Notes under the pieces: generated by a model | Seen by the model: only the letters and a program-made list of their open reading frames with translations | Databases searched by the model: none | What the model was told of the DNA's origin: nothing | From: Paenisporosarcina sp. HGH0030 | GTDB taxonomy: Bacteria; Bacillota; Bacilli; Bacillales_A; Planococcaceae | Reading direction: 5' to 3' | NCBI RefSeq assembly: GCF_000411295.1 | Contig: NZ_KE150421.1 | Coordinates: forward strand, 497,324 to 561,323 | Length of the DNA stretch: 64,000 nucleotides | In this document: positions 1 through 64,000 of the stretch, piece by piece | Layout of the letters: every line of letters begins with the position of its first letter | Position numbering within the stretch: the first letter of the stretch is position 1 | Position numbers and translations under genes: made by a program

Positions 1-17
1 GAAAGGAGGTCAAATTG

Positions 18-563
18 ATGAAAGAACTTAACCTAATTAAAAAGTCGATAAAGGGAAACAAGGGATGTCTAGAGGAACTTCTTGTTATAAACGGCGATCA
101 ATTGTACCGTACTGCTTATTTGTATGTTCGAAATAGGGAAGATGCCTTGGATGTTGTTCAAGAGACATCCTATAAAGCTTTTTTATCAATTGGTAAATTG
201 AAAAATGAAGAGTTCTTTTTAACTTGGCTAACAAAAATACTTATAAACTGTTCGTATGATGTCTTAAAAAAGAGCAAGAAAGAATTACCTTTGAACAATA
301 TGATCGAGCTTACTGCGGATAAAAGGGAAAAAAGAGAGGAGATTCTAGACTTATTAGAGGCTATTAATAGTCTAGATAAAAAGCATAAAAATGCTATCAT
401 TCTTTTTTATTTTCATGATCTCCCTATAAGTGAAGTGGCTAATGTGATGAACATACCGGAAAGTACTGTAAAAACTTATTTGAGTAGAGGGAAAGATCGA
501 TTAAAAAAATTGTTAGGAGGAATGAACTGTAATGGAGAAAAAATCATTTCGAGAAGTATATGA
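18..563 (+). CDS. ECF-type RNA polymerase sigma factor
   Basis: A sigma-70 family extracytoplasmic-function factor of about 181 aa that would direct RNA polymerase to a small stress regulon. Region 2 is near residues 20-90 (the segment reading YLYVRNREDALDVVQETSYKAF). Region 4 is near 120-170, with the helix-turn-helix ending in IPESTVKTYLSRGKDRLKK. The ATG at 18 is preferred over the TTG at 15 because the GGAGG at 5-9 sits 8 nt before it. The 3' end overlaps the next gene by 32 bp, so the two are translationally coupled, as is usual for ECF sigma/anti-sigma pairs. Any autoregulatory promoter lies left of the window. The family is certain; the regulon is unknown. Confidence 0.93.
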   Translation: MKELNLIKKSIKGNKGCLEELLVINGDQLYRTAYLYVRNREDALDVVQETSYKAFLSIGKLKNEEFFLTWLTKILINCSYDVLKKSKKELPLNNMIELTADKREKREEILDLLEAINSLDKKHKNAIILFYFHDLPISEVANVMNIPESTVKTYLSRGKDRLKKLLGGMNCNGEKIISRSI

Positions 564-1893
564 GAAAATTGAAGTACCTAAAGATGGTGTTTTAAATGCA
601 ATAAAGTCCGGAAAGGAACGTGCTAGTCATAATGGACCCGAAAATAAAAAAAGTACAAAAGTTGTATGGTTTTCAGTTGCTGCTGCAACTATATTTATTT
701 CTTCAAGTTTCATTTCTCCTTCAATATCTCACGTTATGGCGGAAGTACCGTTTCTAGGAAATGTGTATACTGCTTTCAGTGATGCTGTAGGTCGAGATTT
801 ACAATCCCAAGATTTGATAACAGAATTGAATCAAACCTATAGTTATAAAGGTGTAGATGTATCTATTACAAATGCTTATTATGATGGAGCTGTCGTAGGA
901 GTTGCTTTTTCTGTTAAAGGAAATGTAAAAACGGAAGAAGATGGAAGTGTTCAAGGGTTTTATGAAATATTTGATGGTAAAGATGGCATTTCTGATAGTA
1001 AAGAAATCGTATATATGGAGCCATCAGAGAATGGCTATATAGGGCATATACAATTAAGCTATCCAAAAACAGAATTACCTTCAGAAACTTCTTTCCCACT
1101 TGAATTTAAGAGAATAGGTACAAAGGAAGGAAGTTGGCGATTCGACGTTCCGATAAACCAATTACCATACGAGACAGTATATGTTGACAAAGGAACTAAC
1201 GAAGAGGATGCAGAAATTAATGTTCATTTCGATTCAATTATTGAAGGTAAAGCATCAACAGCTATTAATTATACAGCTACTTTTCCAATTCAAGGAAAAC
1301 ATGATCAAGTACGACTAGAGGCATATGATGATCAAGGTAAAGAAATCAATATCTCCATAGACGGAATAGACCTAGAAACTGTCAAAGAGAACAATAGAAT
1401 TATTGTTAAAGGCAGAAGTATTATTCCACAGTCTATAAAGGGAGAAACTAGTTATATAGAGGTTCTTCCTAAAGTGGCATTAAGTGAACCTGATCATTTT
1501 ATTAAGTTAGATGAAGCAACTCCTGTCGAAGTTAATGCTGAAAGGCAAGATTTAGCTGTTGGAATAGAAAATATTATCAAGACAGATAAGAGCATTACTT
1601 TTGATTTCCAAATAAATAATGGTAATAACATGAATCAACACTTTACGGTTTTTAGTAATTTTGCCCGAAATGATGTCACTTTGGTTAAAGAATCAGAAAA
1701 AGAGATTTATGAGAAGCCGATTAAACACTCAGTCGAAGTAATTAACAAAGATAACTTACGCTTTACAAGCACATTTGATATTAGTGAAATTGATGATTTT
1801 AACCTAGATGACTATGTAATAAGAGTTAATATGGGTTCATTGAGTGCCAATATTCCTGTTGAGTTAGAGAAAGTTAAAATTGATTTAAATTAA
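532..1893 (+). CDS. Membrane anti-sigma factor, DUF4179 family
   Basis: Probable cognate anti-sigma factor of the preceding ECF sigma gene. A short cytoplasmic N-terminus (residues 1-42) would bind sigma. One membrane segment follows at about 43-63 (VVWFSVAAATIFISSSF). The DUF4179 motif comes next (VPFLGNVYTAFSDAVGRDL), then a long extracytoplasmic beta-rich region of about 350 residues. The start is an ATG inside the sigma gene after TTAGGAGGA. Length (453 aa) and layout match DUF4179 proteins encoded beside sigma genes. The signal sensed is not evident. Release by regulated proteolysis is a family-level expectation, not something visible here. Confidence 0.85.
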   Translation: MEKKSFREVYEKIEVPKDGVLNAIKSGKERASHNGPENKKSTKVVWFSVAAATIFISSSFISPSISHVMAEVPFLGNVYTAFSDAVGRDLQSQDLITELNQTYSYKGVDVSITNAYYDGAVVGVAFSVKGNVKTEEDGSVQGFYEIFDGKDGISDSKEIVYMEPSENGYIGHIQLSYPKTELPSETSFPLEFKRIGTKEGSWRFDVPINQLPYETVYVDKGTNEEDAEINVHFDSIIEGKASTAINYTATFPIQGKHDQVRLEAYDDQGKEINISIDGIDLETVKENNRIIVKGRSIIPQSIKGETSYIEVLPKVALSEPDHFIKLDEATPVEVNAERQDLAVGIENIIKTDKSITFDFQINNGNNMNQHFTVFSNFARNDVTLVKESEKEIYEKPIKHSVEVINKDNLRFTSTFDISEIDDFNLDDYVIRVNMGSLSANIPVELEKVKIDLN

Positions 1894-1910
1894 ATGGAAA
1901 ATCTTTTAAT

Positions 1911-1945
1911 AGCCAACCTTTGTTTATCGAGGGTTGGCTTTTTTA
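1911..1945 (+). terminator. Rho-independent terminator after anti-sigma gene
   Basis: AGCCAACC (1911-1918) pairs with GGTTGGCT (about 1932-1939) and is followed by a T run. It lies just after the anti-sigma stop codon and ends the sigma/anti-sigma operon. Confidence 0.85.
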
Positions 1946-2063
1946 TAAACAAAATTTAAATTGTTGAAGAAAAAGCTTTTGATAATTGGAAACTTATATC
2001 AAAGTTGTATCAACTTTAATTAGCTAAAGGAAGCTTTAGTGAGTTTGTGAATGATTACACTTA

Positions 2064-2082
2064 AACTAACGGGTGCTTTAGT
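2064..2082 (+). repeat. Intergenic repeat, type A copy 1
   Basis: AACTAACGGGTGCTTTAGT, one arm of a dispersed palindromic repeat seen at about ten other places in the window. It sits directly before a terminator hairpin, as in other copies. Confidence 0.75.
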
Positions 2083-2089
2083 CAATATA

Positions 2090-2125
2090 GAGCAACGTCA
2101 TTTAATGACGTTGCTCCTTTTATTT
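2090..2125. terminator. Bidirectional terminator
   Basis: GAGCAACGTCA (2090-2100) and TGACGTTGCTC (2106-2116) form a perfect 11-bp stem with a 5-nt loop, followed by CTTTTATTT. It lies between the plus-strand genes and the convergent recombinase gene. Confidence 0.85.
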
Positions 2126-2963
2126 AAAAGTACTTCTGATAATATTCTTTCCGTAACCTTCCACTTAGTTGAGCGTAAATTCGGGTAGTTTCACTCTTCT
2201 CGTGACCCAGTAGACTTTGAATGACTTCGATGGGTGCTCCATTATTCAACAGATGAGTAGCATAGCTGTGTCTGAGTTGATGGGGATGGATCTCTTTATT
2301 AATTCCAGCACGATTTGAAATCCTCTTGATGATGTACCTCATTTGGGCGACACTCATTATATGGGGGTGTCTTTCAGTGACAAAGATGGCTGGGTCATTG
2401 TCAGTGCGACTGTCCATATAGCGTTTAAGCCATATGTCGCACCGTATATTAAAATAAACTTCCCTCTCCTTATCGCCTTTTCCTCTGACTATTGCAGATC
2501 GATTGGACCAATTAATATGGTTCTTTTCTAACGAAACGATTTCTCCGATCCGACAACCCGTTGAAAACATTAACTCAAAGATTGCTTTTTCAATTGGTAA
2601 ATGACAGGCTTCACGCAAAAGTTCGATTTCCATTTCGGTTAAATACTTGGGTATCCGCTTGCCCACTTTCGGTTCTTTAATTTTCGCAGCTGGATTCTTA
2701 AGTATGTTGCCTTCTTCATGGGACCATCGGAATAATGATTTCAGAAATCGGATTCTATGTGCAAGACTTGCTGGTTTTAAATGCTTCCCTGAAATCGCAA
2801 GGTATTCTTTCAATTGAATTGTGTCCAGAGTTGTTATTTCAATATCCTTAAAATATTCAATAAGTAATGACAATTGGAGCCGATAAGCCTTTAATGTCTG
2901 TGGAGAAAAGCCTTCAATCCTTTTATCAGATTCAAATGCTTCCCATGCTTTTGACAGTAGCAA
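2124..2963 (-). CDS. Tyrosine recombinase / phage-type integrase (XerC/XerD-like)
   Basis: Site-specific recombinase of 279 aa. An N-terminal SAM-like core-binding domain lies at about 1-85. The catalytic domain (about 100-279) has all expected residues: Arg in FSTGCRIGEIVSL, Lys in RGKGDKERE, the His-x-x-Arg box in HPHQLRHSYATHLL, His in LLGHEKSETT and the nucleophile Tyr in TRIYAQLS. It therefore looks active. It is a single gene without an excisionase or att site that I can see, unlike the housekeeping xerC/xerD contexts. A 38-bp fragment resembling its coding sequence occurs at 38753-38790, so relatives of this gene have moved around the chromosome. Confidence 0.9.
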   Translation of the reverse strand: MLLSKAWEAFESDKRIEGFSPQTLKAYRLQLSLLIEYFKDIEITTLDTIQLKEYLAISGKHLKPASLAHRIRFLKSLFRWSHEEGNILKNPAAKIKEPKVGKRIPKYLTEMEIELLREACHLPIEKAIFELMFSTGCRIGEIVSLEKNHINWSNRSAIVRGKGDKEREVYFNIRCDIWLKRYMDSRTDNDPAIFVTERHPHIMSVAQMRYIIKRISNRAGINKEIHPHQLRHSYATHLLNNGAPIEVIQSLLGHEKSETTRIYAQLSGRLRKEYYQKYF

Positions 2964-3075
2964 TTTTGTTCCCCCTCAAAAAAAGTATCGTTAAAGGAAA
3001 TATTGCCATTTCTATCGAAATTAAGACATATTGATAGTTTAATAACGGGTTAGGATAGTTGAAGGGGTGAAGAGG

Positions 3076-3273
3076 TTGGATAGACAAAGAACATTTTTCT
3101 ATGGGTTTATAGTTGGTTTTATATTAATGATTTTTCCTATACCCTCCTTTTTCTTTTGGAGAGACGTCATGGAACATGTTGAATTGATTTTTCGATATTT
3201 TGGATTTTTAATGTTAGTAGTATGTGGAATTCCATTAATTATTGATGTTATTCGAAACTTTACTATTAAATAA
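3076..3273 (+). CDS. Small two-helix membrane protein
   Basis: Unrecognised protein of about 65 aa with two hydrophobic segments (about residues 8-25 and 40-58 of the product). The TTG at 3076 is favoured because AAGGGG (3062-3067) lies 8 nt upstream. A GTG at 3067 would add three residues but has no good ribosome site. It is followed closely by a copy of the dispersed repeat. No function is proposed. Confidence 0.5.
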   Translation: MDRQRTFFYGFIVGFILMIFPIPSFFFWRDVMEHVELIFRYFGFLMLVVCGIPLIIDVIRNFTIK

Positions 3274-3291
3274 ATCCCTGTGGAGTTCTTA

Positions 3292-3321
3292 TTGAACTAA
3301 CGGGGCAGTTTAGTTGAATAA
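3292..3321 (+). repeat. Intergenic repeat, type B copy
   Basis: TTGAACTAACGGGGCAG followed by TTTAGTTGAATAAG: inverted arms around a GGGGCAG core, the 'type B' form of the dispersed repeat. Confidence 0.7.
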
Positions 3322-3380
3322 GAAGGTTTTTTCTCGAATGTGTTGAATAAGTTAATATATGTAAATTATTGAGCAAAAGG

Positions 3381-3446
3381 GGTGCTTTACTTCAAGTCTG
3401 GGGAGTAGCACTTTTTTTCTTGAACTAACGGGGCAGGTTAGTTGAA
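3381..3446 (+). repeat. Composite intergenic repeat (type A + hairpin + type B)
   Basis: A degenerate type A arm (GGTGCTTTACTTCAAG, 3381-3396) is followed by a short hairpin with a T run near 3411-3419. A type B palindrome (TTGAACTAAC...GTTAGTTGAA, 3420-3446) comes next. The same A-hairpin-B order recurs at 3771-3863 and 62790-62869. Confidence 0.7.
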
Positions 3447-3487
3447 CAGGCAGTATGATAAAATTTATAAAGTGTCGGAGTGATTAT

Positions 3488-3754
3488 ATGAAATATACAT
3501 GCCAATGTTGTGGATATAAAACTCTTAGAGAAGGAACACGGGATAGTTATGATATTTGTAAAGTTTGTTTTTGGGAAGATGATCTTGTACAAAATGAGGA
3601 TCCGGATTTTGAAGGTGGGGCAAATGAAGTCTCTTTGAGACAAGCACAAAGGAATTTCAAGTTGTTTGGAGTAAGCGAAATGATATATAAAAACAATGTT
3701 GTAAAACCTGTTGTTGGGGGTTACGCCAAAGACAAAAATTTCAATCCACTATAG
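3488..3754 (+). CDS. CPCC-type cysteine-rich small protein
   Basis: 88-aa protein of the cysteine-rich CPCC family: an N-terminal CQCC motif, then CKVCFWEDD, which suggests a small metal-binding (zinc-ribbon-like) fold, then an acidic middle and the segment ANEVSLRQAQRNFKLFG typical of the family. The ATG at 3488 is chosen because CGGAG (3476-3480) lies 7 nt upstream; an upstream in-frame ATG at 3455 has no ribosome site and lies next to the repeat. Proteins of this family are often found near toxin/immunity loci, but nothing here shows such a role. Confidence 0.75.
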   Translation: MKYTCQCCGYKTLREGTRDSYDICKVCFWEDDLVQNEDPDFEGGANEVSLRQAQRNFKLFGVSEMIYKNNVVKPVVGGYAKDKNFNPL

Positions 3755-3770
3755 CGTTTTGAAATTACTT

Positions 3771-3863
3771 GTTCAACTAACGGGTGCTTTAGTAAAAATC
3801 TTTGGGCTGCTTTGGTAGCCCTTTTTTTCTTTTTCAACTAACGGGGCAGGTTAGTTCAATAAG
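3771..3863 (+). repeat. Composite intergenic repeat with terminator
   Basis: Type A arm (3771-3793), a terminator hairpin GGGCTGC/GTAGCCC (3804-3821) with T7, then a type B palindrome (3831-3863). It is the clearest example of the modular unit and probably terminates the CPCC gene. Confidence 0.75.
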
Positions 3864-3893
3864 TGGTGTATTTAAAGATGAAAAGGTGAGGAC

Positions 3894-4172
3894 ATGAAAT
3901 GTTTAAACTGTGAAGGTTTCAATGAGAAAATACCAATAACTTCGCCTTACCAATACTTTAATCTATTAAATCAACTTAAAGCGATAATAAGCCAGGGCAC
4001 ACTTGTACTTATCGAAGGTAATTGTGATATAAATGATTTGAAATCTGGTGGTACTTGGCCAAACGATAATATTTACCATACTTTTCAGTGTGAAAAGTGC
4101 ACTAGAAAATATCAACTTTCAATTGAAACATACCATGGGTCAAATGGCGAATGGGATATATACAAAAATTAG
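3894..4172 (+). CDS. Hypothetical protein with two CxxC knuckles
   Basis: 92-aa soluble protein. CLNC at residues 3-6 and CEKC in the last third would form a four-cysteine zinc-ribbon. The rest has no motif I recognise. The ribosome site AAGGTGAG (3883-3890) is well placed for the ATG. It is the third small gene in a row bounded by the same intergenic repeat. It may be an orphan immunity-like protein, but that is only a contextual guess. Confidence 0.6.
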   Translation: MKCLNCEGFNEKIPITSPYQYFNLLNQLKAIISQGTLVLIEGNCDINDLKSGGTWPNDNIYHTFQCEKCTRKYQLSIETYHGSNGEWDIYKN

Positions 4173-4185
4173 TATGTATTATGTA

Positions 4186-4213
4186 TTGAACTAACGGGTG
4201 CTTTTAGTTGAAG
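4186..4213 (+). repeat. Intergenic repeat, type A copy
   Basis: TTGAACTAAC ... TTTTAGTTGAAG: a near-complete type A palindrome directly after the preceding stop codon. Confidence 0.7.
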
Positions 4214-4271
4214 ATTCGATTTCCGAAATAATCAATCTTTTTTATAAAAGTGAATAGCAATGAACAGGTGA

Positions 4272-4319
4272 AACCTCTTATTTTGATCAAACTTTGTTCA
4301 AAATAAGAGGTTTGTTTTT
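4272..4319. terminator. Strong terminator hairpin
   Basis: AACCTCTTATTTTGA (4272-4286) and TCAAAATAAGAGGTT (4298-4312) form a perfect 15-bp stem followed by a T-rich tail. A related hairpin with the same TTTTGATCAA core lies at 55990-56034. Confidence 0.85.
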
Positions 4320-4369
4320 CACCAAAAAATTGAGGATTCTCGCTAAATTTCTATCAATCTTTATTCAAA

Positions 4370-4830
4370 GGTTACAGTGGCGGACGCGTTTCGCGGGCAC
4401 GGCTTCAGTCTCCTCGTCACTAGAAAAACCGGTGCTCCTACATCGCTTCGTCGCAAACGAATAGTGCAAACTTACATTTGCACTATTCGTTTCCTGCGGG
4501 TTCTTCAGCTCGTGCTGTTCCCGCTGAAAAGATTGGGTCCAATGGGAATTTGTTCCTAATCTTTGCGACGAGTAACCGCAGGAGCAGTTGTTTTCCGCCG
4601 CAACCACTCCAATCAAAAGAAATTGCTTCTGTAAGCGTGTCTCTGCAAAATATTTAAGTTGGAAGGTGGTTGGCTATTTCTGAAGACTCCTGCGGAAAAA
4701 CGAAACAAGCTAGATCCCACAGGCTCAGCTGTCATAGACAGCTGAGCCGAGGAGGCTAGCGTTTCGTCCGCGGAAATTTCGATAGAGTGCAAAAATAAGA
4801 ACTCAATTTTTATACTTTTATATTAATTAT
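4370..4830. repeat. Large hairpin-rich noncoding repeat (copy 1)
   Basis: A 460-bp GC-richer stretch with no convincing gene. The part from about 4555 to 4830 recurs in inverted orientation at 10055-10355. It contains a 16-bp perfect stem (4455-4470 with 4477-4492), a 12-bp stem GGCTCAGCTGTC/GACAGCTGAGCC (4722-4733 with 4737-4748), and GCTAG/CTAGC outer arms. Similar 'cctcctcg...cctgcggg' palindromic repeats are common between genes in Bacillaceae. Short open frames on both strands follow the hairpins and are not genes. Confidence 0.75.
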
Positions 4831-4959
4831 TATTCTTTTGTTTGAGGGATTTTTGCAGATAATAGAATCCCCATGCACGTCTTCAATATATTGATAAGTT
4901 TCTATAGGTTGACCAATTAAGTATAGAATCTTCTTTTGCCATGGAATTAAATGACTCCT

Positions 4960-5595
4960 TTAATGATTGGGGTAGGGATTGTTGTTGGGATTATATTCTT
5001 GCGTTGTATGGCTATCGTATTGATTAATGTTACATGAATAAAGCGCATTGCTTTCTTCAGTCTTTATGCAGCTCGTAGGTGGTCCGATATAAGTAGGGGG
5101 ATCAAGCGGGGCGATGGCTTTTTTCCATTCCCTTTTATCCAAGCAATAGGTATGCGCCATAATACTTGCAGGTGTCAGCTTCAAAATATCGGAACCAAGA
5201 ATTACTTGAGGCGTTGGGGCATCAAAGATTGCAAGTAGATGTGTGGAATCCTCTGTGGCAAATTCATAATGCCACCAGCCTTGGGGGATGTTGACAACTT
5301 CCCCTGGAGTAATTGAATAATTTTGAAATTGCCTAGTAAATGGATTTAGTAATGAAACAGCCACTGCTCCAGAAATGCAATAAACAAGCTCTTCAGCATT
5401 AGGGTGATAATGTGGCTCGACGACATTGGTGGCACTAAGGTAAATATCAAGTAAAGATAAATTCTTCAAAGTATTTAATTGCTGTTTTCCTAAAATATTT
5501 ATTAAGTTTTGGTTATCTTTTTTAAAGAAAGGACTTTTATTAACATCAAAAGCAAACTGCGTATTTTTTGAGGTGTAATCAATTGGTGAACTCAT
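4960..5595 (-). CDS. Cupin-fold protein
   Basis: 211-aa cupin. Motif 1 is PHYHPNAEELVYCISG (His-x-His with a following Glu), and motif 2 is PGEVVNIPQGWWHYEFA with the third metal-binding His. This suggests a single-domain metal-binding cupin related to oxalate-decarboxylase/germin-type proteins. No signal peptide is seen. The C-terminus is Asn/Pro-rich. The ribosome site AAGGTAGG precedes the ATG. It stands alone, beside the noncoding repeat. The substrate cannot be inferred, so a catalytic or a storage/spore role remains open. Confidence 0.75.
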   Translation of the reverse strand: MSSPIDYTSKNTQFAFDVNKSPFFKKDNQNLINILGKQQLNTLKNLSLLDIYLSATNVVEPHYHPNAEELVYCISGAVAVSLLNPFTRQFQNYSITPGEVVNIPQGWWHYEFATEDSTHLLAIFDAPTPQVILGSDILKLTPASIMAHTYCLDKREWKKAIAPLDPPTYIGPPTSCIKTEESNALYSCNINQYDSHTTQEYNPNNNPYPNH

Positions 5596-5933
5596 AAGTC
5601 GACCTACCTTTAAACTATTGTAATATGCAGATTAAGCACATTCTTCGCATGATATGTTTTAAATTGAATTGTTGTGTAGTACGAACGAAAATTTCACAAA
5701 AAAAGAAGAAGTATTATTAACAATAAAACTAAGGCCGGGTAGAGTACCAATTCTTTTTGATTTACCTTTTGGTTGTCTAGAGATGAGAATTTTACAGAAT
5801 AAACGTAATAATAAAAAATAAGGGTTATCAATTCATATAGGAATTGATAACCCTTTTGCATTGCTTCTTATTTAAATTTTTGTATTTCGAAAATGAATCC
5901 GTTAGCAAAAGGTCCTTTTGCTATTCCATAATC
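5596..5933. other. Intergenic region
   Basis: Apart from the terminator at 5806-5858, I see no gene, repeat or clear promoter in this 338-bp stretch. Confidence 0.6.
5806..5858 (-). terminator. Terminator of proC-namA operon
   Basis: AGGGTTATCAATTC (5821-5834) and GAATTGATAACCCT (5841-5854) form a 14-bp perfect stem. The A-rich stretch on its left is a T run on the minus strand, fitting the end of the namA transcript. Confidence 0.85.
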
Positions 5934-6956
5934 TTATAGCCAGCCACGTTCGTATTGGATCGGTGATTTGATTTCCGTACGCAGTTCTTTTGCTGCACGA
6001 TATGGCCAGTATGGATCGCGTAATAATTCACGTGCCAAAAAGATTAAATCAGCACGATTATTCTTCAGGATTTCCTCAGCTTGAAGTGGAGAAGTAATCA
6101 TCCCGACTGCACCTGTAGCAATCGGAGTCCCATGTTTAATCGTTTCAGCAAACGTAACTTGGTAGCCAGGGAATGAATCGATGGATGCAGGAACGTTTGC
6201 TCCCGAACTTACGTCAACCAAATCAACATCTTGCTCTTTCATCCACTTGGTCATCGTTACATACGCTTCTGGTGTCATGCCGCCTTCCGTATAATCATGT
6301 GCGGAAATGCGGACAAACAATGGACCTTCCCAAATGCTACGAACTGCGTCAATCACTTCGCGAAGCAAGCGGTAGCGGTTTTCGTCACTGCCCCCATATT
6401 CATCCGAACGTTTATTTGTTAATGGAGATAAAAATTCATTGATTAAGTACCCATGTGCACCGTGCAGTTCAATGACATCGAATCCAACTTCTTTGGCACG
6501 AATTGCCCCAGCCTTAAAAGCATTGACTGTATTAGCAATATCATCTTTTGACATCTCAACTGGTGTTTTATATTGGTCATTAAATGCAAGAGGGGAAGGG
6601 GCGAAAATGTCACCATCCACCGTTGATTTACGACCGGCATGTGCGAGCTGGATACCCGTTTTCGCGCCATGTAATTTCATGGATTGAACAAGTTCAGTCA
6701 AACCTGCTGTGTGCTCATCACTCCATATGCCTAAATCCTTTACAGAAATTCGGCCTTCGGGTAAGACTGCCGTTGCTTCTAAAATAATCAATCCTACTTG
6801 GCCAACTGCACGTGTTGGGTAATGGACGTGATGCCAATCTTCAACATGCCCATTTTGATTATGACTTGAATACTGGCACATCGGTGCCATCACGATTCTA
6901 TTTTTGAATGTTACATTTTTGATTGAATATTCTTCGAATAATTTAGCTTTTGCCAT
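5934..6956 (-). CDS. namA: NADPH dehydrogenase NamA (YqjM, Old Yellow Enzyme family)
   Basis: FMN-dependent ene-reductase of 340 aa, the length of B. subtilis YqjM. It reduces electrophilic alkenes and some nitro compounds with NADPH and serves in xenobiotic/oxidative defence. Visible signatures: APMCQYSS near residue 26, with the redox-tuning Cys and active-site Tyr; [10 protein letters not shown]; and [18 protein letters not shown], with the paired His that bind substrate. The barrel ends with an FMN-phosphate site ([21 protein letters not shown]). AAAGGAGG precedes the ATG. Only 50 bp without a terminator separate it from proC upstream, so it is probably cotranscribed behind the T-box. Confidence 0.95.
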
Positions 6957-7006
6957 AAAATGCTATTCCTCCTTTTATGTATATGAGGTAGTATAGCAAA
7001 TTTATC

Positions 7007-7819
7007 CTAAATATAGCGCTTCCCAAGCTCACGGGAACGTGTTTCGGCTTCGTTCAAACAACTTCCAAGCATGTCGATAAATCCTTTTTCCTGTAAAGCT
7101 TGGATTCCGGCTTCTGTTGTCCCTCCTGGACTTGTCACATGTGCTCTAAGTGTAGCTGGTGAATCGGTTGACTGTTTTAACATTTCTGCTGAACCAGCCA
7201 AAGTTTGGACAAGTAAGTTACGTGCAACATGTGGGGCAAGCCCACTTGCGACCGCCGCTTTTTCAAAGGCTTCCACAAAATAATAGACATAAGCAGGACC
7301 GCTGCCTGATAAAGCCGTAATGACATGCAGCTGATCTTCTTCCACTTCAATGACGGAGCCAATAGTACTCAGCAGTTGCATAATTTCCTCTTTATCAGTT
7401 TGATTCATTTGTTCATTCCAGGCCACAGCACTTGCAGACATCCCGATGGTTGCGGAAGTGTTCGGCATACAACGGGCAAGTGGACGTTCGCCCAGACCTT
7501 GCTCGATTGTCGCCATTGGAACTCCTGCTAGAATCGATAACACAACAGCAGTCTTCGAAAGGTAAGGGGCAACTGCCTGCATGCCCGCCTGGACGTCTTT
7601 CGGTTTCATTGCCAAGATAATCAAATCGGCCGTTTTCAAAATTTCCTTGTCATCACAAACGAGTTGTACTCCGTATGTTTCATGAAGGGAAGTCAACTTC
7701 TTGCGATCGGATTTGTTCATAACAAATACGTTCTGCGGGGCAACAGTTGCCTCTTTCATCCAGCCATGAATCATCGCTTGGGCCATCGAACCTGCTCCAA
7801 CAAATACAATCGTTTTCAT
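7007..7819 (-). CDS. proC: Pyrroline-5-carboxylate reductase
   Basis: Last enzyme of proline synthesis, reducing pyrroline-5-carboxylate with NAD(P)H. 270 aa. N-terminal Rossmann motif FVGAGSMAQAMIHGW; mid-protein AMKPKDV; C-terminal signature ALSGSGPAYVYYFVEA and the ProC box VTSPGGTTEAGI. The ribosome site AGGAGGAG precedes the ATG. In position and neighbours (yqjP and yqjQ divergent beside it) it matches B. subtilis proI (yqjO). Expression is predicted to rise when uncharged tRNA-Pro accumulates, through the T-box in its leader. Confidence 0.97.
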   Translation of the reverse strand: MKTIVFVGAGSMAQAMIHGWMKEATVAPQNVFVMNKSDRKKLTSLHETYGVQLVCDDKEILKTADLIILAMKPKDVQAGMQAVAPYLSKTAVVLSILAGVPMATIEQGLGERPLARCMPNTSATIGMSASAVAWNEQMNQTDKEEIMQLLSTIGSVIEVEEDQLHVITALSGSGPAYVYYFVEAFEKAAVASGLAPHVARNLLVQTLAGSAEMLKQSTDSPATLRAHVTSPGGTTEAGIQALQEKGFIDMLGSCLNEAETRSRELGKRYI

Positions 7820-7841
7820 TGTTACTCCTCCTTTTTTGTAT

Positions 7842-8085
7842 AAAAAAATGCGCTCCCGTCCTAATGAAAGGACGAAAACGCATGTTTCCGCGGTACCACC
7901 TTGTTTTGCCCCACATGGAACACAACTTGTTCCTTCTTATCGCGAAGGCACGGCCATGTTTGCATGGCGGCTCAAAAGTAGGTTCATCCTGTGAGCGGGA
8001 AGTGTGTCTTTCAGCCGGTGAACACACTCTCTACATTCCTTCAACATGATTACTGTTCTTTATCAAAGCCTGAACGTTCTAAATT
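7842..8085 (-). promoter_or_regulatory. T-box riboswitch, proline (CCU) specifier
   Basis: Read on the minus strand, the leader has the canonical T-box AAGGTGGTACCGCGG (complement of 7888-7902). It is followed by a terminator (7849-7863 pairing with 7867-7883, then a T run at 7842-7848). Upstream is Stem I with a GCTGAAAGACAC-type segment and the specifier region TGAACCTAC, in which the codon following GAA is CCT (7982 down to 7980). CCU is a proline codon, matching the gene controlled. The T-box and terminator are directly visible; the specifier assignment is by position. Confidence 0.93.
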
Positions 8086-8091
8086 ATTGAA

Positions 8092-8121
8092 ATTATAGGC
8101 TTGCTTACGAAGAGTTGTCAA
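8092..8121 (-). promoter_or_regulatory. Sigma-A promoter of proC leader
   Basis: On the minus strand TTGACA (8121-8116) and TATAAT (8097-8092) are both perfect, with an 18-bp spacer. Transcription would begin near 8085, just ahead of the T-box Stem I. Confidence 0.85.
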
Positions 8122-8244
8122 CTGTTGAATAAAAATTCGAAAGATAATTATTTCATTGTATGCAGAGATGGGTGCAACTTTTCCATTTTTGTTCAACTTT
8201 CGTGAATTCGTTGTTACTCCTCATTTTTTTCACTAATCTTAAAA

Positions 8245-8273
8245 GTGACGCGAACTTGGAAAACTTGTACAAT
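8245..8273 (+). promoter_or_regulatory. Candidate promoter of yqjP
   Basis: TACAAT (8268-8273) with a weak GTGACG -35 box (8245-8250), spacer 17 bp, about 35 bp before the yqjP start. Confidence 0.35.
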
Positions 8274-8309
8274 AGAGTGAATAGTGATTCATTTTAAGGA
8301 GAATGCCAT

Positions 8310-9254
8310 ATGATCCACAAACTAATATTGCCTACACCTTTTGCTGTAGGGGACGTTAATGCTTATCTTTTAAAAGGAGATACGCTTTCATTAATTGATG
8401 CAGGTCCAAAAACACCCGAAGCTTATACAGCACTGGAACGAGGGATAAAAGAAGCGGGCTATTCGTTCAATGACGTCGAGCAAGTTTTCTTGACGCACCA
8501 TCACCCTGACCATGCAGGCTGGATTGACGCTTTTCCAAATGCAAAAGTATATGGGCATGTCTATAATGACCTTTGGTTGACTCGAGATCCAGCTTTTTTT
8601 GCCTACCATGATGAGTTTTATTTGGAACGTTTAATTGAAGAAGGTGTTCCAGAGAAATATCATGCGTGGGTCGAGAAAATGAAACGTCCAGTTGCTTTCA
8701 TGGGAAATCGTCCACTTGATGTGACAGTGGAGGAAGGCGATGCACTTCCTGGACATCCAGGTTGGACGGTCGTTGAAACGCTTGGTCATGCACAGAGTCA
8801 TGTTTCTTTTTGGCATGCTGATAGCAAAGTGATGATTGGTGGGGACCATATCTTAGAAAAAATCTCATCAAATCCTTTAATTGAGCCTCCACTTGATCCA
8901 AGTGCTAGACGTCCACAAGCCATGATTCAATACAACGAATCATTGAGAAAAGTCCTGACCATGCCAGTAGAGAAAATTTATAGTGGTCATGGCAATGAAG
9001 TATTCAATGTCCATGCATTGATTGCGCATCGCTTAGAAAAACAACATGACCGTGCGATGAAAGTACACGCGATGCTTGCTGAAGAACAACTGACCATTTT
9101 CGAAATCACACAAAAATTATTTCCATTTGTCTATGAGAAAGAACTGGGTCTGACACTTTCTGAAACCATAGGACAAGTAGACTATTTGCTTGCTGAAGAA
9201 CTTGCCATCGAGTCACGCGACCAAAATGGGGTATTCACTTATGGGCAAGCCTAA
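8310..9254 (+). CDS. yqjP: Metallo-beta-lactamase fold hydrolase (YqjP-like)
   Basis: 314-aa hydrolase of the MBL superfamily. The metal-binding motif THHHPDHAG is at about residues 62-70. A second His lies in ETLGHAQSHVSFW, the Asp ligand in MIGGDHIL and the last His in YSGHGNEVF. A C-terminal winged-helix-like segment follows (about 245-310), as in the glyoxalase-II/LACTB2-type subgroup. It lies divergent from proC in the same arrangement as yqjP beside proI in B. subtilis. It overlaps yqjQ by 14 bp. The physiological substrate is not established from the sequence. Confidence 0.88.
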   Translation: MIHKLILPTPFAVGDVNAYLLKGDTLSLIDAGPKTPEAYTALERGIKEAGYSFNDVEQVFLTHHHPDHAGWIDAFPNAKVYGHVYNDLWLTRDPAFFAYHDEFYLERLIEEGVPEKYHAWVEKMKRPVAFMGNRPLDVTVEEGDALPGHPGWTVVETLGHAQSHVSFWHADSKVMIGGDHILEKISSNPLIEPPLDPSARRPQAMIQYNESLRKVLTMPVEKIYSGHGNEVFNVHALIAHRLEKQHDRAMKVHAMLAEEQLTIFEITQKLFPFVYEKELGLTLSETIGQVDYLLAEELAIESRDQNGVFTYGQA

Positions 9255-9993
9255 AACTGTTTTGATTACAGGAGCGACAAGTGGCGTTGGGCTACAGGTT
9301 GCAAAAGATTTATGCCAACAAGGATACACTGTATATGCCACAGGTCGTTCTAAATCTGCTCTCGAAGATCTTAGATCTCACGGAATTCATGCAATTGAAG
9401 CTGACTTGCTGACAGATCAAGGTCTAGAAACTGTATTGAGTCAATGTCCGGATCCTGAGGTTGTCGTCTTTTCCGCAGGTGTGGGAACGTTTGCTTTGGC
9501 ACATTATACTTCTGACCAACAAATTGATGACATGATGCGTATTAATGTAACAGCTCCCATGAAATTGACAAGCAGGATTTTACCTTTAATGATGACAAGG
9601 AAATCAGGACATCTTATTTATGTTGCGTCACAGGCTGGAAAAATCGCCACACCAAAAGCGTCTGTGTATGCAGCAACGAAGCACGCGCTTCTCGGTTACG
9701 CAAATGCTACACGAATGGAGGTCCAGCCACATGGGATTTACGTGACGACCATCAATCCGGGACCTATCGATACACCATTTCTGGATTTAGCGGATTCAAC
9801 GGGTACATATAAAAGTTCACTTAAAAAGTTCTTGTTATCAGTCGGGGAAGTTTCAAGTGCGATTGTCAGAGTAATTGAACGTCCTGTACGTGAAGTGGAT
9901 TTGCCTTGGTATATGGGCATTTCGAGTAAAGCATACAATATGGCTCCCGGGCTAATTGAACGCGTAGGACGAAATTTTTTCATGAAGAAATAA
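9241..9993 (+). CDS. yqjQ: Short-chain dehydrogenase/reductase (YqjQ-like)
   Basis: Classical SDR of about 250 aa. Gly-rich cofactor motif TGATSGVG near the N-terminus, an NAG-like segment (FSAGVG), catalytic Ser in YVASQAG and the Tyr-x3-Lys pair in YAATKHAL, then INPGPIDTPF. It is therefore a probable NADP-dependent oxidoreductase. The ATG at 9241 is chosen because the SDR fold starts there; the in-frame codons from 9190 would only add residues read from within yqjP. It overlaps yqjP by 14 bp, so the pair is coupled. Substrate unknown. Confidence 0.9.
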   Translation: MGKPKTVLITGATSGVGLQVAKDLCQQGYTVYATGRSKSALEDLRSHGIHAIEADLLTDQGLETVLSQCPDPEVVVFSAGVGTFALAHYTSDQQIDDMMRINVTAPMKLTSRILPLMMTRKSGHLIYVASQAGKIATPKASVYAATKHALLGYANATRMEVQPHGIYVTTINPGPIDTPFLDLADSTGTYKSSLKKFLLSVGEVSSAIVRVIERPVREVDLPWYMGISSKAYNMAPGLIERVGRNFFMKK

Positions 9994-10004
9994 GAATGTA
10001 ATCA

Positions 10005-10030
10005 AGAGCAACCAATGCGGTTGCTTTTTC
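10005..10030 (+). terminator. Terminator of yqjPQ
   Basis: AGCAACC (10007-10013) and GGTTGCT (10019-10025) with a T run, just after the yqjQ stop. Confidence 0.8.
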
Positions 10031-10054
10031 AACTTGTTGACAAAAGAATATTAA

Positions 10055-10360
10055 TCAATATAAAAGTATAAAAATTCGCATTCTTATCTCTTGCACTCAA
10101 TCGAAAAAAATTATGGTCGGCTATTTCTTTCGCTTTCCGCGGACGAAACGCTAGCCTCCTCGGCTTAGCTTTCTATGACAGCTGAGCCTGTGGGGTCTAG
10201 CTTATTTAGTTTTTCCGCAGGAGTCTTCAGAAATAGCCGACCATTTTACTAATGAAATAATATGAAGGGATACGCAAACAGAAGCGAAATCCGTTGATTG
10301 GAGTGGAGGCGTCTGAAAACACCTGCTCCTGCGGTTACTCGTCGCAAAGATTAGATTAGT
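10055..10360. repeat. Large hairpin-rich noncoding repeat (copy 2, inverted)
   Basis: Reverse-complement copy of about 4555-4830. Shared landmarks: TTTTTATACTTTT-type end, TCCGCGGACGAAACGCTAGC, the CAGCTGAGCC arm, AGAAATAGCCGACC, ACTCGTCGCAAAGATTA. The two copies lie 5 kb apart in opposite orientation around the cupin-namA-proC-yqjPQ block. No gene is present. Confidence 0.8.
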
Positions 10361-10403
10361 ATACAGTTATATTCACTCTTTTTATTTTTTGTCTACAGTC
10401 TGA

Positions 10404-10433
10404 AGAGCAACCATTACGGTTACTCTTTTTTTT
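10404..10433 (+). terminator. Hairpin with T run
   Basis: AGAGCAACC (10404-10412) pairs with GGTTACTCT (10418-10426) with one mismatch, followed by seven Ts. It resembles the yqjQ terminator and may back it up after the repeat insertion. Confidence 0.6.
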
Positions 10434-10456
10434 GAATAGTTAAACTTTATTAAATG

Positions 10457-10476
10457 TATGAGTATTCACTTGTATA
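10457..10476 (+). promoter_or_regulatory. Candidate ARG box 1
   Basis: TATGAGTATTCACTTGTATA resembles the ArgR/AhrC operator (TATGAAT-type half sites) and overlaps the -35 box of the argG promoter, where binding would repress transcription. Confidence 0.45.
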
Positions 10477-10498
10477 CATTTTTATAACATGTTATTAT
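10470..10498 (+). promoter_or_regulatory. argGH promoter
   Basis: TTGTAT (10470-10475) and TATTAT (10493-10498) with a 17-bp spacer, 55 bp before argG. Confidence 0.6.
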
Positions 10499-10520
10499 CT
10501 GTGTATATTAATTCATTAAA

Positions 10521-10540
10521 TGTGAATAAACATACATTCA
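10521..10540 (+). promoter_or_regulatory. Candidate ARG box 2
   Basis: TGTGAATAAACATACATTCA has the near-symmetric TGAAT/ATTCA arms of ARG boxes and lies between the promoter and the AGGAGG of argG, consistent with arginine-dependent repression by ArgR/AhrC. Confidence 0.65.
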
Positions 10541-10553
10541 GGAGGAATGACAA

Positions 10554-11762
10554 ATGAACAAAAAAGTAGTTCTCGCATACTCAGGTGGTCTAGATACATC
10601 CGTCGCAATTCCGTGGTTAAAAGAACAAGGTTACGATGTAATCGCTGTTTGTCTAGATGTAGGTGAAGGAAAAGATTTAGAATTCATTAAAAAGAAAGCA
10701 CTGCAAGTCGGTGCTGTTGAAAGTTACATGATTGATGCAAAAGAAGAATTTGCGAACGAATATGCATTACTTTCACTTCAAGCACACACATGGTATGAAG
10801 GGAAATATCCATTGGTTTCGGCTTTATCCCGTCCGTTGATTTCAAAAAAATTGGTTGAAATCGCACACCAAACCGGAGCAGATGCCGTAGCTCATGGCTG
10901 TACAGGAAAAGGCAATGATCAGGTACGTTTCGAAGTATCAATCAAAGCATTGGATCCTTCCTTGGAAGTAATCGCACCTGTTCGTGCGTGGGGCTGGTCT
11001 CGTGAAGAAGAGATAGACTATGCGAAGAAAAATAACATTCCAATTCCAATAAACTTAGATAGTCCATTTTCAATAGATCAAAACTTATGGGGTCGTGCAA
11101 ACGAATGCGGTATTTTAGAAGATCCTTGGGCTAAACCACCAGAAGCTGCATATGATTTAACCGTTGCACTAGAAGATACACCAGATACAGCCGATTTGAT
11201 TGAGATTACGTTTGAACAAGGTGTACCTGTTGCGTTGGACGGAGTTTCCTATCCATTGGCTGAGCTCATTTCCGAGCTGAATGTAATCGCTGGGAAACAT
11301 GGAATCGGACGTATTGACCATGTCGAAAACCGTTTAGTCGGTATCAAGTCACGTGAAGTATATGAAGTGCCTGGTGCTCACACACTATTATTAGCGCATA
11401 AAGAACTTGAAGACATTACTCTCGTTAAAGAGCTGGCTCATTTCAAACCTGTTATCGAGAAAAAATTAACTGAACTGATTTATGAAGGATTGTGGTTCTC
11501 TCCATTAAAAGTGGCACTAGAATCTTTCCTTAAAGAAACGCAAGTGTATGTCAACGGTGTGGTGCGTGTGAAACTATTTAAAGGTCATGCAATTGTTGAA
11601 GGACGTAAATCGCCAAATTCACTGTATGACGAAAAACTAGCTACTTATACTACGGATGATGAATTCAACCATGAATCTGCTGTGGGCTTCATCGAGCTAT
11701 GGGGACTTCCGACAAAGGTTCATGCCATGGTTAACAAAGGAAAAGAGAAGGTGTCGGAATGA
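10554..11762 (+). CDS. argG: Argininosuccinate synthase
   Basis: Joins citrulline and aspartate with ATP to argininosuccinate, the penultimate step of arginine synthesis, in the cytoplasm. 402 aa, the usual length. The N-terminal PP-loop ATP site AYSGGLDTS is at about residues 8-16. [22 protein letters not shown] and the C-terminal [10 protein letters not shown] segment are all typical. AGGAGG precedes the ATG by 8 nt. It overlaps argH by 4 bp (ATGA) and is expected to be coupled to it. Upstream promoter and ARG boxes suggest repression by arginine. Confidence 0.98.
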
Positions 11763-13129
11763 CCAAACTATGGGGCGGCCGTTTTCAAAAGTCTGCTGAA
11801 CAATGGGTTGATGAATTTGGCGCATCCATCGGCTTTGATCAACAACTCGTCATGGAAGATTTGACGGGCAGCATGGCACATGTAAAAATGCTTGGCGACT
11901 GCGGAATTTTACCTGCTGAAGATGTTAGCAAGATTGTCGACGGTCTGGAGCAATTGAAAGTAAAAGCAACGAATGATGAGTTGGTATTTGAAGTTGCAAA
12001 CGAAGACATTCATTTAAATCTTGAAAAAATGTTGATTGATTTGATCGGGCCAGTTGGGGGCAAAATGCATACTGGACGTAGTCGAAATGACCAAGTCGCA
12101 ACAGATATGCATCTCTTTTTAAAAACTCGTGTACAAGAAATTATTGAGAGCATCAAAGCATTTCAACAAGCCATACTAATGCAAGCAGAGCAACATGTTG
12201 AAACCATTGCACCTGGCTATACGCATTTGCAACGTGCGCAACCCATTTCGTTTGCTCATCATTTGATGGCATACTTCTGGATGCTTGAGCGTGATCAGGA
12301 ACGTTTGTCTGAATCACTTAAACGTATTGATATTTCACCATTAGGTGCCGGCGCACTTGCAGGTACGACTTTCCCGATTGACCGTGAAAAAGCAGCCAAT
12401 ACCCTTGGGTTTGAGCAAGTGTACCAAAATAGCATGGATGCCGTGAGTGACCGTGATTTCATCGTGGAATTTTTAAGTAATGCCTCACTTGTGATGATGC
12501 ACTTATCACGTTTCGCTGAAGAAATCATCCTTTGGTCGAGCCAGGAATTTCAATTTATTGAACTCGACGATGCATTCGCCACAGGCTCCAGCATCATGCC
12601 ACAAAAGAAAAATCCGGATATGGCCGAGTTAATCCGCGGAAAGACGGGTCGTGTGTACGGGAACTTGTTTAGCCTGTTGACTACGCTTAAAGGATTGCCA
12701 CTCACGTATAACAAAGATATGCAAGAAGACAAAGAAGGCATGTTCGATACGGTTCAGACTTTGAATGGATCTCTTCAAATTTTTGAAGGCATGGTAAGAA
12801 CCATGACTGTCCACACAAAGCGATTAAATGAAGCGGTGCATCAAGACTTTTCAAATGCTACGGAACTTGCCGATTACTTGGCGACAAAAGGTATGCCGTT
12901 CCGAGAAGCACATGAAGTCACAGGGAAGCTCGTTTTCCTATGTATCCAACGCGGCATTTACTTGTTGGACCTTACGATAGAAGACTTGCAGGTAGCCAGT
13001 AGTTTAATTCAACCCGATATCTACGATGTACTGTCACCCGAAGCGGCAGTTAAGCGAAGAAATTCGCTTGGGGGAACTGGTTTTGACCAAGTCCGTATGC
13101 AAATTGAAAAAGCAAAATCATTAGTATGA
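11759..13129 (+). CDS. argH: Argininosuccinate lyase
   Basis: Cleaves argininosuccinate to arginine and fumarate. 456 aa of the fumarase/aspartase superfamily. Conserved regions: [13 protein letters not shown] (about residues 105-117), [17 protein letters not shown], and the superfamily signature [12 protein letters not shown] with the catalytic Ser in its flexible loop. It starts with the ATG overlapping the argG stop. Being second in argGH, it shares that operon's control. A terminator follows directly. Confidence 0.98.
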
Positions 13130-13177
13130 AAACATCCCGCTTGTAAGCAGTAGCTGACAGGTGGGATGTTTTTTTAG
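13129..13177 (+). terminator. argGH terminator
   Basis: AAACATCCC (13130-13138) pairs with GGGATGTTT (13163-13171), then T7. Confidence 0.9.
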
Positions 13178-13291
13178 TTTTATATTGTTCGTAGTTTTGA
13201 AAAGGTGGAAAGAAGGACATAAGTGGATGATTATAGAAATTAATCCTTAACAATTTTATTTTGAATAATCATTCAAGAAAGGTGAGAAGTA

Positions 13292-13519
13292 ATGACGAAA
13301 AATAATAGTAGTTTAATAAGTGACATCCCAACTTCAATAGGCGCACCAGCACGACGTGCACTGGTTGGAGCTGGATATCTCCAGCTTGAGCAATTAACTA
13401 AAGTTAGTGAGGCTGAGGTTTTGAAATTACATGGAATGGGTCCGAAAGCGCTTGATATTACCCGACGCGCATTAATTGAAAAAGGATTAACTTTCGCAAA
13501 TGGTTCTGAGATTAAATGA
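13292..13519 (+). CDS. Small helix-hairpin-helix (RpoA C-terminal-like) protein
   Basis: 75-aa protein made almost wholly of one helix-hairpin-helix domain. IGAPARRALVGAGY is followed by LTKVSEAEVLKLHGMGPKALDITRRAL, where HGMGPKAL is the hairpin that contacts the DNA backbone. This resembles the C-terminal domain of RNA polymerase alpha. Probably a stand-alone DNA-binding protein. GAAAGGTGAG precedes the ATG. It is monocistronic between argH and the signal peptidase gene. Biological role unknown. Confidence 0.8.
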   Translation: MTKNNSSLISDIPTSIGAPARRALVGAGYLQLEQLTKVSEAEVLKLHGMGPKALDITRRALIEKGLTFANGSEIK

Positions 13520-13639
13520 CTCAATATTGATTTGAAACTTTTACTTTTTACTTTTCGTCTTCGTAGTAAGTGAAATAAAAAAATCATGTAATGGAATAGA
13601 AACGAACAATTATTGTTTTAGATGCCAGGAGGCCAAAGG

Positions 13640-14200
13640 ATGGAACAAGTTAAAAAAGAAAAAAATGAGGTCTGGGAGTGGGCAAAAGCATTGCTCATTG
13701 CCTTTATTGCAGCTTGGCTAATTCGTTATTTCTTATTCACCCCGATTGTTGTCGACGGGGAATCAATGATGCCGACTCTTGAAAATGGAGAGCGGATGAT
13801 TGTTAATAAAATCGGCTACGAAGTTGAAGGTCCAAATCGGTATGATATCGTAGTTTTCCACGCAACTGAAAAACAAGATTATATTAAAAGAGTGATTGGA
13901 TTGCCAGGAGATCATGTCGCTTATAAAAATGATCAATTATTTATCAATGGTGAACCTCAAGAAGAACCCTATTTGGAATCAAATAAAAACGAAGTGAGCA
14001 GCGGTACTTTAACAGAGGATTTCACCCTTGAAGAACTGACAGGAGAGAAAGTGATTCCAGATGGTTACTTGTTTGTGATGGGAGACAATCGGAGTAACAG
14101 TACAGACAGCCGAATAATTGGTTTAGTCCCGATGAAGGAAGTCATAGGCAGCACAAGCGTTGCTTTTTGGCCACTAAATGAAATCGGTCGGGTTCAATAA
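13640..14200 (+). CDS. Signal peptidase I
   Basis: Membrane serine protease that removes signal peptides from exported proteins. About 186 aa, typical of Bacillus SipS/SipT/SipW-size enzymes. One N-terminal membrane anchor (about residues 13-33). The catalytic Ser box is VDGESMMPTL and the Lys general base is in DYIKRVIGLPGD; FVMGDNRSNSTDSR is box E. The ATG at 13640 is 7 nt from AGGAGG (13627-13632); the upstream ATG at 13622 lies before that site. With four large secreted proteases and several lipoproteins in the same window, processing capacity is relevant, but a direct link is inference. Confidence 0.95.
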   Translation: MEQVKKEKNEVWEWAKALLIAFIAAWLIRYFLFTPIVVDGESMMPTLENGERMIVNKIGYEVEGPNRYDIVVFHATEKQDYIKRVIGLPGDHVAYKNDQLFINGEPQEEPYLESNKNEVSSGTLTEDFTLEELTGEKVIPDGYLFVMGDNRSNSTDSRIIGLVPMKEVIGSTSVAFWPLNEIGRVQ

Positions 14201-14226
14201 CTATATATGATAGGGAGAAATTTATA

Positions 14227-14739
14227 GTGAAAAGGTGGCAAATGAATCAATGGTTTCTCCTGATTCTATCGATATTTTTGGTGGGGTGTGCTCCAGATGT
14301 TCCCGAGATCAAGGATGGAAATTCACATGTGACAGAAGAAATGGATGAAGTTATTTCGGATTATATCGTAGAAAAATACAAGGGCATATACTATCCATCA
14401 GAGAAACAATTTGAAGTCCACAGAATCTATGGGACCAGTGAAGAAAATGGAGTAATAAACGTATACATGTGGTCATATTTCAGTGGATTCAATAAGGCAA
14501 ATGGAGTCGAAAGTCAATCGGGGCACTCGTTACCTGCGTTGATACAATTGAAGAAAGCTGATTCTGGTTATGAAGTTATTAAATACATTGAACCAAAGAA
14601 CGGTAATCAGTACGCTTCTTCCATAAAGAAAATGTTTCCGGAAAAATACGCAAAAATAGCAGTGCATGATGCCGAAACCATCGAGAGTTTAGAAAAAGAG
14701 ATGAGTGAAAAAGTGGAAGACTGGTTAAATGAAAAATAA
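14227..14739 (+). CDS. Putative lipoprotein, unknown function
   Basis: 170-aa exported protein: signal peptide with a lipobox ending in LVGC at about residues 18-21, so it is anchored to the outer face of the membrane. The rest is a soluble alpha/beta domain that I cannot assign. The GTG start has GGGAG 9 nt upstream and supplies the basic residues KR for the signal; an ATG 15 nt downstream is possible. It follows the signal peptidase gene by 26 bp and may be cotranscribed with it. Confidence 0.75.
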   Translation: MKRWQMNQWFLLILSIFLVGCAPDVPEIKDGNSHVTEEMDEVISDYIVEKYKGIYYPSEKQFEVHRIYGTSEENGVINVYMWSYFSGFNKANGVESQSGHSLPALIQLKKADSGYEVIKYIEPKNGNQYASSIKKMFPEKYAKIAVHDAETIESLEKEMSEKVEDWLNEK

Positions 14740-14822
14740 AGTAACTTGGTCTTTAAAAATGTAAGGCTTCTTGTTAGATGCTAGTAAACTTTTTATCGCT
14801 TAATCGAAAGGATTGAGTTCCA

Positions 14823-15344
14823 ATGAGAAAAACTAACATACAAACCTGGACTGAAGGTTGGCAAGAAGCATACAACCGAGAAGAGGAAATCCTCTTAAAA
14901 ATATTTAAAGTTGAATGGGTCGATGTTTTCCACATTGGAAGTACGTCTATTCCTTCAATCGGATATGCAAAACCGATTATAGACATTTTGCTCGTAGTGA
15001 AAAACATCGAAAAAGTGGAAGACTTCAATGACAATATGATGCTGATTGGTTATAAGCCGAGAGGTGAGAATGGCATCATGTATAGACGATACTTTACAAA
15101 AGGTAACAGTAATAGAACTCACCACTTACATATTTATCAGTTTGGACATGAAAATATCAAAAGACATCTGGATTTTAAAGCATACTTGACTACGCACCCA
15201 TTGGATGCCCAGAAATATGGAGAGCTTAAAGTGAAATTAGCAGCACAGTTTCCTGATAACACATATGAGTACCAGGAGGGAAAAGAAGCATTCATCAAAC
15301 AATTGATAAAAAAAGTTGAAAAGTGGACTTCGCAACAATTCTGA
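14823..15344 (+). CDS. GrpB family (UPF0157) nucleotidyltransferase-like protein
   Basis: 173-aa protein of the GrpB/UPF0157 family, which has a nucleotidyltransferase fold. The family motif VFHIGSTSIPSIGYAKPIIDILLVV (given only in part as HIGSTSIP and KPIIDIL) lies at about residues 39-62. HHLHIYQFG and the C-terminal YQEGKEAFI also fit. Physiological role is not established. The terminator hairpin that follows indicates a single-gene or end-of-operon unit. Confidence 0.88.
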   Translation: MRKTNIQTWTEGWQEAYNREEEILLKIFKVEWVDVFHIGSTSIPSIGYAKPIIDILLVVKNIEKVEDFNDNMMLIGYKPRGENGIMYRRYFTKGNSNRTHHLHIYQFGHENIKRHLDFKAYLTTHPLDAQKYGELKVKLAAQFPDNTYEYQEGKEAFIKQLIKKVEKWTSQQF

Positions 15345-15354
15345 TCTGATTCTT

Positions 15355-15382
15355 GGGCTACATACGTAGCTCTTTTTCTTTT
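15355..15382 (+). terminator. Terminator after GrpB gene
   Basis: GGGCTAC (15355-15361) pairs with GTAGCTC (15366-15372, one G-U), then a T-rich tail. Confidence 0.75.
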
Positions 15383-15513
15383 GTTCAAATTCTTGTTGTT
15401 GAATAATAAATAATCAGAAAAGACAATTAATGTCTATTGCAATTAATGACAGTATGGTAATGTTAACTTTAAGTGTAATTTTTTGGATTATAAACTTAAG
15501 GTGGAGAATTGAA

Positions 15514-16380
15514 ATGATTTCAAGTTTAGGAGTCTTAACACGTTTTCTTTATGTTGTACTCGGTATCGTTTTGTTGAGTGCTTTTGTAGGATTATTTACA
15601 AATGGTATCCAACTTGATTTCACTTTGTTTCTAGACAATGTGTGGCATATCGTCACGTCTCTTATTGCTCCTCAAAAATTAATCATTTTAGGACCGACCA
15701 ACCATGAGTATTCGATTTTCTTGAATTTTTGGGATTACTACTTTTACTCATTAACCATTTTTATTTCGGCATTATGTATAGCTATTATCTTCGGTTTATT
15801 AATTACGTACTTCACAGTCCTGCTTCCCCAAAAAATAAACGATATGGTATCTAGAACCATATCGTTGTTGGAATCCTTACCCGACTTATTCATCATAATG
15901 CTCATTCAATTTTCTGTTATTTTATATTTCAAGCAAAGTGGTCATTTGTTATTTCCTGTAGCAGGCTCATCCCAGAACCAAACTTATTTCTTACCGATTG
16001 TTACGTTGGCCTTGATTCCTGCATTCATGATTTTCAGAATCAACCTTCATTTAGTAAGCGAAGAATGGAATAAATCATACGTAGAATTGGCAAGAAGTAA
16101 AGGTTTTAATAAAACGGAAATCTTCTTTTACCATGTGCTGAGAAATATCACACCAAGCATTTTTAGTCATAGTAAAACGATTGTTCTATATTTATTGTCC
16201 TCAATGGTAATTTTCGAGAAACTATTCAACATCTATGGAATCTTTACTTTTATAATGAGCTATCCAAATCCGAATGTGATCGCATTCACATTGATCATGT
16301 TTTTTGTTCCGATTTTCCTTATCTATGCAGTCATTACTAGCCTTATAGAAAAATATACTGGCCAAAGATTGGAATGGTGA
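15514..16380 (+). CDS. ABC transporter permease, DppB/OppB-like
   Basis: Integral membrane subunit of a peptide/nickel-type ABC importer, about 288 aa with six predicted membrane segments. The EAA loop is near ELARSKGFNKTEIFFYHVLRNITP. The ATG at 15514 has AAGGTGGAG 7 nt upstream; the frame is open from 15430 but lacks a ribosome site there. It is followed 4 bp later by a second permease. No ATPase or solute-binding protein gene is found on either side, so the pair is an orphan that would need partners encoded elsewhere. Substrate unknown. Confidence 0.82.
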   Translation: MISSLGVLTRFLYVVLGIVLLSAFVGLFTNGIQLDFTLFLDNVWHIVTSLIAPQKLIILGPTNHEYSIFLNFWDYYFYSLTIFISALCIAIIFGLLITYFTVLLPQKINDMVSRTISLLESLPDLFIIMLIQFSVILYFKQSGHLLFPVAGSSQNQTYFLPIVTLALIPAFMIFRINLHLVSEEWNKSYVELARSKGFNKTEIFFYHVLRNITPSIFSHSKTIVLYLLSSMVIFEKLFNIYGIFTFIMSYPNPNVIAFTLIMFFVPIFLIYAVITSLIEKYTGQRLEW

Positions 16381-16384
16381 TTAC

Positions 16385-17446
16385 GTGTTTATCATAAAAA
16401 GACTTCTTTTAAACAAGTTGTTTCTTTCTGGCTTCCTCACCATCAGTTGCCTGTTATTAGTCAGCACGCTATATTTTTTCTTCTTTAATGATCGAATTCC
16501 TACAGCTTCATTACTTTATGATAGCCAGGGGAAACCATTACCTGCACCTTACAGTTATAAAAACTTTCCACCCTTAGGAACTGACAATTTTGGACGTGAT
16601 TTATTTATCGTCATGCTTGTAGGCGCAAAATATACAATTGCAGCGGCATTGATTATTACATTTCTCCGCGTTTTCCCATCCATTTGGATTGGGCTTATTA
16701 TTCATTTCTTCCTTCAGAAAATTGAAAAACCCCTTAAATCAATAGCGGATGCATTTAATTACTTCCCAATGACTTTATTGGCCTTTCTACTATTGAACGG
16801 AATCTTAATTTCAGAAGTGGAGATGATTCTTGTAGATGGTGCCTTAATCAAAGGGCCGGAGCCATTGCCATATTTGAGCAGGATACTATTCTATTTCGTT
16901 ATTTTTGCCCTTCTATTTATTCCAACAAATTCGATCTTGATTGCAAATGAAGTAAAGTCCATTTATAAGAAGGAATTTATCGAAAGTTCAAGGACGCTTG
17001 GTGCCAGTAATTGGCGAATTGTCACCAAACATATCAAACCTTTTTTAGTTCCTCAACTGGCGATTATTTTCTTAAGGGATTTCATTCACACGCTGATTTT
17101 GATGTCCCATTTAGCTGTTCTTGGGTTATTCATAGGAGGATATATGAGACGTGGAGATTTATTTGGCTTTACAAAACAAATCTCCAATTCAAACGAATGG
17201 GCTGGTTTGCTTGGAATGTGGTGGGAATTTTTATGGACATCCTATCCGTGGATTGCTTTCATTCCAATTCTGTTCATTTCGCTTCTAATCCTTTCTGCAA
17301 AAGGGATGATGGAAGGCTTGACGAGAGTATTAGCAGCTGTCGATAGCATGAGGGAGCCTGTTCAAAAACGAATTGAAATTGAAACCATTAAAGGTGATCG
17401 TCCATTTGAGAGGATTCATTTATCCAACGTTAAATTAATCAAATGA
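16385..17446 (+). CDS. ABC transporter permease, DppC/OppC-like
   Basis: Second membrane subunit (353 aa) of the same importer. It has the DppC-type N-terminus with a single helix and an outside segment containing LGTDNFGRDLF, a hallmark of DppC/OppC proteins. Multiple helices and the EAA loop (IESSRTLGASNWRIVTKHIKP) follow. GTG start immediately after the DppB-like stop. It overlaps the next small ORF by ATGA. The C-terminal tail after the last helix (about 320-353) is longer and more charged than usual. Confidence 0.85.
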   Translation: MFIIKRLLLNKLFLSGFLTISCLLLVSTLYFFFFNDRIPTASLLYDSQGKPLPAPYSYKNFPPLGTDNFGRDLFIVMLVGAKYTIAAALIITFLRVFPSIWIGLIIHFFLQKIEKPLKSIADAFNYFPMTLLAFLLLNGILISEVEMILVDGALIKGPEPLPYLSRILFYFVIFALLFIPTNSILIANEVKSIYKKEFIESSRTLGASNWRIVTKHIKPFLVPQLAIIFLRDFIHTLILMSHLAVLGLFIGGYMRRGDLFGFTKQISNSNEWAGLLGMWWEFLWTSYPWIAFIPILFISLLILSAKGMMEGLTRVLAAVDSMREPVQKRIEIETIKGDRPFERIHLSNVKLIK

Positions 17447-17607
17447 AGTGGTCTGAATATGAATTTATTCATAGTATCAAGGGAGACTTAGAATTTCTTT
17501 TTGAGGAGGGAACAGTTAGCACACCACAAAATATCTTGGTGAACGGGGCAATGGCGACTGTAAATTACAAAAAGGGCAAGGGTACCATTACTATGAAATA
17601 TATTTAA
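17443..17607 (+). CDS. Small ORF coupled to the permease pair
   Basis: 54-aa reading frame starting at ATG that overlaps the stop of the permease (ATGA). That geometry, plus a composition like a normal soluble protein (acidic first half, KKGKGTIT in the second), suggests it is translated. It begins MKWSEYEFIHSIKGD. I do not recognise a family. It could be a small accessory subunit or the remnant of a longer third gene of the transport operon. Confidence 0.45.
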   Translation: MKWSEYEFIHSIKGDLEFLFEEGTVSTPQNILVNGAMATVNYKKGKGTITMKYI

Positions 17608-17725
17608 TAACAATGATACATACGCTTATTAACTAATAGGACTTTACTTCAAAAGAGGAATGTCTTTCTTTTATCTTTTGGCAGAGGTATTCATTACAAA
17701 TTCGTAAAATGGATGTGAGAAGCCG

Positions 17726-18856
17726 ATGAAGAATTTTACGTATATCAATATCCTTCTAATGTTAATTATCCTTCTAGTTGGTTGCAACACGGTCGGTAAT
17801 GACAGTATCAAAGGAGGAACGCAAAAAGCTGATAGATATAAACTCGAGGTAAAGGGCGTAGATAATGTTGATGTTCTGGATACCCATGGAGGAGTTGAGG
17901 GCTGGGAACAAATGCAGGGTTTCTATGACAACATACAGAACGGGATTGCTTCAGATTTACGTATTGTCCACTACACGATTGAAGGAGCCCCAATAGTAAC
18001 TGATTTAACATATAACGGAGAATCTCTTGAAGTGAAGAACGATTATAGCAGAGACACTTATGGAAGTGGCGAAATCATTACCAACAAATGTGGCAATATG
18101 GTTAAGGAAGCTAACGATACCAATCTTTCATATATCGCGATCGACTGTAATGGTATTCCTTATGGGATGGATACCATTTTACAAATAAGCTACGACAGCA
18201 GTGAGCAGGATCTTTTTGAGTTTGAGCTGATGTATGGAGAGGAGCTCGAAAATGAAATCAATACTTTAACAAAACAGGCGAAAAAAGAAATCACTGTAAA
18301 TGAAACAGAAGTAATGGCCGATTTTGATTTACCACCACATATAAAGCAAGAGGTGTTTAATAGATTAGTGTTTGCAAATTACTTAGCTGAAAAAGATCTG
18401 AAGGCGATGTGTGATATTGAGGATATAATGAACTATCAATTAAAGGTGCACATTAACAGTGGTCAACGAGTATTTCGCTGGGCTGCATGCGACCAAAGCG
18501 TGGATGGTGTGAAATTAACAGAGGTTGCAGAATACATTATCGAGCAATCTGATAAGAAGCAAAGTGTTGAACCAGAAATCAAAGTTCAAGGTTATGTCCT
18601 AGAAATGACGAAGGATACAATGTTAATAGTTGAAGAAATTAATATGCTTGATTTTGAATGGATCAAAGTTGAACTGCCTCAATCAGATATGAATTCGTTT
18701 GTGTTTGACTTTACCAATTTAGAAGGCGTCAATACCACGGAGTTCAGTATTGGCGATAAAGTTCAAGCAACCTTAAAAGGAACTGTAAGAGGATCCAAAC
18801 CAGGATCTGCAAATGTGAAAGAAATTAAGAAGATAGAGATAAATGCAAACGACTAA
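17726..18856 (+). CDS. Lipoprotein with DUF4362 and DUF3221-like domains
   Basis: 376-aa exported lipoprotein: lipobox LLVGC at about residues 16-20. The first domain (about 35-160) carries the DUF4362 pattern DVLDTHGGVEGWEQMQGFYDN and RIVHYTIEGAPIVTDL. The C-terminal domain (about 290-372), beginning VQGYVLEMTKDTMLIVEE and ending in an OB-like strand pattern (IGDKVQATLKGTV), looks like DUF3221/YobA. The function of both domains is unknown. Monocistronic between short gaps. Confidence 0.75.
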   Translation: MKNFTYINILLMLIILLVGCNTVGNDSIKGGTQKADRYKLEVKGVDNVDVLDTHGGVEGWEQMQGFYDNIQNGIASDLRIVHYTIEGAPIVTDLTYNGESLEVKNDYSRDTYGSGEIITNKCGNMVKEANDTNLSYIAIDCNGIPYGMDTILQISYDSSEQDLFEFELMYGEELENEINTLTKQAKKEITVNETEVMADFDLPPHIKQEVFNRLVFANYLAEKDLKAMCDIEDIMNYQLKVHINSGQRVFRWAACDQSVDGVKLTEVAEYIIEQSDKKQSVEPEIKVQGYVLEMTKDTMLIVEEINMLDFEWIKVELPQSDMNSFVFDFTNLEGVNTTEFSIGDKVQATLKGTVRGSKPGSANVKEIKKIEINAND

Positions 18857-18924
18857 TTTAGTGTCGGATTATTCTCCCTTTAAATGTAAAGGGGATTCTA
18901 GGATTAAACAAAAGGAGTGAGAGA

Positions 18925-19449
18925 ATGTTTCCTATATTAGAAACTGAACGGTTAGTTTTGAGAGAACTCATTGAATCTGATGCATTAGATATATTAAATT
19001 GTTTCTCTAATTCAGATGTATTGCGTTATTACGGACAAAATCCATTAACAAGTGTAGATCAGGTAAAACAAATTGTCAGGAATTTTTCGAAGAATTACGA
19101 TGAAAAAAGTGGTATTAAATGGGGAATTGAAATGAAAGGTACGGATGGAATTATCGGAACAATTGGGTTACAAGATTGGTCAAAAGGACATAAGCGAGCA
19201 GATATAAGCTATGCACTTTTTCCTGAACATTGGGGCAAAGGATATGCGACTGAAGCTGTTAGTAAAGTGATTTCCTATGGTTTTAAAGAACTTGGTTTAA
19301 TGCGGATTGGAGCAGTTGTTTTCGTTGAAAATAAAGCATCTAATGAGCTATTAACAAAATTAGGCTTTGTAAAAGAAGGAACTTTGAGAAATTATATGTA
19401 TCAAAATGATGTTCCGTTTGATACTGATATTTATTCTTTGTTAAAGTGA
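18925..19449 (+). CDS. GNAT N-acetyltransferase (RimJ/RimL type)
   Basis: 174-aa acetyltransferase using acetyl-CoA. Beginning LETERLVLRELIESDA, middle SYALFPEHWGKGYATEAV (the acetyl-CoA pyrophosphate loop) and end VENKASNELLTKLGFVKEGTLR are the pattern of the ribosomal-protein-alanine acetyltransferase subgroup. AAAGGAG precedes the ATG. Substrate not predictable. Confidence 0.92.
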   Translation: MFPILETERLVLRELIESDALDILNCFSNSDVLRYYGQNPLTSVDQVKQIVRNFSKNYDEKSGIKWGIEMKGTDGIIGTIGLQDWSKGHKRADISYALFPEHWGKGYATEAVSKVISYGFKELGLMRIGAVVFVENKASNELLTKLGFVKEGTLRNYMYQNDVPFDTDIYSLLK

Positions 19450-19586
19450 AAACCATTGGGAATAACAAATTGTTATAGAACAAACGAGTGCTTATGAGAT
19501 TAAGAGCTATGATACAAATTCGCATTCACAAATTTTTTCGTTTGAAAAAATGAAATGGATTAATTCCTTTAAGCAGGTGGAGCAGA

Positions 19587-19679
19587 ATGAAAACGTTATT
19601 AGAACTGCTACGTATCGTTATTATCTTTACATTTTTTGGTACTTTGGGTGGGGGTAATCAGGGCATGTCTATTTGTTGA
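19587..19679 (+). pseudogene. Truncated small membrane-protein relic
   Basis: A 30-codon frame with an excellent ribosome site (AGGTGGAG) begins MKTLLELLRIVIIFTFFGTLG, a typical N-terminal membrane helix, and stops after 30 residues. It looks like the 5' remnant of a slightly longer membrane-protein gene. A genuine micropeptide is the alternative. Confidence 0.35.
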
Positions 19680-19767
19680 AACAATATTTAAATGAATCTC
19701 AGAAAGTTGAATGTGTTGAGCTCTCTTTTTTGTAGATTGTGACTAATTATAAGAGGGGTAATGAATA

Positions 19768-20046
19768 ATGAAACTTCTACTATCAATAGTGTTATTTGCA
19801 CTTTTAGGTTATTTTCTATTTATTATGGGTCCGATCATTGGTGGGTGCATTGCTTTTGGAATTGTTGTTGGTTCCTTGGTTAAAGGGGTCTCCTTACTTA
19901 ACGAAATTCACAAAAGACTTGGTATCCTTGCACCCACTCCTGATACAGACTCTAAAAATGTTATAGGAGATGATGGCTCATCAAATCATCTCAAAGATAA
20001 AGATGCTTATTTAAAATATCTAAAAGAAAAAAACAACCTTTCTTAA
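19768..20046 (+). CDS. Small membrane protein, unknown
   Basis: 92-aa protein: two hydrophobic segments close together (about residues 3-20 and 23-42), then a charged cytoplasmic tail ending KYLKEKNNLS. AGAGGGG precedes the ATG. No family recognised. Confidence 0.6.
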   Translation: MKLLLSIVLFALLGYFLFIMGPIIGGCIAFGIVVGSLVKGVSLLNEIHKRLGILAPTPDTDSKNVIGDDGSSNHLKDKDAYLKYLKEKNNLS

Positions 20047-20360
20047 AGTAAAGAAAAGGCAAATTAGTTGAATAACAAATAAAGGGAAAATTGAGAATGT
20101 GGGCATCATTCAACTAAGTGCAGATGTTCTTGAACTAACTGATAGGTAAAAAGAGAATATACGACTTTATACACAAAATATGAGGTAACTTTTTGGGAGA
20201 GAAAATTTATAACTGTGATTATTAACGATCTAATTGATTCAAAATCAGAAGAACATGAAAGTTACGTTATCCAAGCTATTAATTTAGGGATATCAATTTA
20301 AAACTTAAGGGGCATAAAAAACTTAAACGTTTAATTCCTTATACAACTAACGAATGCGTT

Positions 20361-20724
20361 ACTCTAACTCCTGTTTATAGAACAACTCACAGTGAAGATA
20401 GGCATCAACGGCATCTGTCTTCACTTTTCCTAAACTTAATCCTCTTGCTTTGTATGAAATCAACGGATGATAATAATTAATAAATATCCTCGTTCTTCCA
20501 AGTAATGACAACAGGAGTTTGATAATACCCTGTAACTTCTAAAACTAGTGATGGCCTCTTACCAGTCACTCTTTTCACATCCTCAAGAAACGCTTTTCAA
20601 GATAACTAAGCCCCTCAACAGTATGAGGCACTTTAAACTCTTACGATATGGTTTGCCTTTATCAAAAAAATGCTTGAACTTGACTTTCCCCTTTTGAAAC
20701 ATCCAGACCAACGACTGGATTCAT
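20361..20724 (-). pseudogene. IS110-family transposase relic
   Basis: Reading the minus strand from 20724, MNPVVGLDVSKGESQVQAF is the classic IS110 start. After frameshifts the pieces VPHTVEGLSYLEK, VTGKRPSLVLEVTGYYQTPVV, KARGLSLGKVKTDAVDAY and ELFYK follow. At least three frame breaks are present and the C-terminal two thirds are missing, so it is dead. It sits just left of the protease island. A second shorter relic of the same family lies at 34345-34500. Confidence 0.75.
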
Positions 20725-20836
20725 TCTAAATCCTCCACATAAACTAGTAATTTGCCAGTAACACAGGCAGTCATTTATGCCGTTCGAAATCAACTTGTTC
20801 CGTTTACTTATTTAAAAATCACTTATAAAAAAATGT

Positions 20837-21180
20837 CCTGTCCCTTATTATGTCACTCTTGGTATAGTACTTTTGTTTTAAGCAGGTATAGAACCAAGAA
20901 CAGCACAAGATACATCCTATGTTTAATTTTCAGAAAAGTGGAAATGTGGGATGATGAGGGTTAATTGGGTGATGTTTCTGAATATTGAATAAACCCCCAG
21001 TTGATACTAGATTAGTTGAAAAATTTTAATAACTTGATGTTGAAAGACAGATCAGTGTATTAAATGTGAAGTTAAGTCATCAGCACGAAACCTTTACATT
21101 TTTACAAATATATTAATCTACTATTTAGTTAGGCAGGGGAGAGGTTTAATGAGGAAAAGGAGAAACAAAAAAATTATTAT
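20837..21180. repeat. Duplicated protease-3-type leader
   Basis: About 340 bp closely matching 34488-34860, the region upstream of and including the first codons of protease 3. Shared landmarks: GTTTAATTTTCAGAAAAGT, GAAAGACAGATCAGTGTA, AATATATTAATCTACTATTT, and the start ATGAG(G/A)AA(A/G)AGGAGAAAC. It has no intact gene of its own besides the 16-codon frame at 21149. Confidence 0.8.
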
Positions 21181-21199
21181 TAGAATCATTGTTTCGTAA
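21149..21199 (+). pseudogene. 16-codon remnant of a protease 3-type gene
   Basis: ATG with a good ribosome site (AGGGGAGAGG) opens MRKRRNKK, identical to the first residues of protease 3, then switches into leader sequence shared with protease 2 and stops at 21199. It marks a recombination joint and, if translated, acts as an upstream ORF 45 bp before protease 1. Confidence 0.65.
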
Positions 21200-21243
21200 G
21201 TCATTGCACTACATATGTAATAAAGTGACTGGGAGGAAAGAAA

Positions 21244-24200
21244 ATGGAAAAAAAAGCAAACAACAAAAGTAAGGTCTTAAAAAGCTTAGCTGTATTTGCT
21301 CTATCATCTAGTTTTATTTTAGGTTCTATTGTACAAGTACCTACTACTGCGAAAGCGGTTAGTTATTCTAATACTGAAAATATACTTGCTAATTTAACAC
21401 CAGAACAAAGAGCAGCACTTAACCAGTTGACCACAAATGAATCAACAGGTCTTCAAATTTCTTCAGATACAGATTTAAATTCAACGAAACAGACTTCTGT
21501 CATTATTGAGTTTGTAAATAAGCCTGCCAAAGTCGCACAAATTGAAGCAAGTGTAGAGGGAAAACAATTATCTGCGGAAGATGCATCAAATTTAGTTGAT
21601 AAAGATCATGCTACTTTCAAAAAAGATGTCCAACAATTATTATCAGAGGATAATAATAAAAAGGTAGAATTTAAAGTTAATCGTTCCTTTAAAAATGCAT
21701 TTAATGGTGTTTCAATGAGTCTCCCAGCAAATCAAATTCAAAACCTATTAAAATCAAAAGTAGTAAAATCAGTTTGGAGCAACGAAACATTTACAATAGA
21801 TCCACCTACCGCTGATAGCGAACAATTAAAAGCGGATGAAGCAAATGTGCCGAATTATGCGCCTTATGATGGACTAGATCGTCTACATGCAGAAGGCTTT
21901 ACTGGTGAAGGAATTAAAGTCGGGATACTTGATACAGGAATGGATTACAACCATCCTGACTTAAAGGATGCCTATAAAGGCGGATTTGATTTTGTCGATG
22001 ATGACAATGATCCAATGGAAACAACTTATGCCGATTGGAAAAAATCAGGTAAACCAGAAATAGGTAGTGGTCGTGCCTACTATACTGAACATGGTACACA
22101 TGTTGCGGGTATTATTGGTGGCCGAGGTTTAGCTGATAGTGAATATAAAACATTAGGTGCAGCACCAGAAGCTGATCTTTATGCTTATCGTGTACTTGGT
22201 GCATATGGGTCAGGTACAACTGATGACATTTTGGCCGGAATCGATCGTGCTGTGAAGGACGGTATGGATGTTATTAATATGTCATTAGGCAATTCTTTAA
22301 ATGATCCCATTTACGCGACTTCCATTGCTGTTAACAATGCCGTTTTAAGTGGGGTAACGACCGTTGTGGCAGCGGGGAATAGTGGAGATAAAATGTATAC
22401 ACTAGGTTCACCTGGAGCTGCTGCACTGGCACTAACGGTTGGTGCGTCTACTGTTGCACTTGATGTCTATCAATATGCTGGTGTACAGAATGGGGTCAAT
22501 TATTCATTAAGACAGCTAGCAAGAAACTATAAAGATGACTTAACGCAATTAAAAGGAAAAACCTATCAACTTGTTGATGTTGGACTAGGTAGGCCTGCTG
22601 AATTTAATGGAAAGATTTTAGATGGTAATATCGCGCTCATTAAGCGGGGCTCGATTGCCTTAATAGATAAAATTAAAAATGCAAAAGCAAAAGGTGCCAT
22701 TGGGGTACTTATGTATAATGATGAAATAAATAGTGCAGAAGGTCCCATCCAGACATTTTTAGGTGAATCAGTAGATGCGGTTCCTACATTCTCTGTCACA
22801 AACACGGAAGGCAAAACGATCTTAGCTGCCATAAATGCGGGTAAAACAGATATTACTTTCGGCGATTATTCGAAAGTAAAAACGTCTGGCAATGAATTAG
22901 CAGCTTTCAGTTCAAGAGGTCCATCACGTGTAAATTATGATATTAAACCAGAGGTAGTAGCACCTGGTGCTGCCATTCTTTCCACTGTTCCATTTTATAT
23001 AAATGATAAAACAGTCGATGGGTCTAAACCAGAGGACTATAAATATAGCTACTCCCGTTTATCCGGTACGTCCATGGCAACACCTTATGTGGCAGGTGTA
23101 TCCGCGTTACTATTACAAGCGAACGACAATCTTGAACCAGCAGACATTAAATCTATTTTAATGAATACAGCTGATCCGTTATCAAAAGATTATAGTGTAT
23201 TTGAAGTCGGTAGTGGTCAAGTGGATGCCTATGAAGCCGTTCACTCAAATGTTGAGATTCAAGTAGATGATCGAACAGCTACTCTTAATCATAAAAATGA
23301 GAAAACAATAAGAGAATTAACTGGTGGATTTAGCTTTGGATCGATTGGGTTTGATGACCAGGATATTTCAGAAGTTAGAAATTTTAAGTTAAATAATCGA
23401 AGTGAAAAAGCTAAAACATTTAATGTGAATGTGAAATTCCAAACTGGAATAAGAGACTCAAAGGATGCAGCTTTAAATAATGTCACATTAGATGGGCCAA
23501 CTTCAGTCAATATAGAAGGAAATAGCCAGAGAGTCATCAAATTTAATCTGTCTATTCCAAAAACAGCTGAAAAAGGAACATATGAGGGATATATCGTATT
23601 GACAAATAATGAAGATCCAACGGAAAACTACCAAATTCCATTTGGTGGACGAGTAGTAAACGAAGGAATTGATACATTTTCGATTATTAATCCTATGTAC
23701 TCGGGTGATACAGCTTGGCCAGAAAATGCCATTCCTTACCTTGGATTTAATTTCCAATTAAAGTCACATTTGAGGACTTTAGATGTAGTAATACAAGATG
23801 CCAAAACGGGTGAAGATCTTGGATTATTAGGATCTTACAATGGGCATTTATTGCCTGAAAACCAACTATTAACTAATACAAGTGGATTTGCTGGGTCTTA
23901 CTACCCGTTCACAGGTGATGCGAAAAATCCGATTAGCGATCAATTTGTCATTGCAAAGATGGGTCATTACAAAATAAAAATGGTTGGAACAAATAATGCT
24001 GGGAAAACATTCACAAAAGAAGCTCCTTTTATCTACGAGTTTGGAGCACCGACGATGACTTCCACTTTTGATTCGTTAGATCAAAAGGTGATTGAATATG
24101 ATGTAAGTCAGCTTGATTCAAATGGACAAATGTTATATGACTTTAATATTCATCTTAATGATCCTGAAACAGAAGAGGCAAAAAGTTTAGGTATTCCTGT

Positions 24201-25425
24201 TGATCAATCAAGCAATTCCGTTGTTTCCTTTTACAATGGACCATGGCCATATGATCCAATCTATACGGATAAAAATGGGGATTACAAGGATCAAATCCTA
24301 GTCAAACAACAAGCAGCACCTTTAAAAGTTCAGTTCTATGCCATGGATGCAGCAAGAAACTTTACTGCAGATGCTGGGACAATGCTACGGGTAGCTTTTG
24401 TTACGAATACTCGCCCATACTATTATTTAAAAGCAAATAAACAATCTATTTCGAGTGGAGAAACGGTCAATTATTCTATCCGTTCGAACAATATTAAAAA
24501 CTTAAAAACGGCAAAGATGACTATTCCGGTCATTAAAGACCATGGAGACTTAGGCACCATTAAAAATGTCGTTGTAAGTGATGCAGTGAAGCAATTTGGA
24601 GATGCAGAAGTCGCTGTAACCACCACATCAGATACGTTAAATACGTATTATACGATTATATTTAACTATTTAGGAACGAAGGCTTTACCAGAAGATATGC
24701 AGTTAGTAAATTTCGACTTACAAACATCTAACCTATATTCGAAAGGTACGACTACCAACTGGTTTGATATGGAGATGAAAGGAACGACCATCGATCAATC
24801 AAATGTACAAACAAACAATGTTTATACCTATATGGAGAGTTTTAAACTGAAACCAACCTACTCAAGGTTATGGGGTTCATTACAGTTTGAGGGTATGCTT
24901 AATCCTTTAACAGGCGGAAGGAATTTCGCAATAGACCACAGAACCATTGACGCAAAGGTTTCAGTCACCTCTTATGATGGAAAAACAGTTGTTGACGCTC
25001 CTATTACAAACAAAACGGGTAGTTACATTGCTGGTGGAATAAAAGCGGATAAAAATCCTTATACAGTGATGGTTGATGTACCAGGTCATTTTACGATGTC
25101 TAAGTCTATCGTTTTATCGTATGACGTTCGTGGTGAAATTATCGGAAGGGACATGAGTTATTTATTATCTCCAGGAAAAGCGGGAGATGTTAATAAAGAT
25201 CATGTAATTGATGTATTAGATGCAATCGAACTTCAAAAAAATTGGGGTAAAAATACATCAGGGTCCGATTTGAACTTCGACGGCACTGTTGATAAAAAGG
25301 ATATGGACTATGTAATTAAAAACTATGGATTACAAAATGACTCTGTTCCAAAACCCCCTAAAGCGAAAGAAACGTATAAAGGTGTAACGTTAGATGATGT
25401 ATTAATTAAATTAGGATTAAAATAA
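21244..25425 (+). CDS. Secreted S8 serine protease 1 (Vpr-like, dockerin-like C-terminus)
   Basis: Extracellular subtilisin-family protease of 1,393 aa. Signal peptide residues 1-38; I9-type inhibitor prodomain about 80-187; catalytic domain with Asp230 (GILDTGMDYNHPDL), His283 (EHGTHVAG), oxyanion Asn379 (VVAAGNSG) and Ser610 (SGTSMATPYVAG). A PA domain is inserted at about 440-540 (ALIKRG...GVLMYND), as in Vpr/lactocepin. Fn3-like beta domains follow (about 690-1300). A calcium-loop pair at 1314-1362 (GDVNKDHVIDVLDA, DLNFDGTVDKKDM) resembles a type I dockerin. No LPXTG or SLH anchor, so it is secreted or held by the dockerin-like part. AGGAAAG precedes the ATG. All catalytic residues are intact. 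Confidence 0.93.
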   Translation: MEKKANNKSKVLKSLAVFALSSSFILGSIVQVPTTAKAVSYSNTENILANLTPEQRAALNQLTTNESTGLQISSDTDLNSTKQTSVIIEFVNKPAKVAQIEASVEGKQLSAEDASNLVDKDHATFKKDVQQLLSEDNNKKVEFKVNRSFKNAFNGVSMSLPANQIQNLLKSKVVKSVWSNETFTIDPPTADSEQLKADEANVPNYAPYDGLDRLHAEGFTGEGIKVGILDTGMDYNHPDLKDAYKGGFDFVDDDNDPMETTYADWKKSGKPEIGSGRAYYTEHGTHVAGIIGGRGLADSEYKTLGAAPEADLYAYRVLGAYGSGTTDDILAGIDRAVKDGMDVINMSLGNSLNDPIYATSIAVNNAVLSGVTTVVAAGNSGDKMYTLGSPGAAALALTVGASTVALDVYQYAGVQNGVNYSLRQLARNYKDDLTQLKGKTYQLVDVGLGRPAEFNGKILDGNIALIKRGSIALIDKIKNAKAKGAIGVLMYNDEINSAEGPIQTFLGESVDAVPTFSVTNTEGKTILAAINAGKTDITFGDYSKVKTSGNELAAFSSRGPSRVNYDIKPEVVAPGAAILSTVPFYINDKTVDGSKPEDYKYSYSRLSGTSMATPYVAGVSALLLQANDNLEPADIKSILMNTADPLSKDYSVFEVGSGQVDAYEAVHSNVEIQVDDRTATLNHKNEKTIRELTGGFSFGSIGFDDQDISEVRNFKLNNRSEKAKTFNVNVKFQTGIRDSKDAALNNVTLDGPTSVNIEGNSQRVIKFNLSIPKTAEKGTYEGYIVLTNNEDPTENYQIPFGGRVVNEGIDTFSIINPMYSGDTAWPENAIPYLGFNFQLKSHLRTLDVVIQDAKTGEDLGLLGSYNGHLLPENQLLTNTSGFAGSYYPFTGDAKNPISDQFVIAKMGHYKIKMVGTNNAGKTFTKEAPFIYEFGAPTMTSTFDSLDQKVIEYDVSQLDSNGQMLYDFNIHLNDPETEEAKSLGIPVDQSSNSVVSFYNGPWPYDPIYTDKNGDYKDQILVKQQAAPLKVQFYAMDAARNFTADAGTMLRVAFVTNTRPYYYLKANKQSISSGETVNYSIRSNNIKNLKTAKMTIPVIKDHGDLGTIKNVVVSDAVKQFGDAEVAVTTTSDTLNTYYTIIFNYLGTKALPEDMQLVNFDLQTSNLYSKGTTTNWFDMEMKGTTIDQSNVQTNNVYTYMESFKLKPTYSRLWGSLQFEGMLNPLTGGRNFAIDHRTIDAKVSVTSYDGKTVVDAPITNKTGSYIAGGIKADKNPYTVMVDVPGHFTMSKSIVLSYDVRGEIIGRDMSYLLSPGKAGDVNKDHVIDVLDAIELQKNWGKNTSGSDLNFDGTVDKKDMDYVIKNYGLQNDSVPKPPKAKETYKGVTLDDVLIKLGLK

Positions 25426-25503
25426 TCCTAAGCTAGTTTCTATAATCAAAGGAAGGACCATTTTATGACTTACTACACAGTAATTAAATAGGATTTTAAG
25501 TAG

Positions 25504-25538
25504 CCTTAACCCTTTATTTTATTGGGTTAAGGTTTTTT
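25504..25538 (+). terminator. Protease 1 terminator
   Basis: CCTTAACCC (25504-25512) and GGGTTAAGG (25524-25532), then T6. Conserved after protease 2. Confidence 0.85.
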
Positions 25539-25612
25539 AATTACTTTTGAAATCAATCTCTCAGCTTTCAAAAAGCATCAGTTCCATAAGTGTGCATTTT
25601 AAATATCTTCCA

Positions 25613-25979
25613 CAATCGGGGTTCAGTTCATTGATAGGTTTTCTCTGTTTTTTATTATTTCTATAATAGTTCTTAATTGTTCTTAAGAATATAGATCGTA
25701 TTGAAAAAATATTTTATACCAAATTAACAGTATTCAATAGTTTTGTACAATTCCCCCAAATTTAGATTCCCTTCATTCATCATTTTCACAAAATAAATAA
25801 CATAATTTTGCACAACTACATCTTTACGACTAAAAAAACTGATGAAAAAAAGCTATTTTTACCATTTATTAATGAAATATTCCCCCAATTTACACAACTC
25901 AAAATATTCTCGATAATTAGCTTATGCAATTGTAATGAATCAACGAAAATAGATGAATTCTAAATAAATTCTTAAAACC
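25613..25979. other. Spacer between the duplicated units
   Basis: AT-rich 370-bp stretch present only between the two copies. It contains short inverted TTCTTAA/TTAAGAA motifs near 25671-25688 but no gene or recognised element. Confidence 0.5.
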
Positions 25980-26051
25980 TATTAGAATCATTGTTTCGTA
26001 AATCATTTCACTACATATGTATTAAAGAGACAGAGACTGGGAGGAAAGAAA

Positions 26052-29000
26052 ATGGCGAAAAAAGCAAACAACAAAAGTAAGGTCGTGAAAAGCTTAGCTG
26101 TATTTGCTCTATCATCTAGTTTTATTTTAAGTTCTATTGTACAAGTACCAACTACTGCGAAAGCGGTTAGCTATTCGAATACTGAAAATTTACTTGCTAA
26201 TTTAACACCAGAACAAAGAGCAGCACTTAACCAAATGACTACAAATGAATCAACAGGTCTTCAAATTTCTTCTGATATTGATTTAACGACAACGGAACAA
26301 ACCCATGTAATTGTCGAGTTTGCAAATAAACCAGCAAAAGTTGCTAAGATTGAAGCGGCATCAGAAGGTCAACAATTATCAGATTCTGAAGCATCAAATT
26401 TAGTTGATCAAGATCATGAAACATTTCAAAAAGATTTAGGACAAGTATTAGTTGATGAAAAGAGTAAAAAAGTAAATTATAAGATTAATCGCTCATATAA
26501 AAATGCATTAAATGGTGTTTCAATGAGTTTACCTGCAAATCAAATTCAGAATCTATTAAAATCAAAAGTTGTCAAATCAGTTTGGAGTAACGAAACGTTT
26601 ACGATTGATCCGCCTGTTCAAGGAAAAGATAATGATCCATTAAAAGCAGATGAATTCAATATCGCAAATTATACACCTTATGATGGATTAAACCGTTTAC
26701 ATGCAGAAGGCTATACCGGTAAAGGGATTAAAGTCGGTATTCTAGATACTGGAATTGATTATAACCATCCAGATTTAAAGGATGCCTATAAAGGCGGATT
26801 TGATTTTGTCGATGATGATAATGATCCAATGGAAACAACTTATGCGGATTGGAAGAAATCAGGAAAACCTGAATCTAATGGATCATCGGTTTATTACACA
26901 GAACATGGTACTCATGTTGCTGGGATTATTGGAAGCCGTGGAGTAACGGATAGTGAGTATACAACAATTGGAGCAGCACCAGAAGCAGATATTTATGCGT
27001 ACCGAGTGCTTGGACCATATGGCAGCGGACAAAGTGATGACATAATTGCAGCTGTCGATCGAGCTGTGAAGGATGATATGGATGTTATTAATATGTCATT
27101 AGGTAATTCACTTAATGATCCATTATATGCAACTTCAATTGCTGTAAACAATGCAGTATTAAGTGGAGTAACAACCGTTGTTGCAGCGGGGAATAGTGGC
27201 GATAAAAATTATACGCTAGGTTCACCAGGTGCTGCAGCCTTAGCGTTAACTGTCGGTGCATCATCTGTTGCAATTGATATTTATCAATATGCAGGTGCAC
27301 ATAATGGGGAGAATTACAATTTAAGACAATTATCAAAAAACTATAAAGATGATTTATCTACATTAAAAGGAAAAACTCTCCAACTTGTTGATGTGGGGCT
27401 CGGAGATCCAACGGGTTATGCGGGAAAAGACATAAAAGGGAAATTTGTACTCATGAGCCGAGGAGTTTATACATTGGACTCTAAAATTGCGTATGCCAAG
27501 GAACAAGGTGCTGCTGGCGTTATCATGTATAATGATGAAGCAAACAAGGCCGAGGGTGCAATTCAGTCCTTTTTAGGTGAATCAGTTAATGCGATTCCTT
27601 CATTCTCTGTTTCAAATGAAGAAGGATTAACGATCTTGGAAGCATTAAAAACTGGTAAAACTGATTTCACATTTGGCGATTTTACTAAGATACAAACAGC
27701 ATCCGATGAGTTAGCACCATTTAGTTCTAGAGGTCCTTCTCGTGTAAATTATGATATTAAACCAGAGGTTGTCGCACCTGGAGTATCAATCCTTTCAACC
27801 GTTCCATTTTATATAAATGATAAAACTGTTGATGGTTCAAAAGCTGAAGACTACAAGTATGCTTATCAACGATTATCAGGTACATCGATGGCAACACCTT
27901 ATGTGGCAGGTGTTTCAGCATTACTATTACAATCCAATAAGAGTCTCCAGCCTGAAGACATTAAATCAATTTTAATGAATACGGCTGATCCACTTTCAAA
28001 AAATTATAGTGTATTTGAAATCGGTAGTGGACGAGTAGATGCATATGAAGCAATTCATTCGAATGTTGAATTTGAAGTAGTAGATCAAACACCTACAAGT
28101 ATCAATGGAAAACAAAAGTTAATCAAAGAATTAACGGGTGGAATCAGTTTTGGTTCATATGGATTTGATGACCAAGATATTAATGATTCACGTAAGATTA
28201 CAGTGAATAATAGAAGTGAACAAGCAAAAACATTTAGTGTAAATGTTAAATTCCAAACAGGATTAAGAGGTTCCAAAGATGCAGCTCAAAATGGAGTGAC
28301 CTTAACAGGTCCAACTTCAGTTAAAGTAAATGGAATTAATCAAAAATCAATTAAATTTGACTTGAACATTCCGAAAACAGCCGAAAAAGGAACATATGAG
28401 GGATATATCGTCTTTACAAATAATGCAGATCCAAATGAGCAATATCAAATTCCTTTTGGTGGCCGTGTAGTGTACGAGGGAATCGATACATTAGAACTAC
28501 TTAATCCAATATATTCAAACAAAATAACAAACGTAACTGCATTTGATTATCCGTTTATGGCTGGTTCATTATCATTAAAATCACATATGAAAACATTAGA
28601 TGTTGTCATTCAAGATCCAAAGACAGGTGAAGATTTAGGGTTAATTGGAACATTCAATACAGGCGTAATGAATGAAAATCAAGTATATACTCTTTCAAGA
28701 CTAGTAGGTGCGATTTACTTCCCGTTTACAGGTGATTCAAAAAATCCGATCAGTAGTGATTATAAATTAATTAGACCTGGTCATTATAAATTGAAACTAG
28801 TAGGAACAAGTGAAAGTGGAAAAACATTCTCTAAGGCACAAGATTTTATGCTGGAGTATGGAACACCAAATTTTACATCTAGCTTTGATTCGTTAGACCA
28901 AAAGGTAATAGAGTATAGTGACAGCGATCTAGATTCAAAGGGACAAATGTTATATGACTTTAAGCTCAACATAAATGATCCTGAAATCGATGAGGCGATA

Positions 29001-30224
29001 AAGTACGGTATTCCCGTTGATCAATCAAGTAATTCATTTGGTTATTCGTATGCATCACCACTTCCTTCAAAACCTATTCGTGTTGATAAAAATGGTAACT
29101 ATTCAGATCAAATTTTAGTTGATAGTAAATATGCAAAATTACCGATAGTGTTCTATGCTTTAGATGCTGCAAGGAATGCTTCTTCCTTCAAACACGTTGT
29201 ATTTACAAAAAATACAACACCTTACTATTATTTGAAAGCAAATAAACAAAGTATAACTACTGGAGAGACGATAAATTATACAGTTCGTTCAAATAATGTT
29301 AAAAACCTAAAAACGACAAAATTAACAATGCAAGTAGAAAAGAATCAAGGTGCAATTGAAAATGTAATTGTTAACGATTCGGTTAAACAATATGGCGACG
29401 CACAAGTTTCAGTAACAACTGCACCAACAACTTGGGAAAACAAATTACAATATACGTTTACATTTACGTATTTAGGTGATAAAACATTACCTGAGGACCT
29501 ACAGTTATTTAATTTTGACGTAAAAAGTCTAGATAAAAGCTATACTACAGAACCTTCAATTGGATGGGATTTCTATGGAACGACTATTGACCAATCAAAT
29601 GTAGAAATGAAAAATGTTTTCACTTATATAGATAATTATTTTGTAAATGCAAAAGTTTCAAGATTAACTGGTTCAGTACAAATAGAAGGTGCGAAAAATC
29701 CAACTACAGGCGAATCGAATTATGCAATTGATCACAGGACATTAGGAACGAAAGTAACATTAACATCATTTGATGGAAAAGCTATACTTGAAGCACCAAT
29801 ACCATCAAAACAAGGTGATTATGTTTTTGATGGTATTAAGGCAGATACAAAGCCGTATACGATTAAAGTAGATGTTCCTGGACACTTTACAATGTATGAA
29901 ACAGTAGACTACCTATTTGATGACATTCGTGGAGAATTAATAGGTAGATATTTCAGAGATTCTTTAAATGTTGCACCAGCTGGTGATGTTAATAAGGATG
30001 ATGTAATCGATGTATTAGACGCAATCGAGTTACAAAAACATTGGGGAACTAATAATGTAGCTACAGATTTTAACTTCGATAAGATTGTTGATAAAAAGGA
30101 TATGGATCTTCTTATTAATAACTATGAATTACAAAATAGTACAGTTCCAAATCCACCTAAAGCGAAAACTTCGTATAAAGGTTCTACATTAGATACTGTG
30201 TTAATTCAGTTAGGATTAAAATAA
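26052..30224 (+). CDS. Secreted S8 serine protease 2 (paralogue of protease 1)
   Basis: 1,390 aa, same architecture as its upstream neighbour: signal peptide 1-38, I9 prodomain about 80-187, Asp232 (GILDTGIDYNHPDL), His285, Asn381, inserted PA domain (about 440-545), Ser612 (SGTSMATPYVAG), Fn3-like domains, and a dockerin-like calcium-loop pair near the C-terminus (GDVNKDDVIDVLDA, DFNFDKIVDKKDM). By eye about three quarters of residues match protease 1. Most differences are synonymous or in the substrate-facing beta domains (for example the segment after IDTLELLNPIYS). Catalytic residues are intact, so both copies should work. Codon choice is more AT-rich than in copy 1. Confidence 0.93.
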   Translation: MAKKANNKSKVVKSLAVFALSSSFILSSIVQVPTTAKAVSYSNTENLLANLTPEQRAALNQMTTNESTGLQISSDIDLTTTEQTHVIVEFANKPAKVAKIEAASEGQQLSDSEASNLVDQDHETFQKDLGQVLVDEKSKKVNYKINRSYKNALNGVSMSLPANQIQNLLKSKVVKSVWSNETFTIDPPVQGKDNDPLKADEFNIANYTPYDGLNRLHAEGYTGKGIKVGILDTGIDYNHPDLKDAYKGGFDFVDDDNDPMETTYADWKKSGKPESNGSSVYYTEHGTHVAGIIGSRGVTDSEYTTIGAAPEADIYAYRVLGPYGSGQSDDIIAAVDRAVKDDMDVINMSLGNSLNDPLYATSIAVNNAVLSGVTTVVAAGNSGDKNYTLGSPGAAALALTVGASSVAIDIYQYAGAHNGENYNLRQLSKNYKDDLSTLKGKTLQLVDVGLGDPTGYAGKDIKGKFVLMSRGVYTLDSKIAYAKEQGAAGVIMYNDEANKAEGAIQSFLGESVNAIPSFSVSNEEGLTILEALKTGKTDFTFGDFTKIQTASDELAPFSSRGPSRVNYDIKPEVVAPGVSILSTVPFYINDKTVDGSKAEDYKYAYQRLSGTSMATPYVAGVSALLLQSNKSLQPEDIKSILMNTADPLSKNYSVFEIGSGRVDAYEAIHSNVEFEVVDQTPTSINGKQKLIKELTGGISFGSYGFDDQDINDSRKITVNNRSEQAKTFSVNVKFQTGLRGSKDAAQNGVTLTGPTSVKVNGINQKSIKFDLNIPKTAEKGTYEGYIVFTNNADPNEQYQIPFGGRVVYEGIDTLELLNPIYSNKITNVTAFDYPFMAGSLSLKSHMKTLDVVIQDPKTGEDLGLIGTFNTGVMNENQVYTLSRLVGAIYFPFTGDSKNPISSDYKLIRPGHYKLKLVGTSESGKTFSKAQDFMLEYGTPNFTSSFDSLDQKVIEYSDSDLDSKGQMLYDFKLNINDPEIDEAIKYGIPVDQSSNSFGYSYASPLPSKPIRVDKNGNYSDQILVDSKYAKLPIVFYALDAARNASSFKHVVFTKNTTPYYYLKANKQSITTGETINYTVRSNNVKNLKTTKLTMQVEKNQGAIENVIVNDSVKQYGDAQVSVTTAPTTWENKLQYTFTFTYLGDKTLPEDLQLFNFDVKSLDKSYTTEPSIGWDFYGTTIDQSNVEMKNVFTYIDNYFVNAKVSRLTGSVQIEGAKNPTTGESNYAIDHRTLGTKVTLTSFDGKAILEAPIPSKQGDYVFDGIKADTKPYTIKVDVPGHFTMYETVDYLFDDIRGELIGRYFRDSLNVAPAGDVNKDDVIDVLDAIELQKHWGTNNVATDFNFDKIVDKKDMDLLINNYELQNSTVPNPPKAKTSYKGSTLDTVLIQLGLK

Positions 30225-30300
30225 TCCTAAGCTAGTTTCTATAATCAAATGAAGAACCATAATATGACTTACTATAGTAATTAAATAGGATCTTACGAAG

Positions 30301-30335
30301 CCTTAGCCCTGTATTTTATTGGGTTAAGGTTTTTT
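30301..30335 (+). terminator. Protease 2 terminator
   Basis: CCTTAGCCC (30301-30309) and GGGTTAAGG (30321-30329) with one G-U pair, then T6: the duplicate of 25504-25538. Confidence 0.75.
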
Positions 30336-30405
30336 ATTTACTTTTGAAATCAATCTCTCTGCGTTCAGAAAGTATCAATTCCATAAGGGGACATTTTAAA
30401 TATCT

Positions 30406-30848
30406 GACTGACTTAAATACGATCGGGGGCTTTTCTGGATTATCCATGCAGTGCGGATGTTCCATGACGAGCTTCTTCAGGAATGAGAAATGCGCTTTTT
30501 ATTTAACTAAAAGGAATTTAATAGAGGCCGGGAATTTATGAAGGGTTTACTATTAGCTATTCTAGGTGCTTTTGCTAGTTGGGTGATTTGTGGTGGTAAA
30601 AAAAGGCATATCACTTATTATAAGTGACACGCCTTTTATTCAGGATTGATTAGTAATTCCGCCATTATTAAAGCTTTATTAGTTTGATTTATTTTAATGT
30701 AATAGTTAAACAATTCTTTTATCAACAATGCAGCATTAAAAAGAGGCATACCAGTTATTGCCGGAGAAAATGCATGGTAACAACAAAACTTTTAAAAGCC
30801 TATTACCTCCATCTGATCCAACACTGACTAAAATATATACTTAATTGT
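30406..30848. other. Intergenic stretch with small relics
   Basis: No full gene. A 29-codon frame (30538-30627) starts MKGLLLAILGAF, like the first helix of a DMT-type transporter, but runs into a terminator hairpin. It is probably a fragment. The remainder shows nothing I recognise. Confidence 0.4.
30598..30638. terminator. Hairpin with flanking A and T runs
   Basis: AAAAGGC...TCACTTA pairs with TAAGTGA...GCCTTTT (11 of 13 pairs). Could stop transcription on either strand. Confidence 0.55.
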
Positions 30849-32324
30849 TCATTCAATAGGTAACATGAGACGAAATATAGTTTCATGCGGTGAGGTTGAT
30901 ACCAAGAACAATTCACAATTATTAGCTTCAGCAAGTAATCGACTTAATGGTAACCCAAGTCCTAATCCCTGCTTCTTCTTTCTTTTACTGTCTCCTCGAT
31001 AATATCGTTCGAAAATATAAGGAATTTCTGGTTCTGCAATCCCTTTACCATTATCTAATATATCAAGGTATAGCTTTTTGTCTTCAATAGTCATGCTTAA
31101 GGTGATTTTAGTAGTTTCTGCTCCTGCACTATTCATTAAGAGATTAAGTAGAATTTGCTTAATTTGACCTCTATCTGCTACTATTTTCAGTGGTTTGATT
31201 AAAGGAGAGGCATCAAAGTCTATATCTTTAAAACCTTCTATAGAATGAACCTGTTGCATTACCTCTTCTATTACCTCCCAGAGAGGGAATAATACAAACT
31301 CTCCATGAACAGTGCTGGATTCTAATGACGCAAAATCTAATAAATCTTCTACCATTTTTTGCATTCTCTTAGCTTCTTCTAACGTTGTTAATAAAAATTG
31401 ATCTGCTGTTTCCCCTGTGACAATGCCTCCTTGGACGGCTTGAATCATCCCACGAATCGAAGTAACAGGGGTTCTTAATTCATGAGAAACGCCTGCAAGT
31501 AAATCAGTTCTCATTTGTTCAAGTTGTTGCAAACGCTTTGTCATTATCTTAAAAGAAGAAAATAGTTGTTGTAATTCAGCCTCTTTTACTTTCGATGCTG
31601 AAGGAAGATTCGGTGAGTAATCTCCTTCTGAAACTTTTCTCGCAGCTTCAGTTAATTGATGTAAGGGAAGTATTAATTTTCTAGAAAGATGATATATTAC
31701 AAGCCAACCTCCAAATGCGACACCTAAAATAATAAGTACAAGAAGTCCATAAGTTTCTATATTTTCCGAAAACAATTCTGGTGAAGGGGTACTTAAATAT
31801 AAAGCACCAATAACATTCCCATCTATACTTAGAGGCATGCCAACACGGAGCCATGTAACATCTTTATATTCAATTTTTTCTTTAGTTTTTTTACCGCTTA
31901 GAACACTTTCTATAGTAGGTGGTGTTTTAGCAAGAGTCTCGGATATTGATATATCTAGACTCGAAAAGTTAACAAGATTATGACCCTCTTCATTAAAAAT
32001 TTGCATAAAATCTTGAGCAACAGGACGGACTACTTCCGTTGGTAAAGCAGGTATAGGAACGGGAGTGGAAGGTACGCTAGGTATTTGACCTTGGTGAAAA
32101 CTGGGTTGTGATTGCACCATATTGGTAGCGTGTATGTATGAAGCGCTAAGTTGTTCAGCTCTCGCCTGGAGTATTTGAAAACTTTGTTGATTTTGATTTA
32201 CTTTTAGCAATACACCAGCGATAATCCCTAAAATGATAAGAATGGCTATTAGTACACCCGCATATCTTCGAGTCCAAAAACGAAGTAAAGGGATACTTTT
32301 ATCAGACTGTAAGCTAGTTAACAC
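30849..32324 (-). CDS. Sensor histidine kinase (system 1)
   Basis: 491-aa membrane kinase. TM1 about 21-41; outside sensor region about 50-190 containing a Pro-rich stretch (VPSTPVPIPALP) and a Cache/PAS-like end (LSIDGNVIGALYLS); TM2 about 191-212; HAMP about 213-265. Phospho-acceptor His281 in AGVSHELRTPVTS; HATPase boxes NLLMNSAGA, DNGKGI and GLGLGLPLSRLL. Overlaps its response regulator by 11 bp. Divergent neighbour is the small secreted repeat protein, a likely target. The signal is unknown; secretion or cell-wall stress is a contextual guess given the adjacent secreted proteases. Confidence 0.93.
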   Translation of the reverse strand: MLTSLQSDKSIPLLRFWTRRYAGVLIAILIILGIIAGVLLKVNQNQQSFQILQARAEQLSASYIHATNMVQSQPSFHQGQIPSVPSTPVPIPALPTEVVRPVAQDFMQIFNEEGHNLVNFSSLDISISETLAKTPPTIESVLSGKKTKEKIEYKDVTWLRVGMPLSIDGNVIGALYLSTPSPELFSENIETYGLLVLIILGVAFGGWLVIYHLSRKLILPLHQLTEAARKVSEGDYSPNLPSASKVKEAELQQLFSSFKIMTKRLQQLEQMRTDLLAGVSHELRTPVTSIRGMIQAVQGGIVTGETADQFLLTTLEEAKRMQKMVEDLLDFASLESSTVHGEFVLFPLWEVIEEVMQQVHSIEGFKDIDFDASPLIKPLKIVADRGQIKQILLNLLMNSAGAETTKITLSMTIEDKKLYLDILDNGKGIAEPEIPYIFERYYRGDSKRKKKQGLGLGLPLSRLLAEANNCELFLVSTSPHETIFRLMLPIE

Positions 32325-32991
32325 GTATCATATACCCCGTTCCACGTACTGTTTTAATTTCGCCCTCATCTGAAGACCAATCACACAAGTGTTGACGAAT
32401 TCTTTTAATTGAAGCATCTACAGCTCTATCTGCACCGTTATAATTCATACCCCAAACATAATCCAAGAGTTGATCACGAGTAAAGCATTGATTTGGGTGT
32501 TTTCCTAGGAAAGCAAGCAGTCCCCAATCACGTGGTGACAAAGGAATTAATTCATCATAAAAAGAGGCAGTATGAGTTGTAAGATTTATTACAAGATGGC
32601 CTAATCTAATTAATTCATTATCTTCTAAATGTGAGGAACGGCGTAATACAGCTTGAACTCGAGCCACAACTTCCTCAGGATCGAATGGTTTTGTGATATA
32701 ATCATCAGCCCCTTGTCCAAGCCCTGCTAGTCTTTCGGGCACACTACCTCTAGCTGTTAGGATAATGACAGGACAACTACCATATTGACGGATTTGTTTT
32801 AGAATCTCTAGCCCATCATTTTGAGGCAACATCAAATCCAAAAGTACCAATGAAGGTTTATAATTTAAAAAAAATTGAACTACATTACCTTCGCCTGAAT
32901 GGGAAGCAACCGAAAAATCCTTTCTTTCCAAATATACTTTTAATATCTGAACAATTGGTAACTCGTCCTCAATAAGTAAGATGCGCTTCAC
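32314..32991 (-). CDS. OmpR-family response regulator (system 1)
   Basis: 225-aa cytoplasmic regulator: receiver domain with phospho-acceptor Asp52 (LVLLDLMLP), acidic pocket IEDE and Lys in DDYITKPF; winged-helix DNA-binding domain about 130-222 (SPRDWGLLAFL, RAVDASIKRIRQHL, TVRGTGYMI). GTG start with AAAGGATG upstream. Cotranscribed with the kinase. Confidence 0.95.
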   Translation of the reverse strand: MKRILLIEDELPIVQILKVYLERKDFSVASHSGEGNVVQFFLNYKPSLVLLDLMLPQNDGLEILKQIRQYGSCPVIILTARGSVPERLAGLGQGADDYITKPFDPEEVVARVQAVLRRSSHLEDNELIRLGHLVINLTTHTASFYDELIPLSPRDWGLLAFLGKHPNQCFTRDQLLDYVWGMNYNGADRAVDASIKRIRQHLCDWSSDEGEIKTVRGTGYMIRVN

Positions 32992-33240
32992 TACAAAACA
33001 TCCTTTCTACGATACTTTGAAAAAAAAGCTAAGTCGTTAGTGTATAGCTTGAATATGTCGGTAAAATGACAACGCTTCATTATTTTCTATCTAAGCAATT
33101 GATTTAACTGTAGGTTACTGCCCGTGTGTCAGGGTGATACACTACATTTTTTACATCGTCATATTGTTGTCACATTAATTAGATAAATTTGAAGTGTGGG
33201 AAACAACATCCCATACTAAAAATAAGGAGGAATTATTAAA
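32992..33240. other. Divergent regulatory region
   Basis: 249 bp between the response regulator and the secreted repeat protein. A stem GTGTGGGA/TCCCATAC (about 33193-33216) lies just before the AAGGAGG of the plus-strand gene and could be an operator or leader hairpin. No convincing sigma-A boxes. Confidence 0.4.
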
Positions 33241-33558
33241 ATGAAAAAAATTCTATTATTAGGCGCAACGACATTAGCAGTTTCAGTATTTGCAGGATCG
33301 GCTTTAGCTTCTCCACTTTTTGAAAAGGAATCGACACCAGCCGTAGAATCGACACCAGCAGTAAAAGTGACACCAAAAGAAGAAAAGACAACAAAAGAGG
33401 AATCGACACCAACAGTTGAATCCACACCAGCAGCAGTAGTGACACCAAAAGAAGAAAAGAACACAAAAGAGGGATCGACACCAACAGTTGAATCTACACC
33501 AGCAGCAGTAGTGACACCAGCATTTGAAGCGAAAAAAAAAGAAACTGTAACAAAGTAG
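33241..33558 (+). CDS. Secreted Thr/Pro/Glu/Lys repeat protein
   Basis: 105 aa: signal peptide (about 1-23, ending SALA-S), then a low-complexity mature part. Two nearly perfect 24-residue repeats begin VTPKEEK and contain ESTPTVESTPAAV; degenerate halves lie at either side. No Cys, no hydrophobic core, so probably an extended wall-associated or shed polypeptide. AAGGAGG precedes the ATG. Divergent from the two-component system 1 genes. Function unknown. The repeat DNA also gives an open frame on the opposite strand, which is a shadow. Confidence 0.75.
   Translation: MKKILLLGATTLAVSVFAGSALASPLFEKESTPAVESTPAVKVTPKEEKTTKEESTPTVESTPAAVVTPKEEKNTKEGSTPTVESTPAAVVTPAFEAKKKETVTK
33367..33510 (+). 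repeat. 72-bp in-frame tandem repeat (two units)
   Basis: Units 33367-33438 and 33439-33510 differ at only a few bases. Each encodes 24 residues of the secreted repeat protein. Confidence 0.85.
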
Positions 33559-33894
33559 AAATCCAAATCAAAAAATTTTAGTGATCAGAGCTTTAAAGAG
33601 TATCCTTAACTTGGTTGCAGGTACAGAACCTCAACCAACAAAAGAAATTCGGTGCATCTAGTTAGAAACTAATCCGAATCAGCTCACTCTTTATCTGTTC
33701 AACGAAGTAGAAGTAACTGATTAGATAGTACTTTATCAACTCTTACATTAGTTGAAGACAATTCCAACTGATTGCCATGTCCTAAAAAAAACTAATTAAA
33801 GTATAGAGCAAAGCGCCCATGTGAAAACTTGGGCGCTATTTGACATTTACGAAGAAATGATTCACTACGGCTCTTAGTCATGTACATGTTTTGA
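33559..33894. other. Intergenic region
   Basis: A possible hairpin near 33814-33832 (GCGCCCatgtgaaaacttgGGCGC) could terminate either flank. Otherwise nothing recognised. Confidence 0.4.
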
Positions 33895-34340
33895 TCACGA
33901 CCCACTTTTTAAGATGACATGAAAGCAAGTTCCGTTACTTTCATTGTCAGTAACATTAATCGTACCGTTATGCTTGTTGATAATGCTGTCAACAATTGAA
34001 TGACCTAAGCCTGAACCACCCAGTTGACGGGAGCGTGATTTGTCAACACGATAAAAAGATTCAAATATTTTCTGTTTGTATTTGTCGGCATGCCGATGCC
34101 TGTATCTATAATTTTGATTGAAACCTGTTCCTTACTTAATCTGTTTACAATAACCTCAACTGTTCCGCAGTCAATATTGTACTTAATTCCGTTTTCCACC
34201 AAGGTTAAAAAGCACGATACAATAGGTCAGTGTTTCCAAAAACAACACTATATTCACAATCTAAGGTCATTGTAACATTCTTATCTTTAGTGATACGAGA
34301 AAGCTCGGAAATAATATCCTCAAAAAATCCTTTACGTAAA
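33895..34340 (-). pseudogene. Histidine kinase 3' fragment (copy of system 2 kinase)
   Basis: About 90% identical at the DNA level to 39775-40200, the HATPase end of the system 2 kinase, but with frameshifts (for example in the 'GIGMPTNTNRKY' region, where the intact copy reads GIGIADKDKNK). Only the ATPase third is present. It ends HVILKSGS, which probably preserves the original C-terminus of the kinase. Confidence 0.85.
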
Positions 34341-34344
34341 TGCG

Positions 34345-34500
34345 CTGTAGCTTTAAGGTGAATAGCTTTTTCTTTTGACCATCTGTTTGATCGACTTTTA
34401 CATAGTCCAAATATCTTGTCTGTAATTATTTCTTCACTTGCTCTTAAAAAATCCTCGTTCTTCGATGTTAGGACGACAGGAGTTTGATAATGTCCTGACT
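34345..34500 (-). pseudogene. IS110-family transposase fragment
   Basis: Minus-strand piece reading GHYQTPVVLTSKNEDF, matching the relic at 20361-20724 (GYYQTPVVITWKNED), followed by a lysine-rich stretch that may be the middle of the same protein. It joins the kinase fragment to the protease 3 leader. Confidence 0.6.
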
Positions 34501-34860
34501 CTTATTATATCACTCTTGGTATAGCACTTTTGTTTTATATAGGTATAGTACCAATGACAACAAAAGTTACTACCTAAGTTTAATTTTCAGAAAAGTAGAA
34601 ATGTGGGATGATGAAGTTAATTGATTGATAGTTCTGAATATTTAATAACTGGTTAATAAACTCAGTAGATGCTAGATTAGTTGAAAAATTTTAATAACCT
34701 GATGTTGAAAGACAGATCAGTGTACTAAATGTGAAGTTAAGTCATTAGCACGAAACCACCACATTTTTACAAATATATTAATCTACTATTTAGTAAGGAA
34801 AAGGGGGAAATTTTATGAGAAAGAGGAGAAACAAAAAAATTGTTAATGTAATGACCGCAG
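34488..34860. repeat. Protease 3 leader (copy of 20837-21180)
   Basis: The intact version of the leader block also found before protease 1. It runs into the first codons of protease 3. Confidence 0.8.
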
Positions 34861-37800
34861 GATTGGTATCTGCAGTACTTTTGTCAACAAGTACTGTTCA
34901 CTCATTTGCTTATGATGCCACCACCTCCAAAACGCCGGCCAACCAGGCGTCCAAGCAACTGCAGAACAACATGGTTGTCGACTCGCACACTGTTACCCTT
35001 ATCACGGGCGAAGTTGTGACGCTGGAAAAAAACGCCGACGGCTTGCAATCAGCAACGCTTGCTCCAAACCCTGATGGAACCGAAGTAGGTGTAACCACGT
35101 TGAGTTTGGGAGACGATTTCTACCTCATCCCGGATAAGGCACAACCGTACCTAGCAGCAAATGAGCTTGACCGCGAGTTGTTTAATATCACCAAGTTGGT
35201 CGAGTACGGCTACGACGACGCTCACGTCTCCGATATCCCGTTGATCGCGACTTACTCAGGCACAGAAAGTCATACGGACGAAGCGTTAGAACAGGCTGCT
35301 CCGGCAGGTTCAAAAAAGGACAAGGTATTAGATAGCGCTAATGGTGTGGCGCTAAAGGCGAGCAAATCGATGTCGGCGAAGTTCTGGGAAGCGGTAGACG
35401 ATGACAGCTCCAAAGCTGCGACCGCACCGAAACTTGCCGATGGCATAAACAAGTTGTGGCTTGACAAACCGGTGCAAGTGATGTTGGACAAGAGTGTTCC
35501 ACAAATTGGAGCACCTACAGCGTGGGCAGCAGGGTATGATGGCACAGGTGTGAAAGTGGCTATCTTAGATACTGGGATCGATCCGAATCATGCTGATGTT
35601 AAAAATGCTATCGCTGAAGCGAAGAGTTTCGTACCGGGTGAAGATTATGTAGATCACCACGGGCACGGTACGCATGTTGCTTCGACTGTCGCGGGATCAG
35701 GCGCTGCTTCTGGAGGTAAATATAAGGGCGTAGCTCCTGGTGCAAAACTTCTAATTGGGAAGGTGCTTAGCAACGCAGGATCAGGTTCTACATCTAGTAT
35801 CATCGAAGCAATGCAGTGGGCAGTTCAGGAAAAGGCCGATGTTGTCAGTATGAGCCTTGGTTCGGATGAACCAAGCGACGGAACAGATCCACTGAGTCAA
35901 GCGGTCAACAATTTGAGTGATACAAGCAACACACTATTTGTTATTGCTGCAGGTAATGCGGGTCCAGATAAGAGTACCATTGGTGCGCCAGGGGTAGCCG
36001 AAAAAGCATTGACCGTTGGGGCAGTTGACAAAAGCGCAAACGAATTTTTGGCTAATTTCTCAAGTCGCGGTCCTGTTATCAATAATTTCAGAGCTAAACC
36101 TGAGATTACGGCACCAGGAGTAGCAATCGTAGCTGCTCGTGCAGCAGGAACCACTATGGGTACGGCCGTTGATAACTACTACACTAGTGCCAATGGTACA
36201 TCAATGGCTACACCACATGTTTCCGGTGCTGCAGCCATTCTGAAACAAAGACACCCTGATTGGTCAGGAGACCATATTAAGCAGGTATTAACTGGTACTG
36301 CAGTAGCAAATACCCGCTACTCAGCTAATCAACAAGGTGGCGGACGTGTAGATATCACGAAAGCCTTAGAGGCTAACGTGTATAGCAGTCCTGCAGTTGT
36401 CAGTATGGGAGCCGGGTTTGTTGATACTAAACTAATAGAAAAGACATATAATTATGTCAACCCAACTGACAGTGATATGACATTGAATCTCGTCATGACA
36501 GCCAAGAATGAGAATCAAACAGCGGCACCGGCTGGAATGTTCACACTCAGCAAGTCAGTGGTCACTGTCCCAGCACATGGCAACAGTGAGATGAAGGTAA
36601 CATTTGATACATCGCTTGGCACTATTGCAGATTATCAAGCAGTGGTAAAAGCTACTTCAAGTGACGGTAAAATCATTAACACGACTATTGGTGGAACAAA
36701 AACAGAACCGTTAGTTGATTTAGTAATTAATGAGATCGATCGCAACGGAAAACCGGCTGGAGGCGATATGGTGTGGTTCAACCATGACACGGGGGTTGGT
36801 AAACAGGTATATCCTAATAGCAGCGGGAAGACCAGATTATCCTTGCAGCCGGGACGTTACGCGGTAATTAGTACACTAAACACAAATGACGAGGCCGGAA
36901 TACCTCAGAACTATACCCTAGCCTCAGTGCCTATGATAGAGCTAAAGAGTAATGAGAAGCAAGAGATCACGTTTGATGCCCGATTAGCCAAGGAGATCAA
37001 AGTTACAACGCCTAAGGAGTCCGAAAAGCACGGTTGGAAATTCGGAGTCCGCGAGCGGATGGACACAAACCACTTCGGATTTGACTACATGAGGAATTTT
37101 ATTGGCGAAACTCACGCCTACGTGTTACCAGTCAAGGCGCCAAATAATGTTGGTTTGTTCGAGTTCAACTTCCATTCGCGCAACTACGCCCCTGCTATCA
37201 AGGCAACCTATGATGACAATATGAACGAGTCGATTCCGCTTCTGCCAGTGCACTTTGCGCCTAAGTTGGACGGCGATAAGACACTCCAAGCGGTCAACGT
37301 CGGCGTGGCACTACCAGCGGATCTCAGCGGCATAGACATCCATGGAAAGCTAGCGGTCATCACCAGCGATTCGAAACAGAATCCGAGAGACCAAATAAAA
37401 GCAGTGATGGGTGCTGGCGCCGCAGGAGTGATCGTCGTCAATAACAACGGGGAGAGGTTCAATCTAGGTGTATATATAATTGACAACGTCGTCATCCCGG
37501 CCTATACTCTTGGCCAAAGCGACGGAGAAGTGCTCTTCAACAGAATCGCCAATGGTCCTACCTGGATCAAGCTGCATGGAATCGCCAACAGTCCGTACGT
37601 GTACAATTATGCGTCGATGATTAATGGTGAAATTCCGGATAATCCTGTTGACGCGGTGACAGAAGAAAACTCTACCGTTGTGAAGGCCCACTACCGCAGG
37701 CCAAATGGCTGGTTGAAGTCTGGCGACTGGGCCGTGGCATTACGTAAGGACGAAGGTGGCTTCTTTGCATTCCTTGATAAATTCGAGGAAAAAACACCGG

Positions 37801-38630
37801 ACCGGGAAGAGTGGTACTCCACAGGCAACAAAACCGATATAAAGATTTTCAGATGGGCCCATCAGTTCTATCCAGACGTTACTGATCTTACGGGTAACAT
37901 GAAGGACTCATATCGCATCTACTCGCCGGGCGACAAGAAAGAAGAGACTTGGATGGGCGCGGCGAACGCTCCATCTGGACCGGAGAATACCTCGGCGTAT
38001 CGCGAGGGAGACACCTTAAACCTAAACATGAATGATTTCGGTGATAGCGAGGCGGGGCACTACGGCTGGTTTTATTCAAATAGTAAAAACAAGGTCACTT
38101 GGAGGTTGTACCAAGACGGGAATCTCAGCTCTCAGTTAGCGGACCAAAGTTCGCGTAAGTTTGCGGTCAGCTCAAACCCGGCGACTTATAAGATCACAGC
38201 GGACACATCGCACCCAGAATGGTTCGGGTTCTCTCTGGCTACAACGACCAGCACAGCTTGGACATTCAAGTCCCAGCGACCAACAGATGGGCAAGAAAAC
38301 CTTGCGCTACTGTGGCCGAGGTATAACATTGGCCTAGATAATGAGAACCAGGCAAAGGGTGGCATTACCGACCACTTTGACCTGTCATTCGTCACTCAAT
38401 CAGGTGCTACTCCAGACATTCAAGGGGTAGAGGTCGAAGTATCTACGGACGACGGCAACACATGGAGCAAAACAAAAGTGGATAATAGGAAAGATGGCCA
38501 CTACAAAGTGTGGGTGAAAAACCCAGACACTGGCTACGTTTCGCTTCGCGTCAAGGCATGGGACGCAAACGGTAGCCAGATCGAACAGACTATAATTAAG
38601 ACCTACGCTGTGGGCAAACACAAGCGGTAG
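34815..38630 (+). CDS. Secreted S8 serine protease 3
   Basis: 1,271 aa. Signal peptide about 1-32 (ending HSFA-YDA); N-terminal pro-region with TLITGEVVTL, a motif shared with large actinobacterial and Bacillus S8 proteases; catalytic Asp252 (AILDTGIDPNHAD), His284 (HGHGTHVAST), Asn381 (VIAAGNAG), Ser463 (NGTSMATPHVSG). A PA-like domain lies far downstream at about 843-910 (AVMGAGAAGVIVVNNNG), unlike the inserted PA domain of proteases 1 and 2. It ends with a beta domain (SLRVKAWDANGSQIEQT). No anchor seen. Base composition is uneven: codons in 34911-35480 and 36720-38620 are markedly GC-richer than the catalytic core and flanking genes, suggesting transfer and mosaicism. Catalytically complete. 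Confidence 0.92.
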   Translation: MRKRRNKKIVNVMTAGLVSAVLLSTSTVHSFAYDATTSKTPANQASKQLQNNMVVDSHTVTLITGEVVTLEKNADGLQSATLAPNPDGTEVGVTTLSLGDDFYLIPDKAQPYLAANELDRELFNITKLVEYGYDDAHVSDIPLIATYSGTESHTDEALEQAAPAGSKKDKVLDSANGVALKASKSMSAKFWEAVDDDSSKAATAPKLADGINKLWLDKPVQVMLDKSVPQIGAPTAWAAGYDGTGVKVAILDTGIDPNHADVKNAIAEAKSFVPGEDYVDHHGHGTHVASTVAGSGAASGGKYKGVAPGAKLLIGKVLSNAGSGSTSSIIEAMQWAVQEKADVVSMSLGSDEPSDGTDPLSQAVNNLSDTSNTLFVIAAGNAGPDKSTIGAPGVAEKALTVGAVDKSANEFLANFSSRGPVINNFRAKPEITAPGVAIVAARAAGTTMGTAVDNYYTSANGTSMATPHVSGAAAILKQRHPDWSGDHIKQVLTGTAVANTRYSANQQGGGRVDITKALEANVYSSPAVVSMGAGFVDTKLIEKTYNYVNPTDSDMTLNLVMTAKNENQTAAPAGMFTLSKSVVTVPAHGNSEMKVTFDTSLGTIADYQAVVKATSSDGKIINTTIGGTKTEPLVDLVINEIDRNGKPAGGDMVWFNHDTGVGKQVYPNSSGKTRLSLQPGRYAVISTLNTNDEAGIPQNYTLASVPMIELKSNEKQEITFDARLAKEIKVTTPKESEKHGWKFGVRERMDTNHFGFDYMRNFIGETHAYVLPVKAPNNVGLFEFNFHSRNYAPAIKATYDDNMNESIPLLPVHFAPKLDGDKTLQAVNVGVALPADLSGIDIHGKLAVITSDSKQNPRDQIKAVMGAGAAGVIVVNNNGERFNLGVYIIDNVVIPAYTLGQSDGEVLFNRIANGPTWIKLHGIANSPYVYNYASMINGEIPDNPVDAVTEENSTVVKAHYRRPNGWLKSGDWAVALRKDEGGFFAFLDKFEEKTPDREEWYSTGNKTDIKIFRWAHQFYPDVTDLTGNMKDSYRIYSPGDKKEETWMGAANAPSGPENTSAYREGDTLNLNMNDFGDSEAGHYGWFYSNSKNKVTWRLYQDGNLSSQLADQSSRKFAVSSNPATYKITADTSHPEWFGFSLATTTSTAWTFKSQRPTDGQENLALLWPRYNIGLDNENQAKGGITDHFDLSFVTQSGATPDIQGVEVEVSTDDGNTWSKTKVDNRKDGHYKVWVKNPDTGYVSLRVKAWDANGSQIEQTIIKTYAVGKHKR

Positions 38631-38692
38631 TTACAATAGTTTTGCATAAAGTTCAGTGGCTTTATATAAAAAGCTACCAAGTAAATACCGGT

Positions 38693-38740
38693 TGCTTTAG
38701 TTAAAGATTGTGGAGTTGCTTTGGCAACTCCTTTTCTTAT
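38693..38740 (+). terminator. Repeat arm plus protease 3 terminator
   Basis: A type A half-repeat (TTGCTTTAGTTAAAG) followed by GGAGTTGC (38712-38719) and GCAACTCC (38724-38731) with a 4-nt loop and TTTTC. Confidence 0.75.
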
Positions 38741-38752
38741 TGAACTCCCATA

Positions 38753-38790
38753 TGGGTGCTCCATTATTCAACAAATGAGTAGTAGCATAG
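38753..38790. pseudogene. Integrase-gene fragment
   Basis: TGGGTGCTCCATTATTCAAC followed by A(A)ATGAGTAG...CATAG matches 2231-2265 inside the recombinase gene, with a 3-bp duplication. It is a fossil of the same gene family at the left flank of the IS3 relic. Confidence 0.6.
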
Positions 38791-38844
38791 TCTTTTATAT
38801 GCAATATTTAAAAGTAGAAGTGGAAAACCGTTAGATTGAGGTTT

Positions 38845-39755
38845 TAAAAAGTACGCAGAGTTGGAGAGGAAGTGGTTGAAGAAGTAGCTGGACAGTTAGT
38901 AGAGACACTGAAAGAAACGATGTGTGTGAAGAATATATGTACAAACTTAGGAATTGCACGATCTACCTACTATCGTTGGAAACAGGCATCTACTGATGCA
39001 AGATCTCGTCAGGCAATTGAGCGACGTATTGATGAACTTTGCCGAGAACATAAATTTCAATATGGTTATCGGAAAATTACTGCACTCTTACGTCAAGAAA
39101 TACGCGTGAATCATAAAGTCATACAATGCATCATGCAAAAATATGGTTGGCAGTGTCGAGTGAAAATGAAAAAACGTAAACTAACTAGACAACCCTACTA
39201 TTTCGAAGCTAATTTATTGAACCGTAATTTTGAAGCAACTGCACCTTTACATAAGCTCGTAATAGACATTACTTACTTGTCATTTGGTCAGAAACAGTTG
39301 TATCTTTCAAGTATCCAAGATTTATATAATGGCGAGATTATCGCCTATTCGATTGGTGATTGCCAAGATACTGATTTTGTGTTGAATACCTTGCCCCAAC
39401 TAGATAATTTGCCCGAAGGGTGTACGCCGTACAGTGACCAAGGTTCGGTTTACACATCTTATCGATATCAACAAGCTGTTAAAGGAAAAGACATTATCAT
39501 GAGCATGTCCCATAAAAGTATGCCCGCTGATAATGCCCCCATCGAATCGTTTCATTCAGCATTAAAGTCTGAAACGTTCTACTTTGACAGTTTGTTCTAC
39601 GAAGGCAATCGTAGAACAAACTGTCAAAGACTATTTAAAGTATTATAACTATATCCGAATACCAACGAAACTAAACAACCAGTCGCCGATACAACACCGA
39701 CAACGGGTTGGATAAATGCTTTTTTGACCTCTGTCTTAAATACAGGGGTCAGTCC
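38845..39755 (+). mobile_element. IS3-family insertion sequence remnant
   Basis: The left part keeps only the tail of OrfA (frame reading LKKYAELERKW, 38845-38888). OrfB follows, and the right end near 39755 shows the inverted motif TGACC...GGTCA and GGGGTCAGTCC. The left end and most of OrfA are missing, apparently replaced by sequence carrying the integrase fragment. Confidence 0.8.
38872..39713 (+). pseudogene. IS3 OrfB transposase, frameshifted
   Basis: DDE transposase of the IS150-like group. An HTH-like start and an HTH_21 segment (RIDELCREHKFQYGYRKITALL) are followed by the catalytic core: Asp in LVIDITYL, Asp in YSDQGSVYTS, Glu in NAPIESFHSALKSE. The frame breaks at about 39605: the uninterrupted reading stops at 39648, while the natural C-terminus (EQTVKDYLKYYNYIR...LNNQSPIQHRQ) continues in another frame to 39713. 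One frameshift could be a recent mutation, but with OrfA lost the element is inactive. Confidence 0.85.
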
Positions 39756-40932
39756 TTTTTTTTTGTGAAGACTCACTATTTAAGATGACATGAAAGCAAG
39801 TTCCGTTACTTTCATTGTCGGTAACAGTAATCGTACCGTTATTCTTTTTGAGAATACTGTCAACAGTTGAAAGACCTAAGCCTGTACCACCCAGTTGACG
39901 GGAGCGTGATTTGTCAACACGATAAAAAGGTTCAAATATTTTATTTTTGTCTTTGTCGGCAATGCCGATACCAGTATCTATAATCTTGATTGAAACCTGT
40001 TCCTTACTTAATCTGTTTACAAGTACTTCAACAGTGCCGCCGTCAATATTGTACTTAATTCCGTTTTCCACAAGGTTGTAAAAAGCACGATACAATAGGT
40101 CAGTGTTTCCAAAAACAACGCTATTATCACAATCTAAGGTCATTGTAACATTCTTATCTTTCGTGATAAGAGAAAGCTCGGAAATAATATCCTCAAAAAT
40201 ATCTTTTAAGCAAATGCTGCGTTGCTCACGCTTATCGTCCAAATTCGTCATATCTAAAAGGCTAGAGACGAGTCCTCTCAAGCGCTTTGTCTGCTTCTCA
40301 ATAACGTAAATAAGAGCATCGTATTCCTCGGTTGTATGTGTTTTTTTCTTCTTAAATACATCAACTTTTGTTTGTAACACAGCAAGAGGTGTTCTAAGCT
40401 CGTGGGCGGCACTTAGGGAAAATCTTTGTTGCATCATAAAAGAATCATTCAATTTATCCGTCATTTCATTAAATGTACTAGTAAGCTCAGCAATTTCATC
40501 ATTTGTAGGCGGCACGGACAATGTTTCAAATAAATTATGCACATTTATGTTTTTTACTTGATCATTTAGCGTATCAAGTGGCTTCAATGCCTTCCCCGAA
40601 AGATAGTAGGTTGAAAATCCCCCGCTAATAATAACTAAAAGCATATAAATAATACTTTCAATTCTAAAATCTATTTTTGCTTTTTGGGAAACCTCTGATG
40701 AAACGGAAGGGGTCATACTGCTAGACGCTGCTGGAGTGCTTTCATGAATCCATCCTTCTTCGCCGACTTCTTGTGCCGGTAATACGGCACTTGCATCAAT
40801 TATTGTAGCCATTTTAATAGCAGAATAATTTAATATTAAGGTAATTCCTACACAACAGACAGTTAAAAGAGCAACGGTCATAACAGTAAGTCGTAATCGA
40901 ATGGGCATTTTTTTAAGCATTTTCATTACCAC
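39736..40932 (-). CDS. Sensor histidine kinase (system 2)
   Basis: 398 aa: TM1 about 15-36, short outside loop (37-90), TM2 about 92-112, HAMP 113-165. His177 in SAAHELRTPLAV; HATPase boxes NLVENGIKYN, DTGIGIADKD, GGTGLGLSTVDS. Together with the adjacent regulator it resembles VanS/VanR-like pairs that control ABC efflux. The last residues (after HVILNSE: SSQKKRTDPCI) are encoded by the end of the neighbouring IS3 element, so the natural C-terminus was replaced; the pseudogene copy at 33895 shows the likely original ending. The ATPase domain is complete and the kinase is probably functional. It overlaps the regulator gene by 20 bp. Confidence 0.92.
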   Translation of the reverse strand: MVMKMLKKMPIRLRLTVMTVALLTVCCVGITLILNYSAIKMATIIDASAVLPAQEVGEEGWIHESTPAASSSMTPSVSSEVSQKAKIDFRIESIIYMLLVIISGGFSTYYLSGKALKPLDTLNDQVKNINVHNLFETLSVPPTNDEIAELTSTFNEMTDKLNDSFMMQQRFSLSAAHELRTPLAVLQTKVDVFKKKKTHTTEEYDALIYVIEKQTKRLRGLVSSLLDMTNLDDKREQRSICLKDIFEDIISELSLITKDKNVTMTLDCDNSVVFGNTDLLYRAFYNLVENGIKYNIDGGTVEVLVNRLSKEQVSIKIIDTGIGIADKDKNKIFEPFYRVDKSRSRQLGGTGLGLSTVDSILKKNNGTITVTDNESNGTCFHVILNSESSQKKRTDPCI

Positions 40933-41602
40933 TCTTTTCTAATAAAAAGTAACCTTCACCGATTTTCGTTCCAATGGGGTCATAGTTTAATACAGCTTTT
41001 AGCTTCTTTCGGAGAGTTGCAATATGAACCCGAATAGCGCCACTAAAGATATCTGCATTCTGATCCCAAACATGTTCAATCAGTTCTTCTTGGCTAACCA
41101 CTCTATCTTTGTGAAGCAAAAGATATTCAAACAATGCAAATTCTTTTTTTGTAAGTGCTATTTCATTGTCGTTAACAACTGTTATACGCTTTGATAAATC
41201 GATTTTAATTACATCGAATGAAAGCATACTATTTTCTTGTACAAATTTTCGTCTTAACAAGTTTCGTATTCTTGCCTCCAACTCGGCAAAATCAAATGGC
41301 TTCGCCAAATAATCATTTCCACCTATGTCTAAGCCCTTCACTTTGTCATTAACACTACTTCTTGCACTGAGAATAAGTACCTTTAATTCAGGCTTTTCAT
41401 CTCGTATCTTTTCTAAAACCTCTAGCCCATCCATTTGCGGGAGGTTTAAGTCAAGTACAACCAAATCGTAATTCACTTCATATAAAAGCTCGTAAGCATC
41501 TTCACCGTTGTCACAGGTATCAACTGCATATCCATCTATTCTAAGCCCATCTGCAATTGCTTCCTGCAAATCAAGCTCGTCTTCTACAACTAGTATTCTC
41601 AT
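40913..41602 (-). CDS. OmpR-family response regulator (system 2)
   Basis: 229 aa: receiver with VVEDELDL, Asp51 (LVVLDLNLPQ), Lys in NDYLAKPFDF; winged-helix domain about 130-222 with LTKKEFALFEYLL and SGAIRVHIATLRKKL. Faces the ABC transporter genes across a 197-bp gap containing a symmetric operator, and most likely activates them. Confidence 0.95.
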   Translation of the reverse strand: MRILVVEDELDLQEAIADGLRIDGYAVDTCDNGEDAYELLYEVNYDLVVLDLNLPQMDGLEVLEKIRDEKPELKVLILSARSSVNDKVKGLDIGGNDYLAKPFDFAELEARIRNLLRRKFVQENSMLSFDVIKIDLSKRITVVNDNEIALTKKEFALFEYLLLHKDRVVSQEELIEHVWDQNADIFSGAIRVHIATLRKKLKAVLNYDPIGTKIGEGYFLLEKSGNENA

Positions 41603-41640
41603 CCAAAAACACCTCTTATTCTATTGTACTGTAAGTATGC

Positions 41641-41683
41641 GTTAAATCTATGTTAAGCGAACATCACTTAACAAGGATTTAAC
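41641..41683. promoter_or_regulatory. Operator of system 2 regulator
   Basis: GTTAAATCTATGTTAAG (41641-41657) and CTTAACAAGGATTTAAC (41667-41683) are inverted copies (15 of 17 bases complementary). Each arm has two TTAA motifs one helical turn (11 bp) apart, as expected for an OmpR-family dimer site. Confidence 0.75.
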
Positions 41684-41700
41684 GTCCATTGATATACAAT
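41672..41700 (+). promoter_or_regulatory. Activated promoter of ABC transporter operon
   Basis: TACAAT (41695-41700) with no -35 consensus 17 bp upstream, where the operator arm lies instead: the pattern of an activator-dependent promoter. Confidence 0.5.
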
Positions 41701-41799
41701 AGTGATACAAGTTCAGTTGAACAAAAAATGTATGTTCAAGAAAACGTAATTAATAAGATTGATTAATTAAAAACTAACATAGTAGATAGGAGTAAACAG

Positions 41800-43722
41800 A
41801 TGTTTGAAATTAAGAATGTATCGAAACAATACAACGGCGAATTCGCTTTGAATAATATTTCCTTTACGATGGGAAAAGGGCTGAATTTTATAGTTGGTGC
41901 ATCGGGTAGTGGTAAAACGACTCTTTTGAAAATCATCAGCGGTATGGAACAAGATTTTGATGGAGAAGTTTACTATTGCGGAAAGAATATTAAAGAATTA
42001 ACATCTAATGAAAAAAGCTATTTTTACAACAATACCTTTGGATTTGTTTGGCAGGACTTTAATTTGCTCGAAGATTTATCGGTTTTAGACAATGTGTTGA
42101 TACCACAGTATTTAAAAAATAAACAAAATCATAAGAACGCGGAAAAGGTTTTAAAAGAACTCAAAATATTTGACCTTGCACAACGAAAAGTGAACTCTCT
42201 TTCGGGCGGTCAAAAACAGCGTGTTGCCATCGCAAGAGAGCTTATGAAAAACCCAAAGGTTATTATCGCTGACGAGCCAACAAGTGCATTGGATGAAAAA
42301 AACTCAGAAACAACAATGGATATTCTGAAAGCTATTTCTAAAAACAGGACAGTTATCGTTGTAACCCACGATGTCAACTTAATTGACAGTAATTCAAACG
42401 TAATAGATTTAGATGAGGGAGAATTTGTAGCATTACCACAAAAAAATGTAACGAAAACAGAAAAACTCACATATGGTGAAAGTCATCGCTTATCGATTAA
42501 AAATGCTTTTTCAATGACCAAATCGAATGTTAAAAGTAAATTTGGACGATTTTTAGTATCAGCCCTTTCTCTAATGATTGCAGGTATCCTTTTGCTTACA
42601 ACTGTAAGTGGGACAATTGAGAGCAGCAGCCAAGGTGATTTTGACGAGCTGATTGATACTTATGGTGATGGACTTAAAGATATTAGTATAGTTGGTAGCT
42701 TTACCAGTGCAGAAGGCGCAGGCGATAATCAGGAAGAAAAGCCGAACGCTGATATATCACAGGATATTGGTGGCTTATATGATCAATATGTAGGCGATGA
42801 GCGCGTTGATTTTACTGCTTTTTTACAAGCATTTGATAATATAAAAGTAACTGTTAGCGGGAAAGAATATCAAATACAAGGATCAGGTACTGTTCCGACA
42901 ATCAATAAGTTAGTAGCAGGAAATATGCCGACAGGCAAAGACAATGAGGTTGTTGTTCCAAAAAGTTTTGTTAAAATGTTGGGCATATCAAACGAGCAAG
43001 CAATCGGCAAAGAAATTGATTTTAGCAGCGGTATTTTCAATTGGGACACAGGTGAGCCTGTTATAAAAGACGCATCCATTACCGCAACAATCGTAGGTGT
43101 TGCAGATAATACTGTCTCTTCTGAGTTTACTGTTGACGACTCTTTCTTCTTCAGCAAAGCTGCACTTGATGATTTGAGAAGACAAGCAGGAATTGAAAAT
43201 AACGCAATGAATTTTCTTATTCGAGCGAAGACGCCAACTGATATGATTTCCATAAAAGATGAGCTTAACGCACAAGGCATTGTACCTCTTGGTCAATTTG
43301 AACTTGTCGAGGATATTGTTAGATTAAATGAGCAAACAACCGAACAGTCAGGCTCAGCAAGTATGTTCATAGGGACTTTGGCTGTCGTTATGGTTATTGC
43401 TATTTCTCTGATCACAGGTTTTATGAGACAGAGAGAATTTGCAATTTATAAAGTCAGCGGCTTTAATAGTGCTCATTTTAGTCTGCTTAACTTGACAGAA
43501 AAGATAACGGAAATCATGACAGCAATTTTGTTAATGCTTGTTACATCACCCCTTATCAATATAGCTACTAAAGGCTTGTTTAGCGCAAGTATTTTAAATT
43601 CTAAGATGTTGATTTCGGGCGTGATATTCATTGCTTTAGTAGGGGCTGCGGCTTTCTTTACAACGGCTATTTCCTTCATAATGACCAAGACAGCAATAGC
43701 TTTGAAGACAGGTGACAGATAG
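41800..43722 (+). CDS. ABC transporter half, fused ATPase-permease (MacB-like) 1
   Basis: 640 aa. Nucleotide-binding domain about 1-220: Walker A GASGSGKTT (33-41), LSGGQKQR signature, Walker B VIIADEPTSALD, His-loop VVTHD. Then TM1 (about 245-268), an extracytoplasmic MacB-type domain (about 275-510) and three C-terminal FtsX-type helices. Such MacB/BceAB-related transporters typically remove or sense antimicrobial peptides rather than import nutrients. The next gene encodes a second half of the same layout, suggesting a heterodimer. Regulated by the divergent two-component system 2. AGGAG precedes the ATG. Confidence 0.9.
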   Translation: MFEIKNVSKQYNGEFALNNISFTMGKGLNFIVGASGSGKTTLLKIISGMEQDFDGEVYYCGKNIKELTSNEKSYFYNNTFGFVWQDFNLLEDLSVLDNVLIPQYLKNKQNHKNAEKVLKELKIFDLAQRKVNSLSGGQKQRVAIARELMKNPKVIIADEPTSALDEKNSETTMDILKAISKNRTVIVVTHDVNLIDSNSNVIDLDEGEFVALPQKNVTKTEKLTYGESHRLSIKNAFSMTKSNVKSKFGRFLVSALSLMIAGILLLTTVSGTIESSSQGDFDELIDTYGDGLKDISIVGSFTSAEGAGDNQEEKPNADISQDIGGLYDQYVGDERVDFTAFLQAFDNIKVTVSGKEYQIQGSGTVPTINKLVAGNMPTGKDNEVVVPKSFVKMLGISNEQAIGKEIDFSSGIFNWDTGEPVIKDASITATIVGVADNTVSSEFTVDDSFFFSKAALDDLRRQAGIENNAMNFLIRAKTPTDMISIKDELNAQGIVPLGQFELVEDIVRLNEQTTEQSGSASMFIGTLAVVMVIAISLITGFMRQREFAIYKVSGFNSAHFSLLNLTEKITEIMTAILLMLVTSPLINIATKGLFSASILNSKMLISGVIFIALVGAAAFFTTAISFIMTKTAIALKTGDR

Positions 43723-45518
43723 TGATACAGATAAATAAACTTACAAAACGATATGATCATTCACTTATTTTGGAGGATACAAGTTTTAACTTTCCAAGCC
43801 AAGGACTTGTTTGTCTTTTAGGAGCATCGGGTTCCGGTAAAAGCACTCTGCTTAATTTGGTTGCAGGCTTCGACAGTGATTACAGTGGTGATATTACGGT
43901 TTGTGGTACTTCTATCAGCAAGATGCATGCCGATGAATTGTGTGCGTATCGCAGAGAAAATATCGGGTTTATCTTTCAAAACTACCATCTTTTAAGAGGA
44001 TATACCGTTCTTGAAAACATCTTGCTTTCTTGTGAGCTAAATACTGCAAGTGAAGAAGAAAATAGAGAAAATGCCAAAGAGCTGCTAAATAAACTGGGAT
44101 TATCACAAAAGACTAATGAAAAAATCGAAAATCTTTCAGGCGGTCAAAAGCAACGAGTTGCTATTGCAAGAGCGTTGATTAGTAATCCTCGTATTATCTT
44201 GGCGGATGAGCCGACAGGAGCATTAGACCGTAGAAACTCCAGTGAAATTATGGGACTTTTAAAAGAGATTTCAAAAGAACGTTTGGTGATTGTGATTACG
44301 CATGACCAAAAGATTTGTAGTTTTGCAGATGAAGTCGTTCATATTGAGAAAGGGAAAATTATTGCAAAAAATACCAACACTCAAAAAGCTGTTGCTTGTG
44401 ATGATAAACTCAGTTTAAATAACGCTAGTAAAGTATCTGCTTTCAAGCGGGGGCTTAAGAACTTCAAAGTGAATATTACACGCTATATGGCTGTCAGTTT
44501 GGCAATTTCCATCAGTATCCTTGTATTTATGTTGTCTTTATCTTCCGGGAATATAATGGACAAGAATATTGCGCATTTTCAAGATAAAAACACTGCCTTT
44601 AACAACGGTTATATTAAAGGTGAGGATGATGGAACAGTTATTGAATTGTTGAAATCCGATGAGCGTATCGAAAATGTGTATTACCAATACAAAATAACGG
44701 ATATTACTTTAAGGATAGGCGATAAAACTGAAGCTTTAGCAGAAAAATACCCAATGGCAAAGGCTACTGAAAAGATGTCATATGGTGCTATGCCTAAAAC
44801 TGATAAAAAAGAAATAGCACTTAGTCCGAGCCTCGCTAAAAAATTTGAAAATGATATTAGTAGTTTGCTTGGTAAAGAAGTTACCTTAAATTATGGAGAT
44901 AAAGAATACACGCTTACGATAAGCGGCGTCTTTAACGCAGACTACGATGATTTCTTTGTAAGCTCCGATATCGAACAGGAATTTTACCAAAATGTGAAAA
45001 ACGAAAAAAACTACTCCATCAGTTATGATGTAAAGAACTTTGAAGATATTGTGCCAGTCAGTCAAATGCTAGTTGACAAAAAAATCGACAGTAAAACTGC
45101 AGCCAAAGAAGTAGAAGTTTTGCAAAATACATTTAACAATCTTAGCCGTTTGTTCTTAATCGTTTCTATTTTAATCTTAGCAATTGGTTTGTTTATCAGT
45201 TCCGTATTACTGATCAAACTGCAAAATTCAAGATACAAGGAAATAGGGCTACTGTCCGCTTTGGGATATAATAAAGGAACAATACGGAAAATGATTGTCA
45301 GCGAAAATTTACTTTTAGCAACAATGTCAGCTTTATCTCAAGCTGTCCTTATTGGCTGTACGTATTTAGTCGGCATGATTTTCAATTTGGCAATTATCAT
45401 CAACCCAGTACAAATCGTACTATCAATACTTTCCACAGGCGTTGTTGTAATTGTAATTAGCATGAAAGCAAGCCACAAGTTAATTTCTACAGAGCCTGCA
45501 GTAGCGTTGAGAAAGTAA
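43722..45518 (+). CDS. ABC transporter half, fused ATPase-permease (MacB-like) 2
   Basis: 598 aa with the same order: ATPase about 1-215 (GASGSGKST, LSGGQKQR, ILADEPTGALD, VITHDQ), TM1 about 250-272, outside domain about 275-470, and three helices at the C-terminus. The GTG start shares its G with the TAG stop of the first half, so synthesis is tightly coupled and equal amounts are expected. Both ATP sites look complete. Likely role: peptide antibiotic or bacteriocin resistance or sensing; substrate unknown. Confidence 0.9.
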   Translation: MIQINKLTKRYDHSLILEDTSFNFPSQGLVCLLGASGSGKSTLLNLVAGFDSDYSGDITVCGTSISKMHADELCAYRRENIGFIFQNYHLLRGYTVLENILLSCELNTASEEENRENAKELLNKLGLSQKTNEKIENLSGGQKQRVAIARALISNPRIILADEPTGALDRRNSSEIMGLLKEISKERLVIVITHDQKICSFADEVVHIEKGKIIAKNTNTQKAVACDDKLSLNNASKVSAFKRGLKNFKVNITRYMAVSLAISISILVFMLSLSSGNIMDKNIAHFQDKNTAFNNGYIKGEDDGTVIELLKSDERIENVYYQYKITDITLRIGDKTEALAEKYPMAKATEKMSYGAMPKTDKKEIALSPSLAKKFENDISSLLGKEVTLNYGDKEYTLTISGVFNADYDDFFVSSDIEQEFYQNVKNEKNYSISYDVKNFEDIVPVSQMLVDKKIDSKTAAKEVEVLQNTFNNLSRLFLIVSILILAIGLFISSVLLIKLQNSRYKEIGLLSALGYNKGTIRKMIVSENLLLATMSALSQAVLIGCTYLVGMIFNLAIIINPVQIVLSILSTGVVVIVISMKASHKLISTEPAVALRK

Positions 45519-45600
45519 TGTATTTTAGTTAATCAAAATGAATTGTTAATTTCACCTAGTGTTTTAAAACTATCTTCTTGTAAATCTATATTCTGGAATA

Positions 45601-45628
45601 CAACAGCCTTTTAGGTTGTGGTATTTTT
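45601..45628 (+). terminator. Possible terminator of the ABC operon
   Basis: A 6-bp stem ACAGCC/GGTTGT followed by TATTTTTG. Confidence 0.4.
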
Positions 45629-45725
45629 GTGCGCACAGCAGGAAATAGTGGGTGTAATAGAAGAACACCCTACTAAAGACAATCAACAGTATTATCTTTC
45701 AAAGAGACTGACTTATTAATATCTT

Positions 45726-45753
45726 CTTCAACTAACGGGTGCTTTAGTTGAAG
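45726..45753 (+). repeat. Intergenic repeat, type A, perfect palindrome
   Basis: CTTCAACTAA (45726-45735) and TTAGTTGAAG (45744-45753) are perfect inverted arms around CGGGTGCT: the best-preserved copy of the dispersed repeat. Confidence 0.85.
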
Positions 45754-45789
45754 AAGGAGCAAGAAAAACAAGTGTCTTAGTTGAAGAGA

Positions 45790-45814
45790 AGCTATCCTAT
45801 GAGGATAGCTTTTT
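45790..45814. terminator. Terminator hairpin
   Basis: AGCTATCC (45790-45797) and GGATAGCT (45803-45810) with a T run, downstream of the type A repeat. Confidence 0.75.
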
Positions 45815-46085
45815 CTTATTACCCACAAGAGGTCGTTAAAGTGTGGTTTACAAAGAGAACGTTCATAAAAAGATATTATAGTTTTGCGAACTATATAAAT
45901 GACTAAATAGGGGCACTTCAAAGCAGTTCGTAAAAGTGTACTTTTCCGAACATCGCATTGGGGGTAGGTTATATTTTAATTAAAAATTAGAAGAGTAATT
46001 TTCATTCTCATCAGACATCCTTTAATAGACTAAAGAGATATACTTCCCTATAATAAATAGAAAATCGTTTACCTGGGGGTGTATT

Positions 46086-47330
46086 ATGATTGAAGGAAAA
46101 TTAATAAAATTCTATCGCGAAGAGTCAGGGCTAACTCAAGGCCTACTTGCTCAAGGAATTTGTTCCGTCACACATCTTAGCAAAATAGAACGCGGGATTA
46201 CGGAGTATTCTCATGAAATTACGGATTTACTTGCAAAAAAACTTGGGATAACAATGAATATTGAACGCTCTCGCTATTTTTTCCTAAAAGAAAAACTGTT
46301 CAAATGGAATAACGCATTGATTATGATAGACTCAAAAGAAATCTATCAACTTAAAGAAGAAATAGAAAACGAATCTTTAAGATTTCTAGCTGACTTTAAA
46401 AATCAATACTATCTAATTTTGGCAAGGTATTATTTATTTGTAAATGAAAAGCCTAAAACAAAAAAAATCATAGAAACGATGAGGAATCAGTACAATGACC
46501 TTGATTCTGATGAACAAAATTTCTTAAACCACATAGACGGTATCTACATGTTTCTGACAGGTAATTTCAAGTCTTGCATTGAAACATTAAAGAAAATTGA
46601 TAACAATTATTCAAACTTAGAATACTATTATCATTTGGCAATAGCCTACCATTCAATTCAATCAACTATCTTTTCCTATTTTTATGGACAAAAGGCTTTA
46701 CAATTTTTCAAAAGCACATTAAATATCTTAAGAATTATTGATACAGAAACCCTACTTTTAGTCCAGCTTAATTCCAAGGAACCTTATGATATGGATGAAA
46801 CCAAACAACAATACGAAAAGTTGCTGAAAGTCTGTGAATCAGTCAACTGTATTGATAGAGCGTCTAAAGTCTATCACAATATAGCATTTGAATATTTTAG
46901 AAGAAAACGATACTCCGAGGCTAAACAGTCGTATGAAAAAGCATTGGAACTAATAACTGAAAAGACATCTCATTATCTAACATCACTTAATGGGTATATT
47001 TCTACCTGCTATGAAGGGAGGCTCCTTCCCGAAGAAGAGCTTATCGAACTTTCGAAAAAAGGATTAAAATTAACAAAGCAAAATCAAGATCCTAGACAAA
47101 TGGATTTTGAAATCCAACTTCATACTATCTATCAAAATGAAAAGGAGCTATATGAGTATATTGAGAAAACAGCCATTCCCATTCTCATCGCCAACGGAAA
47201 TCAGTTTGTAAAACTACATTATGAAAAAAAACTGTTTTTGTATTATGTTAAATCGAACCAAAAAGAAAAAGCCTTTCAACTAGCATCCGATAAAATGACA
47301 AGTGAAAAAAGTTATTATCATTTTGAATGA
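46086..47330 (+). CDS. XRE-type HTH regulator with TPR-like C-terminus (RRNPP-like)
   Basis: 414-aa transcription factor. HTH_XRE domain about 5-60 (FYREESGLTQGLLAQGICSVTHLSKIERG), then an all-helical region with TPR features, for example YHNIAFEYFRRKRYSEAKQSYEKALELI. The layout is that of peptide-responsive RRNPP regulators (PlcR, NprR, Rgg). It lies directly upstream of a secreted protease in the same orientation, as nprR does before nprA, so it may control protease 4. No small secreted signal-peptide gene is visible next to it, so the peptide input is unproven. GGGGGTG precedes the ATG. Its own terminator follows. Confidence 0.82.
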   Translation: MIEGKLIKFYREESGLTQGLLAQGICSVTHLSKIERGITEYSHEITDLLAKKLGITMNIERSRYFFLKEKLFKWNNALIMIDSKEIYQLKEEIENESLRFLADFKNQYYLILARYYLFVNEKPKTKKIIETMRNQYNDLDSDEQNFLNHIDGIYMFLTGNFKSCIETLKKIDNNYSNLEYYYHLAIAYHSIQSTIFSYFYGQKALQFFKSTLNILRIIDTETLLLVQLNSKEPYDMDETKQQYEKLLKVCESVNCIDRASKVYHNIAFEYFRRKRYSEAKQSYEKALELITEKTSHYLTSLNGYISTCYEGRLLPEEELIELSKKGLKLTKQNQDPRQMDFEIQLHTIYQNEKELYEYIEKTAIPILIANGNQFVKLHYEKKLFLYYVKSNQKEKAFQLASDKMTSEKSYYHFE

Positions 47331-47429
47331 AGATATTAATGATAATGAACTACTGATAGAAAGTTGGATACCTGATCCATACATAGAATAGTTAAACACC
47401 ACGTTTTGCTGATTCACAGTCCGTTAAAA

Positions 47430-47472
47430 CAAAAGCCGATTATTCCTACGCTAAGGAGTAATCGGCTTTTTA
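47430..47472 (+). terminator. Terminator of XRE/TPR gene
   Basis: AAAAGCCGATTA (47431-47442) pairs with TAATCGGCTTTT (47459-47470), with further pairing inside. Confidence 0.85.
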
Positions 47473-47925
47473 TCTAGAAATCTACTTAACGTATGTTTCA
47501 TCATCTTGTTGGTAGGCCACTTTGACCGAAATGATTTTAATGGTTTAGGAAAATAAATAGTCAAAAGACCCTGTAAAAAAACCCCTTTTATAGTAGTTCG
47601 GATATAGACGTCAACTTTTTTAAAAAATAAAAGCTGTTTTTGATAAAATTATTAGTCCTAAAACCCTCTTAAATAACCCCCATCGACTGCTTAAATCAAG
47701 AGGTATAGAATTCTATTAAATTCAGTGCCTATTAAATATCAACTGATCCTTCATCTAGAACAACATACTCCTGTTCAGAATCTTTAATTGGCCAAAGGAG
47801 GTTTTTTCTTTCCACATACTAGCAAACTATTAACTCCCGTATTTGTTTTAACAGTGAGTTCCCTACATCAAGACAGATCTTACTAGATGCATTTGTTTTA
47901 TAAATTGCTTTTTTAGGAGGAAAAT
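47473..47925. other. Protease 4 upstream region
   Basis: 450 bp without a convincing gene. It contains poly-A/poly-T tracts near 47573-47590 and 47607-47630 but no clear sigma-A promoter. It must hold the protease 4 promoter. Confidence 0.4.
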
Positions 47926-50900
47926 ATGTTGAAAAAAAAGAACATGAAGACAGTTATAGCAACCTCTTTATCTACAGTTATGCTTGCCTCAACCTTTTAT
48001 AACGTTAAAGCAATTGATAAAACATCGCTTGAAAAGACACTTGAAACCTCTTCTATTGTAAACAGTATCAATGGCGCAGATGAAAAAAAGATCACGCTTA
48101 TTACAGGTGATGTCGTGACCATTAAGAAGATTGAAGGCGGTAAAAGCGTAATTAACGTGGAACCTGTTGATCGGAATGGTGCAGGTGCTCAGATTCTAAA
48201 TATTGGTGAAGATACGTATGTTATTCCAGGGTCAGCTATGCCTTACCTCGCTGCTGATAAGTTAGATAAGGATTTGTTTAATGTAACGGAATTGATCGAA
48301 AATGGCTATGATGACAAAACGCTTTCGTCTCTACCCGTTATCTTAGAATATACAGAAAAAAAAGGCAAAGCCGTTCAAGTAAAAGCTGAACCAAAAGGAG
48401 CTAAAATAGCTCGCGTGTTAGAGAGTATTAACGCTGTTGCCCTCTCTGCTACCAAAAATGAAGCGGATACGTTCTGGGAAGATATCACACCTGAGGGTAA
48501 ATCAAACGCGGCTTTATTTGAGCAAGGTATTGAAAAAATCTGGCTGGATGGAAAAGTGGAAGCCACTTTAGACAACAGCGTACCTCAGATTGGTGCCCCA
48601 ACGGCTTGGGAATCTGGTTTTACAGGTAAAGGTGTTAAGGTGGCGGTACTCGATTCAGGTATCGATCCTAATCATCCTGATCTGGCAAGTCAGATAGACG
48701 AGGCGAAAAGCTTTGTACCCGGTGAAACGGTGAATGATGCTCATGGACACGGCACACACGTTGCTTCAACGGTACTGGGAACAGGTGCGGCATCTGGAGG
48801 GAAGAACAAAGGGGTTGCTCCTGAAGCTCGGTTGCTCGTTGGTAAAGTATTAAACGACTCAGGAAGCGGTTTGGATTCTTGGATTATTGACGGTATGGAA
48901 TGGGCTTCAGACAACGCCAAGATTGTAAGCATGAGTTTGGGAAGCAGCGAGCCAAGTGACGGAACAGATCCTATGGCTCAAGCGGTAAACAGTCTAAGCA
49001 AAGACAAAGGGACACTCTTTGTCATAGCTGCCGGAAACTCAGGTTATGAAGGGGCCATCGGTTCACCAGGAGCTGCAGATGCTGCATTAACAATCGGTGC
49101 CGTTGATAAGTCAGACAACATTGCTTATTTCACTTCCAAAGGGCCTCGTTATGGAGACATGGGATTGAAACCTGACCTGTCTGCACCGGGTGTTGACATC
49201 GTTGCAGCTCGATCTGGTCTTTCATCAGGAAGCGGATCTTACAAAAGCATGAGTGGTACATCCATGGCAACTCCACATGTGGCGGGTGCTGCTGCAATCC
49301 TTCTGCAGAAGAACCCTGAGTGGAATGGAACTCAACTAAAAGAAGCGTTGATGAGTACGTCAAAAAAATTAGATTACTCGCCTTATCATATCGGATCGGG
49401 TCGATTGGATGTACCAGCAGCTGCATTCAGCACAGTGAGAGCAACTGGTTCTATATCATTTGGATTTTTCAAATGGCCACATGATAATGCTCAGCCTGTA
49501 CAGAAAACGGTCACGTATACAAACGACAGTGACTCCGCTTTAACCTTAAATCTTCAAGCAGATTTTAAGAATACAAAAGATGATGCCGCACCAAATGGTA
49601 TGTTAACCGTTTCTGAGAGTGAAATTACTATCCCGGCAAAAGGTACGAAAGACGTAACGGTAACGTTGAACCCGACACTTGGTGAATTAGGCTCTCGTTA
49701 TGAAGGACACCTGACAGCAACAGATGCCGATGGCAAACAAGTGGCTCATACTTCAATGGGTATGGTAAAGGAAGAGGAAAAGTATCCGTTAACGTTTAAC
49801 GCTACTGACCGTAACGGGAACCCTACCCTTACGTATGTTGGACTCGTTAACAAAAACATGGATCCTGAATTTGTTGCTGTAAACGGAACAACAGAAGTTC
49901 GTTTACCCGCTGGAACCTATTCAGCTATGTCTATGATGGAAGTAGATACTGAAACAGATCACCAAGGTGTGGCATTGGTTGGTACACCAGAGATTAAATT
50001 AGACGGTCCTCAAACAGTAGAACTTGATGCTCGACAAGCAAAAGAAATTTCAGCAGAAGTGCCGAAGAATACAGAACCAAGCTATCAGCGCATGGAATAC
50101 TACCGTTCTCTTGATGGCAAAACAATGAATCACATTTATTTAATGCCTGTGTGGAACGATAAAATGTATGCTGTCCCAACAAAGGAAGTTAAGACAGGAG
50201 ACTTCGAATTTTTGACTCGCTGGCGTTTAATAAAACCTTCCCTTGAGATCAATTTTAAAGGAAAAGTGTTGGATGATATTCCGTTGGCTGGAAGTACACG
50301 TCTTGATGGAAAATATAACTTATCAACCGTTTATGCAGGAAAAGGAACAGCAGTTGACTATGAGCGTCTGAAAGCAAAAGGCAAAGCGGTTGTCGTCGAT
50401 CGCAACACGGAAGTTACGCCATCTGAGCAGGCCGTTGCGGCATATGCAGCGGGTGCAAAGCTGTTGATTATCGTAAACAATGAAGATAAGGAATTCAATG
50501 TGTTTGTAGGAAATCCAGATTATACAGATATTCCTCTTGCCGTGGCTGGAATCAGTAAAAGTGAAGGCGATAAAGTGATTTCAGCAGCACGTTCCGGTGA
50601 CCTGAAATTGTTTGTTGAAGGTGAAGTAAATACTCCTTATGTCTATGATTTAATGGATGTGCATCAAGACCAGATTCCAAAGAATTTAAAATATGCACCA
50701 TCTAACAATGAACTAGTCGAGATTGATACGCGTTACAAATCAGACCGTGAAGCACCTGGCGGAGAGTTCCGTTATGATCTGCGTCCGTACACAAGAGGAG
50801 CTGTTGGGTTTTTATACAAATTACAGTTGCCATCTGTTCGAACAGAGTGGGTTTCAGCAGTGAAAGATACACTCTGGTATCACCATACAGAAGTATTAGA

Positions 50901-51648
50901 CAGTCCTTGGGAAGTTCGCCAGCCTGCTGTTACCTATGAAAAAGGTCAAAAGCTTCAAGAAGACTGGTTCTCACCAGTAGCTCGTCCTCGTTTGGGAGTT
51001 GGTTATTGGACACCTAACCGCCAAGGGAACTATTTACAATTTAATATTCCTGCTTGGGCAGATTCAGGGAATGGCTCTACAGGCGGTATCGGTTATGATG
51101 ATTCCGTGAAAAATCAAACTCTTAAATTGTTCCAAGGAGATACCCTTCTTAGCGAAAGAAAAGGACAGGCTTTATATTTATTTAATCCAGTCCCAGAAGA
51201 AAAAACACAATACCGGTTAGTAAGTGATGCAAAGCGTGATCCGAATCGCTGGACAACATCTTTAAGTACTCATACGGAATGGACATTCTGGTCTGGAAAA
51301 GGTGAGGATTTCCAAACGTCGCTTCCGTTCTATTCTCTTGACTACAAAGTTGCAACAGATATGAACGGCAATGCATTAGCTGCACCATCCACTGCAATCG
51401 AACTTTCTGTTGCAAAACTTGATGATGTAGCGGGTTACGGTAAATTAGAGGGAGCTACATTAGAGGTTTCCTTTAATGAAGGAGAGTCATGGAAAAAAGT
51501 AAAACTTGAGCGTACAGCGGATGATCGTTGGACAGCTAAGATTAACAATCCTACGACAAACAAATATGTTTCCCTCCGTGCAACCGCTTGGGATGACCAA
51601 GGAATCAAAATTTCTCAGGAAATTATTAAGGCTTATGGTTTGAGATAA
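47926..51648 (+). CDS. Secreted S8 serine protease 4
   Basis: 1,240 aa, same architecture as protease 3 and perhaps half identical: signal peptide about 1-29, pro-region with TLITGDVVTI, Asp243 (AVLDSGIDPNHPD), His275 (HGHGTHVAST), Asn371 (VIAAGNSG), Ser446 (SGTSMATPHVAG), downstream PA-like domain about 815-890 (AVAAYAAGAKLLIIVNNED), C-terminal beta domain (KYVSLRATAWDDQG). No wall anchor. TTAGGAGG precedes the start. Codon use is even and more host-like than in protease 3. Follows the RRNPP-like regulator. Complete and likely active. Confidence 0.93.
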   Translation: MLKKKNMKTVIATSLSTVMLASTFYNVKAIDKTSLEKTLETSSIVNSINGADEKKITLITGDVVTIKKIEGGKSVINVEPVDRNGAGAQILNIGEDTYVIPGSAMPYLAADKLDKDLFNVTELIENGYDDKTLSSLPVILEYTEKKGKAVQVKAEPKGAKIARVLESINAVALSATKNEADTFWEDITPEGKSNAALFEQGIEKIWLDGKVEATLDNSVPQIGAPTAWESGFTGKGVKVAVLDSGIDPNHPDLASQIDEAKSFVPGETVNDAHGHGTHVASTVLGTGAASGGKNKGVAPEARLLVGKVLNDSGSGLDSWIIDGMEWASDNAKIVSMSLGSSEPSDGTDPMAQAVNSLSKDKGTLFVIAAGNSGYEGAIGSPGAADAALTIGAVDKSDNIAYFTSKGPRYGDMGLKPDLSAPGVDIVAARSGLSSGSGSYKSMSGTSMATPHVAGAAAILLQKNPEWNGTQLKEALMSTSKKLDYSPYHIGSGRLDVPAAAFSTVRATGSISFGFFKWPHDNAQPVQKTVTYTNDSDSALTLNLQADFKNTKDDAAPNGMLTVSESEITIPAKGTKDVTVTLNPTLGELGSRYEGHLTATDADGKQVAHTSMGMVKEEEKYPLTFNATDRNGNPTLTYVGLVNKNMDPEFVAVNGTTEVRLPAGTYSAMSMMEVDTETDHQGVALVGTPEIKLDGPQTVELDARQAKEISAEVPKNTEPSYQRMEYYRSLDGKTMNHIYLMPVWNDKMYAVPTKEVKTGDFEFLTRWRLIKPSLEINFKGKVLDDIPLAGSTRLDGKYNLSTVYAGKGTAVDYERLKAKGKAVVVDRNTEVTPSEQAVAAYAAGAKLLIIVNNEDKEFNVFVGNPDYTDIPLAVAGISKSEGDKVISAARSGDLKLFVEGEVNTPYVYDLMDVHQDQIPKNLKYAPSNNELVEIDTRYKSDREAPGGEFRYDLRPYTRGAVGFLYKLQLPSVRTEWVSAVKDTLWYHHTEVLDSPWEVRQPAVTYEKGQKLQEDWFSPVARPRLGVGYWTPNRQGNYLQFNIPAWADSGNGSTGGIGYDDSVKNQTLKLFQGDTLLSERKGQALYLFNPVPEEKTQYRLVSDAKRDPNRWTTSLSTHTEWTFWSGKGEDFQTSLPFYSLDYKVATDMNGNALAAPSTAIELSVAKLDDVAGYGKLEGATLEVSFNEGESWKKVKLERTADDRWTAKINNPTTNKYVSLRATAWDDQGIKISQEIIKAYGLR

Positions 51649-51661
51649 CATCAATTAGATT

Positions 51662-51702
51662 AATAGCATACCCCTCACTAGCTGAGGGGTATGCTATTTT
51701 TA
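51662..51702. terminator. Protease 4 terminator
   Basis: AATAGCATACCCCTCA (51662-51677) and TGAGGGGTATGCTATT (51683-51698): a perfect 16-bp stem, 5-nt loop, T run. Confidence 0.95.
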
Positions 51703-51843
51703 GTCCCACAATAATTATTGAAGGTAGATGCTGTAAAAACCTGCACTGAAAATCTATGGTATGACTTGTTGATTGAATGGATCCGTGACGAAAAGCTGAC
51801 TGACGTTTTTCATACAGACATAACCATCAAAGCATAGCGAGCA

Positions 51844-51888
51844 AACAAAAGCGGCTTACTAATTACGAGTTCGCCGTTTTTGTTTTTT
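51844..51888. terminator. Terminator hairpin
   Basis: AACAAAAGCGGC pairs with GCCGTTTTTGTT across an 17-nt loop, then T6. Confidence 0.6.
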
Positions 51889-51894
51889 ACCTTA

Positions 51895-51924
51895 TTCAAC
51901 TAAAGCACCCGTTAGTTTAATAAG
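51895..51924 (-). repeat. Intergenic repeat, type A, inverted copy
   Basis: TTCAACTAAAGCACCCGTTA then GTTTAATAAG: the reverse complement of the type A core AACGGGTGCTTTAGTTGAA. Confidence 0.75.
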
Positions 51925-52057
51925 GTTTCAACGGTATTAATCTTCAAGTAAATCTTTTTTCTCTTCTTTTGTTATTTATTCACAAAGAATTTCATTGCAA
52001 GCATTATAAATACGTTGGTCAAGAAGTCTGTTCATTACAAATTTTTTAGGAGGAAAA

Positions 52058-52221
52058 GAATTGAATCGTCGTGTGAATGGGAAAATGATTTTCCCTTAGA
52101 AGAAGCTATGAAGAGTGATATTCAAGGCCAACAAAGTCAAAGTGATCTAGAAAAACAAGTGGCAGAAATACAAAAACAAGTTGATTATTTAACCACTCAG
52201 ATGAAGAAAAATAATTCTTGA
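52058..52221 (+). pseudogene. Small coiled-coil protein gene with frameshift
   Basis: AGGAGG (52044-52049) points to the TTG at 52058, which opens MNRRVNGK and stops early. The neighbouring frame continues sensibly from there as NDFPLEEAMKSDIQGQQ..., ending in a coiled-coil (LEKQVAEIQKQVDYLTTQM) at 52221. A single-base shift near 52076-52085 best explains this. Alternatively the 37-aa part from ATG 52108 is translated alone, though its ribosome site is weak. Function unknown. Confidence 0.5.
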
Positions 52222-52342
52222 ATTACAGAAATCGATTTGAGGAATTGTTTGTAATTACTTTACTGTTCAATTTTCCACCTAAGACAATTAACCAAGTTAC
52301 TGGCACGAACATAAACTGAATAAAATATTAAGGATGTGTCTA

Positions 52343-52741
52343 ATGGAAACTTTCAACACTCTTTGTCAACAGTTCGGCCAAATTCTTAACGGAAAACCAG
52401 ATATCGAAAATGGTATTTGCTCCGTAGAAATTAATCGTGATATTCCAGTCACAATTCAAGGACGTCCAGTTCGAGGAAACATTGAGACTGAAATCATGTT
52501 TGAAGATTTAGATCAATACGGGTACGCTCTTAATCGCGGAGTAACAGTTATTCTTGAAAAAGAAGTCCCTTATTTTGTTAACACACTTGTGAAAAATGGA
52601 ATAATTATCAGTGCATTGCATAACAATTGGCTTTATACGAAACCCAACATCCTTTATATTAATTTTCAATCTGTAGAACCACCATTAACTTTTGCTCATA
52701 AAGTTGCAGAAGCGCTAAGGACTCTAAGGGGAAGTAGATAA
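52343..52741 (+). CDS. DUF1259 (LppY/LpqO-like) protein
   Basis: 132-aa protein of the DUF1259 family: GQILNGKPDIENGICSVEINRDI at the start, then a central PVTIQGRPVRGNIETEIMFE and the end SALHNNWL...FQSVEPPLTFAHKVAEAL. Family members are usually exported lipoproteins in other phyla, but this copy has no signal peptide. The ATG at 52343 is 9 nt from AAGG; an in-frame ATG at 52334 overlaps that site. Role unknown. Confidence 0.8.
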   Translation: METFNTLCQQFGQILNGKPDIENGICSVEINRDIPVTIQGRPVRGNIETEIMFEDLDQYGYALNRGVTVILEKEVPYFVNTLVKNGIIISALHNNWLYTKPNILYINFQSVEPPLTFAHKVAEALRTLRGSR

Positions 52742-53244
52742 AATACTTTAATTAACGCACCACGGTCTCCTGTGATTTTACTTTGTATAATAGGTCTTCT
52801 ATGACAAACAACCCTGTTTTTCTTATTAAACGATTATCGACTTAGGGGATAAGTAAATGCTAGGAGAAAAAGTAATACAAACGATTACATCTGGACATGT
52901 TGGTCAAGAAGCAGATAAGTGAACTTTCTATTTTCAAACTCTATTCCATTAAAGAATATCTTAAGACTGAGTCATTGAAATGTGAAATAAAGTCGATAAT
53001 TACTGGTATAACAAAAAGAATTAAGTTCAGGTTGGGTGCTTAAAGGTTCAGAGTAATAAAATGAATAGTTTAAAGTTATAAAGCATTTCCATGTAATGAG
53101 GAATGCTTTTTATTTTGTCGAAAATTAATAGGATTATTCAGAAACAATAATAATGTAATTGAAAACAATATTTTTTTATTTTAAAACGATAAATCGTGTG
53201 GTAAAGTCAAATTGACAAAAATAAAATAAGTGAGGCGCTTTTTT
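52742..53244. other. Intergenic region
   Basis: Only the terminator at 53080-53112 is recognisable. A 21-codon frame at 52858 lacks support. Confidence 0.5.
53080..53112 (+). terminator. Terminator hairpin
   Basis: AAAGCATT...AATGCTTT with T run (AAGCATTTCC / GAGGAATGCTTTTT). Confidence 0.6.
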
Positions 53245-53717
53245 ATGAAACGTAAACAAGGATCAATAATTTACTTAAAGTTAGATTTTTCTTATTGGAA
53301 TTACAGTGCTTGCTTTGTATATTTTGGTTGCCTTGGATAGCCAGTAGAGATGCAGAAGCGAATCCAGAGACTGCTTAATTGCAATATCCTTTTTTAGTGT
53401 GTGGGTATGTATTGTCTATTCCATTTTTTGTTGCGTTGTATCAAGCATTTAAACTATTAACCTACATAGTTAGGAACAAGGCTTTCTCGGAGGTATCTGT
53501 TAACGCTTTGAGGTATATAAAGTACAGTGCAATCACAATCAGTACCTTAATTGTATTAGGAATTATATTCGTAGTTTTATTTATTGAAGGTGATGTAGCA
53601 GGTGTTATAAGCCTGGGATTAATGTGCACTTTTGCTTCAAGCGTAATTGCAACCTTTGCGGCTGTACTTCAAAAGCTTTTAAAAGGAGCTATTGATGAAA
53701 ATGCTTTAACGGTATGA
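53245..53717 (+). pseudogene. yoaS: Decayed yoaS-like gene (DUF2975)
   Basis: ATG with GTGAGG upstream begins MKRKQGSIIYLK. Downstream frames supply FLIGITVLAL, FWLPWIASRDAEANPETA, then, after an in-frame TAA at 53376-53378, LQYPFLVCGYVLSIPFFVALYQAF to the natural end at 53717. This is the DUF2975 membrane protein YoaS with at least one frameshift near 53280-53320 and one stop. The TTG directly after the stop could restart a shortened protein of 112 aa. Confidence 0.8.
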
Positions 53718-53880
53718 GTGAATAACACGGAAATTACAATTAATATTGATGTGATGCTGGCAAATTTGCCCAATAGGGGTATTAGCGTTACAGAACTTTT
53801 GTAGAGGTTTAGAGTGTCAACCCGGAGATGTTTAAGAATACCGAAATAATGAAGACACCCAAGATTATTGAAGTGGAAAT
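53718..53880 (+). pseudogene. yozG: Decayed yozG-like HTH gene
   Basis: GTG right after the yoaS stop gives ITINIDVMLA...ISVTELL then TAG. The middle helix-turn-helix is deleted, and the tail LECQPGDV-stop-EYRNNEDTQD follows. The intact family member is a roughly 70-aa XRE regulator always paired with DUF2975 proteins. Both partners are ruined here. Confidence 0.75.
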
Positions 53881-53986
53881 ATTTAACATCCGGCGGTGAA
53901 CCTATGTACATACCCCTAAATCTATTTAACTACTTTACTAAGCAGGACTTACAAATATTCAGTAAAAACCTTAGGAGGCACAAATC

Positions 53987-54757
53987 ATGAGAGCACTAAA
54001 AAAACTCGTTCGTTTTGGTTGGGAGCAGGCTTTATCATGTTTGTTTCCTGTCGTTATTTTTGCCTCTTTGGCTTTTACACAGATCATGCCACTTCCATTT
54101 CTACCACGGTATGACTGGCTACTCATCATCTGCCTTCTGATGCAGTGGTGGATGATACGTTCTGGGCTTGAAACACGGGATGAACTAAAGGTTATCACAT
54201 TGTTCCACCTTATTGGACTTGCTCTTGAAATTTTCAAGGTACATATGGGCTCTTGGTCTTATCCAGAGGAAGGATATTTCAAAATTTTTGGAGTGCCTCT
54301 CTATAGCGGATTCATGTACGCAAGTGTAGCGAGTTATCTTTGCCAGGCGTGGAGGAGATTTAATGTTGAACTAGTAAAGTGGCCACCGTTTCTGGTAGTT
54401 GTACCTCTTGCAGCTGCGATTTATTTGAATTTTTTCACCCACCATTATTGGATTGACGTTCGTTGGTGGTTATCTGGACTCGTAATTATCGTCTTTTGGC
54501 AATCATGGGTCACTTACGTGGTTGATGGAACTCGTTACCGTATGCCACTCGCACTTTCTTTTGTGCTCATCGGATTTTTTATCTGGATAGCCGAAAATAT
54601 CGCAACATTCTTTGGAGCTTGGGAGTATCCAAACCAAACCGATGCATGGAGTCTCGTTCACCTAGGAAAGGTGAGTTCATGGCTCCTATTAGTGATTGTT
54701 AGCTTCCTTATAGTAGCGACGTTAAAGCGGGTTAAGGGGAAAATTCCACTAGAATAG
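53987..54757 (+). CDS. yoaT: DUF817 membrane protein (YoaT-like)
   Basis: 256-aa integral membrane protein with about seven to eight helices and DUF817 motifs: WMIRSGLETRDELKVI, HMGSWSYPEEGYFKIFGVPLYSGFMYASVASY, and IAENIATFFGAWEYPNQTDAW, with buried charged/aromatic residues. Third member of the yoaS-yozG-yoaT cluster known from B. subtilis. It is intact while its two neighbours have decayed. TTAGGAGG precedes the ATG. Function unknown. Confidence 0.88.
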   Translation: MRALKKLVRFGWEQALSCLFPVVIFASLAFTQIMPLPFLPRYDWLLIICLLMQWWMIRSGLETRDELKVITLFHLIGLALEIFKVHMGSWSYPEEGYFKIFGVPLYSGFMYASVASYLCQAWRRFNVELVKWPPFLVVVPLAAAIYLNFFTHHYWIDVRWWLSGLVIIVFWQSWVTYVVDGTRYRMPLALSFVLIGFFIWIAENIATFFGAWEYPNQTDAWSLVHLGKVSSWLLLVIVSFLIVATLKRVKGKIPLE

Positions 54758-54877
54758 ATACTAGACAATTTTTATTACTGTTCAGATCGCTTTTATAAAA
54801 AAGTCGGATAGTAAGGAATTCGACATTTTTAGGTTGAAGTACTCCTAGCGTACAAAATTCTGAATAAGATAAACTGG

Positions 54878-54908
54878 AAAAAGCAACGTTCGAATTGTTG
54901 CTTTTTTC
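54878..54908. terminator. Terminator after yoaT
   Basis: AAAAAGCAAC and GTTGCTTTTTT form a 10-bp stem; symmetrical A/T runs allow use on both strands. Confidence 0.75.
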
Positions 54909-55518
54909 TTTTTAAATAGCTTTTGATTTAACAATACTCCCGGAATGCATTTATTAGGGGTTCTTGTGAAAATATTCACTTAAACTTTAGATAGCTTAGT
55001 TGTAGATCAGTGGGCTGATAAGTCAGCTGTTACTGTTAATTAAAATAACAGGGCAGGTTAGAAATGTAGGGTTAAGTTCGATGTAACTCCATTATTATAT
55101 AGGATTAATTCAGCGTAAACGTCCATTAATAATAATTTCAGAAAAATCCAAAGACAAACTCAGTAATTTTGAGTGAAATGAACCAAATCATACTCCGATA
55201 TTCTGGAATAGCGTACCAGTACAAGTTCAGGTAGGTTTTATTAACGGATTCTGTTGATTTAAAATAAAGTTTGATAATTTGTAAAAAAGTTTGATAAAAC
55301 CCTGTATTAATATGGGGCTTTCTTTTGACCTTTAAACTCCAGCAGTATTGTTCAATTAAAGGGCCATTTTCTGGAATAAAGCGATTGCTAAAATCACGGA
55401 ATTTTGAAATAATTGTTATTAAGTTAAAGGGCAGGATTTTAGAATATGGCCGAAACATATTGTATATAAAAAAATTAACATTAGTTTCTTAATTCTTTTT
55501 ATTAGGAGGAAGAGTCGG
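54909..55518. other. Intergenic region with degenerate repeats
   Basis: Fragments of the type B repeat (ACAGGGCAGGTTAG near 55047-55061; GTTAAAGGGCAGG near 55422-55434). A 106-codon minus-strand frame (55138-55458) overlaps repeat-like text and has no family motif, so I do not call it a gene. Confidence 0.5.
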
Positions 55519-55881
55519 ATGGAAATAAAATGGATAGGTGTTAGCGTCCTCACCGGATTCTTTCTACTGGAGCTTGGTGCAATGGCTGCGTTCAGTTACT
55601 GGGGTTATCATATCAAGACAGGGGTAGCGGTCAAAATTATACTCGCGGTTGCCACGCCACTAGTCATAGCCACTCTATGGGGTATGTTTCTCTCCCCGAA
55701 GGCGTCGCTCCCCATCTTCTCCTTTCCCATACGAACTACGCTTAAGCTGGTTGTGTTCATTGTTGCTTCCGCAGCTTTGTACGCAAGTGGGCAAAGCGCG
55801 CTCGCGGTTACTTTTCTGACGGTGTCCCTTCTTATCGTGGCAGCAGTCTTTATCTTGAAGCTTCATAAAGTAGATATGTGA
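55519..55881 (+). CDS. YrdB/DUF2568 family membrane protein
   Basis: 120 aa, four membrane helices. LTGFFLLELGAMAAFSYWGY at the start and LWGMFLSPKASLPI in the first loop are the YrdB/DUF2568 pattern. TTAGGAGG precedes the ATG. Sequence is more GC-rich than its surroundings. Function unknown. Confidence 0.85.
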   Translation: MEIKWIGVSVLTGFFLLELGAMAAFSYWGYHIKTGVAVKIILAVATPLVIATLWGMFLSPKASLPIFSFPIRTTLKLVVFIVASAALYASGQSALAVTFLTVSLLIVAAVFILKLHKVDM

Positions 55882-56476
55882 AGTGGATTAGTCTAAAACC
55901 GAACTTCAATAATCGGGCGTGATTGTTGAGCAACACAGGTAGAAACTGATCAAGCTTTTTTATAAAAATCGTTCCCGTGAAATATTTAAAGAGCCTGTTT
56001 TGATCAATCTTTTTTTCAAAAACAGGCTCTTTTATATTGGGGAAATCAACTTAATAAGACGAATTTTTTGATTAAACTTTTTTATAAACCAACAGATTCC
56101 AAACCCCAAAGCTGCCAAGACTTATTCTTCACCTCTACTATATAAAAGTAGTGCAAACCAATGCCTTGGTTTGAATTATGGAGGCATTACAACTGATAGA
56201 AGAACAATTCTCGCGGCCGCCAGTTAATGATTATGGAATTGGCATCAAGATCAAGATAAGTGAATTACAATATTTTTTTAAAGTCCAGGCACTTTGCAGT
56301 TTTTTTTTAGATTCCTGTTTTTCCAATGCTTGTAAAAACCATTTCGTCGTTCCTGTTAAAATGGATACGATCCCTTGGAAATCGAACAAAAGTGATGCAT
56401 TAATTCTAAAATCATGCTATATTTAGTTTGAATTAAAGATATTTGAATTAAGGATATTGTCATTGAAGATAGTTAA
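55882..56476. other. Intergenic region
   Basis: Contains the terminator at 55990-56034 and repeated text CTTTTTTATAAA (about 55954 and 56077) also seen near 4230. An 82-codon frame at 56178 has an implausible composition and no ribosome site; not called. Confidence 0.5.
55990..56034. terminator. Terminator hairpin after yrdB
   Basis: GAGCCTGTTTTGA (55991-56003) with TCAAAAACAGGCTC (56016-56029), one bulge, T run. Core related to the hairpin at 4272-4319. Confidence 0.8.
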
Positions 56477-56796
56477 GTGGTGATACTATTGGTTTTAACT
56501 CAAAAAAAGTTGCTTCCTGTTTCTATTATTCTTCGTGCAGCCCAATCGATTCAGGAAGTGATCAGAAAAGATGCAGCAAGATTTGACTTGAATCCAACAG
56601 AGTTTGCTGTATTAGAATTACTCTATTATAAAGGCGATCAACCAATTCAATTGATTGGCAAAAAGGTTCTCATTTCAAGTAGTAGTATTACTTATGAGGT
56701 AGATAAGCTTGAACAGAAGAAGTTTGTTGTTCGTTGAGCATGTCCAAAATGATTGAACTACTTAATCAATTAAGTAATCAAGCAAAGAAACTATAA
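56477..56796 (+). pseudogene. MarR-family repressor with internal deletion (MhqR-like)
   Basis: The first 75 or so residues form the start of a MarR regulator: RAAQSIQEVIRKDAARFDLNPTEFAVLELLYYKGDQPIQLIGKKVLISSSSITYEVDKLE, i.e. the dimer helix and the DNA-reading helix-turn-helix. The frame then stops at 56737 (FVVR-stop). About 20 codons later the natural tail appears in frame: MIELLNQLSNQAKKL, ending at 56796. The wing and the last dimerisation helices are therefore missing. It lies next to an MhqR-like operator and a dioxygenase gene, so it was probably their repressor. Confidence 0.75.
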
Positions 56797-56811
56797 TTTT
56801 TTTATTAATTA

Positions 56812-56825
56812 TCTCGAATTCGAGA
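56812..56825. promoter_or_regulatory. MhqR-like operator
   Basis: TCTCGAATTCGAGA, a perfect 14-bp palindrome 34 bp before the dioxygenase start, matches the ATCT-CGAATTCG-AGAT operator I recall for B. subtilis MhqR. Confidence 0.75.
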
Positions 56826-56858
56826 ATTGTTAATTTGATATAAAAAGGAGGAACCATA

Positions 56859-57842
56859 ATGAATCAATTAAAAGGAATTCACCATGTAACAGCGATTACA
56901 AGTAGTGCAGAGAAAAACTATGAATTTTTCACATATGTATTAGGAATGCGTCTAGTAAAAAAAACAGTAAATCAAGATGATATTCAAACGTATCATTTAT
57001 TCTTTGCAGACGATAAAGGTTCTGCCGGTACAGATATGACGTTCTTTGATTTTCCAGGTATTCAAAAAGGAACACACGGAACGAACGAGATTTATAAAAC
57101 GGCTTTTCGTGTACCGACCGATGCGGCACTTGATTATTGGGTGAAACGTTTTGATAAGTACAAAGTAAAACATACAGGCATTAAAGCAGTATTTGATAAG
57201 AAAACAATTTCATTTGTTGACTTTGATGATCAACAATATATGTTAATTTCAGATGAATTCAATGAAGGTGTTTCATCAGGGACACCTTGGCAGAACGGTC
57301 CGGTACCACTTGAATTTGCAATTACAGGTTTAGGACCTATTCATGTTCGTATCGCTCAGTATGATTATTATAAAGAAGTATTGGAAAAAGTAATGCTAAT
57401 GAGTGAAATCGCAGAAGAGGGTTCTATGCATTTATTTGAAATGGGCGAAGGTGGAAATGGTGCACAAGTGATTGTGGAGCACAATACGATTTTTCCAGCA
57501 GGCCGACAAGGATTCGGTACAGTGCATCATGCAGCCTTCCGCGTGGAAGATACAAAGGTATTATATGAGTGGATCGAACGTTTGAAAGAATATGGTTTAG
57601 GTACGTCAGGGTATGTTGATCGATTCTTTTTTGAATCACTATATGCACGCGTAGCACCTGGAATCCTTTTTGAATGGGCAACAGATGGTCCTGGATTTAT
57701 GGGGGACGAGCCTTACGAAACAGTAGGGGAAATATTATCGTTACCACCATTTCTTGAAGGAAAAAGAGAACAAATTGAGGCATCAGTACGACCAATCAAC
57801 ACGGTTCGAAGCACACTTGAAATTGAAAAAGAGTATTTGTAA
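56859..57842 (+). CDS. Ring-cleaving dioxygenase, VOC family (MhqO-like)
   Basis: 327-aa enzyme of two paired glyoxalase-fold modules. Metal ligands: first His in GIHHVTAIT (N-terminus), second in GTVHHAAFRV (about residue 225), Glu in GILFEWATDGPG (about 275). Close relatives open hydroquinone/catechol rings and protect Bacillus against quinones and electrophiles. AAGGAGG precedes the ATG. Its operator is intact but the adjacent repressor is broken, which predicts constitutive expression unless another MarR protein binds. Probably cotranscribed with the FMN reductase. Confidence 0.9.
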   Translation: MNQLKGIHHVTAITSSAEKNYEFFTYVLGMRLVKKTVNQDDIQTYHLFFADDKGSAGTDMTFFDFPGIQKGTHGTNEIYKTAFRVPTDAALDYWVKRFDKYKVKHTGIKAVFDKKTISFVDFDDQQYMLISDEFNEGVSSGTPWQNGPVPLEFAITGLGPIHVRIAQYDYYKEVLEKVMLMSEIAEEGSMHLFEMGEGGNGAQVIVEHNTIFPAGRQGFGTVHHAAFRVEDTKVLYEWIERLKEYGLGTSGYVDRFFFESLYARVAPGILFEWATDGPGFMGDEPYETVGEILSLPPFLEGKREQIEASVRPINTVRSTLEIEKEYL

Positions 57843-57861
57843 GGAGGTGAAATAACAAAAA

Positions 57862-58458
57862 ATGGGCTTTTTAACTAAATTATTTGGAGCACAAAAAATG
57901 GAGGGAAAAACAATGACAAAATTAAATATAGGTATTATTTTAGGATCAACACGTGAGGGGCGCGTAAGTCCACAAGTAGGATCATGGGTAAAAGAATTAG
58001 CAGATAAACGTGGTGACGCAAATTACACAATTATTGATATCGCGGAATATAAACTACCACTTTTAGGTGAAGCGGGCGGCGATGCATCAGGTGCAGGGGC
58101 ATGGTCAGAAATCATTGCAAAACAAGACGGATTCATATTCATTGTACAAGAATACAATCACTCTATTACAGGCGCACTAAAAAATGCATTAGATTACCTA
58201 CGTGATGAGTGGAATAATAAAGCAGCTGGTATTGTATCATATGGTTCTGTAGGTGGGGCTCGTGCAACAGAACATTTACGCGGGATTTTAAGTGAATTAC
58301 TAGTAGCGCATGTTCGTGTACACCCAGCTCTATCACTATTTACAGACTTCGAAAACGGAACAGTATTCAAACCAGCTGAAGTTCAAGCGGCTTCAGTAAA
58401 CCAAATGTTAGATCAAGTTATCCCTTGGACAACTGCATTAAACACAATACGCAAGTAA
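57862..58458 (+). CDS. NADPH-dependent FMN reductase family protein
   Basis: 198-aa flavodoxin-fold oxidoreductase: phosphate-binding loop ILGSTREGRVSPQVG, PLLGEAGG, and EYNHSITGALKNALDYL, typical of chromate/azo/quinone reductases using NAD(P)H and FMN. ATG 57862 has AAGGAGGTGA upstream (11 nt). A second ATG at 57913, with GGAGGG 7 nt upstream, gives the family's usual length (181 aa) and may be the true start. It partners the dioxygenase in quinone detoxification by context. Confidence 0.88.
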   Translation: MGFLTKLFGAQKMEGKTMTKLNIGIILGSTREGRVSPQVGSWVKELADKRGDANYTIIDIAEYKLPLLGEAGGDASGAGAWSEIIAKQDGFIFIVQEYNHSITGALKNALDYLRDEWNNKAAGIVSYGSVGGARATEHLRGILSELLVAHVRVHPALSLFTDFENGTVFKPAEVQAASVNQMLDQVIPWTTALNTIRK

Positions 58459-58482
58459 TTTTCAAAGATGTAAATCATAACA

Positions 58483-58524
58483 AAAACCCAAAATGTACAT
58501 GTTATCATGTACATTTTGGGTTTT
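58483..58524. terminator. Strong bidirectional terminator
   Basis: A perfect 19-bp stem (58483-58501 with 58506-58524) with loop TTAT; A and T runs at the ends. Confidence 0.95.
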
Positions 58525-58818
58525 ATTGAAGTTGAATAAATTCTGAGCAAAATGATATCAAGCTGATTGAAGGTTTTGCTCAGAAATTATAGAGAAAATA
58601 TTATTTACCGATTTTATAAAGAATATGAGGAAAACATGATGGACAAAATAGCTGGATAGTTAATGGCATCTAGCGCTTGCTTATCTAATGCTGGTCGGCA
58701 ATTATATGCACTTAATGTAATAATTTTTCTACACCTTGTGCAAACTTACAAGTACTTTAATTTAACAATAGGCCATAGCAGTTAAGAATAACTGGTATCG
58801 TCTCCTTTTGATAAGCAT
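58525..58818. other. Intergenic region
   Basis: Nothing recognisable in this 294-bp stretch between the FMN reductase terminator and the convergent MFS gene. Confidence 0.5.
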
Positions 58819-60036
58819 TTAGTTCTCTATTTCTTTCACATCGATGAACTTAAATACAAGAAAAGTCAAAATAACACCTAGTGCACCTGCCGTCAAATAA
58901 CTAACATTGAGATAATTGTTCATGACCAGCGCCATGATTGGTGGTCCAGCTGCCACGCCAATGAAACGAGCAGAACTGTAGAAAGATGAGACGGTACCGC
59001 GTTCTTCTTTATCAATATTCTCCGTTATGAGTGCGTCAAGAACAGGTAGCATGGCACCTATGGCAATTCCGACAAGGCTGGTAATAGTGAGCAAGACCCA
59101 AAGTCGGTCGGCCCATATTCCAACCATACTCACGCTCACAGATAAAGCAATTAGACAGACTAGCATCATTTTTTTCATCTTGTATAGATTGCCTTTGATC
59201 TTGCGGCCCGTAATGAAAGAAGCGATACACAACATTAATAGAGGAATGGCCAGAACGTAGCCTTTCTTAATTCCTTTCAATTCGTATTCTTTCTCCAGAA
59301 TTTCCGATAGAAAGAAAAGTGTGCCGAATAAAATGAGCATAACAAAAATACCACTGAGAAAGACGGCTGATAGCCACTTTCCTTCCTCTTGGAATGTCTG
59401 CTTACTGTTGCTTAGGAACTCCTTGAATTTCTTTGGCTCCTCTTTTTCATGGGGTACTTTGATAAAGAAAAAAATAAGAACTATTGAAATAAGACTGAAA
59501 AAGGAAATGGAGAAGAATGGAAGGAACCATAAGAAAGAAGCGAAAGTAGCTCCTAATATTGGACTAATCACTTTTCCGAACGTATTCGAAGTTTCGATGA
59601 TGCCAAGACATGAACTAGTTTTTTCATCATCGTCTTTATACAAATCCCCAACGAGTGGGAGGATGATCGGGAAGGCACCAGAGGCACCGATTCCCTGCAA
59701 AATTCTCCCGATGATAATCCAGGCGAAGGGGTTATCCAGTTTCCAGGAGGCGAAACCGGCAATTAATCCACCAATTAGGGCTAAAATCAAACTAGGCAAT
59801 ATGACAATTTTACGGCCAAATCGATCGGATAGATAGCCTGCAATTGGGATGAGGAAAATGGCTGCTATTGAGTAACTTGTGATAATCATGCTCGACTGAA
59901 ACGAAGAAATACCCACCGTTTTTTCCAAAATGGGAAGAACGGGAATTAGCATTGAATTTCCTAATGTCATTACAAGTGGAATTGAAGCCATACTGACAAT
60001 GCACCATGTACTGACTTTTTTTTCACTGTTTTCCAT
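58819..60036 (-). CDS. MFS drug-efflux-type transporter (DHA1-like)
   Basis: 405 aa, 12 predicted helices. Motif A GYLSDRFGRKIVIL after helix 2; motif C-like GLGASGAFPIILPLVGD-type stretch (ILQGIGASGAFPII) in the antiporter half; second motif-A relic in the middle. Proton-driven multidrug antiporter by family. Substrates unknown. Minus strand, upstream of nothing else; the LysE gene lies 80 bp before it and may be in the same transcript. Confidence 0.88.
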   Translation of the reverse strand: MENSEKKVSTWCIVSMASIPLVMTLGNSMLIPVLPILEKTVGISSFQSSMIITSYSIAAIFLIPIAGYLSDRFGRKIVILPSLILALIGGLIAGFASWKLDNPFAWIIIGRILQGIGASGAFPIILPLVGDLYKDDDEKTSSCLGIIETSNTFGKVISPILGATFASFLWFLPFFSISFFSLISIVLIFFFIKVPHEKEEPKKFKEFLSNSKQTFQEEGKWLSAVFLSGIFVMLILFGTLFFLSEILEKEYELKGIKKGYVLAIPLLMLCIASFITGRKIKGNLYKMKKMMLVCLIALSVSVSMVGIWADRLWVLLTITSLVGIAIGAMLPVLDALITENIDKEERGTVSSFYSSARFIGVAAGPPIMALVMNNYLNVSYLTAGALGVILTFLVFKFIDVKEIEN

Positions 60037-60115
60037 ACATACACCTCAGAAAATTTCATATAGAGGAACGTATTTAGGGTCTCCAAGACGTACATTTTTA
60101 TGCGGGTGCGATTTG

Positions 60116-60739
60116 CTAGAAAAGTGAATGATAGGCTTGGACGCCGAAATAAACGCCGAAGCAAATCATGGAAAGGGAGGATATCATGGAAATGCCTGTC
60201 AGGATGTTATTCGAAAGCACTTTGCTGGCGCTACTGGACAATAAGGACATAGTTAAATCCACCATCATAATTCCCAATAATATGGCTCCACTGCAAATGA
60301 AGATTTCATATCCTGCCAATGGTTCAGAAGACCCTACAAGGAGGGAACCATAAATACCTAACCAAAAAAGGACCGTCAAAGGGTTTAGAAACGCCATGAA
60401 TAAGCCGGCTATGTATGTATGTCGAATTCGATTTGTCTTGGTCATTGTTTTTGCTTTAGTTTTGTGGAGCGCAAGCAGATTTTCAATCCCCGTATAAATG
60501 AGGACAAAGCATCCGAAAGACCAGAGCAGCGTTTGCATAAATGGTGAATCGATGAATTTAGCGATTCCGAAGTACACTAAAAGCATGTACAGGATATCGG
60601 AAGACAAGGCTCCAAGACTGAAAATCCATGCACGAAAAAAGCCTTTGTTGATGCCTGTATTTATCAGCGTAGCTTTTACTGGGCCGATAGGTGCTGCCAA
60701 TGAAATTCCAAGAAATACATACGTAAAGAATGAATGCAT
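60116..60739 (-). CDS. LysE/RhtB family exporter
   Basis: 207-aa amino-acid-exporter-like membrane protein with six helices. APIGPVKATLINTGINKGFFRAW near the N-terminus is the LysE signature, and AFLNPLTVLFWLGIYG is the second conserved stretch. The ATG at 60739 has TTGGAGGG upstream; an upstream frame to 60772 covers that ribosome site and is not used. Substrate unknown. Confidence 0.9.
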   Translation of the reverse strand: MHSFFTYVFLGISLAAPIGPVKATLINTGINKGFFRAWIFSLGALSSDILYMLLVYFGIAKFIDSPFMQTLLWSFGCFVLIYTGIENLLALHKTKAKTMTKTNRIRHTYIAGLFMAFLNPLTVLFWLGIYGSLLVGSSEPLAGYEIFICSGAILLGIMMVDLTMSLLSSSASKVLSNNILTGISMISSLSMICFGVYFGVQAYHSLF

Positions 60740-60772
60740 GGAAAACCCTCCAATAAGATCATGTCTTAGCAT

Positions 60773-61363
60773 CTTATTCAGAAGCCGTATTCTCTACAAC
60801 TAATATAAAATAGTACACATAAATAATAGAATATCCCGAAAACTAAAACCGACACCACCATACCGATGATAATTCATATAATTCTAGATAAGGGCAATCA
60901 CCATTTTGTATACCAATGTTTAATGATAAACAGGAACTTGTTGCTAAATCTAAAGCAGTCTTCTATCACCTTGAGTAATCTAATGAAAAATATCATTAAG
61001 CAATATAGAATTTATTGGAAATGAAAATATTTCCATCTATTTATTGAACTGGAAAAAAAGCAATGGTAAAATTAAATTTACTAAAAGTAATGGAGGTTTT
61101 CCTTTTGACAGCATCTATGAGACTTAGAATCCGAACTTTGAACCGTTAATTGCATATGGTCAAGGCTCTGCTTAAGTATGGAGTAAATGGGATTAGTCTG
61201 TCTCTTTAGGAAAACTTTATTTTTATGTTTATCAAAAAAAGAGAGGTTGAATCTACCCTCTTTTTTTGTTGTCTAAAAATAGTAATGTAACTACTCTTTT
61301 TCGATTCGAGTAAAAAGACCTTAACCATTTACTTTTCATTGTAGGAAATATACAGAAAAGGTC
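60773..61363. other. Intergenic region
   Basis: 590 bp. Contains a ribosome-site-like TGGAGG at 61091 followed by a short stop-interrupted frame (possible gene remnant) and a terminator at 61226-61267. Nothing else recognised. Confidence 0.45.
61226..61267. terminator. Terminator hairpin
   Basis: AAAAAAGAGAGGT and ACCCTCTTTTTTT with one bulge. Confidence 0.7.
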
Positions 61364-61372
61364 GTGAAGAAA

Positions 61373-62623
61373 ATGAATATGGAATATGAAAATTGGAAAA
61401 AGAATATTATTATCTTTTTAAGTAGCCAGACGATATCACTTTTTGGTTCCTCTCTGGTTCAATATGCGATTATGTGGCATATTACACTTACTACACAATC
61501 AGGAATGATGATGACACTGTTTATTTTATGTGGATTCATCCCTACTTTTATTTTATCGCCTTTTGCCGGAGTATGGGCAGATCGATACAATCGAAAGGTA
61601 CTCATCATCTTATCGGATGGATTAATTGCTGTTGCAACTCTCGTCATGGCAATTGTCTTCTTAATGGGATATGAGGCAGTTTGGCTACTTTTTGCTATGG
61701 CTGGTATTAGAGCTATAGGAGCAGGTATTCAAGGTCCAGCAGTAGGGGCTATTTTACCGCAAATTGTTCCAGAAGATAAACTGACGAAGGTAAGTGGAAT
61801 TAACGGAAGTATACAGGCTATTATTATGTTCGTGTCTCCTATGGTAAGTGCGGCAATGCTGACAATGGCCACATTAGAAAGTATTTTCTTTATAGATGTG
61901 GTAACTGCAGCTATAGCAATCGTAACTTTGCTTGTATTCTTAAAAATTCAGGTACATGCAAAGGCATCCGAGGTACAAACAACAAGCTATCTTACTGATT
62001 TTAAAGCAGGTTTAACATATATTAATAACCACGCTTTTTTGAAAACGTTCTTTTTGTATTTCGCGATGTTATTTGTTTTGATGGCGCCTGCAGCATTTTT
62101 AACTCCTTTACAAGTGACTCGGAGCTTTGGTGATGATGTATGGCGGTTAACTGCAATTGAAATAGCCTTTTCGATTGGAATGATGGCAGGCGGAGGTATT
62201 ATTGCTTCGTGGGGAGGCTTTTCAAATAAGGTGCATACGATGACACTTGCAAGTATTATTATGGGGGTTTGTACGATTGCATTAGGGATTATGCCAATGT
62301 TTTGGGCTTATCTACTCTTCATGGCGATATTCGGAGTGACAATGCCAGTCTTCAATACACCGACGACTGTACTGATTCAAGAGCGAGTCGAGGGTGATTA
62401 CTTAGGTAGAGTATTTGGTGTATTTGGGATGATTGCTACATCTATGATGCCGATAGGAATGCTCATTTTTGGACCTATGGCAGATGTTGTGAGAGTTGAA
62501 TGGATTCTATTGGGTACGGGAGTGCTTATGTTAATCCTTGGCGTGTTATTAGGAAGAAACAAAGTATTATTAAAAGCAGGTGAGCCTGTAGTTGTTCCAG
62601 AGTCATCTGATTTAACCTTATAA
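61373..62623 (+). CDS. MFS transporter (MefA/DHA3-like efflux pump)
   Basis: About 416 aa, 12 helices. FAGVWADRYNRKVLIILSDG is the DHA3 motif A, and AIGAGIQGPAVGAILPQIVPEDKL is typical of macrolide-efflux-like pumps. The start is uncertain: GTG 61364 is too close to AAAGG (61358-61361), ATG 61373 is 11 nt away and is preferred. Probably a drug-proton antiporter; substrate unknown. Monocistronic. Confidence 0.88.
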   Translation: MNMEYENWKKNIIIFLSSQTISLFGSSLVQYAIMWHITLTTQSGMMMTLFILCGFIPTFILSPFAGVWADRYNRKVLIILSDGLIAVATLVMAIVFLMGYEAVWLLFAMAGIRAIGAGIQGPAVGAILPQIVPEDKLTKVSGINGSIQAIIMFVSPMVSAAMLTMATLESIFFIDVVTAAIAIVTLLVFLKIQVHAKASEVQTTSYLTDFKAGLTYINNHAFLKTFFLYFAMLFVLMAPAAFLTPLQVTRSFGDDVWRLTAIEIAFSIGMMAGGGIIASWGGFSNKVHTMTLASIIMGVCTIALGIMPMFWAYLLFMAIFGVTMPVFNTPTTVLIQERVEGDYLGRVFGVFGMIATSMMPIGMLIFGPMADVVRVEWILLGTGVLMLILGVLLGRNKVLLKAGEPVVVPESSDLTL

Positions 62624-62789
62624 TAAATACATTTAGAACTTGATAGCCTGGCAGAAGATATTAAATATCAAAAGAAATATGAACAGTATTGAAAAATGCA
62701 TAAAAATAGTGAAAAGTAATTCAACCGAAGTGTATAATCTTTTCTTATTCAGGAACGACGAAAAATGGGATGATTGTATAATACTTAGG

Positions 62790-62869
62790 TTCAACTAATG
62801 GGTGCTTTACTTCAAAAAGGAGTAAAGCATTTTTTTCTTGTTCAACTACATATGGAGATTAGTTCAATA
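62790..62869 (+). repeat. Composite intergenic repeat with terminator
   Basis: Type A arm (TTCAACTAATGGGTGCTTTA), a hairpin TGCTTTACT/AGTAAAGCA with T7 (62802-62836), then a degenerate type B palindrome (GTTCAACTAC...ATTAGTTCAATA, 62840-62869). Confidence 0.75.
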
Positions 62870-62938
62870 TCACCTCCTCTGTAATTTTTCTAAAATGTAA
62901 ATTAATGTTAATATTGAGTATATCTTGGAGGTGTAAAC

Positions 62939-63412
62939 ATGTCTTTTAAAATTATTATCCATTTATCTGTAGCATCAATGGCTTTCATCTTTTCTGCTCT
63001 AGCTTCATGGTATGAGGGAAGTAAAATATTAGATGTCTCTTGGGAATGGAAACATACAGCTATCTTTTCTGAGATGTTAAATGGTCCTGTGAAGCAAGCA
63101 AGCGATATTTTAACAATTGACTATTTTGTATATGCAGCTAAATTTTTACCTACATTTCCTTTAATTATGTTATTCAGTAGTACGTACATTCTAGTCCTTT
63201 TAGGATATATTCTACTCAAACGTAACGATAAGTTGTTTTCGTATTTCCTAATATCTATTGGCGTAATATTCTTGGTATTAAGTGGTTTTGTATCAAATTC
63301 TCCAACTATTGGTTTGAAATGTTTTTTCATAAGTTTTTTATTACTAGGGATGATTTCAATTGTTATTGCGTTAAATAGATTTATTAACAATAAGACAAGT
63401 GAAATATATTAA
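62939..63412 (+). CDS. DUF4306 membrane protein (YjdJ-like)
   Basis: 157-aa membrane protein with four helices. The first helix is followed by FSALASWYEGSKILDVSWEWKHT and SEMLNG, the DUF4306/YjdJ pattern, with an outside loop before the second helix. TTGGAGGTG precedes the ATG. Flanked on both sides by the dispersed repeat. Function unknown. Confidence 0.8.
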   Translation: MSFKIIIHLSVASMAFIFSALASWYEGSKILDVSWEWKHTAIFSEMLNGPVKQASDILTIDYFVYAAKFLPTFPLIMLFSSTYILVLLGYILLKRNDKLFSYFLISIGVIFLVLSGFVSNSPTIGLKCFFISFLLLGMISIVIALNRFINNKTSEIY

Positions 63413-63426
63413 ATTGTATTACTTAT

Positions 63427-63512
63427 ACAACTAGCTGATGCTTTAGTTAAAGATCAAGGGGCAATGAAGAAACCCTTTTCCTTATTCAACAAACTCAGCA
63501 GGTTAGTTATAA
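63427..63512 (+). repeat. Composite intergenic repeat, degenerate
   Basis: A type A arm (ACAACTAGCTGATGCTTTAG), a hairpin AAGGG/CCCTT (63456-63478) and a degenerate type B arm (TTCAACAAACTCAGCAGGTTAG). Confidence 0.6.
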
Positions 63513-63560
63513 AAAGGGTTAGATTTTTGAGTCAAATATCGGGGATAAGAGGGGATTCAC

Positions 63561-63734
63561 CTGGAAGAACTTCCATATGTAATTTTAATTTCAATTGTAA
63601 CGTTTATTAGTTGGATTGATTATAGAAAGAAGGTTAAGAAAGCTGAAAGCGAAGATGAAATAAGAAAGGCATTAGTTCCCTTTCTTTTAGTAACGGTTCT
63701 ATTCGTTATATCTATTTCAGTATTTCTTACCTAA
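63561..63734 (+). CDS. Small two-helix membrane protein, possible CTG start
   Basis: 57-codon frame reading (M)EELPYVILISIVTFISWID, a charged middle (YRKKVKKAESEDEIRK) and a second helix (LVPFLLVTVLFVISISVFLT). AGAGGGG (63548-63554) lies 6 nt before CTG 63561, and no ATG, GTG or TTG lies in frame nearby. The helix-loop-helix pattern and positive loop argue for a real protein. If CTG is not used, it is a remnant that lost its start. Unknown function. Confidence 0.45.
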   Translation: MEELPYVILISIVTFISWIDYRKKVKKAESEDEIRKALVPFLLVTVLFVISISVFLT

Positions 63735-63841
63735 TTAAAAGGATGTCAACCTAATAGGAATAGCCTTACTAATTATCGTCGTTTTTTCTAGTGGTGCTGC
63801 TACACTTTGCATTCATTCATGCTACGTGATTGATTTCTGAT

Positions 63842-63869
63842 GCGTTCGATATTTTTCGAACGCTTTTTT
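63842..63869 (+). terminator. Terminator hairpin
   Basis: GCGTTCGA (63842-63849) and TCGAACGC (63856-63863) with T6. Confidence 0.8.
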
Positions 63870-63900
63870 CTTTGAAAAATTTAGGTTTCGTGATTTTGTG

Positions 63901-64000
63901 CAACCTGGAGAACCGTTGTGTCTACCTGGACGAGTGTTCTGTCTACCTAGATTCCCATTCTGTCTACCTGGAGTGCCATTCCTTCAACCTGAAAGTTTCC
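63901..64000. repeat. 21-bp tandem repeat array (runs off the window)
   Basis: Units start at 63901, 63922, 63943, 63964 and 63985 (cut by the edge). Each begins C(T/A)ACCT(G/A)GA and most end TTCTGT. No gene follows within the window. Confidence 0.85.

Follow-up and report, generated by a model that had tools for sequence, protein, structure and literature searches.

Sequence comparisons suggest, at a probability of roughly 0.6, that the protease-rich region of a 64,000-nucleotide stretch of the Paenisporosarcina sp. HGH0030 genome (referred to as the window) represents a single variable site within a mobile arsenal of exoproteases that extends over the whole genome. This arsenal would scavenge protein under the control of starvation, and a part of it may be self-scaffolding. 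The proteases would break down protein outside the cell, and digestion of external protein is the likely function of the region.

Subtilases of the window and of the genome

The window encodes four large proteases on the forward strand: protease 1 (21,244–25,425; 1393 aa), protease 2 (26,052–30,224; 1390 aa), protease 3 (34,815–38,630; 1271 aa) and protease 4 (47,926–51,648; 1240 aa). In each of them the Pfam profile Peptidase_S8 was covered over nearly its whole length (E values of 9.6e-60 to 1.1e-64), and the Asp, His and Ser motifs of the catalytic triad were present, which places all four among the S8 subtilases. Proteases 1 and 2 share an order of I9, an S8 domain with an inserted PA domain, a cohesin-like module, an X module and a dockerin, while proteases 3 and 4 have the S8 domain and then PA well downstream of it. 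Open reading frames, Pfam matches and triad motifs thus bear out the original prediction of four catalytically complete, secreted S8 proteases of two architectures and of these sizes. Signal-peptide-like N-termini were seen on all four by reading of the sequence. The triad result covers the four window proteases; motif counts for the remaining 24 proteases overlooked some families and were set aside.

Vpr-type subtilases offer a comparison for proteases that combine S8 and PA domains. Like these enzymes, lactocepin PrtP has an S8 domain with PA and Fn3-like domains; the tails of both PrtP and the Vpr-type subtilases differ from those found here, and no cell-wall sorting signal was noticed on reading the window proteases.

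The genome as a whole gave 28 S8 matches, against a median of 4 across 60 relatives and more than expected by chance. The 24 matches beyond the four of the window were spread over three contigs. Pfam domain scanning took in 25 of the 28 proteins, and SLH domains were found in 5 of these 25. Such domains, and the spore formation known in this group of organisms, would suit proteases that act on the cell's own envelope, in S-layer turnover or in the maturation of spore or wall. Three observations fit poorly with housekeeping of this kind, namely the 28 members of differing architecture, the gain or loss of proteases within the species and a starvation-type promoter box, and we consider an envelope function highly improbable.

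Cohesin-X-dockerin tails

Cohesin-dockerin assembly is mainly known from degraders of plant fibre that use a separate scaffold, and CipA, from an anaerobic cellulose degrader, is a scaffold without catalytic activity that carries several cohesins. By profile, and in protease 1 also by predicted structure, at least eight S8 proteases of the genome carry a cohesin-X-dockerin tail. Its coding part lies at 24,394–25,422 (forward strand) in protease 1, as delimited by alignment, PDB profile matches, a structural model and Foldseek, and at 29,199–30,221 (forward strand) in protease 2, by alignment and profile. The predicted structure of the protease 1 tail had a pLDDT of 92.5. When this model was compared with 350,542 PDB chains using Foldseek, the four best were all of the cohesin-X-dockerin fragment of the Clostridium thermocellum scaffoldin CipA (PDB 3kcp, 4fl4), with E values of 2.8e-16 to 2.9e-14 over 342–347 alignment columns and low whole-chain TM scores (0.34–0.41). 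The three modules stand in the identical order in both; here, however, the protein that ends in them is a subtilisin-like protease and not a scaffold.

Proteases 1 and 2 both exceeded the cut-off of the dockerin family PF00404 and have the two calcium-binding repeats of a dockerin, and in 19 of 19 aligned trimodule sequences this family was matched and the core calcium-loop residues were invariant. The cohesin-like part, recognised by fold in protease 1 and by profile, is strongly diverged in the window proteases. No Pfam cohesin match was obtained for protease 1 even at an E value of 0.1, or for protease 2 at 0.001; 9 of 18 aligned trimodule members matched at 0.1, and the PDB profile matches to this part were mostly limited to its first ~45 positions. 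Pfam is weak for these modules, since in the genome G184 it missed both modules of a known trimodule protein.

A trimodule profile search of the genome matched S8 reading frames exclusively, eight of them nearly completely, and in one of these proteases (C1, 636 kb) an S-layer anchor follows the dockerin. At the sensitivity of Pfam and of the trimodule profile, the genome showed no scaffoldin as a protein of its own, and the Pfam cohesin and dockerin searches also matched S8 reading frames only; a cellulosome, in which a non-catalytic scaffoldin with multiple cohesins binds many dockerin-bearing enzymes, was thus not found. The tails hint at a relative of the cellulosome that would act on protein. 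They would let protease chains bind one another or themselves, and the S-layer-anchored member could tether the complex to the cell surface. A self-scaffolding "proteolysome" of this kind in spore-forming bacilli, with proteases joined into chains or networks and no dedicated scaffoldin, tethered by the S-layer member and fed by shared promoter-leader sites at which incoming protease bodies are swapped, is a tentative and rather doubtful extension of the main reading. If true, scaffold and docking module would be joined on one enzyme chain in many copies, a different design for a surface complex, and the trimodule proteases would be a ready source of modules.

A plainer reading, which we regard as less probable than the main one yet as a serious competitor, is that these are ordinary nutritional exoproteases, with the tail serving as a folded, calcium-stabilised spacer whose modules contact each other within one chain, and with the region as a plain insertion hotspot. 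The strong divergence of the cohesin-like part in the window agrees with a spacer. So does a comparison of seven genomes that each have a single nearly complete match to the trimodule: in 5 of the 7, Pfam (weak here) detected no dockerin or cohesin outside the sole trimodule protein, and a different binding partner therefore need not exist. A mere spacer is harder to reconcile with the invariance of the dockerin calcium-loop residues in all 19 sequences, with the retention of the trimodule in nine plasmid-borne genes as well as eight in this genome, and with the S-layer anchor behind one dockerin.

The accession NP_691157.1 denotes a subtilase of what we take to be Oceanobacillus. It combines an S8 domain with a dockerin, as proteases 1 and 2 do, according to the portion of the source available to us, in whose main text the word "cohesin" is absent (PMC2605481). 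The same combination is given, in the accessible part of another article, for a subtilisin-like protease of C. thermocellum (PMC3573020). Cellulosome-like complexes acting on a substrate other than cellulose are described, in the sections available, for the mucinolysome of Limousia (PMC12997984); that system belongs to anaerobic bacteria and mucin, whereas the present one has proteases with cohesin and dockerin in one chain. In the literature searched, as far as it was accessible, we saw no secreted protease of bacilli described as carrying a cohesin, which is no proof of absence.

Promoter cassette and regulators

Different protease bodies are preceded by what is, as judged from sequence, one compound promoter-leader. 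Upstream of protease 1 this promoter cassette is followed by the relic 5' leader from a gene of the protease 3 type (20,832–21,133, forward strand) and contains the CodY-like box AATTTTCAGAAAAGT at 20,925–20,939 (forward strand), with one mismatch to the consensus; a second copy lies upstream of protease 3 (34,489–34,798, forward strand; box at 34,582–34,596). The genome holds eight copies, all before S8 genes and belonging to three protease families; within the window, neither protease 2 nor protease 4 has one. The cassette was absent from 1.2 Mb of control DNA and present at 1 of 20 external loci, namely that of a congener. All eight copies have a CodY-like box with 1–2 mismatches, scored against a CodY consensus. 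Boxes with at most one mismatch numbered 7 in the 312 kb around the proteases and 1 in the 1.2 Mb control. The box would repress these genes during amino-acid plenty, and the common promoter-leader with exchanged bodies may be a readable case of how acquired secreted enzymes join existing nutrient control.

A known RNA element was considered for the cassette and rejected, as no Rfam family was found there; its RNA fold had a z score of -1.80, with 4 of 100 shuffles equally good, and a scan for consensus promoters found a single site, which lies on the opposite strand, where 2.8 would be expected.

The regulator at 46,086–47,330 (forward strand) has an N-terminal HTH and NprR-related TPR repeats and so belongs to the NprR branch of RRNPP proteins, as had been predicted. 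NprR (4gpk; E = 4.5e-31) was the best natural PDB match of the profile built from these regulators, an engineered TPR protein scoring higher. Among the regulators of the window this HTH-TPR protein is the only one that recurrently adjoins proteases. NprR-like regulators stand beside 4 of the 28 S8 genes, one of them interrupted by a stop within the part that matched; this count, like that of the cassette (8 of 28), limits the overall reading. No complete NprR-like regulator occurred in the 1.2 Mb control, and the pairing with S8 proteases recurs elsewhere. The window regulator is 33–39% identical to those of the other aligned protease loci and 96% identical to that of the draft genome of the congener Paenisporosarcina sp. 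OV554. The single stretch examined held no conserved signal-peptide frame; a short downstream frame there is not kept in OV554.

NprR-NprX is described, in the part of the source available to us, as an activator of a protease gene in the B. cereus group (PMC4873490). The likeness to NprR/NprA lies in a regulator matching NprR beside protease genes; here the neighbours are S8 enzymes, not a metalloprotease. The NprR-like regulators may contribute control by cell density or peptide. As this resembles exoenzyme control in that group (PMC4873490, seen in part), it would also suit an exoprotease weapon aimed mainly at competitors or host. The CodY-like box suits nutrient control better, no toxin, delivery or immunity gene was present among the 20 window reading frames scanned of 51 listed, and in OV554 the regulator and protease 4 are found together close to an operon that reads as oligopeptide import; a weapon is thus very unlikely.

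The other regulatory and transport genes named in the original prediction were found by Pfam: two OmpR-type two-component systems on the reverse strand (30,849–32,991, with the kinase at 30,849–32,324 and the regulator at 32,314–32,991; and 39,736–41,602) and a pair of ABC proteins (41,800–45,518, forward strand), the second with an FtsX permease match. In the DNA covered by the regulator-pairing search, relatives of these scoring above 250 bits occurred in the window only. The predicted secreted repeat protein (105 aa; 33,241–33,558, forward strand) is present and probably secreted by reading, and has no Pfam match.

Variation between relatives and origin of the genes

Compared with related genomes, as had been proposed with the prediction, the region proved variable. 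In the congener G005, 6.2 kb of other genes take the place of ~20.0–61.0 kb of the window, so that, as with a genomic island, close relatives either have or lack the region at one fixed site; the other genes at that site also agree with an insertion hotspot. At 51,704–52,184 a genome of the same species (G061) has a 1170-aa S8 gene, the fifth of the region. OV554 carries a 5.9-kb unit of the regulator and protease 4, 94% identical, and in this draft the parts of the window lie apart. The original view of the region as a functional island equipped with regulators of its own is not upheld, given the 24 dispersed S8 matches and the OV554 pair elsewhere (in a draft); this pair is also an instance of the same genes at unrelated loci in a relative, the outcome named beforehand as counting against the idea.

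Of the predicted relics, those of IS and kinase origin were confirmed. An IS3-type transposase fragment (type by reading) with HTH_21 and rve matches in Pfam lies at 38,872–39,648 (forward strand), and three adjoining pieces at 33,889–34,333, 89–94% identical, form a relic that duplicates a segment of the histidine kinase gene at 39,736–40,932. A separate integrase relic, as predicted, was not seen among the 20 scanned reading frames of the 51 listed, and the "integrase core" match is part of the IS fragment. The window contains no tRNA.

Assembly by transfer and duplication, by contrast, is supported. As the tree indicates, protease lineages are mixed across bacterial families, the trimodule proteases of the genus being interspersed with those of Bacillus and Gottfriedia. 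Protease 1 is by its sequence a mosaic of a resident leader and a Bacillus-type body, and clusters with Bacillus sp. 7884-1; protease 2 clusters with a distant copy in its own genome and with OV554. A simple tandem duplication giving rise to proteases 1 and 2 was rejected, as their nearest neighbours in the tree differ. Nine relatives were found on a 250-kb plasmid of another organism, typed as non-mobilizable in PLSDB, and the trimodule is kept in all nine genes; in phage records no stretch reached 80% coverage of protease 1. Taken with the extra protease of G061, these observations would fit genes that come in by transfer, end up downstream of a promoter and leader already in the genome, and are then rearranged through recombination.

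PrtP was among the matches in the plasmid search. The dockerin and cohesin tails and the common promoter cassette had been missed in the first reading of the sequence, beyond which the trimodule tails, the cassette, the NprR-like pairing, and the mosaic protease 1 with its plasmid relatives all go.

Secreted S8 proteases of the window and of the genome

A cluster of secreted S8 proteases had been proposed for the window, and the cluster proved real. Four proteases (proteases 1 to 4, at 21244-25425, 26052-30224, 34815-38630 and 47926-51648) were confirmed in place with the predicted positions and lengths, and each showed the catalytic motifs and matched the Peptidase_S8 profile nearly end to end. 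According to Pfam, proteases 1 and 2 combine I9 with an S8 domain into which a PA domain is inserted, and they end in a dockerin; in proteases 3 and 4 the PA domain is placed far C-terminal of the catalytic domain. The surrounding genes encode two two-component systems, an ABC pair, an HTH-TPR regulator (46086-47330, + strand) and a small repeat protein; an IS fragment and a relic that duplicates a portion of one kinase gene are also present. The window also contains a T-box leader (7865-8075, minus strand, 96.4 bits) and a repeat of ~220-330 bp at 10022-10354, with an inverted copy at 4556-4776, which occurs at about 73-95% identity in many places in this and other genomes of the genus. Short repeats at 62790-62869 and 45722-45951 are found at numerous sites in genus genomes.

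The stronger finding is a genome-wide protease set that appears to have been shuffled, with part of it putatively under shared switches and part carrying scaffoldin-type tails; the functions of set, switches and tails are predictions throughout. The 3.52 Mb genome gave 28 S8 matches over three contigs, which by our gene models make up 3.1% of its length (110 kb). BLAST grouped them into families of 10, 5, 5 and 4 members and four singles, and a Pfam domain scan covered 25 of the 28 proteins. Their genes have a G+C content of 34 to 49%, and control DNA has a mean of 39%. The window region is a sample of this set and no unit of its own. Among 60 relatives the median was four S8 matches, and only G003 exceeded our genome (32; next 17 and 13). 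The S8 match coordinates of G003 coincide with those of G072, so that G003 is presumably the Paenisporosarcina draft OV554. Twelve genomes picked for holding a protease 1 relative, OV554 among them, had 7 to 62 S8 matches each, the maximum being that of Gottfriedia acidiceleris 1-17 (5.1 Mb), in which 29 dockerin matches were also seen.

A cohesin-X-dockerin tail on S8 proteases

A cohesin search of the genome matched three S8 ORFs, in two of which a dockerin was above the Pfam cut-off and in the third just below it. An alignment was built from the C-terminal 343 residues of protease 1 and 18 relatives. At E 0.01, Pfam recognised dockerin in all 19 tails and cohesin in five, and PDB matches of the tail profile were mostly dockerins and X-dockerins, with cohesins at the profile start. 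The best 14 PDB matches of a profile of the cohesin part (18 sequences) were all chains of scaffoldins or cohesins; ten fell below E 0.01 (top 1.7e-7), and most matches spanned the first ~45 positions only. At E 0.1, Pfam cohesin matched nine of these 18 members and gave no match in protease 1.

An AlphaFold model of the protease 1 tail had a mean pLDDT of 92.5 and a pTM of 0.79. The top four Foldseek matches in the PDB were cohesin-X-dockerin fragments of the Clostridium thermocellum scaffoldin CipA (4fl4, 3kcp), aligned over 342-347 columns. Whole-chain TM scores against these fragments were low (0.34-0.41), which may reflect a different placement of the modules relative to one another; by target length, TM was 0.66-0.68 for X-dockerin alone and up to 0.62 for cohesins. 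Antibody chains, weaker than CipA, were among the best 50 of 542 matches (E <0.001), as expected of beta sandwiches. The C-terminus of CipA and the tail have the same module order, cohesin-X-dockerin, here on an S8 protease.

The profile of this trimodule matched nine S8 ORFs in the genome, eight of them nearly completely, and nothing outside S8 ORFs. One near-complete copy (C1 636 kb) continues into three S-layer homology domains. The ninth, partial match is a 2,844-aa S8 protein (C3 86927-95461), in which Shr-like_HID, List_Bact_rpt and Big_6 domains lie C-terminal of the protease. Among 298 other Bacilli, scored at up to seven candidates per genome (our own genome gave seven, not nine) so that counts are lower bounds, the trimodule was matched in at least 18 genomes (17 with one, one with two) and was near-complete in at least eight. 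In two of seven genomes with a single near-complete trimodule, Pfam detected other dockerins or cohesins; in the other five it saw none outside the trimodule protein, although Pfam misses some known modules, including both in genome G184. If these five truly have no others, the protein would have only itself to pair with, either in cis or from one copy to another.

Shared upstream cassette and adjoining regulators

The stretch upstream of protease 1 (the cassette, 20832-21133, + strand) had eight matches in the genome including itself, of 91-353 bp, each just before an S8 gene. By BLAST grouping, these genes span three families: the 10-member family (C1 518 and 636 kb; C3 86, 96 and 101 kb), that of protease 3 (C1 532 kb) and a third (C1 646 kb; C3 83 kb). 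Three of nine genus-group genomes hold the cassette, namely our own, the same-species genome G061 and OV554, with part of the copies checked in the latter two. Its core motif, AATTTTC(A/T/G)GAAAA(G/A)T, differs from the CodY-box consensus by one mismatch in six copies and by two in the other two. On a single strand, boxes with at most one mismatch numbered seven in 312 kb near proteases, six of them inside cassettes, and one in 1.2 Mb taken from elsewhere in the genome. Upstream of the 20 S8 genes without a cassette, a two-mismatch box was seen in two cases (2145 and 859 kb).

Relatives of the HTH-TPR regulator of the window, itself counted, adjoin four of the 28 S8 genes (C1 545, 2127, 2255 and 2341 kb), within about 0.3-0.6 kb and in differing orientations; in the 2341-kb copy, a stop interrupts the matched stretch. 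Among natural proteins in the PDB, NprR matched the regulator set best. The survey covered 312 kb chosen for proteases and 1.2 Mb of control DNA, together 43% of the genome, and the control held no complete relative, only a 134-aa HTH match. Among 20 external loci, likewise chosen for a protease, the regulator adjoined an S8 gene in four (L030, L032, L033 and L038), and OV554 holds a counterpart of the regulator-protease pair of the window.

Presence, transfer and mosaic genes

The congener G005 is collinear with the window at 7.5-17.4 kb and 61.0-62.7 kb, and between these flanks it has 6.2 kb, compared to about 41 kb in the window. By our reading of its genes, the replacement comprises RNA-repair-like and other genes; at the protease site of G005 (L072, 14839-18797) we read a Hen1-like methyltransferase and a polynucleotide kinase-phosphatase-like protein. 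In G061, rated the same species, 4.7 kb with a 1170-aa S8 gene take the place of window 51704-52184, and 4.1 kb of this insert has 82% DNA identity to a Gottfriedia acidiceleris stretch. The draft OV554 holds the regulator and protease 4 as a unit (5.9 kb, 94%) near an oligopeptide-transport-like operon; the remainder of the stretch compared has no window match except a short S8 cross-match.

The original prediction had suspected transfer, which is borne out by mixing in the tree, a mosaic protease 1 and the extra S8 gene of G061. The tree comprised 25 trimodule proteases, nine of them Paenisporosarcina rows, which require six label changes, all forced by well-supported branches. As few changes were needed by 80 of 500 shuffled labellings, which means that clustering by genus barely exceeds chance. 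Some rows are long-branched and of unsure placement, C1 636 kb among them and protease 1 not. The sister of protease 1 is from Bacillus sp. 7884-1 (100/99), followed by Gottfriedia acidiceleris (100/100). Over its first 200 bases, the protease 1 gene shares 93-96% identity with resident copies and 78% with Bacillus. Compared in 200-base steps over everything from base 600 onwards, it shares 82-96% with Bacillus and 57-88% with residents. Its upstream stretch and leader recur in an OV554 gene and the 636-kb gene, both with other bodies, which suggests that one promoter-leader may serve several protease bodies.

Protease 1 matched 459 plasmid records, one of them with at least 80% coverage: CP053689.1 (250 kb, labelled Arthrobacter citreus NEB 577). 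This plasmid carries nine near-complete trimodule S8 genes, one more full-length S8 gene and S8 fragments, along with an NprR-like gene beside a dockerin-tail fragment and genes of VirB4 and VirD4 type; the profile search covered 200 kb of it, in four stretches out of six, and the other two have no annotated S8. The presence of spore and germination genes suggests that its host is a spore-former and the species label wrong. Its full-length S8 proteins share about 37-66% identity with their best matches in our genome, and it is therefore not a direct donor. A second HTH protein family lies near several proteases of this plasmid (L138-L143) and is also present in L038.
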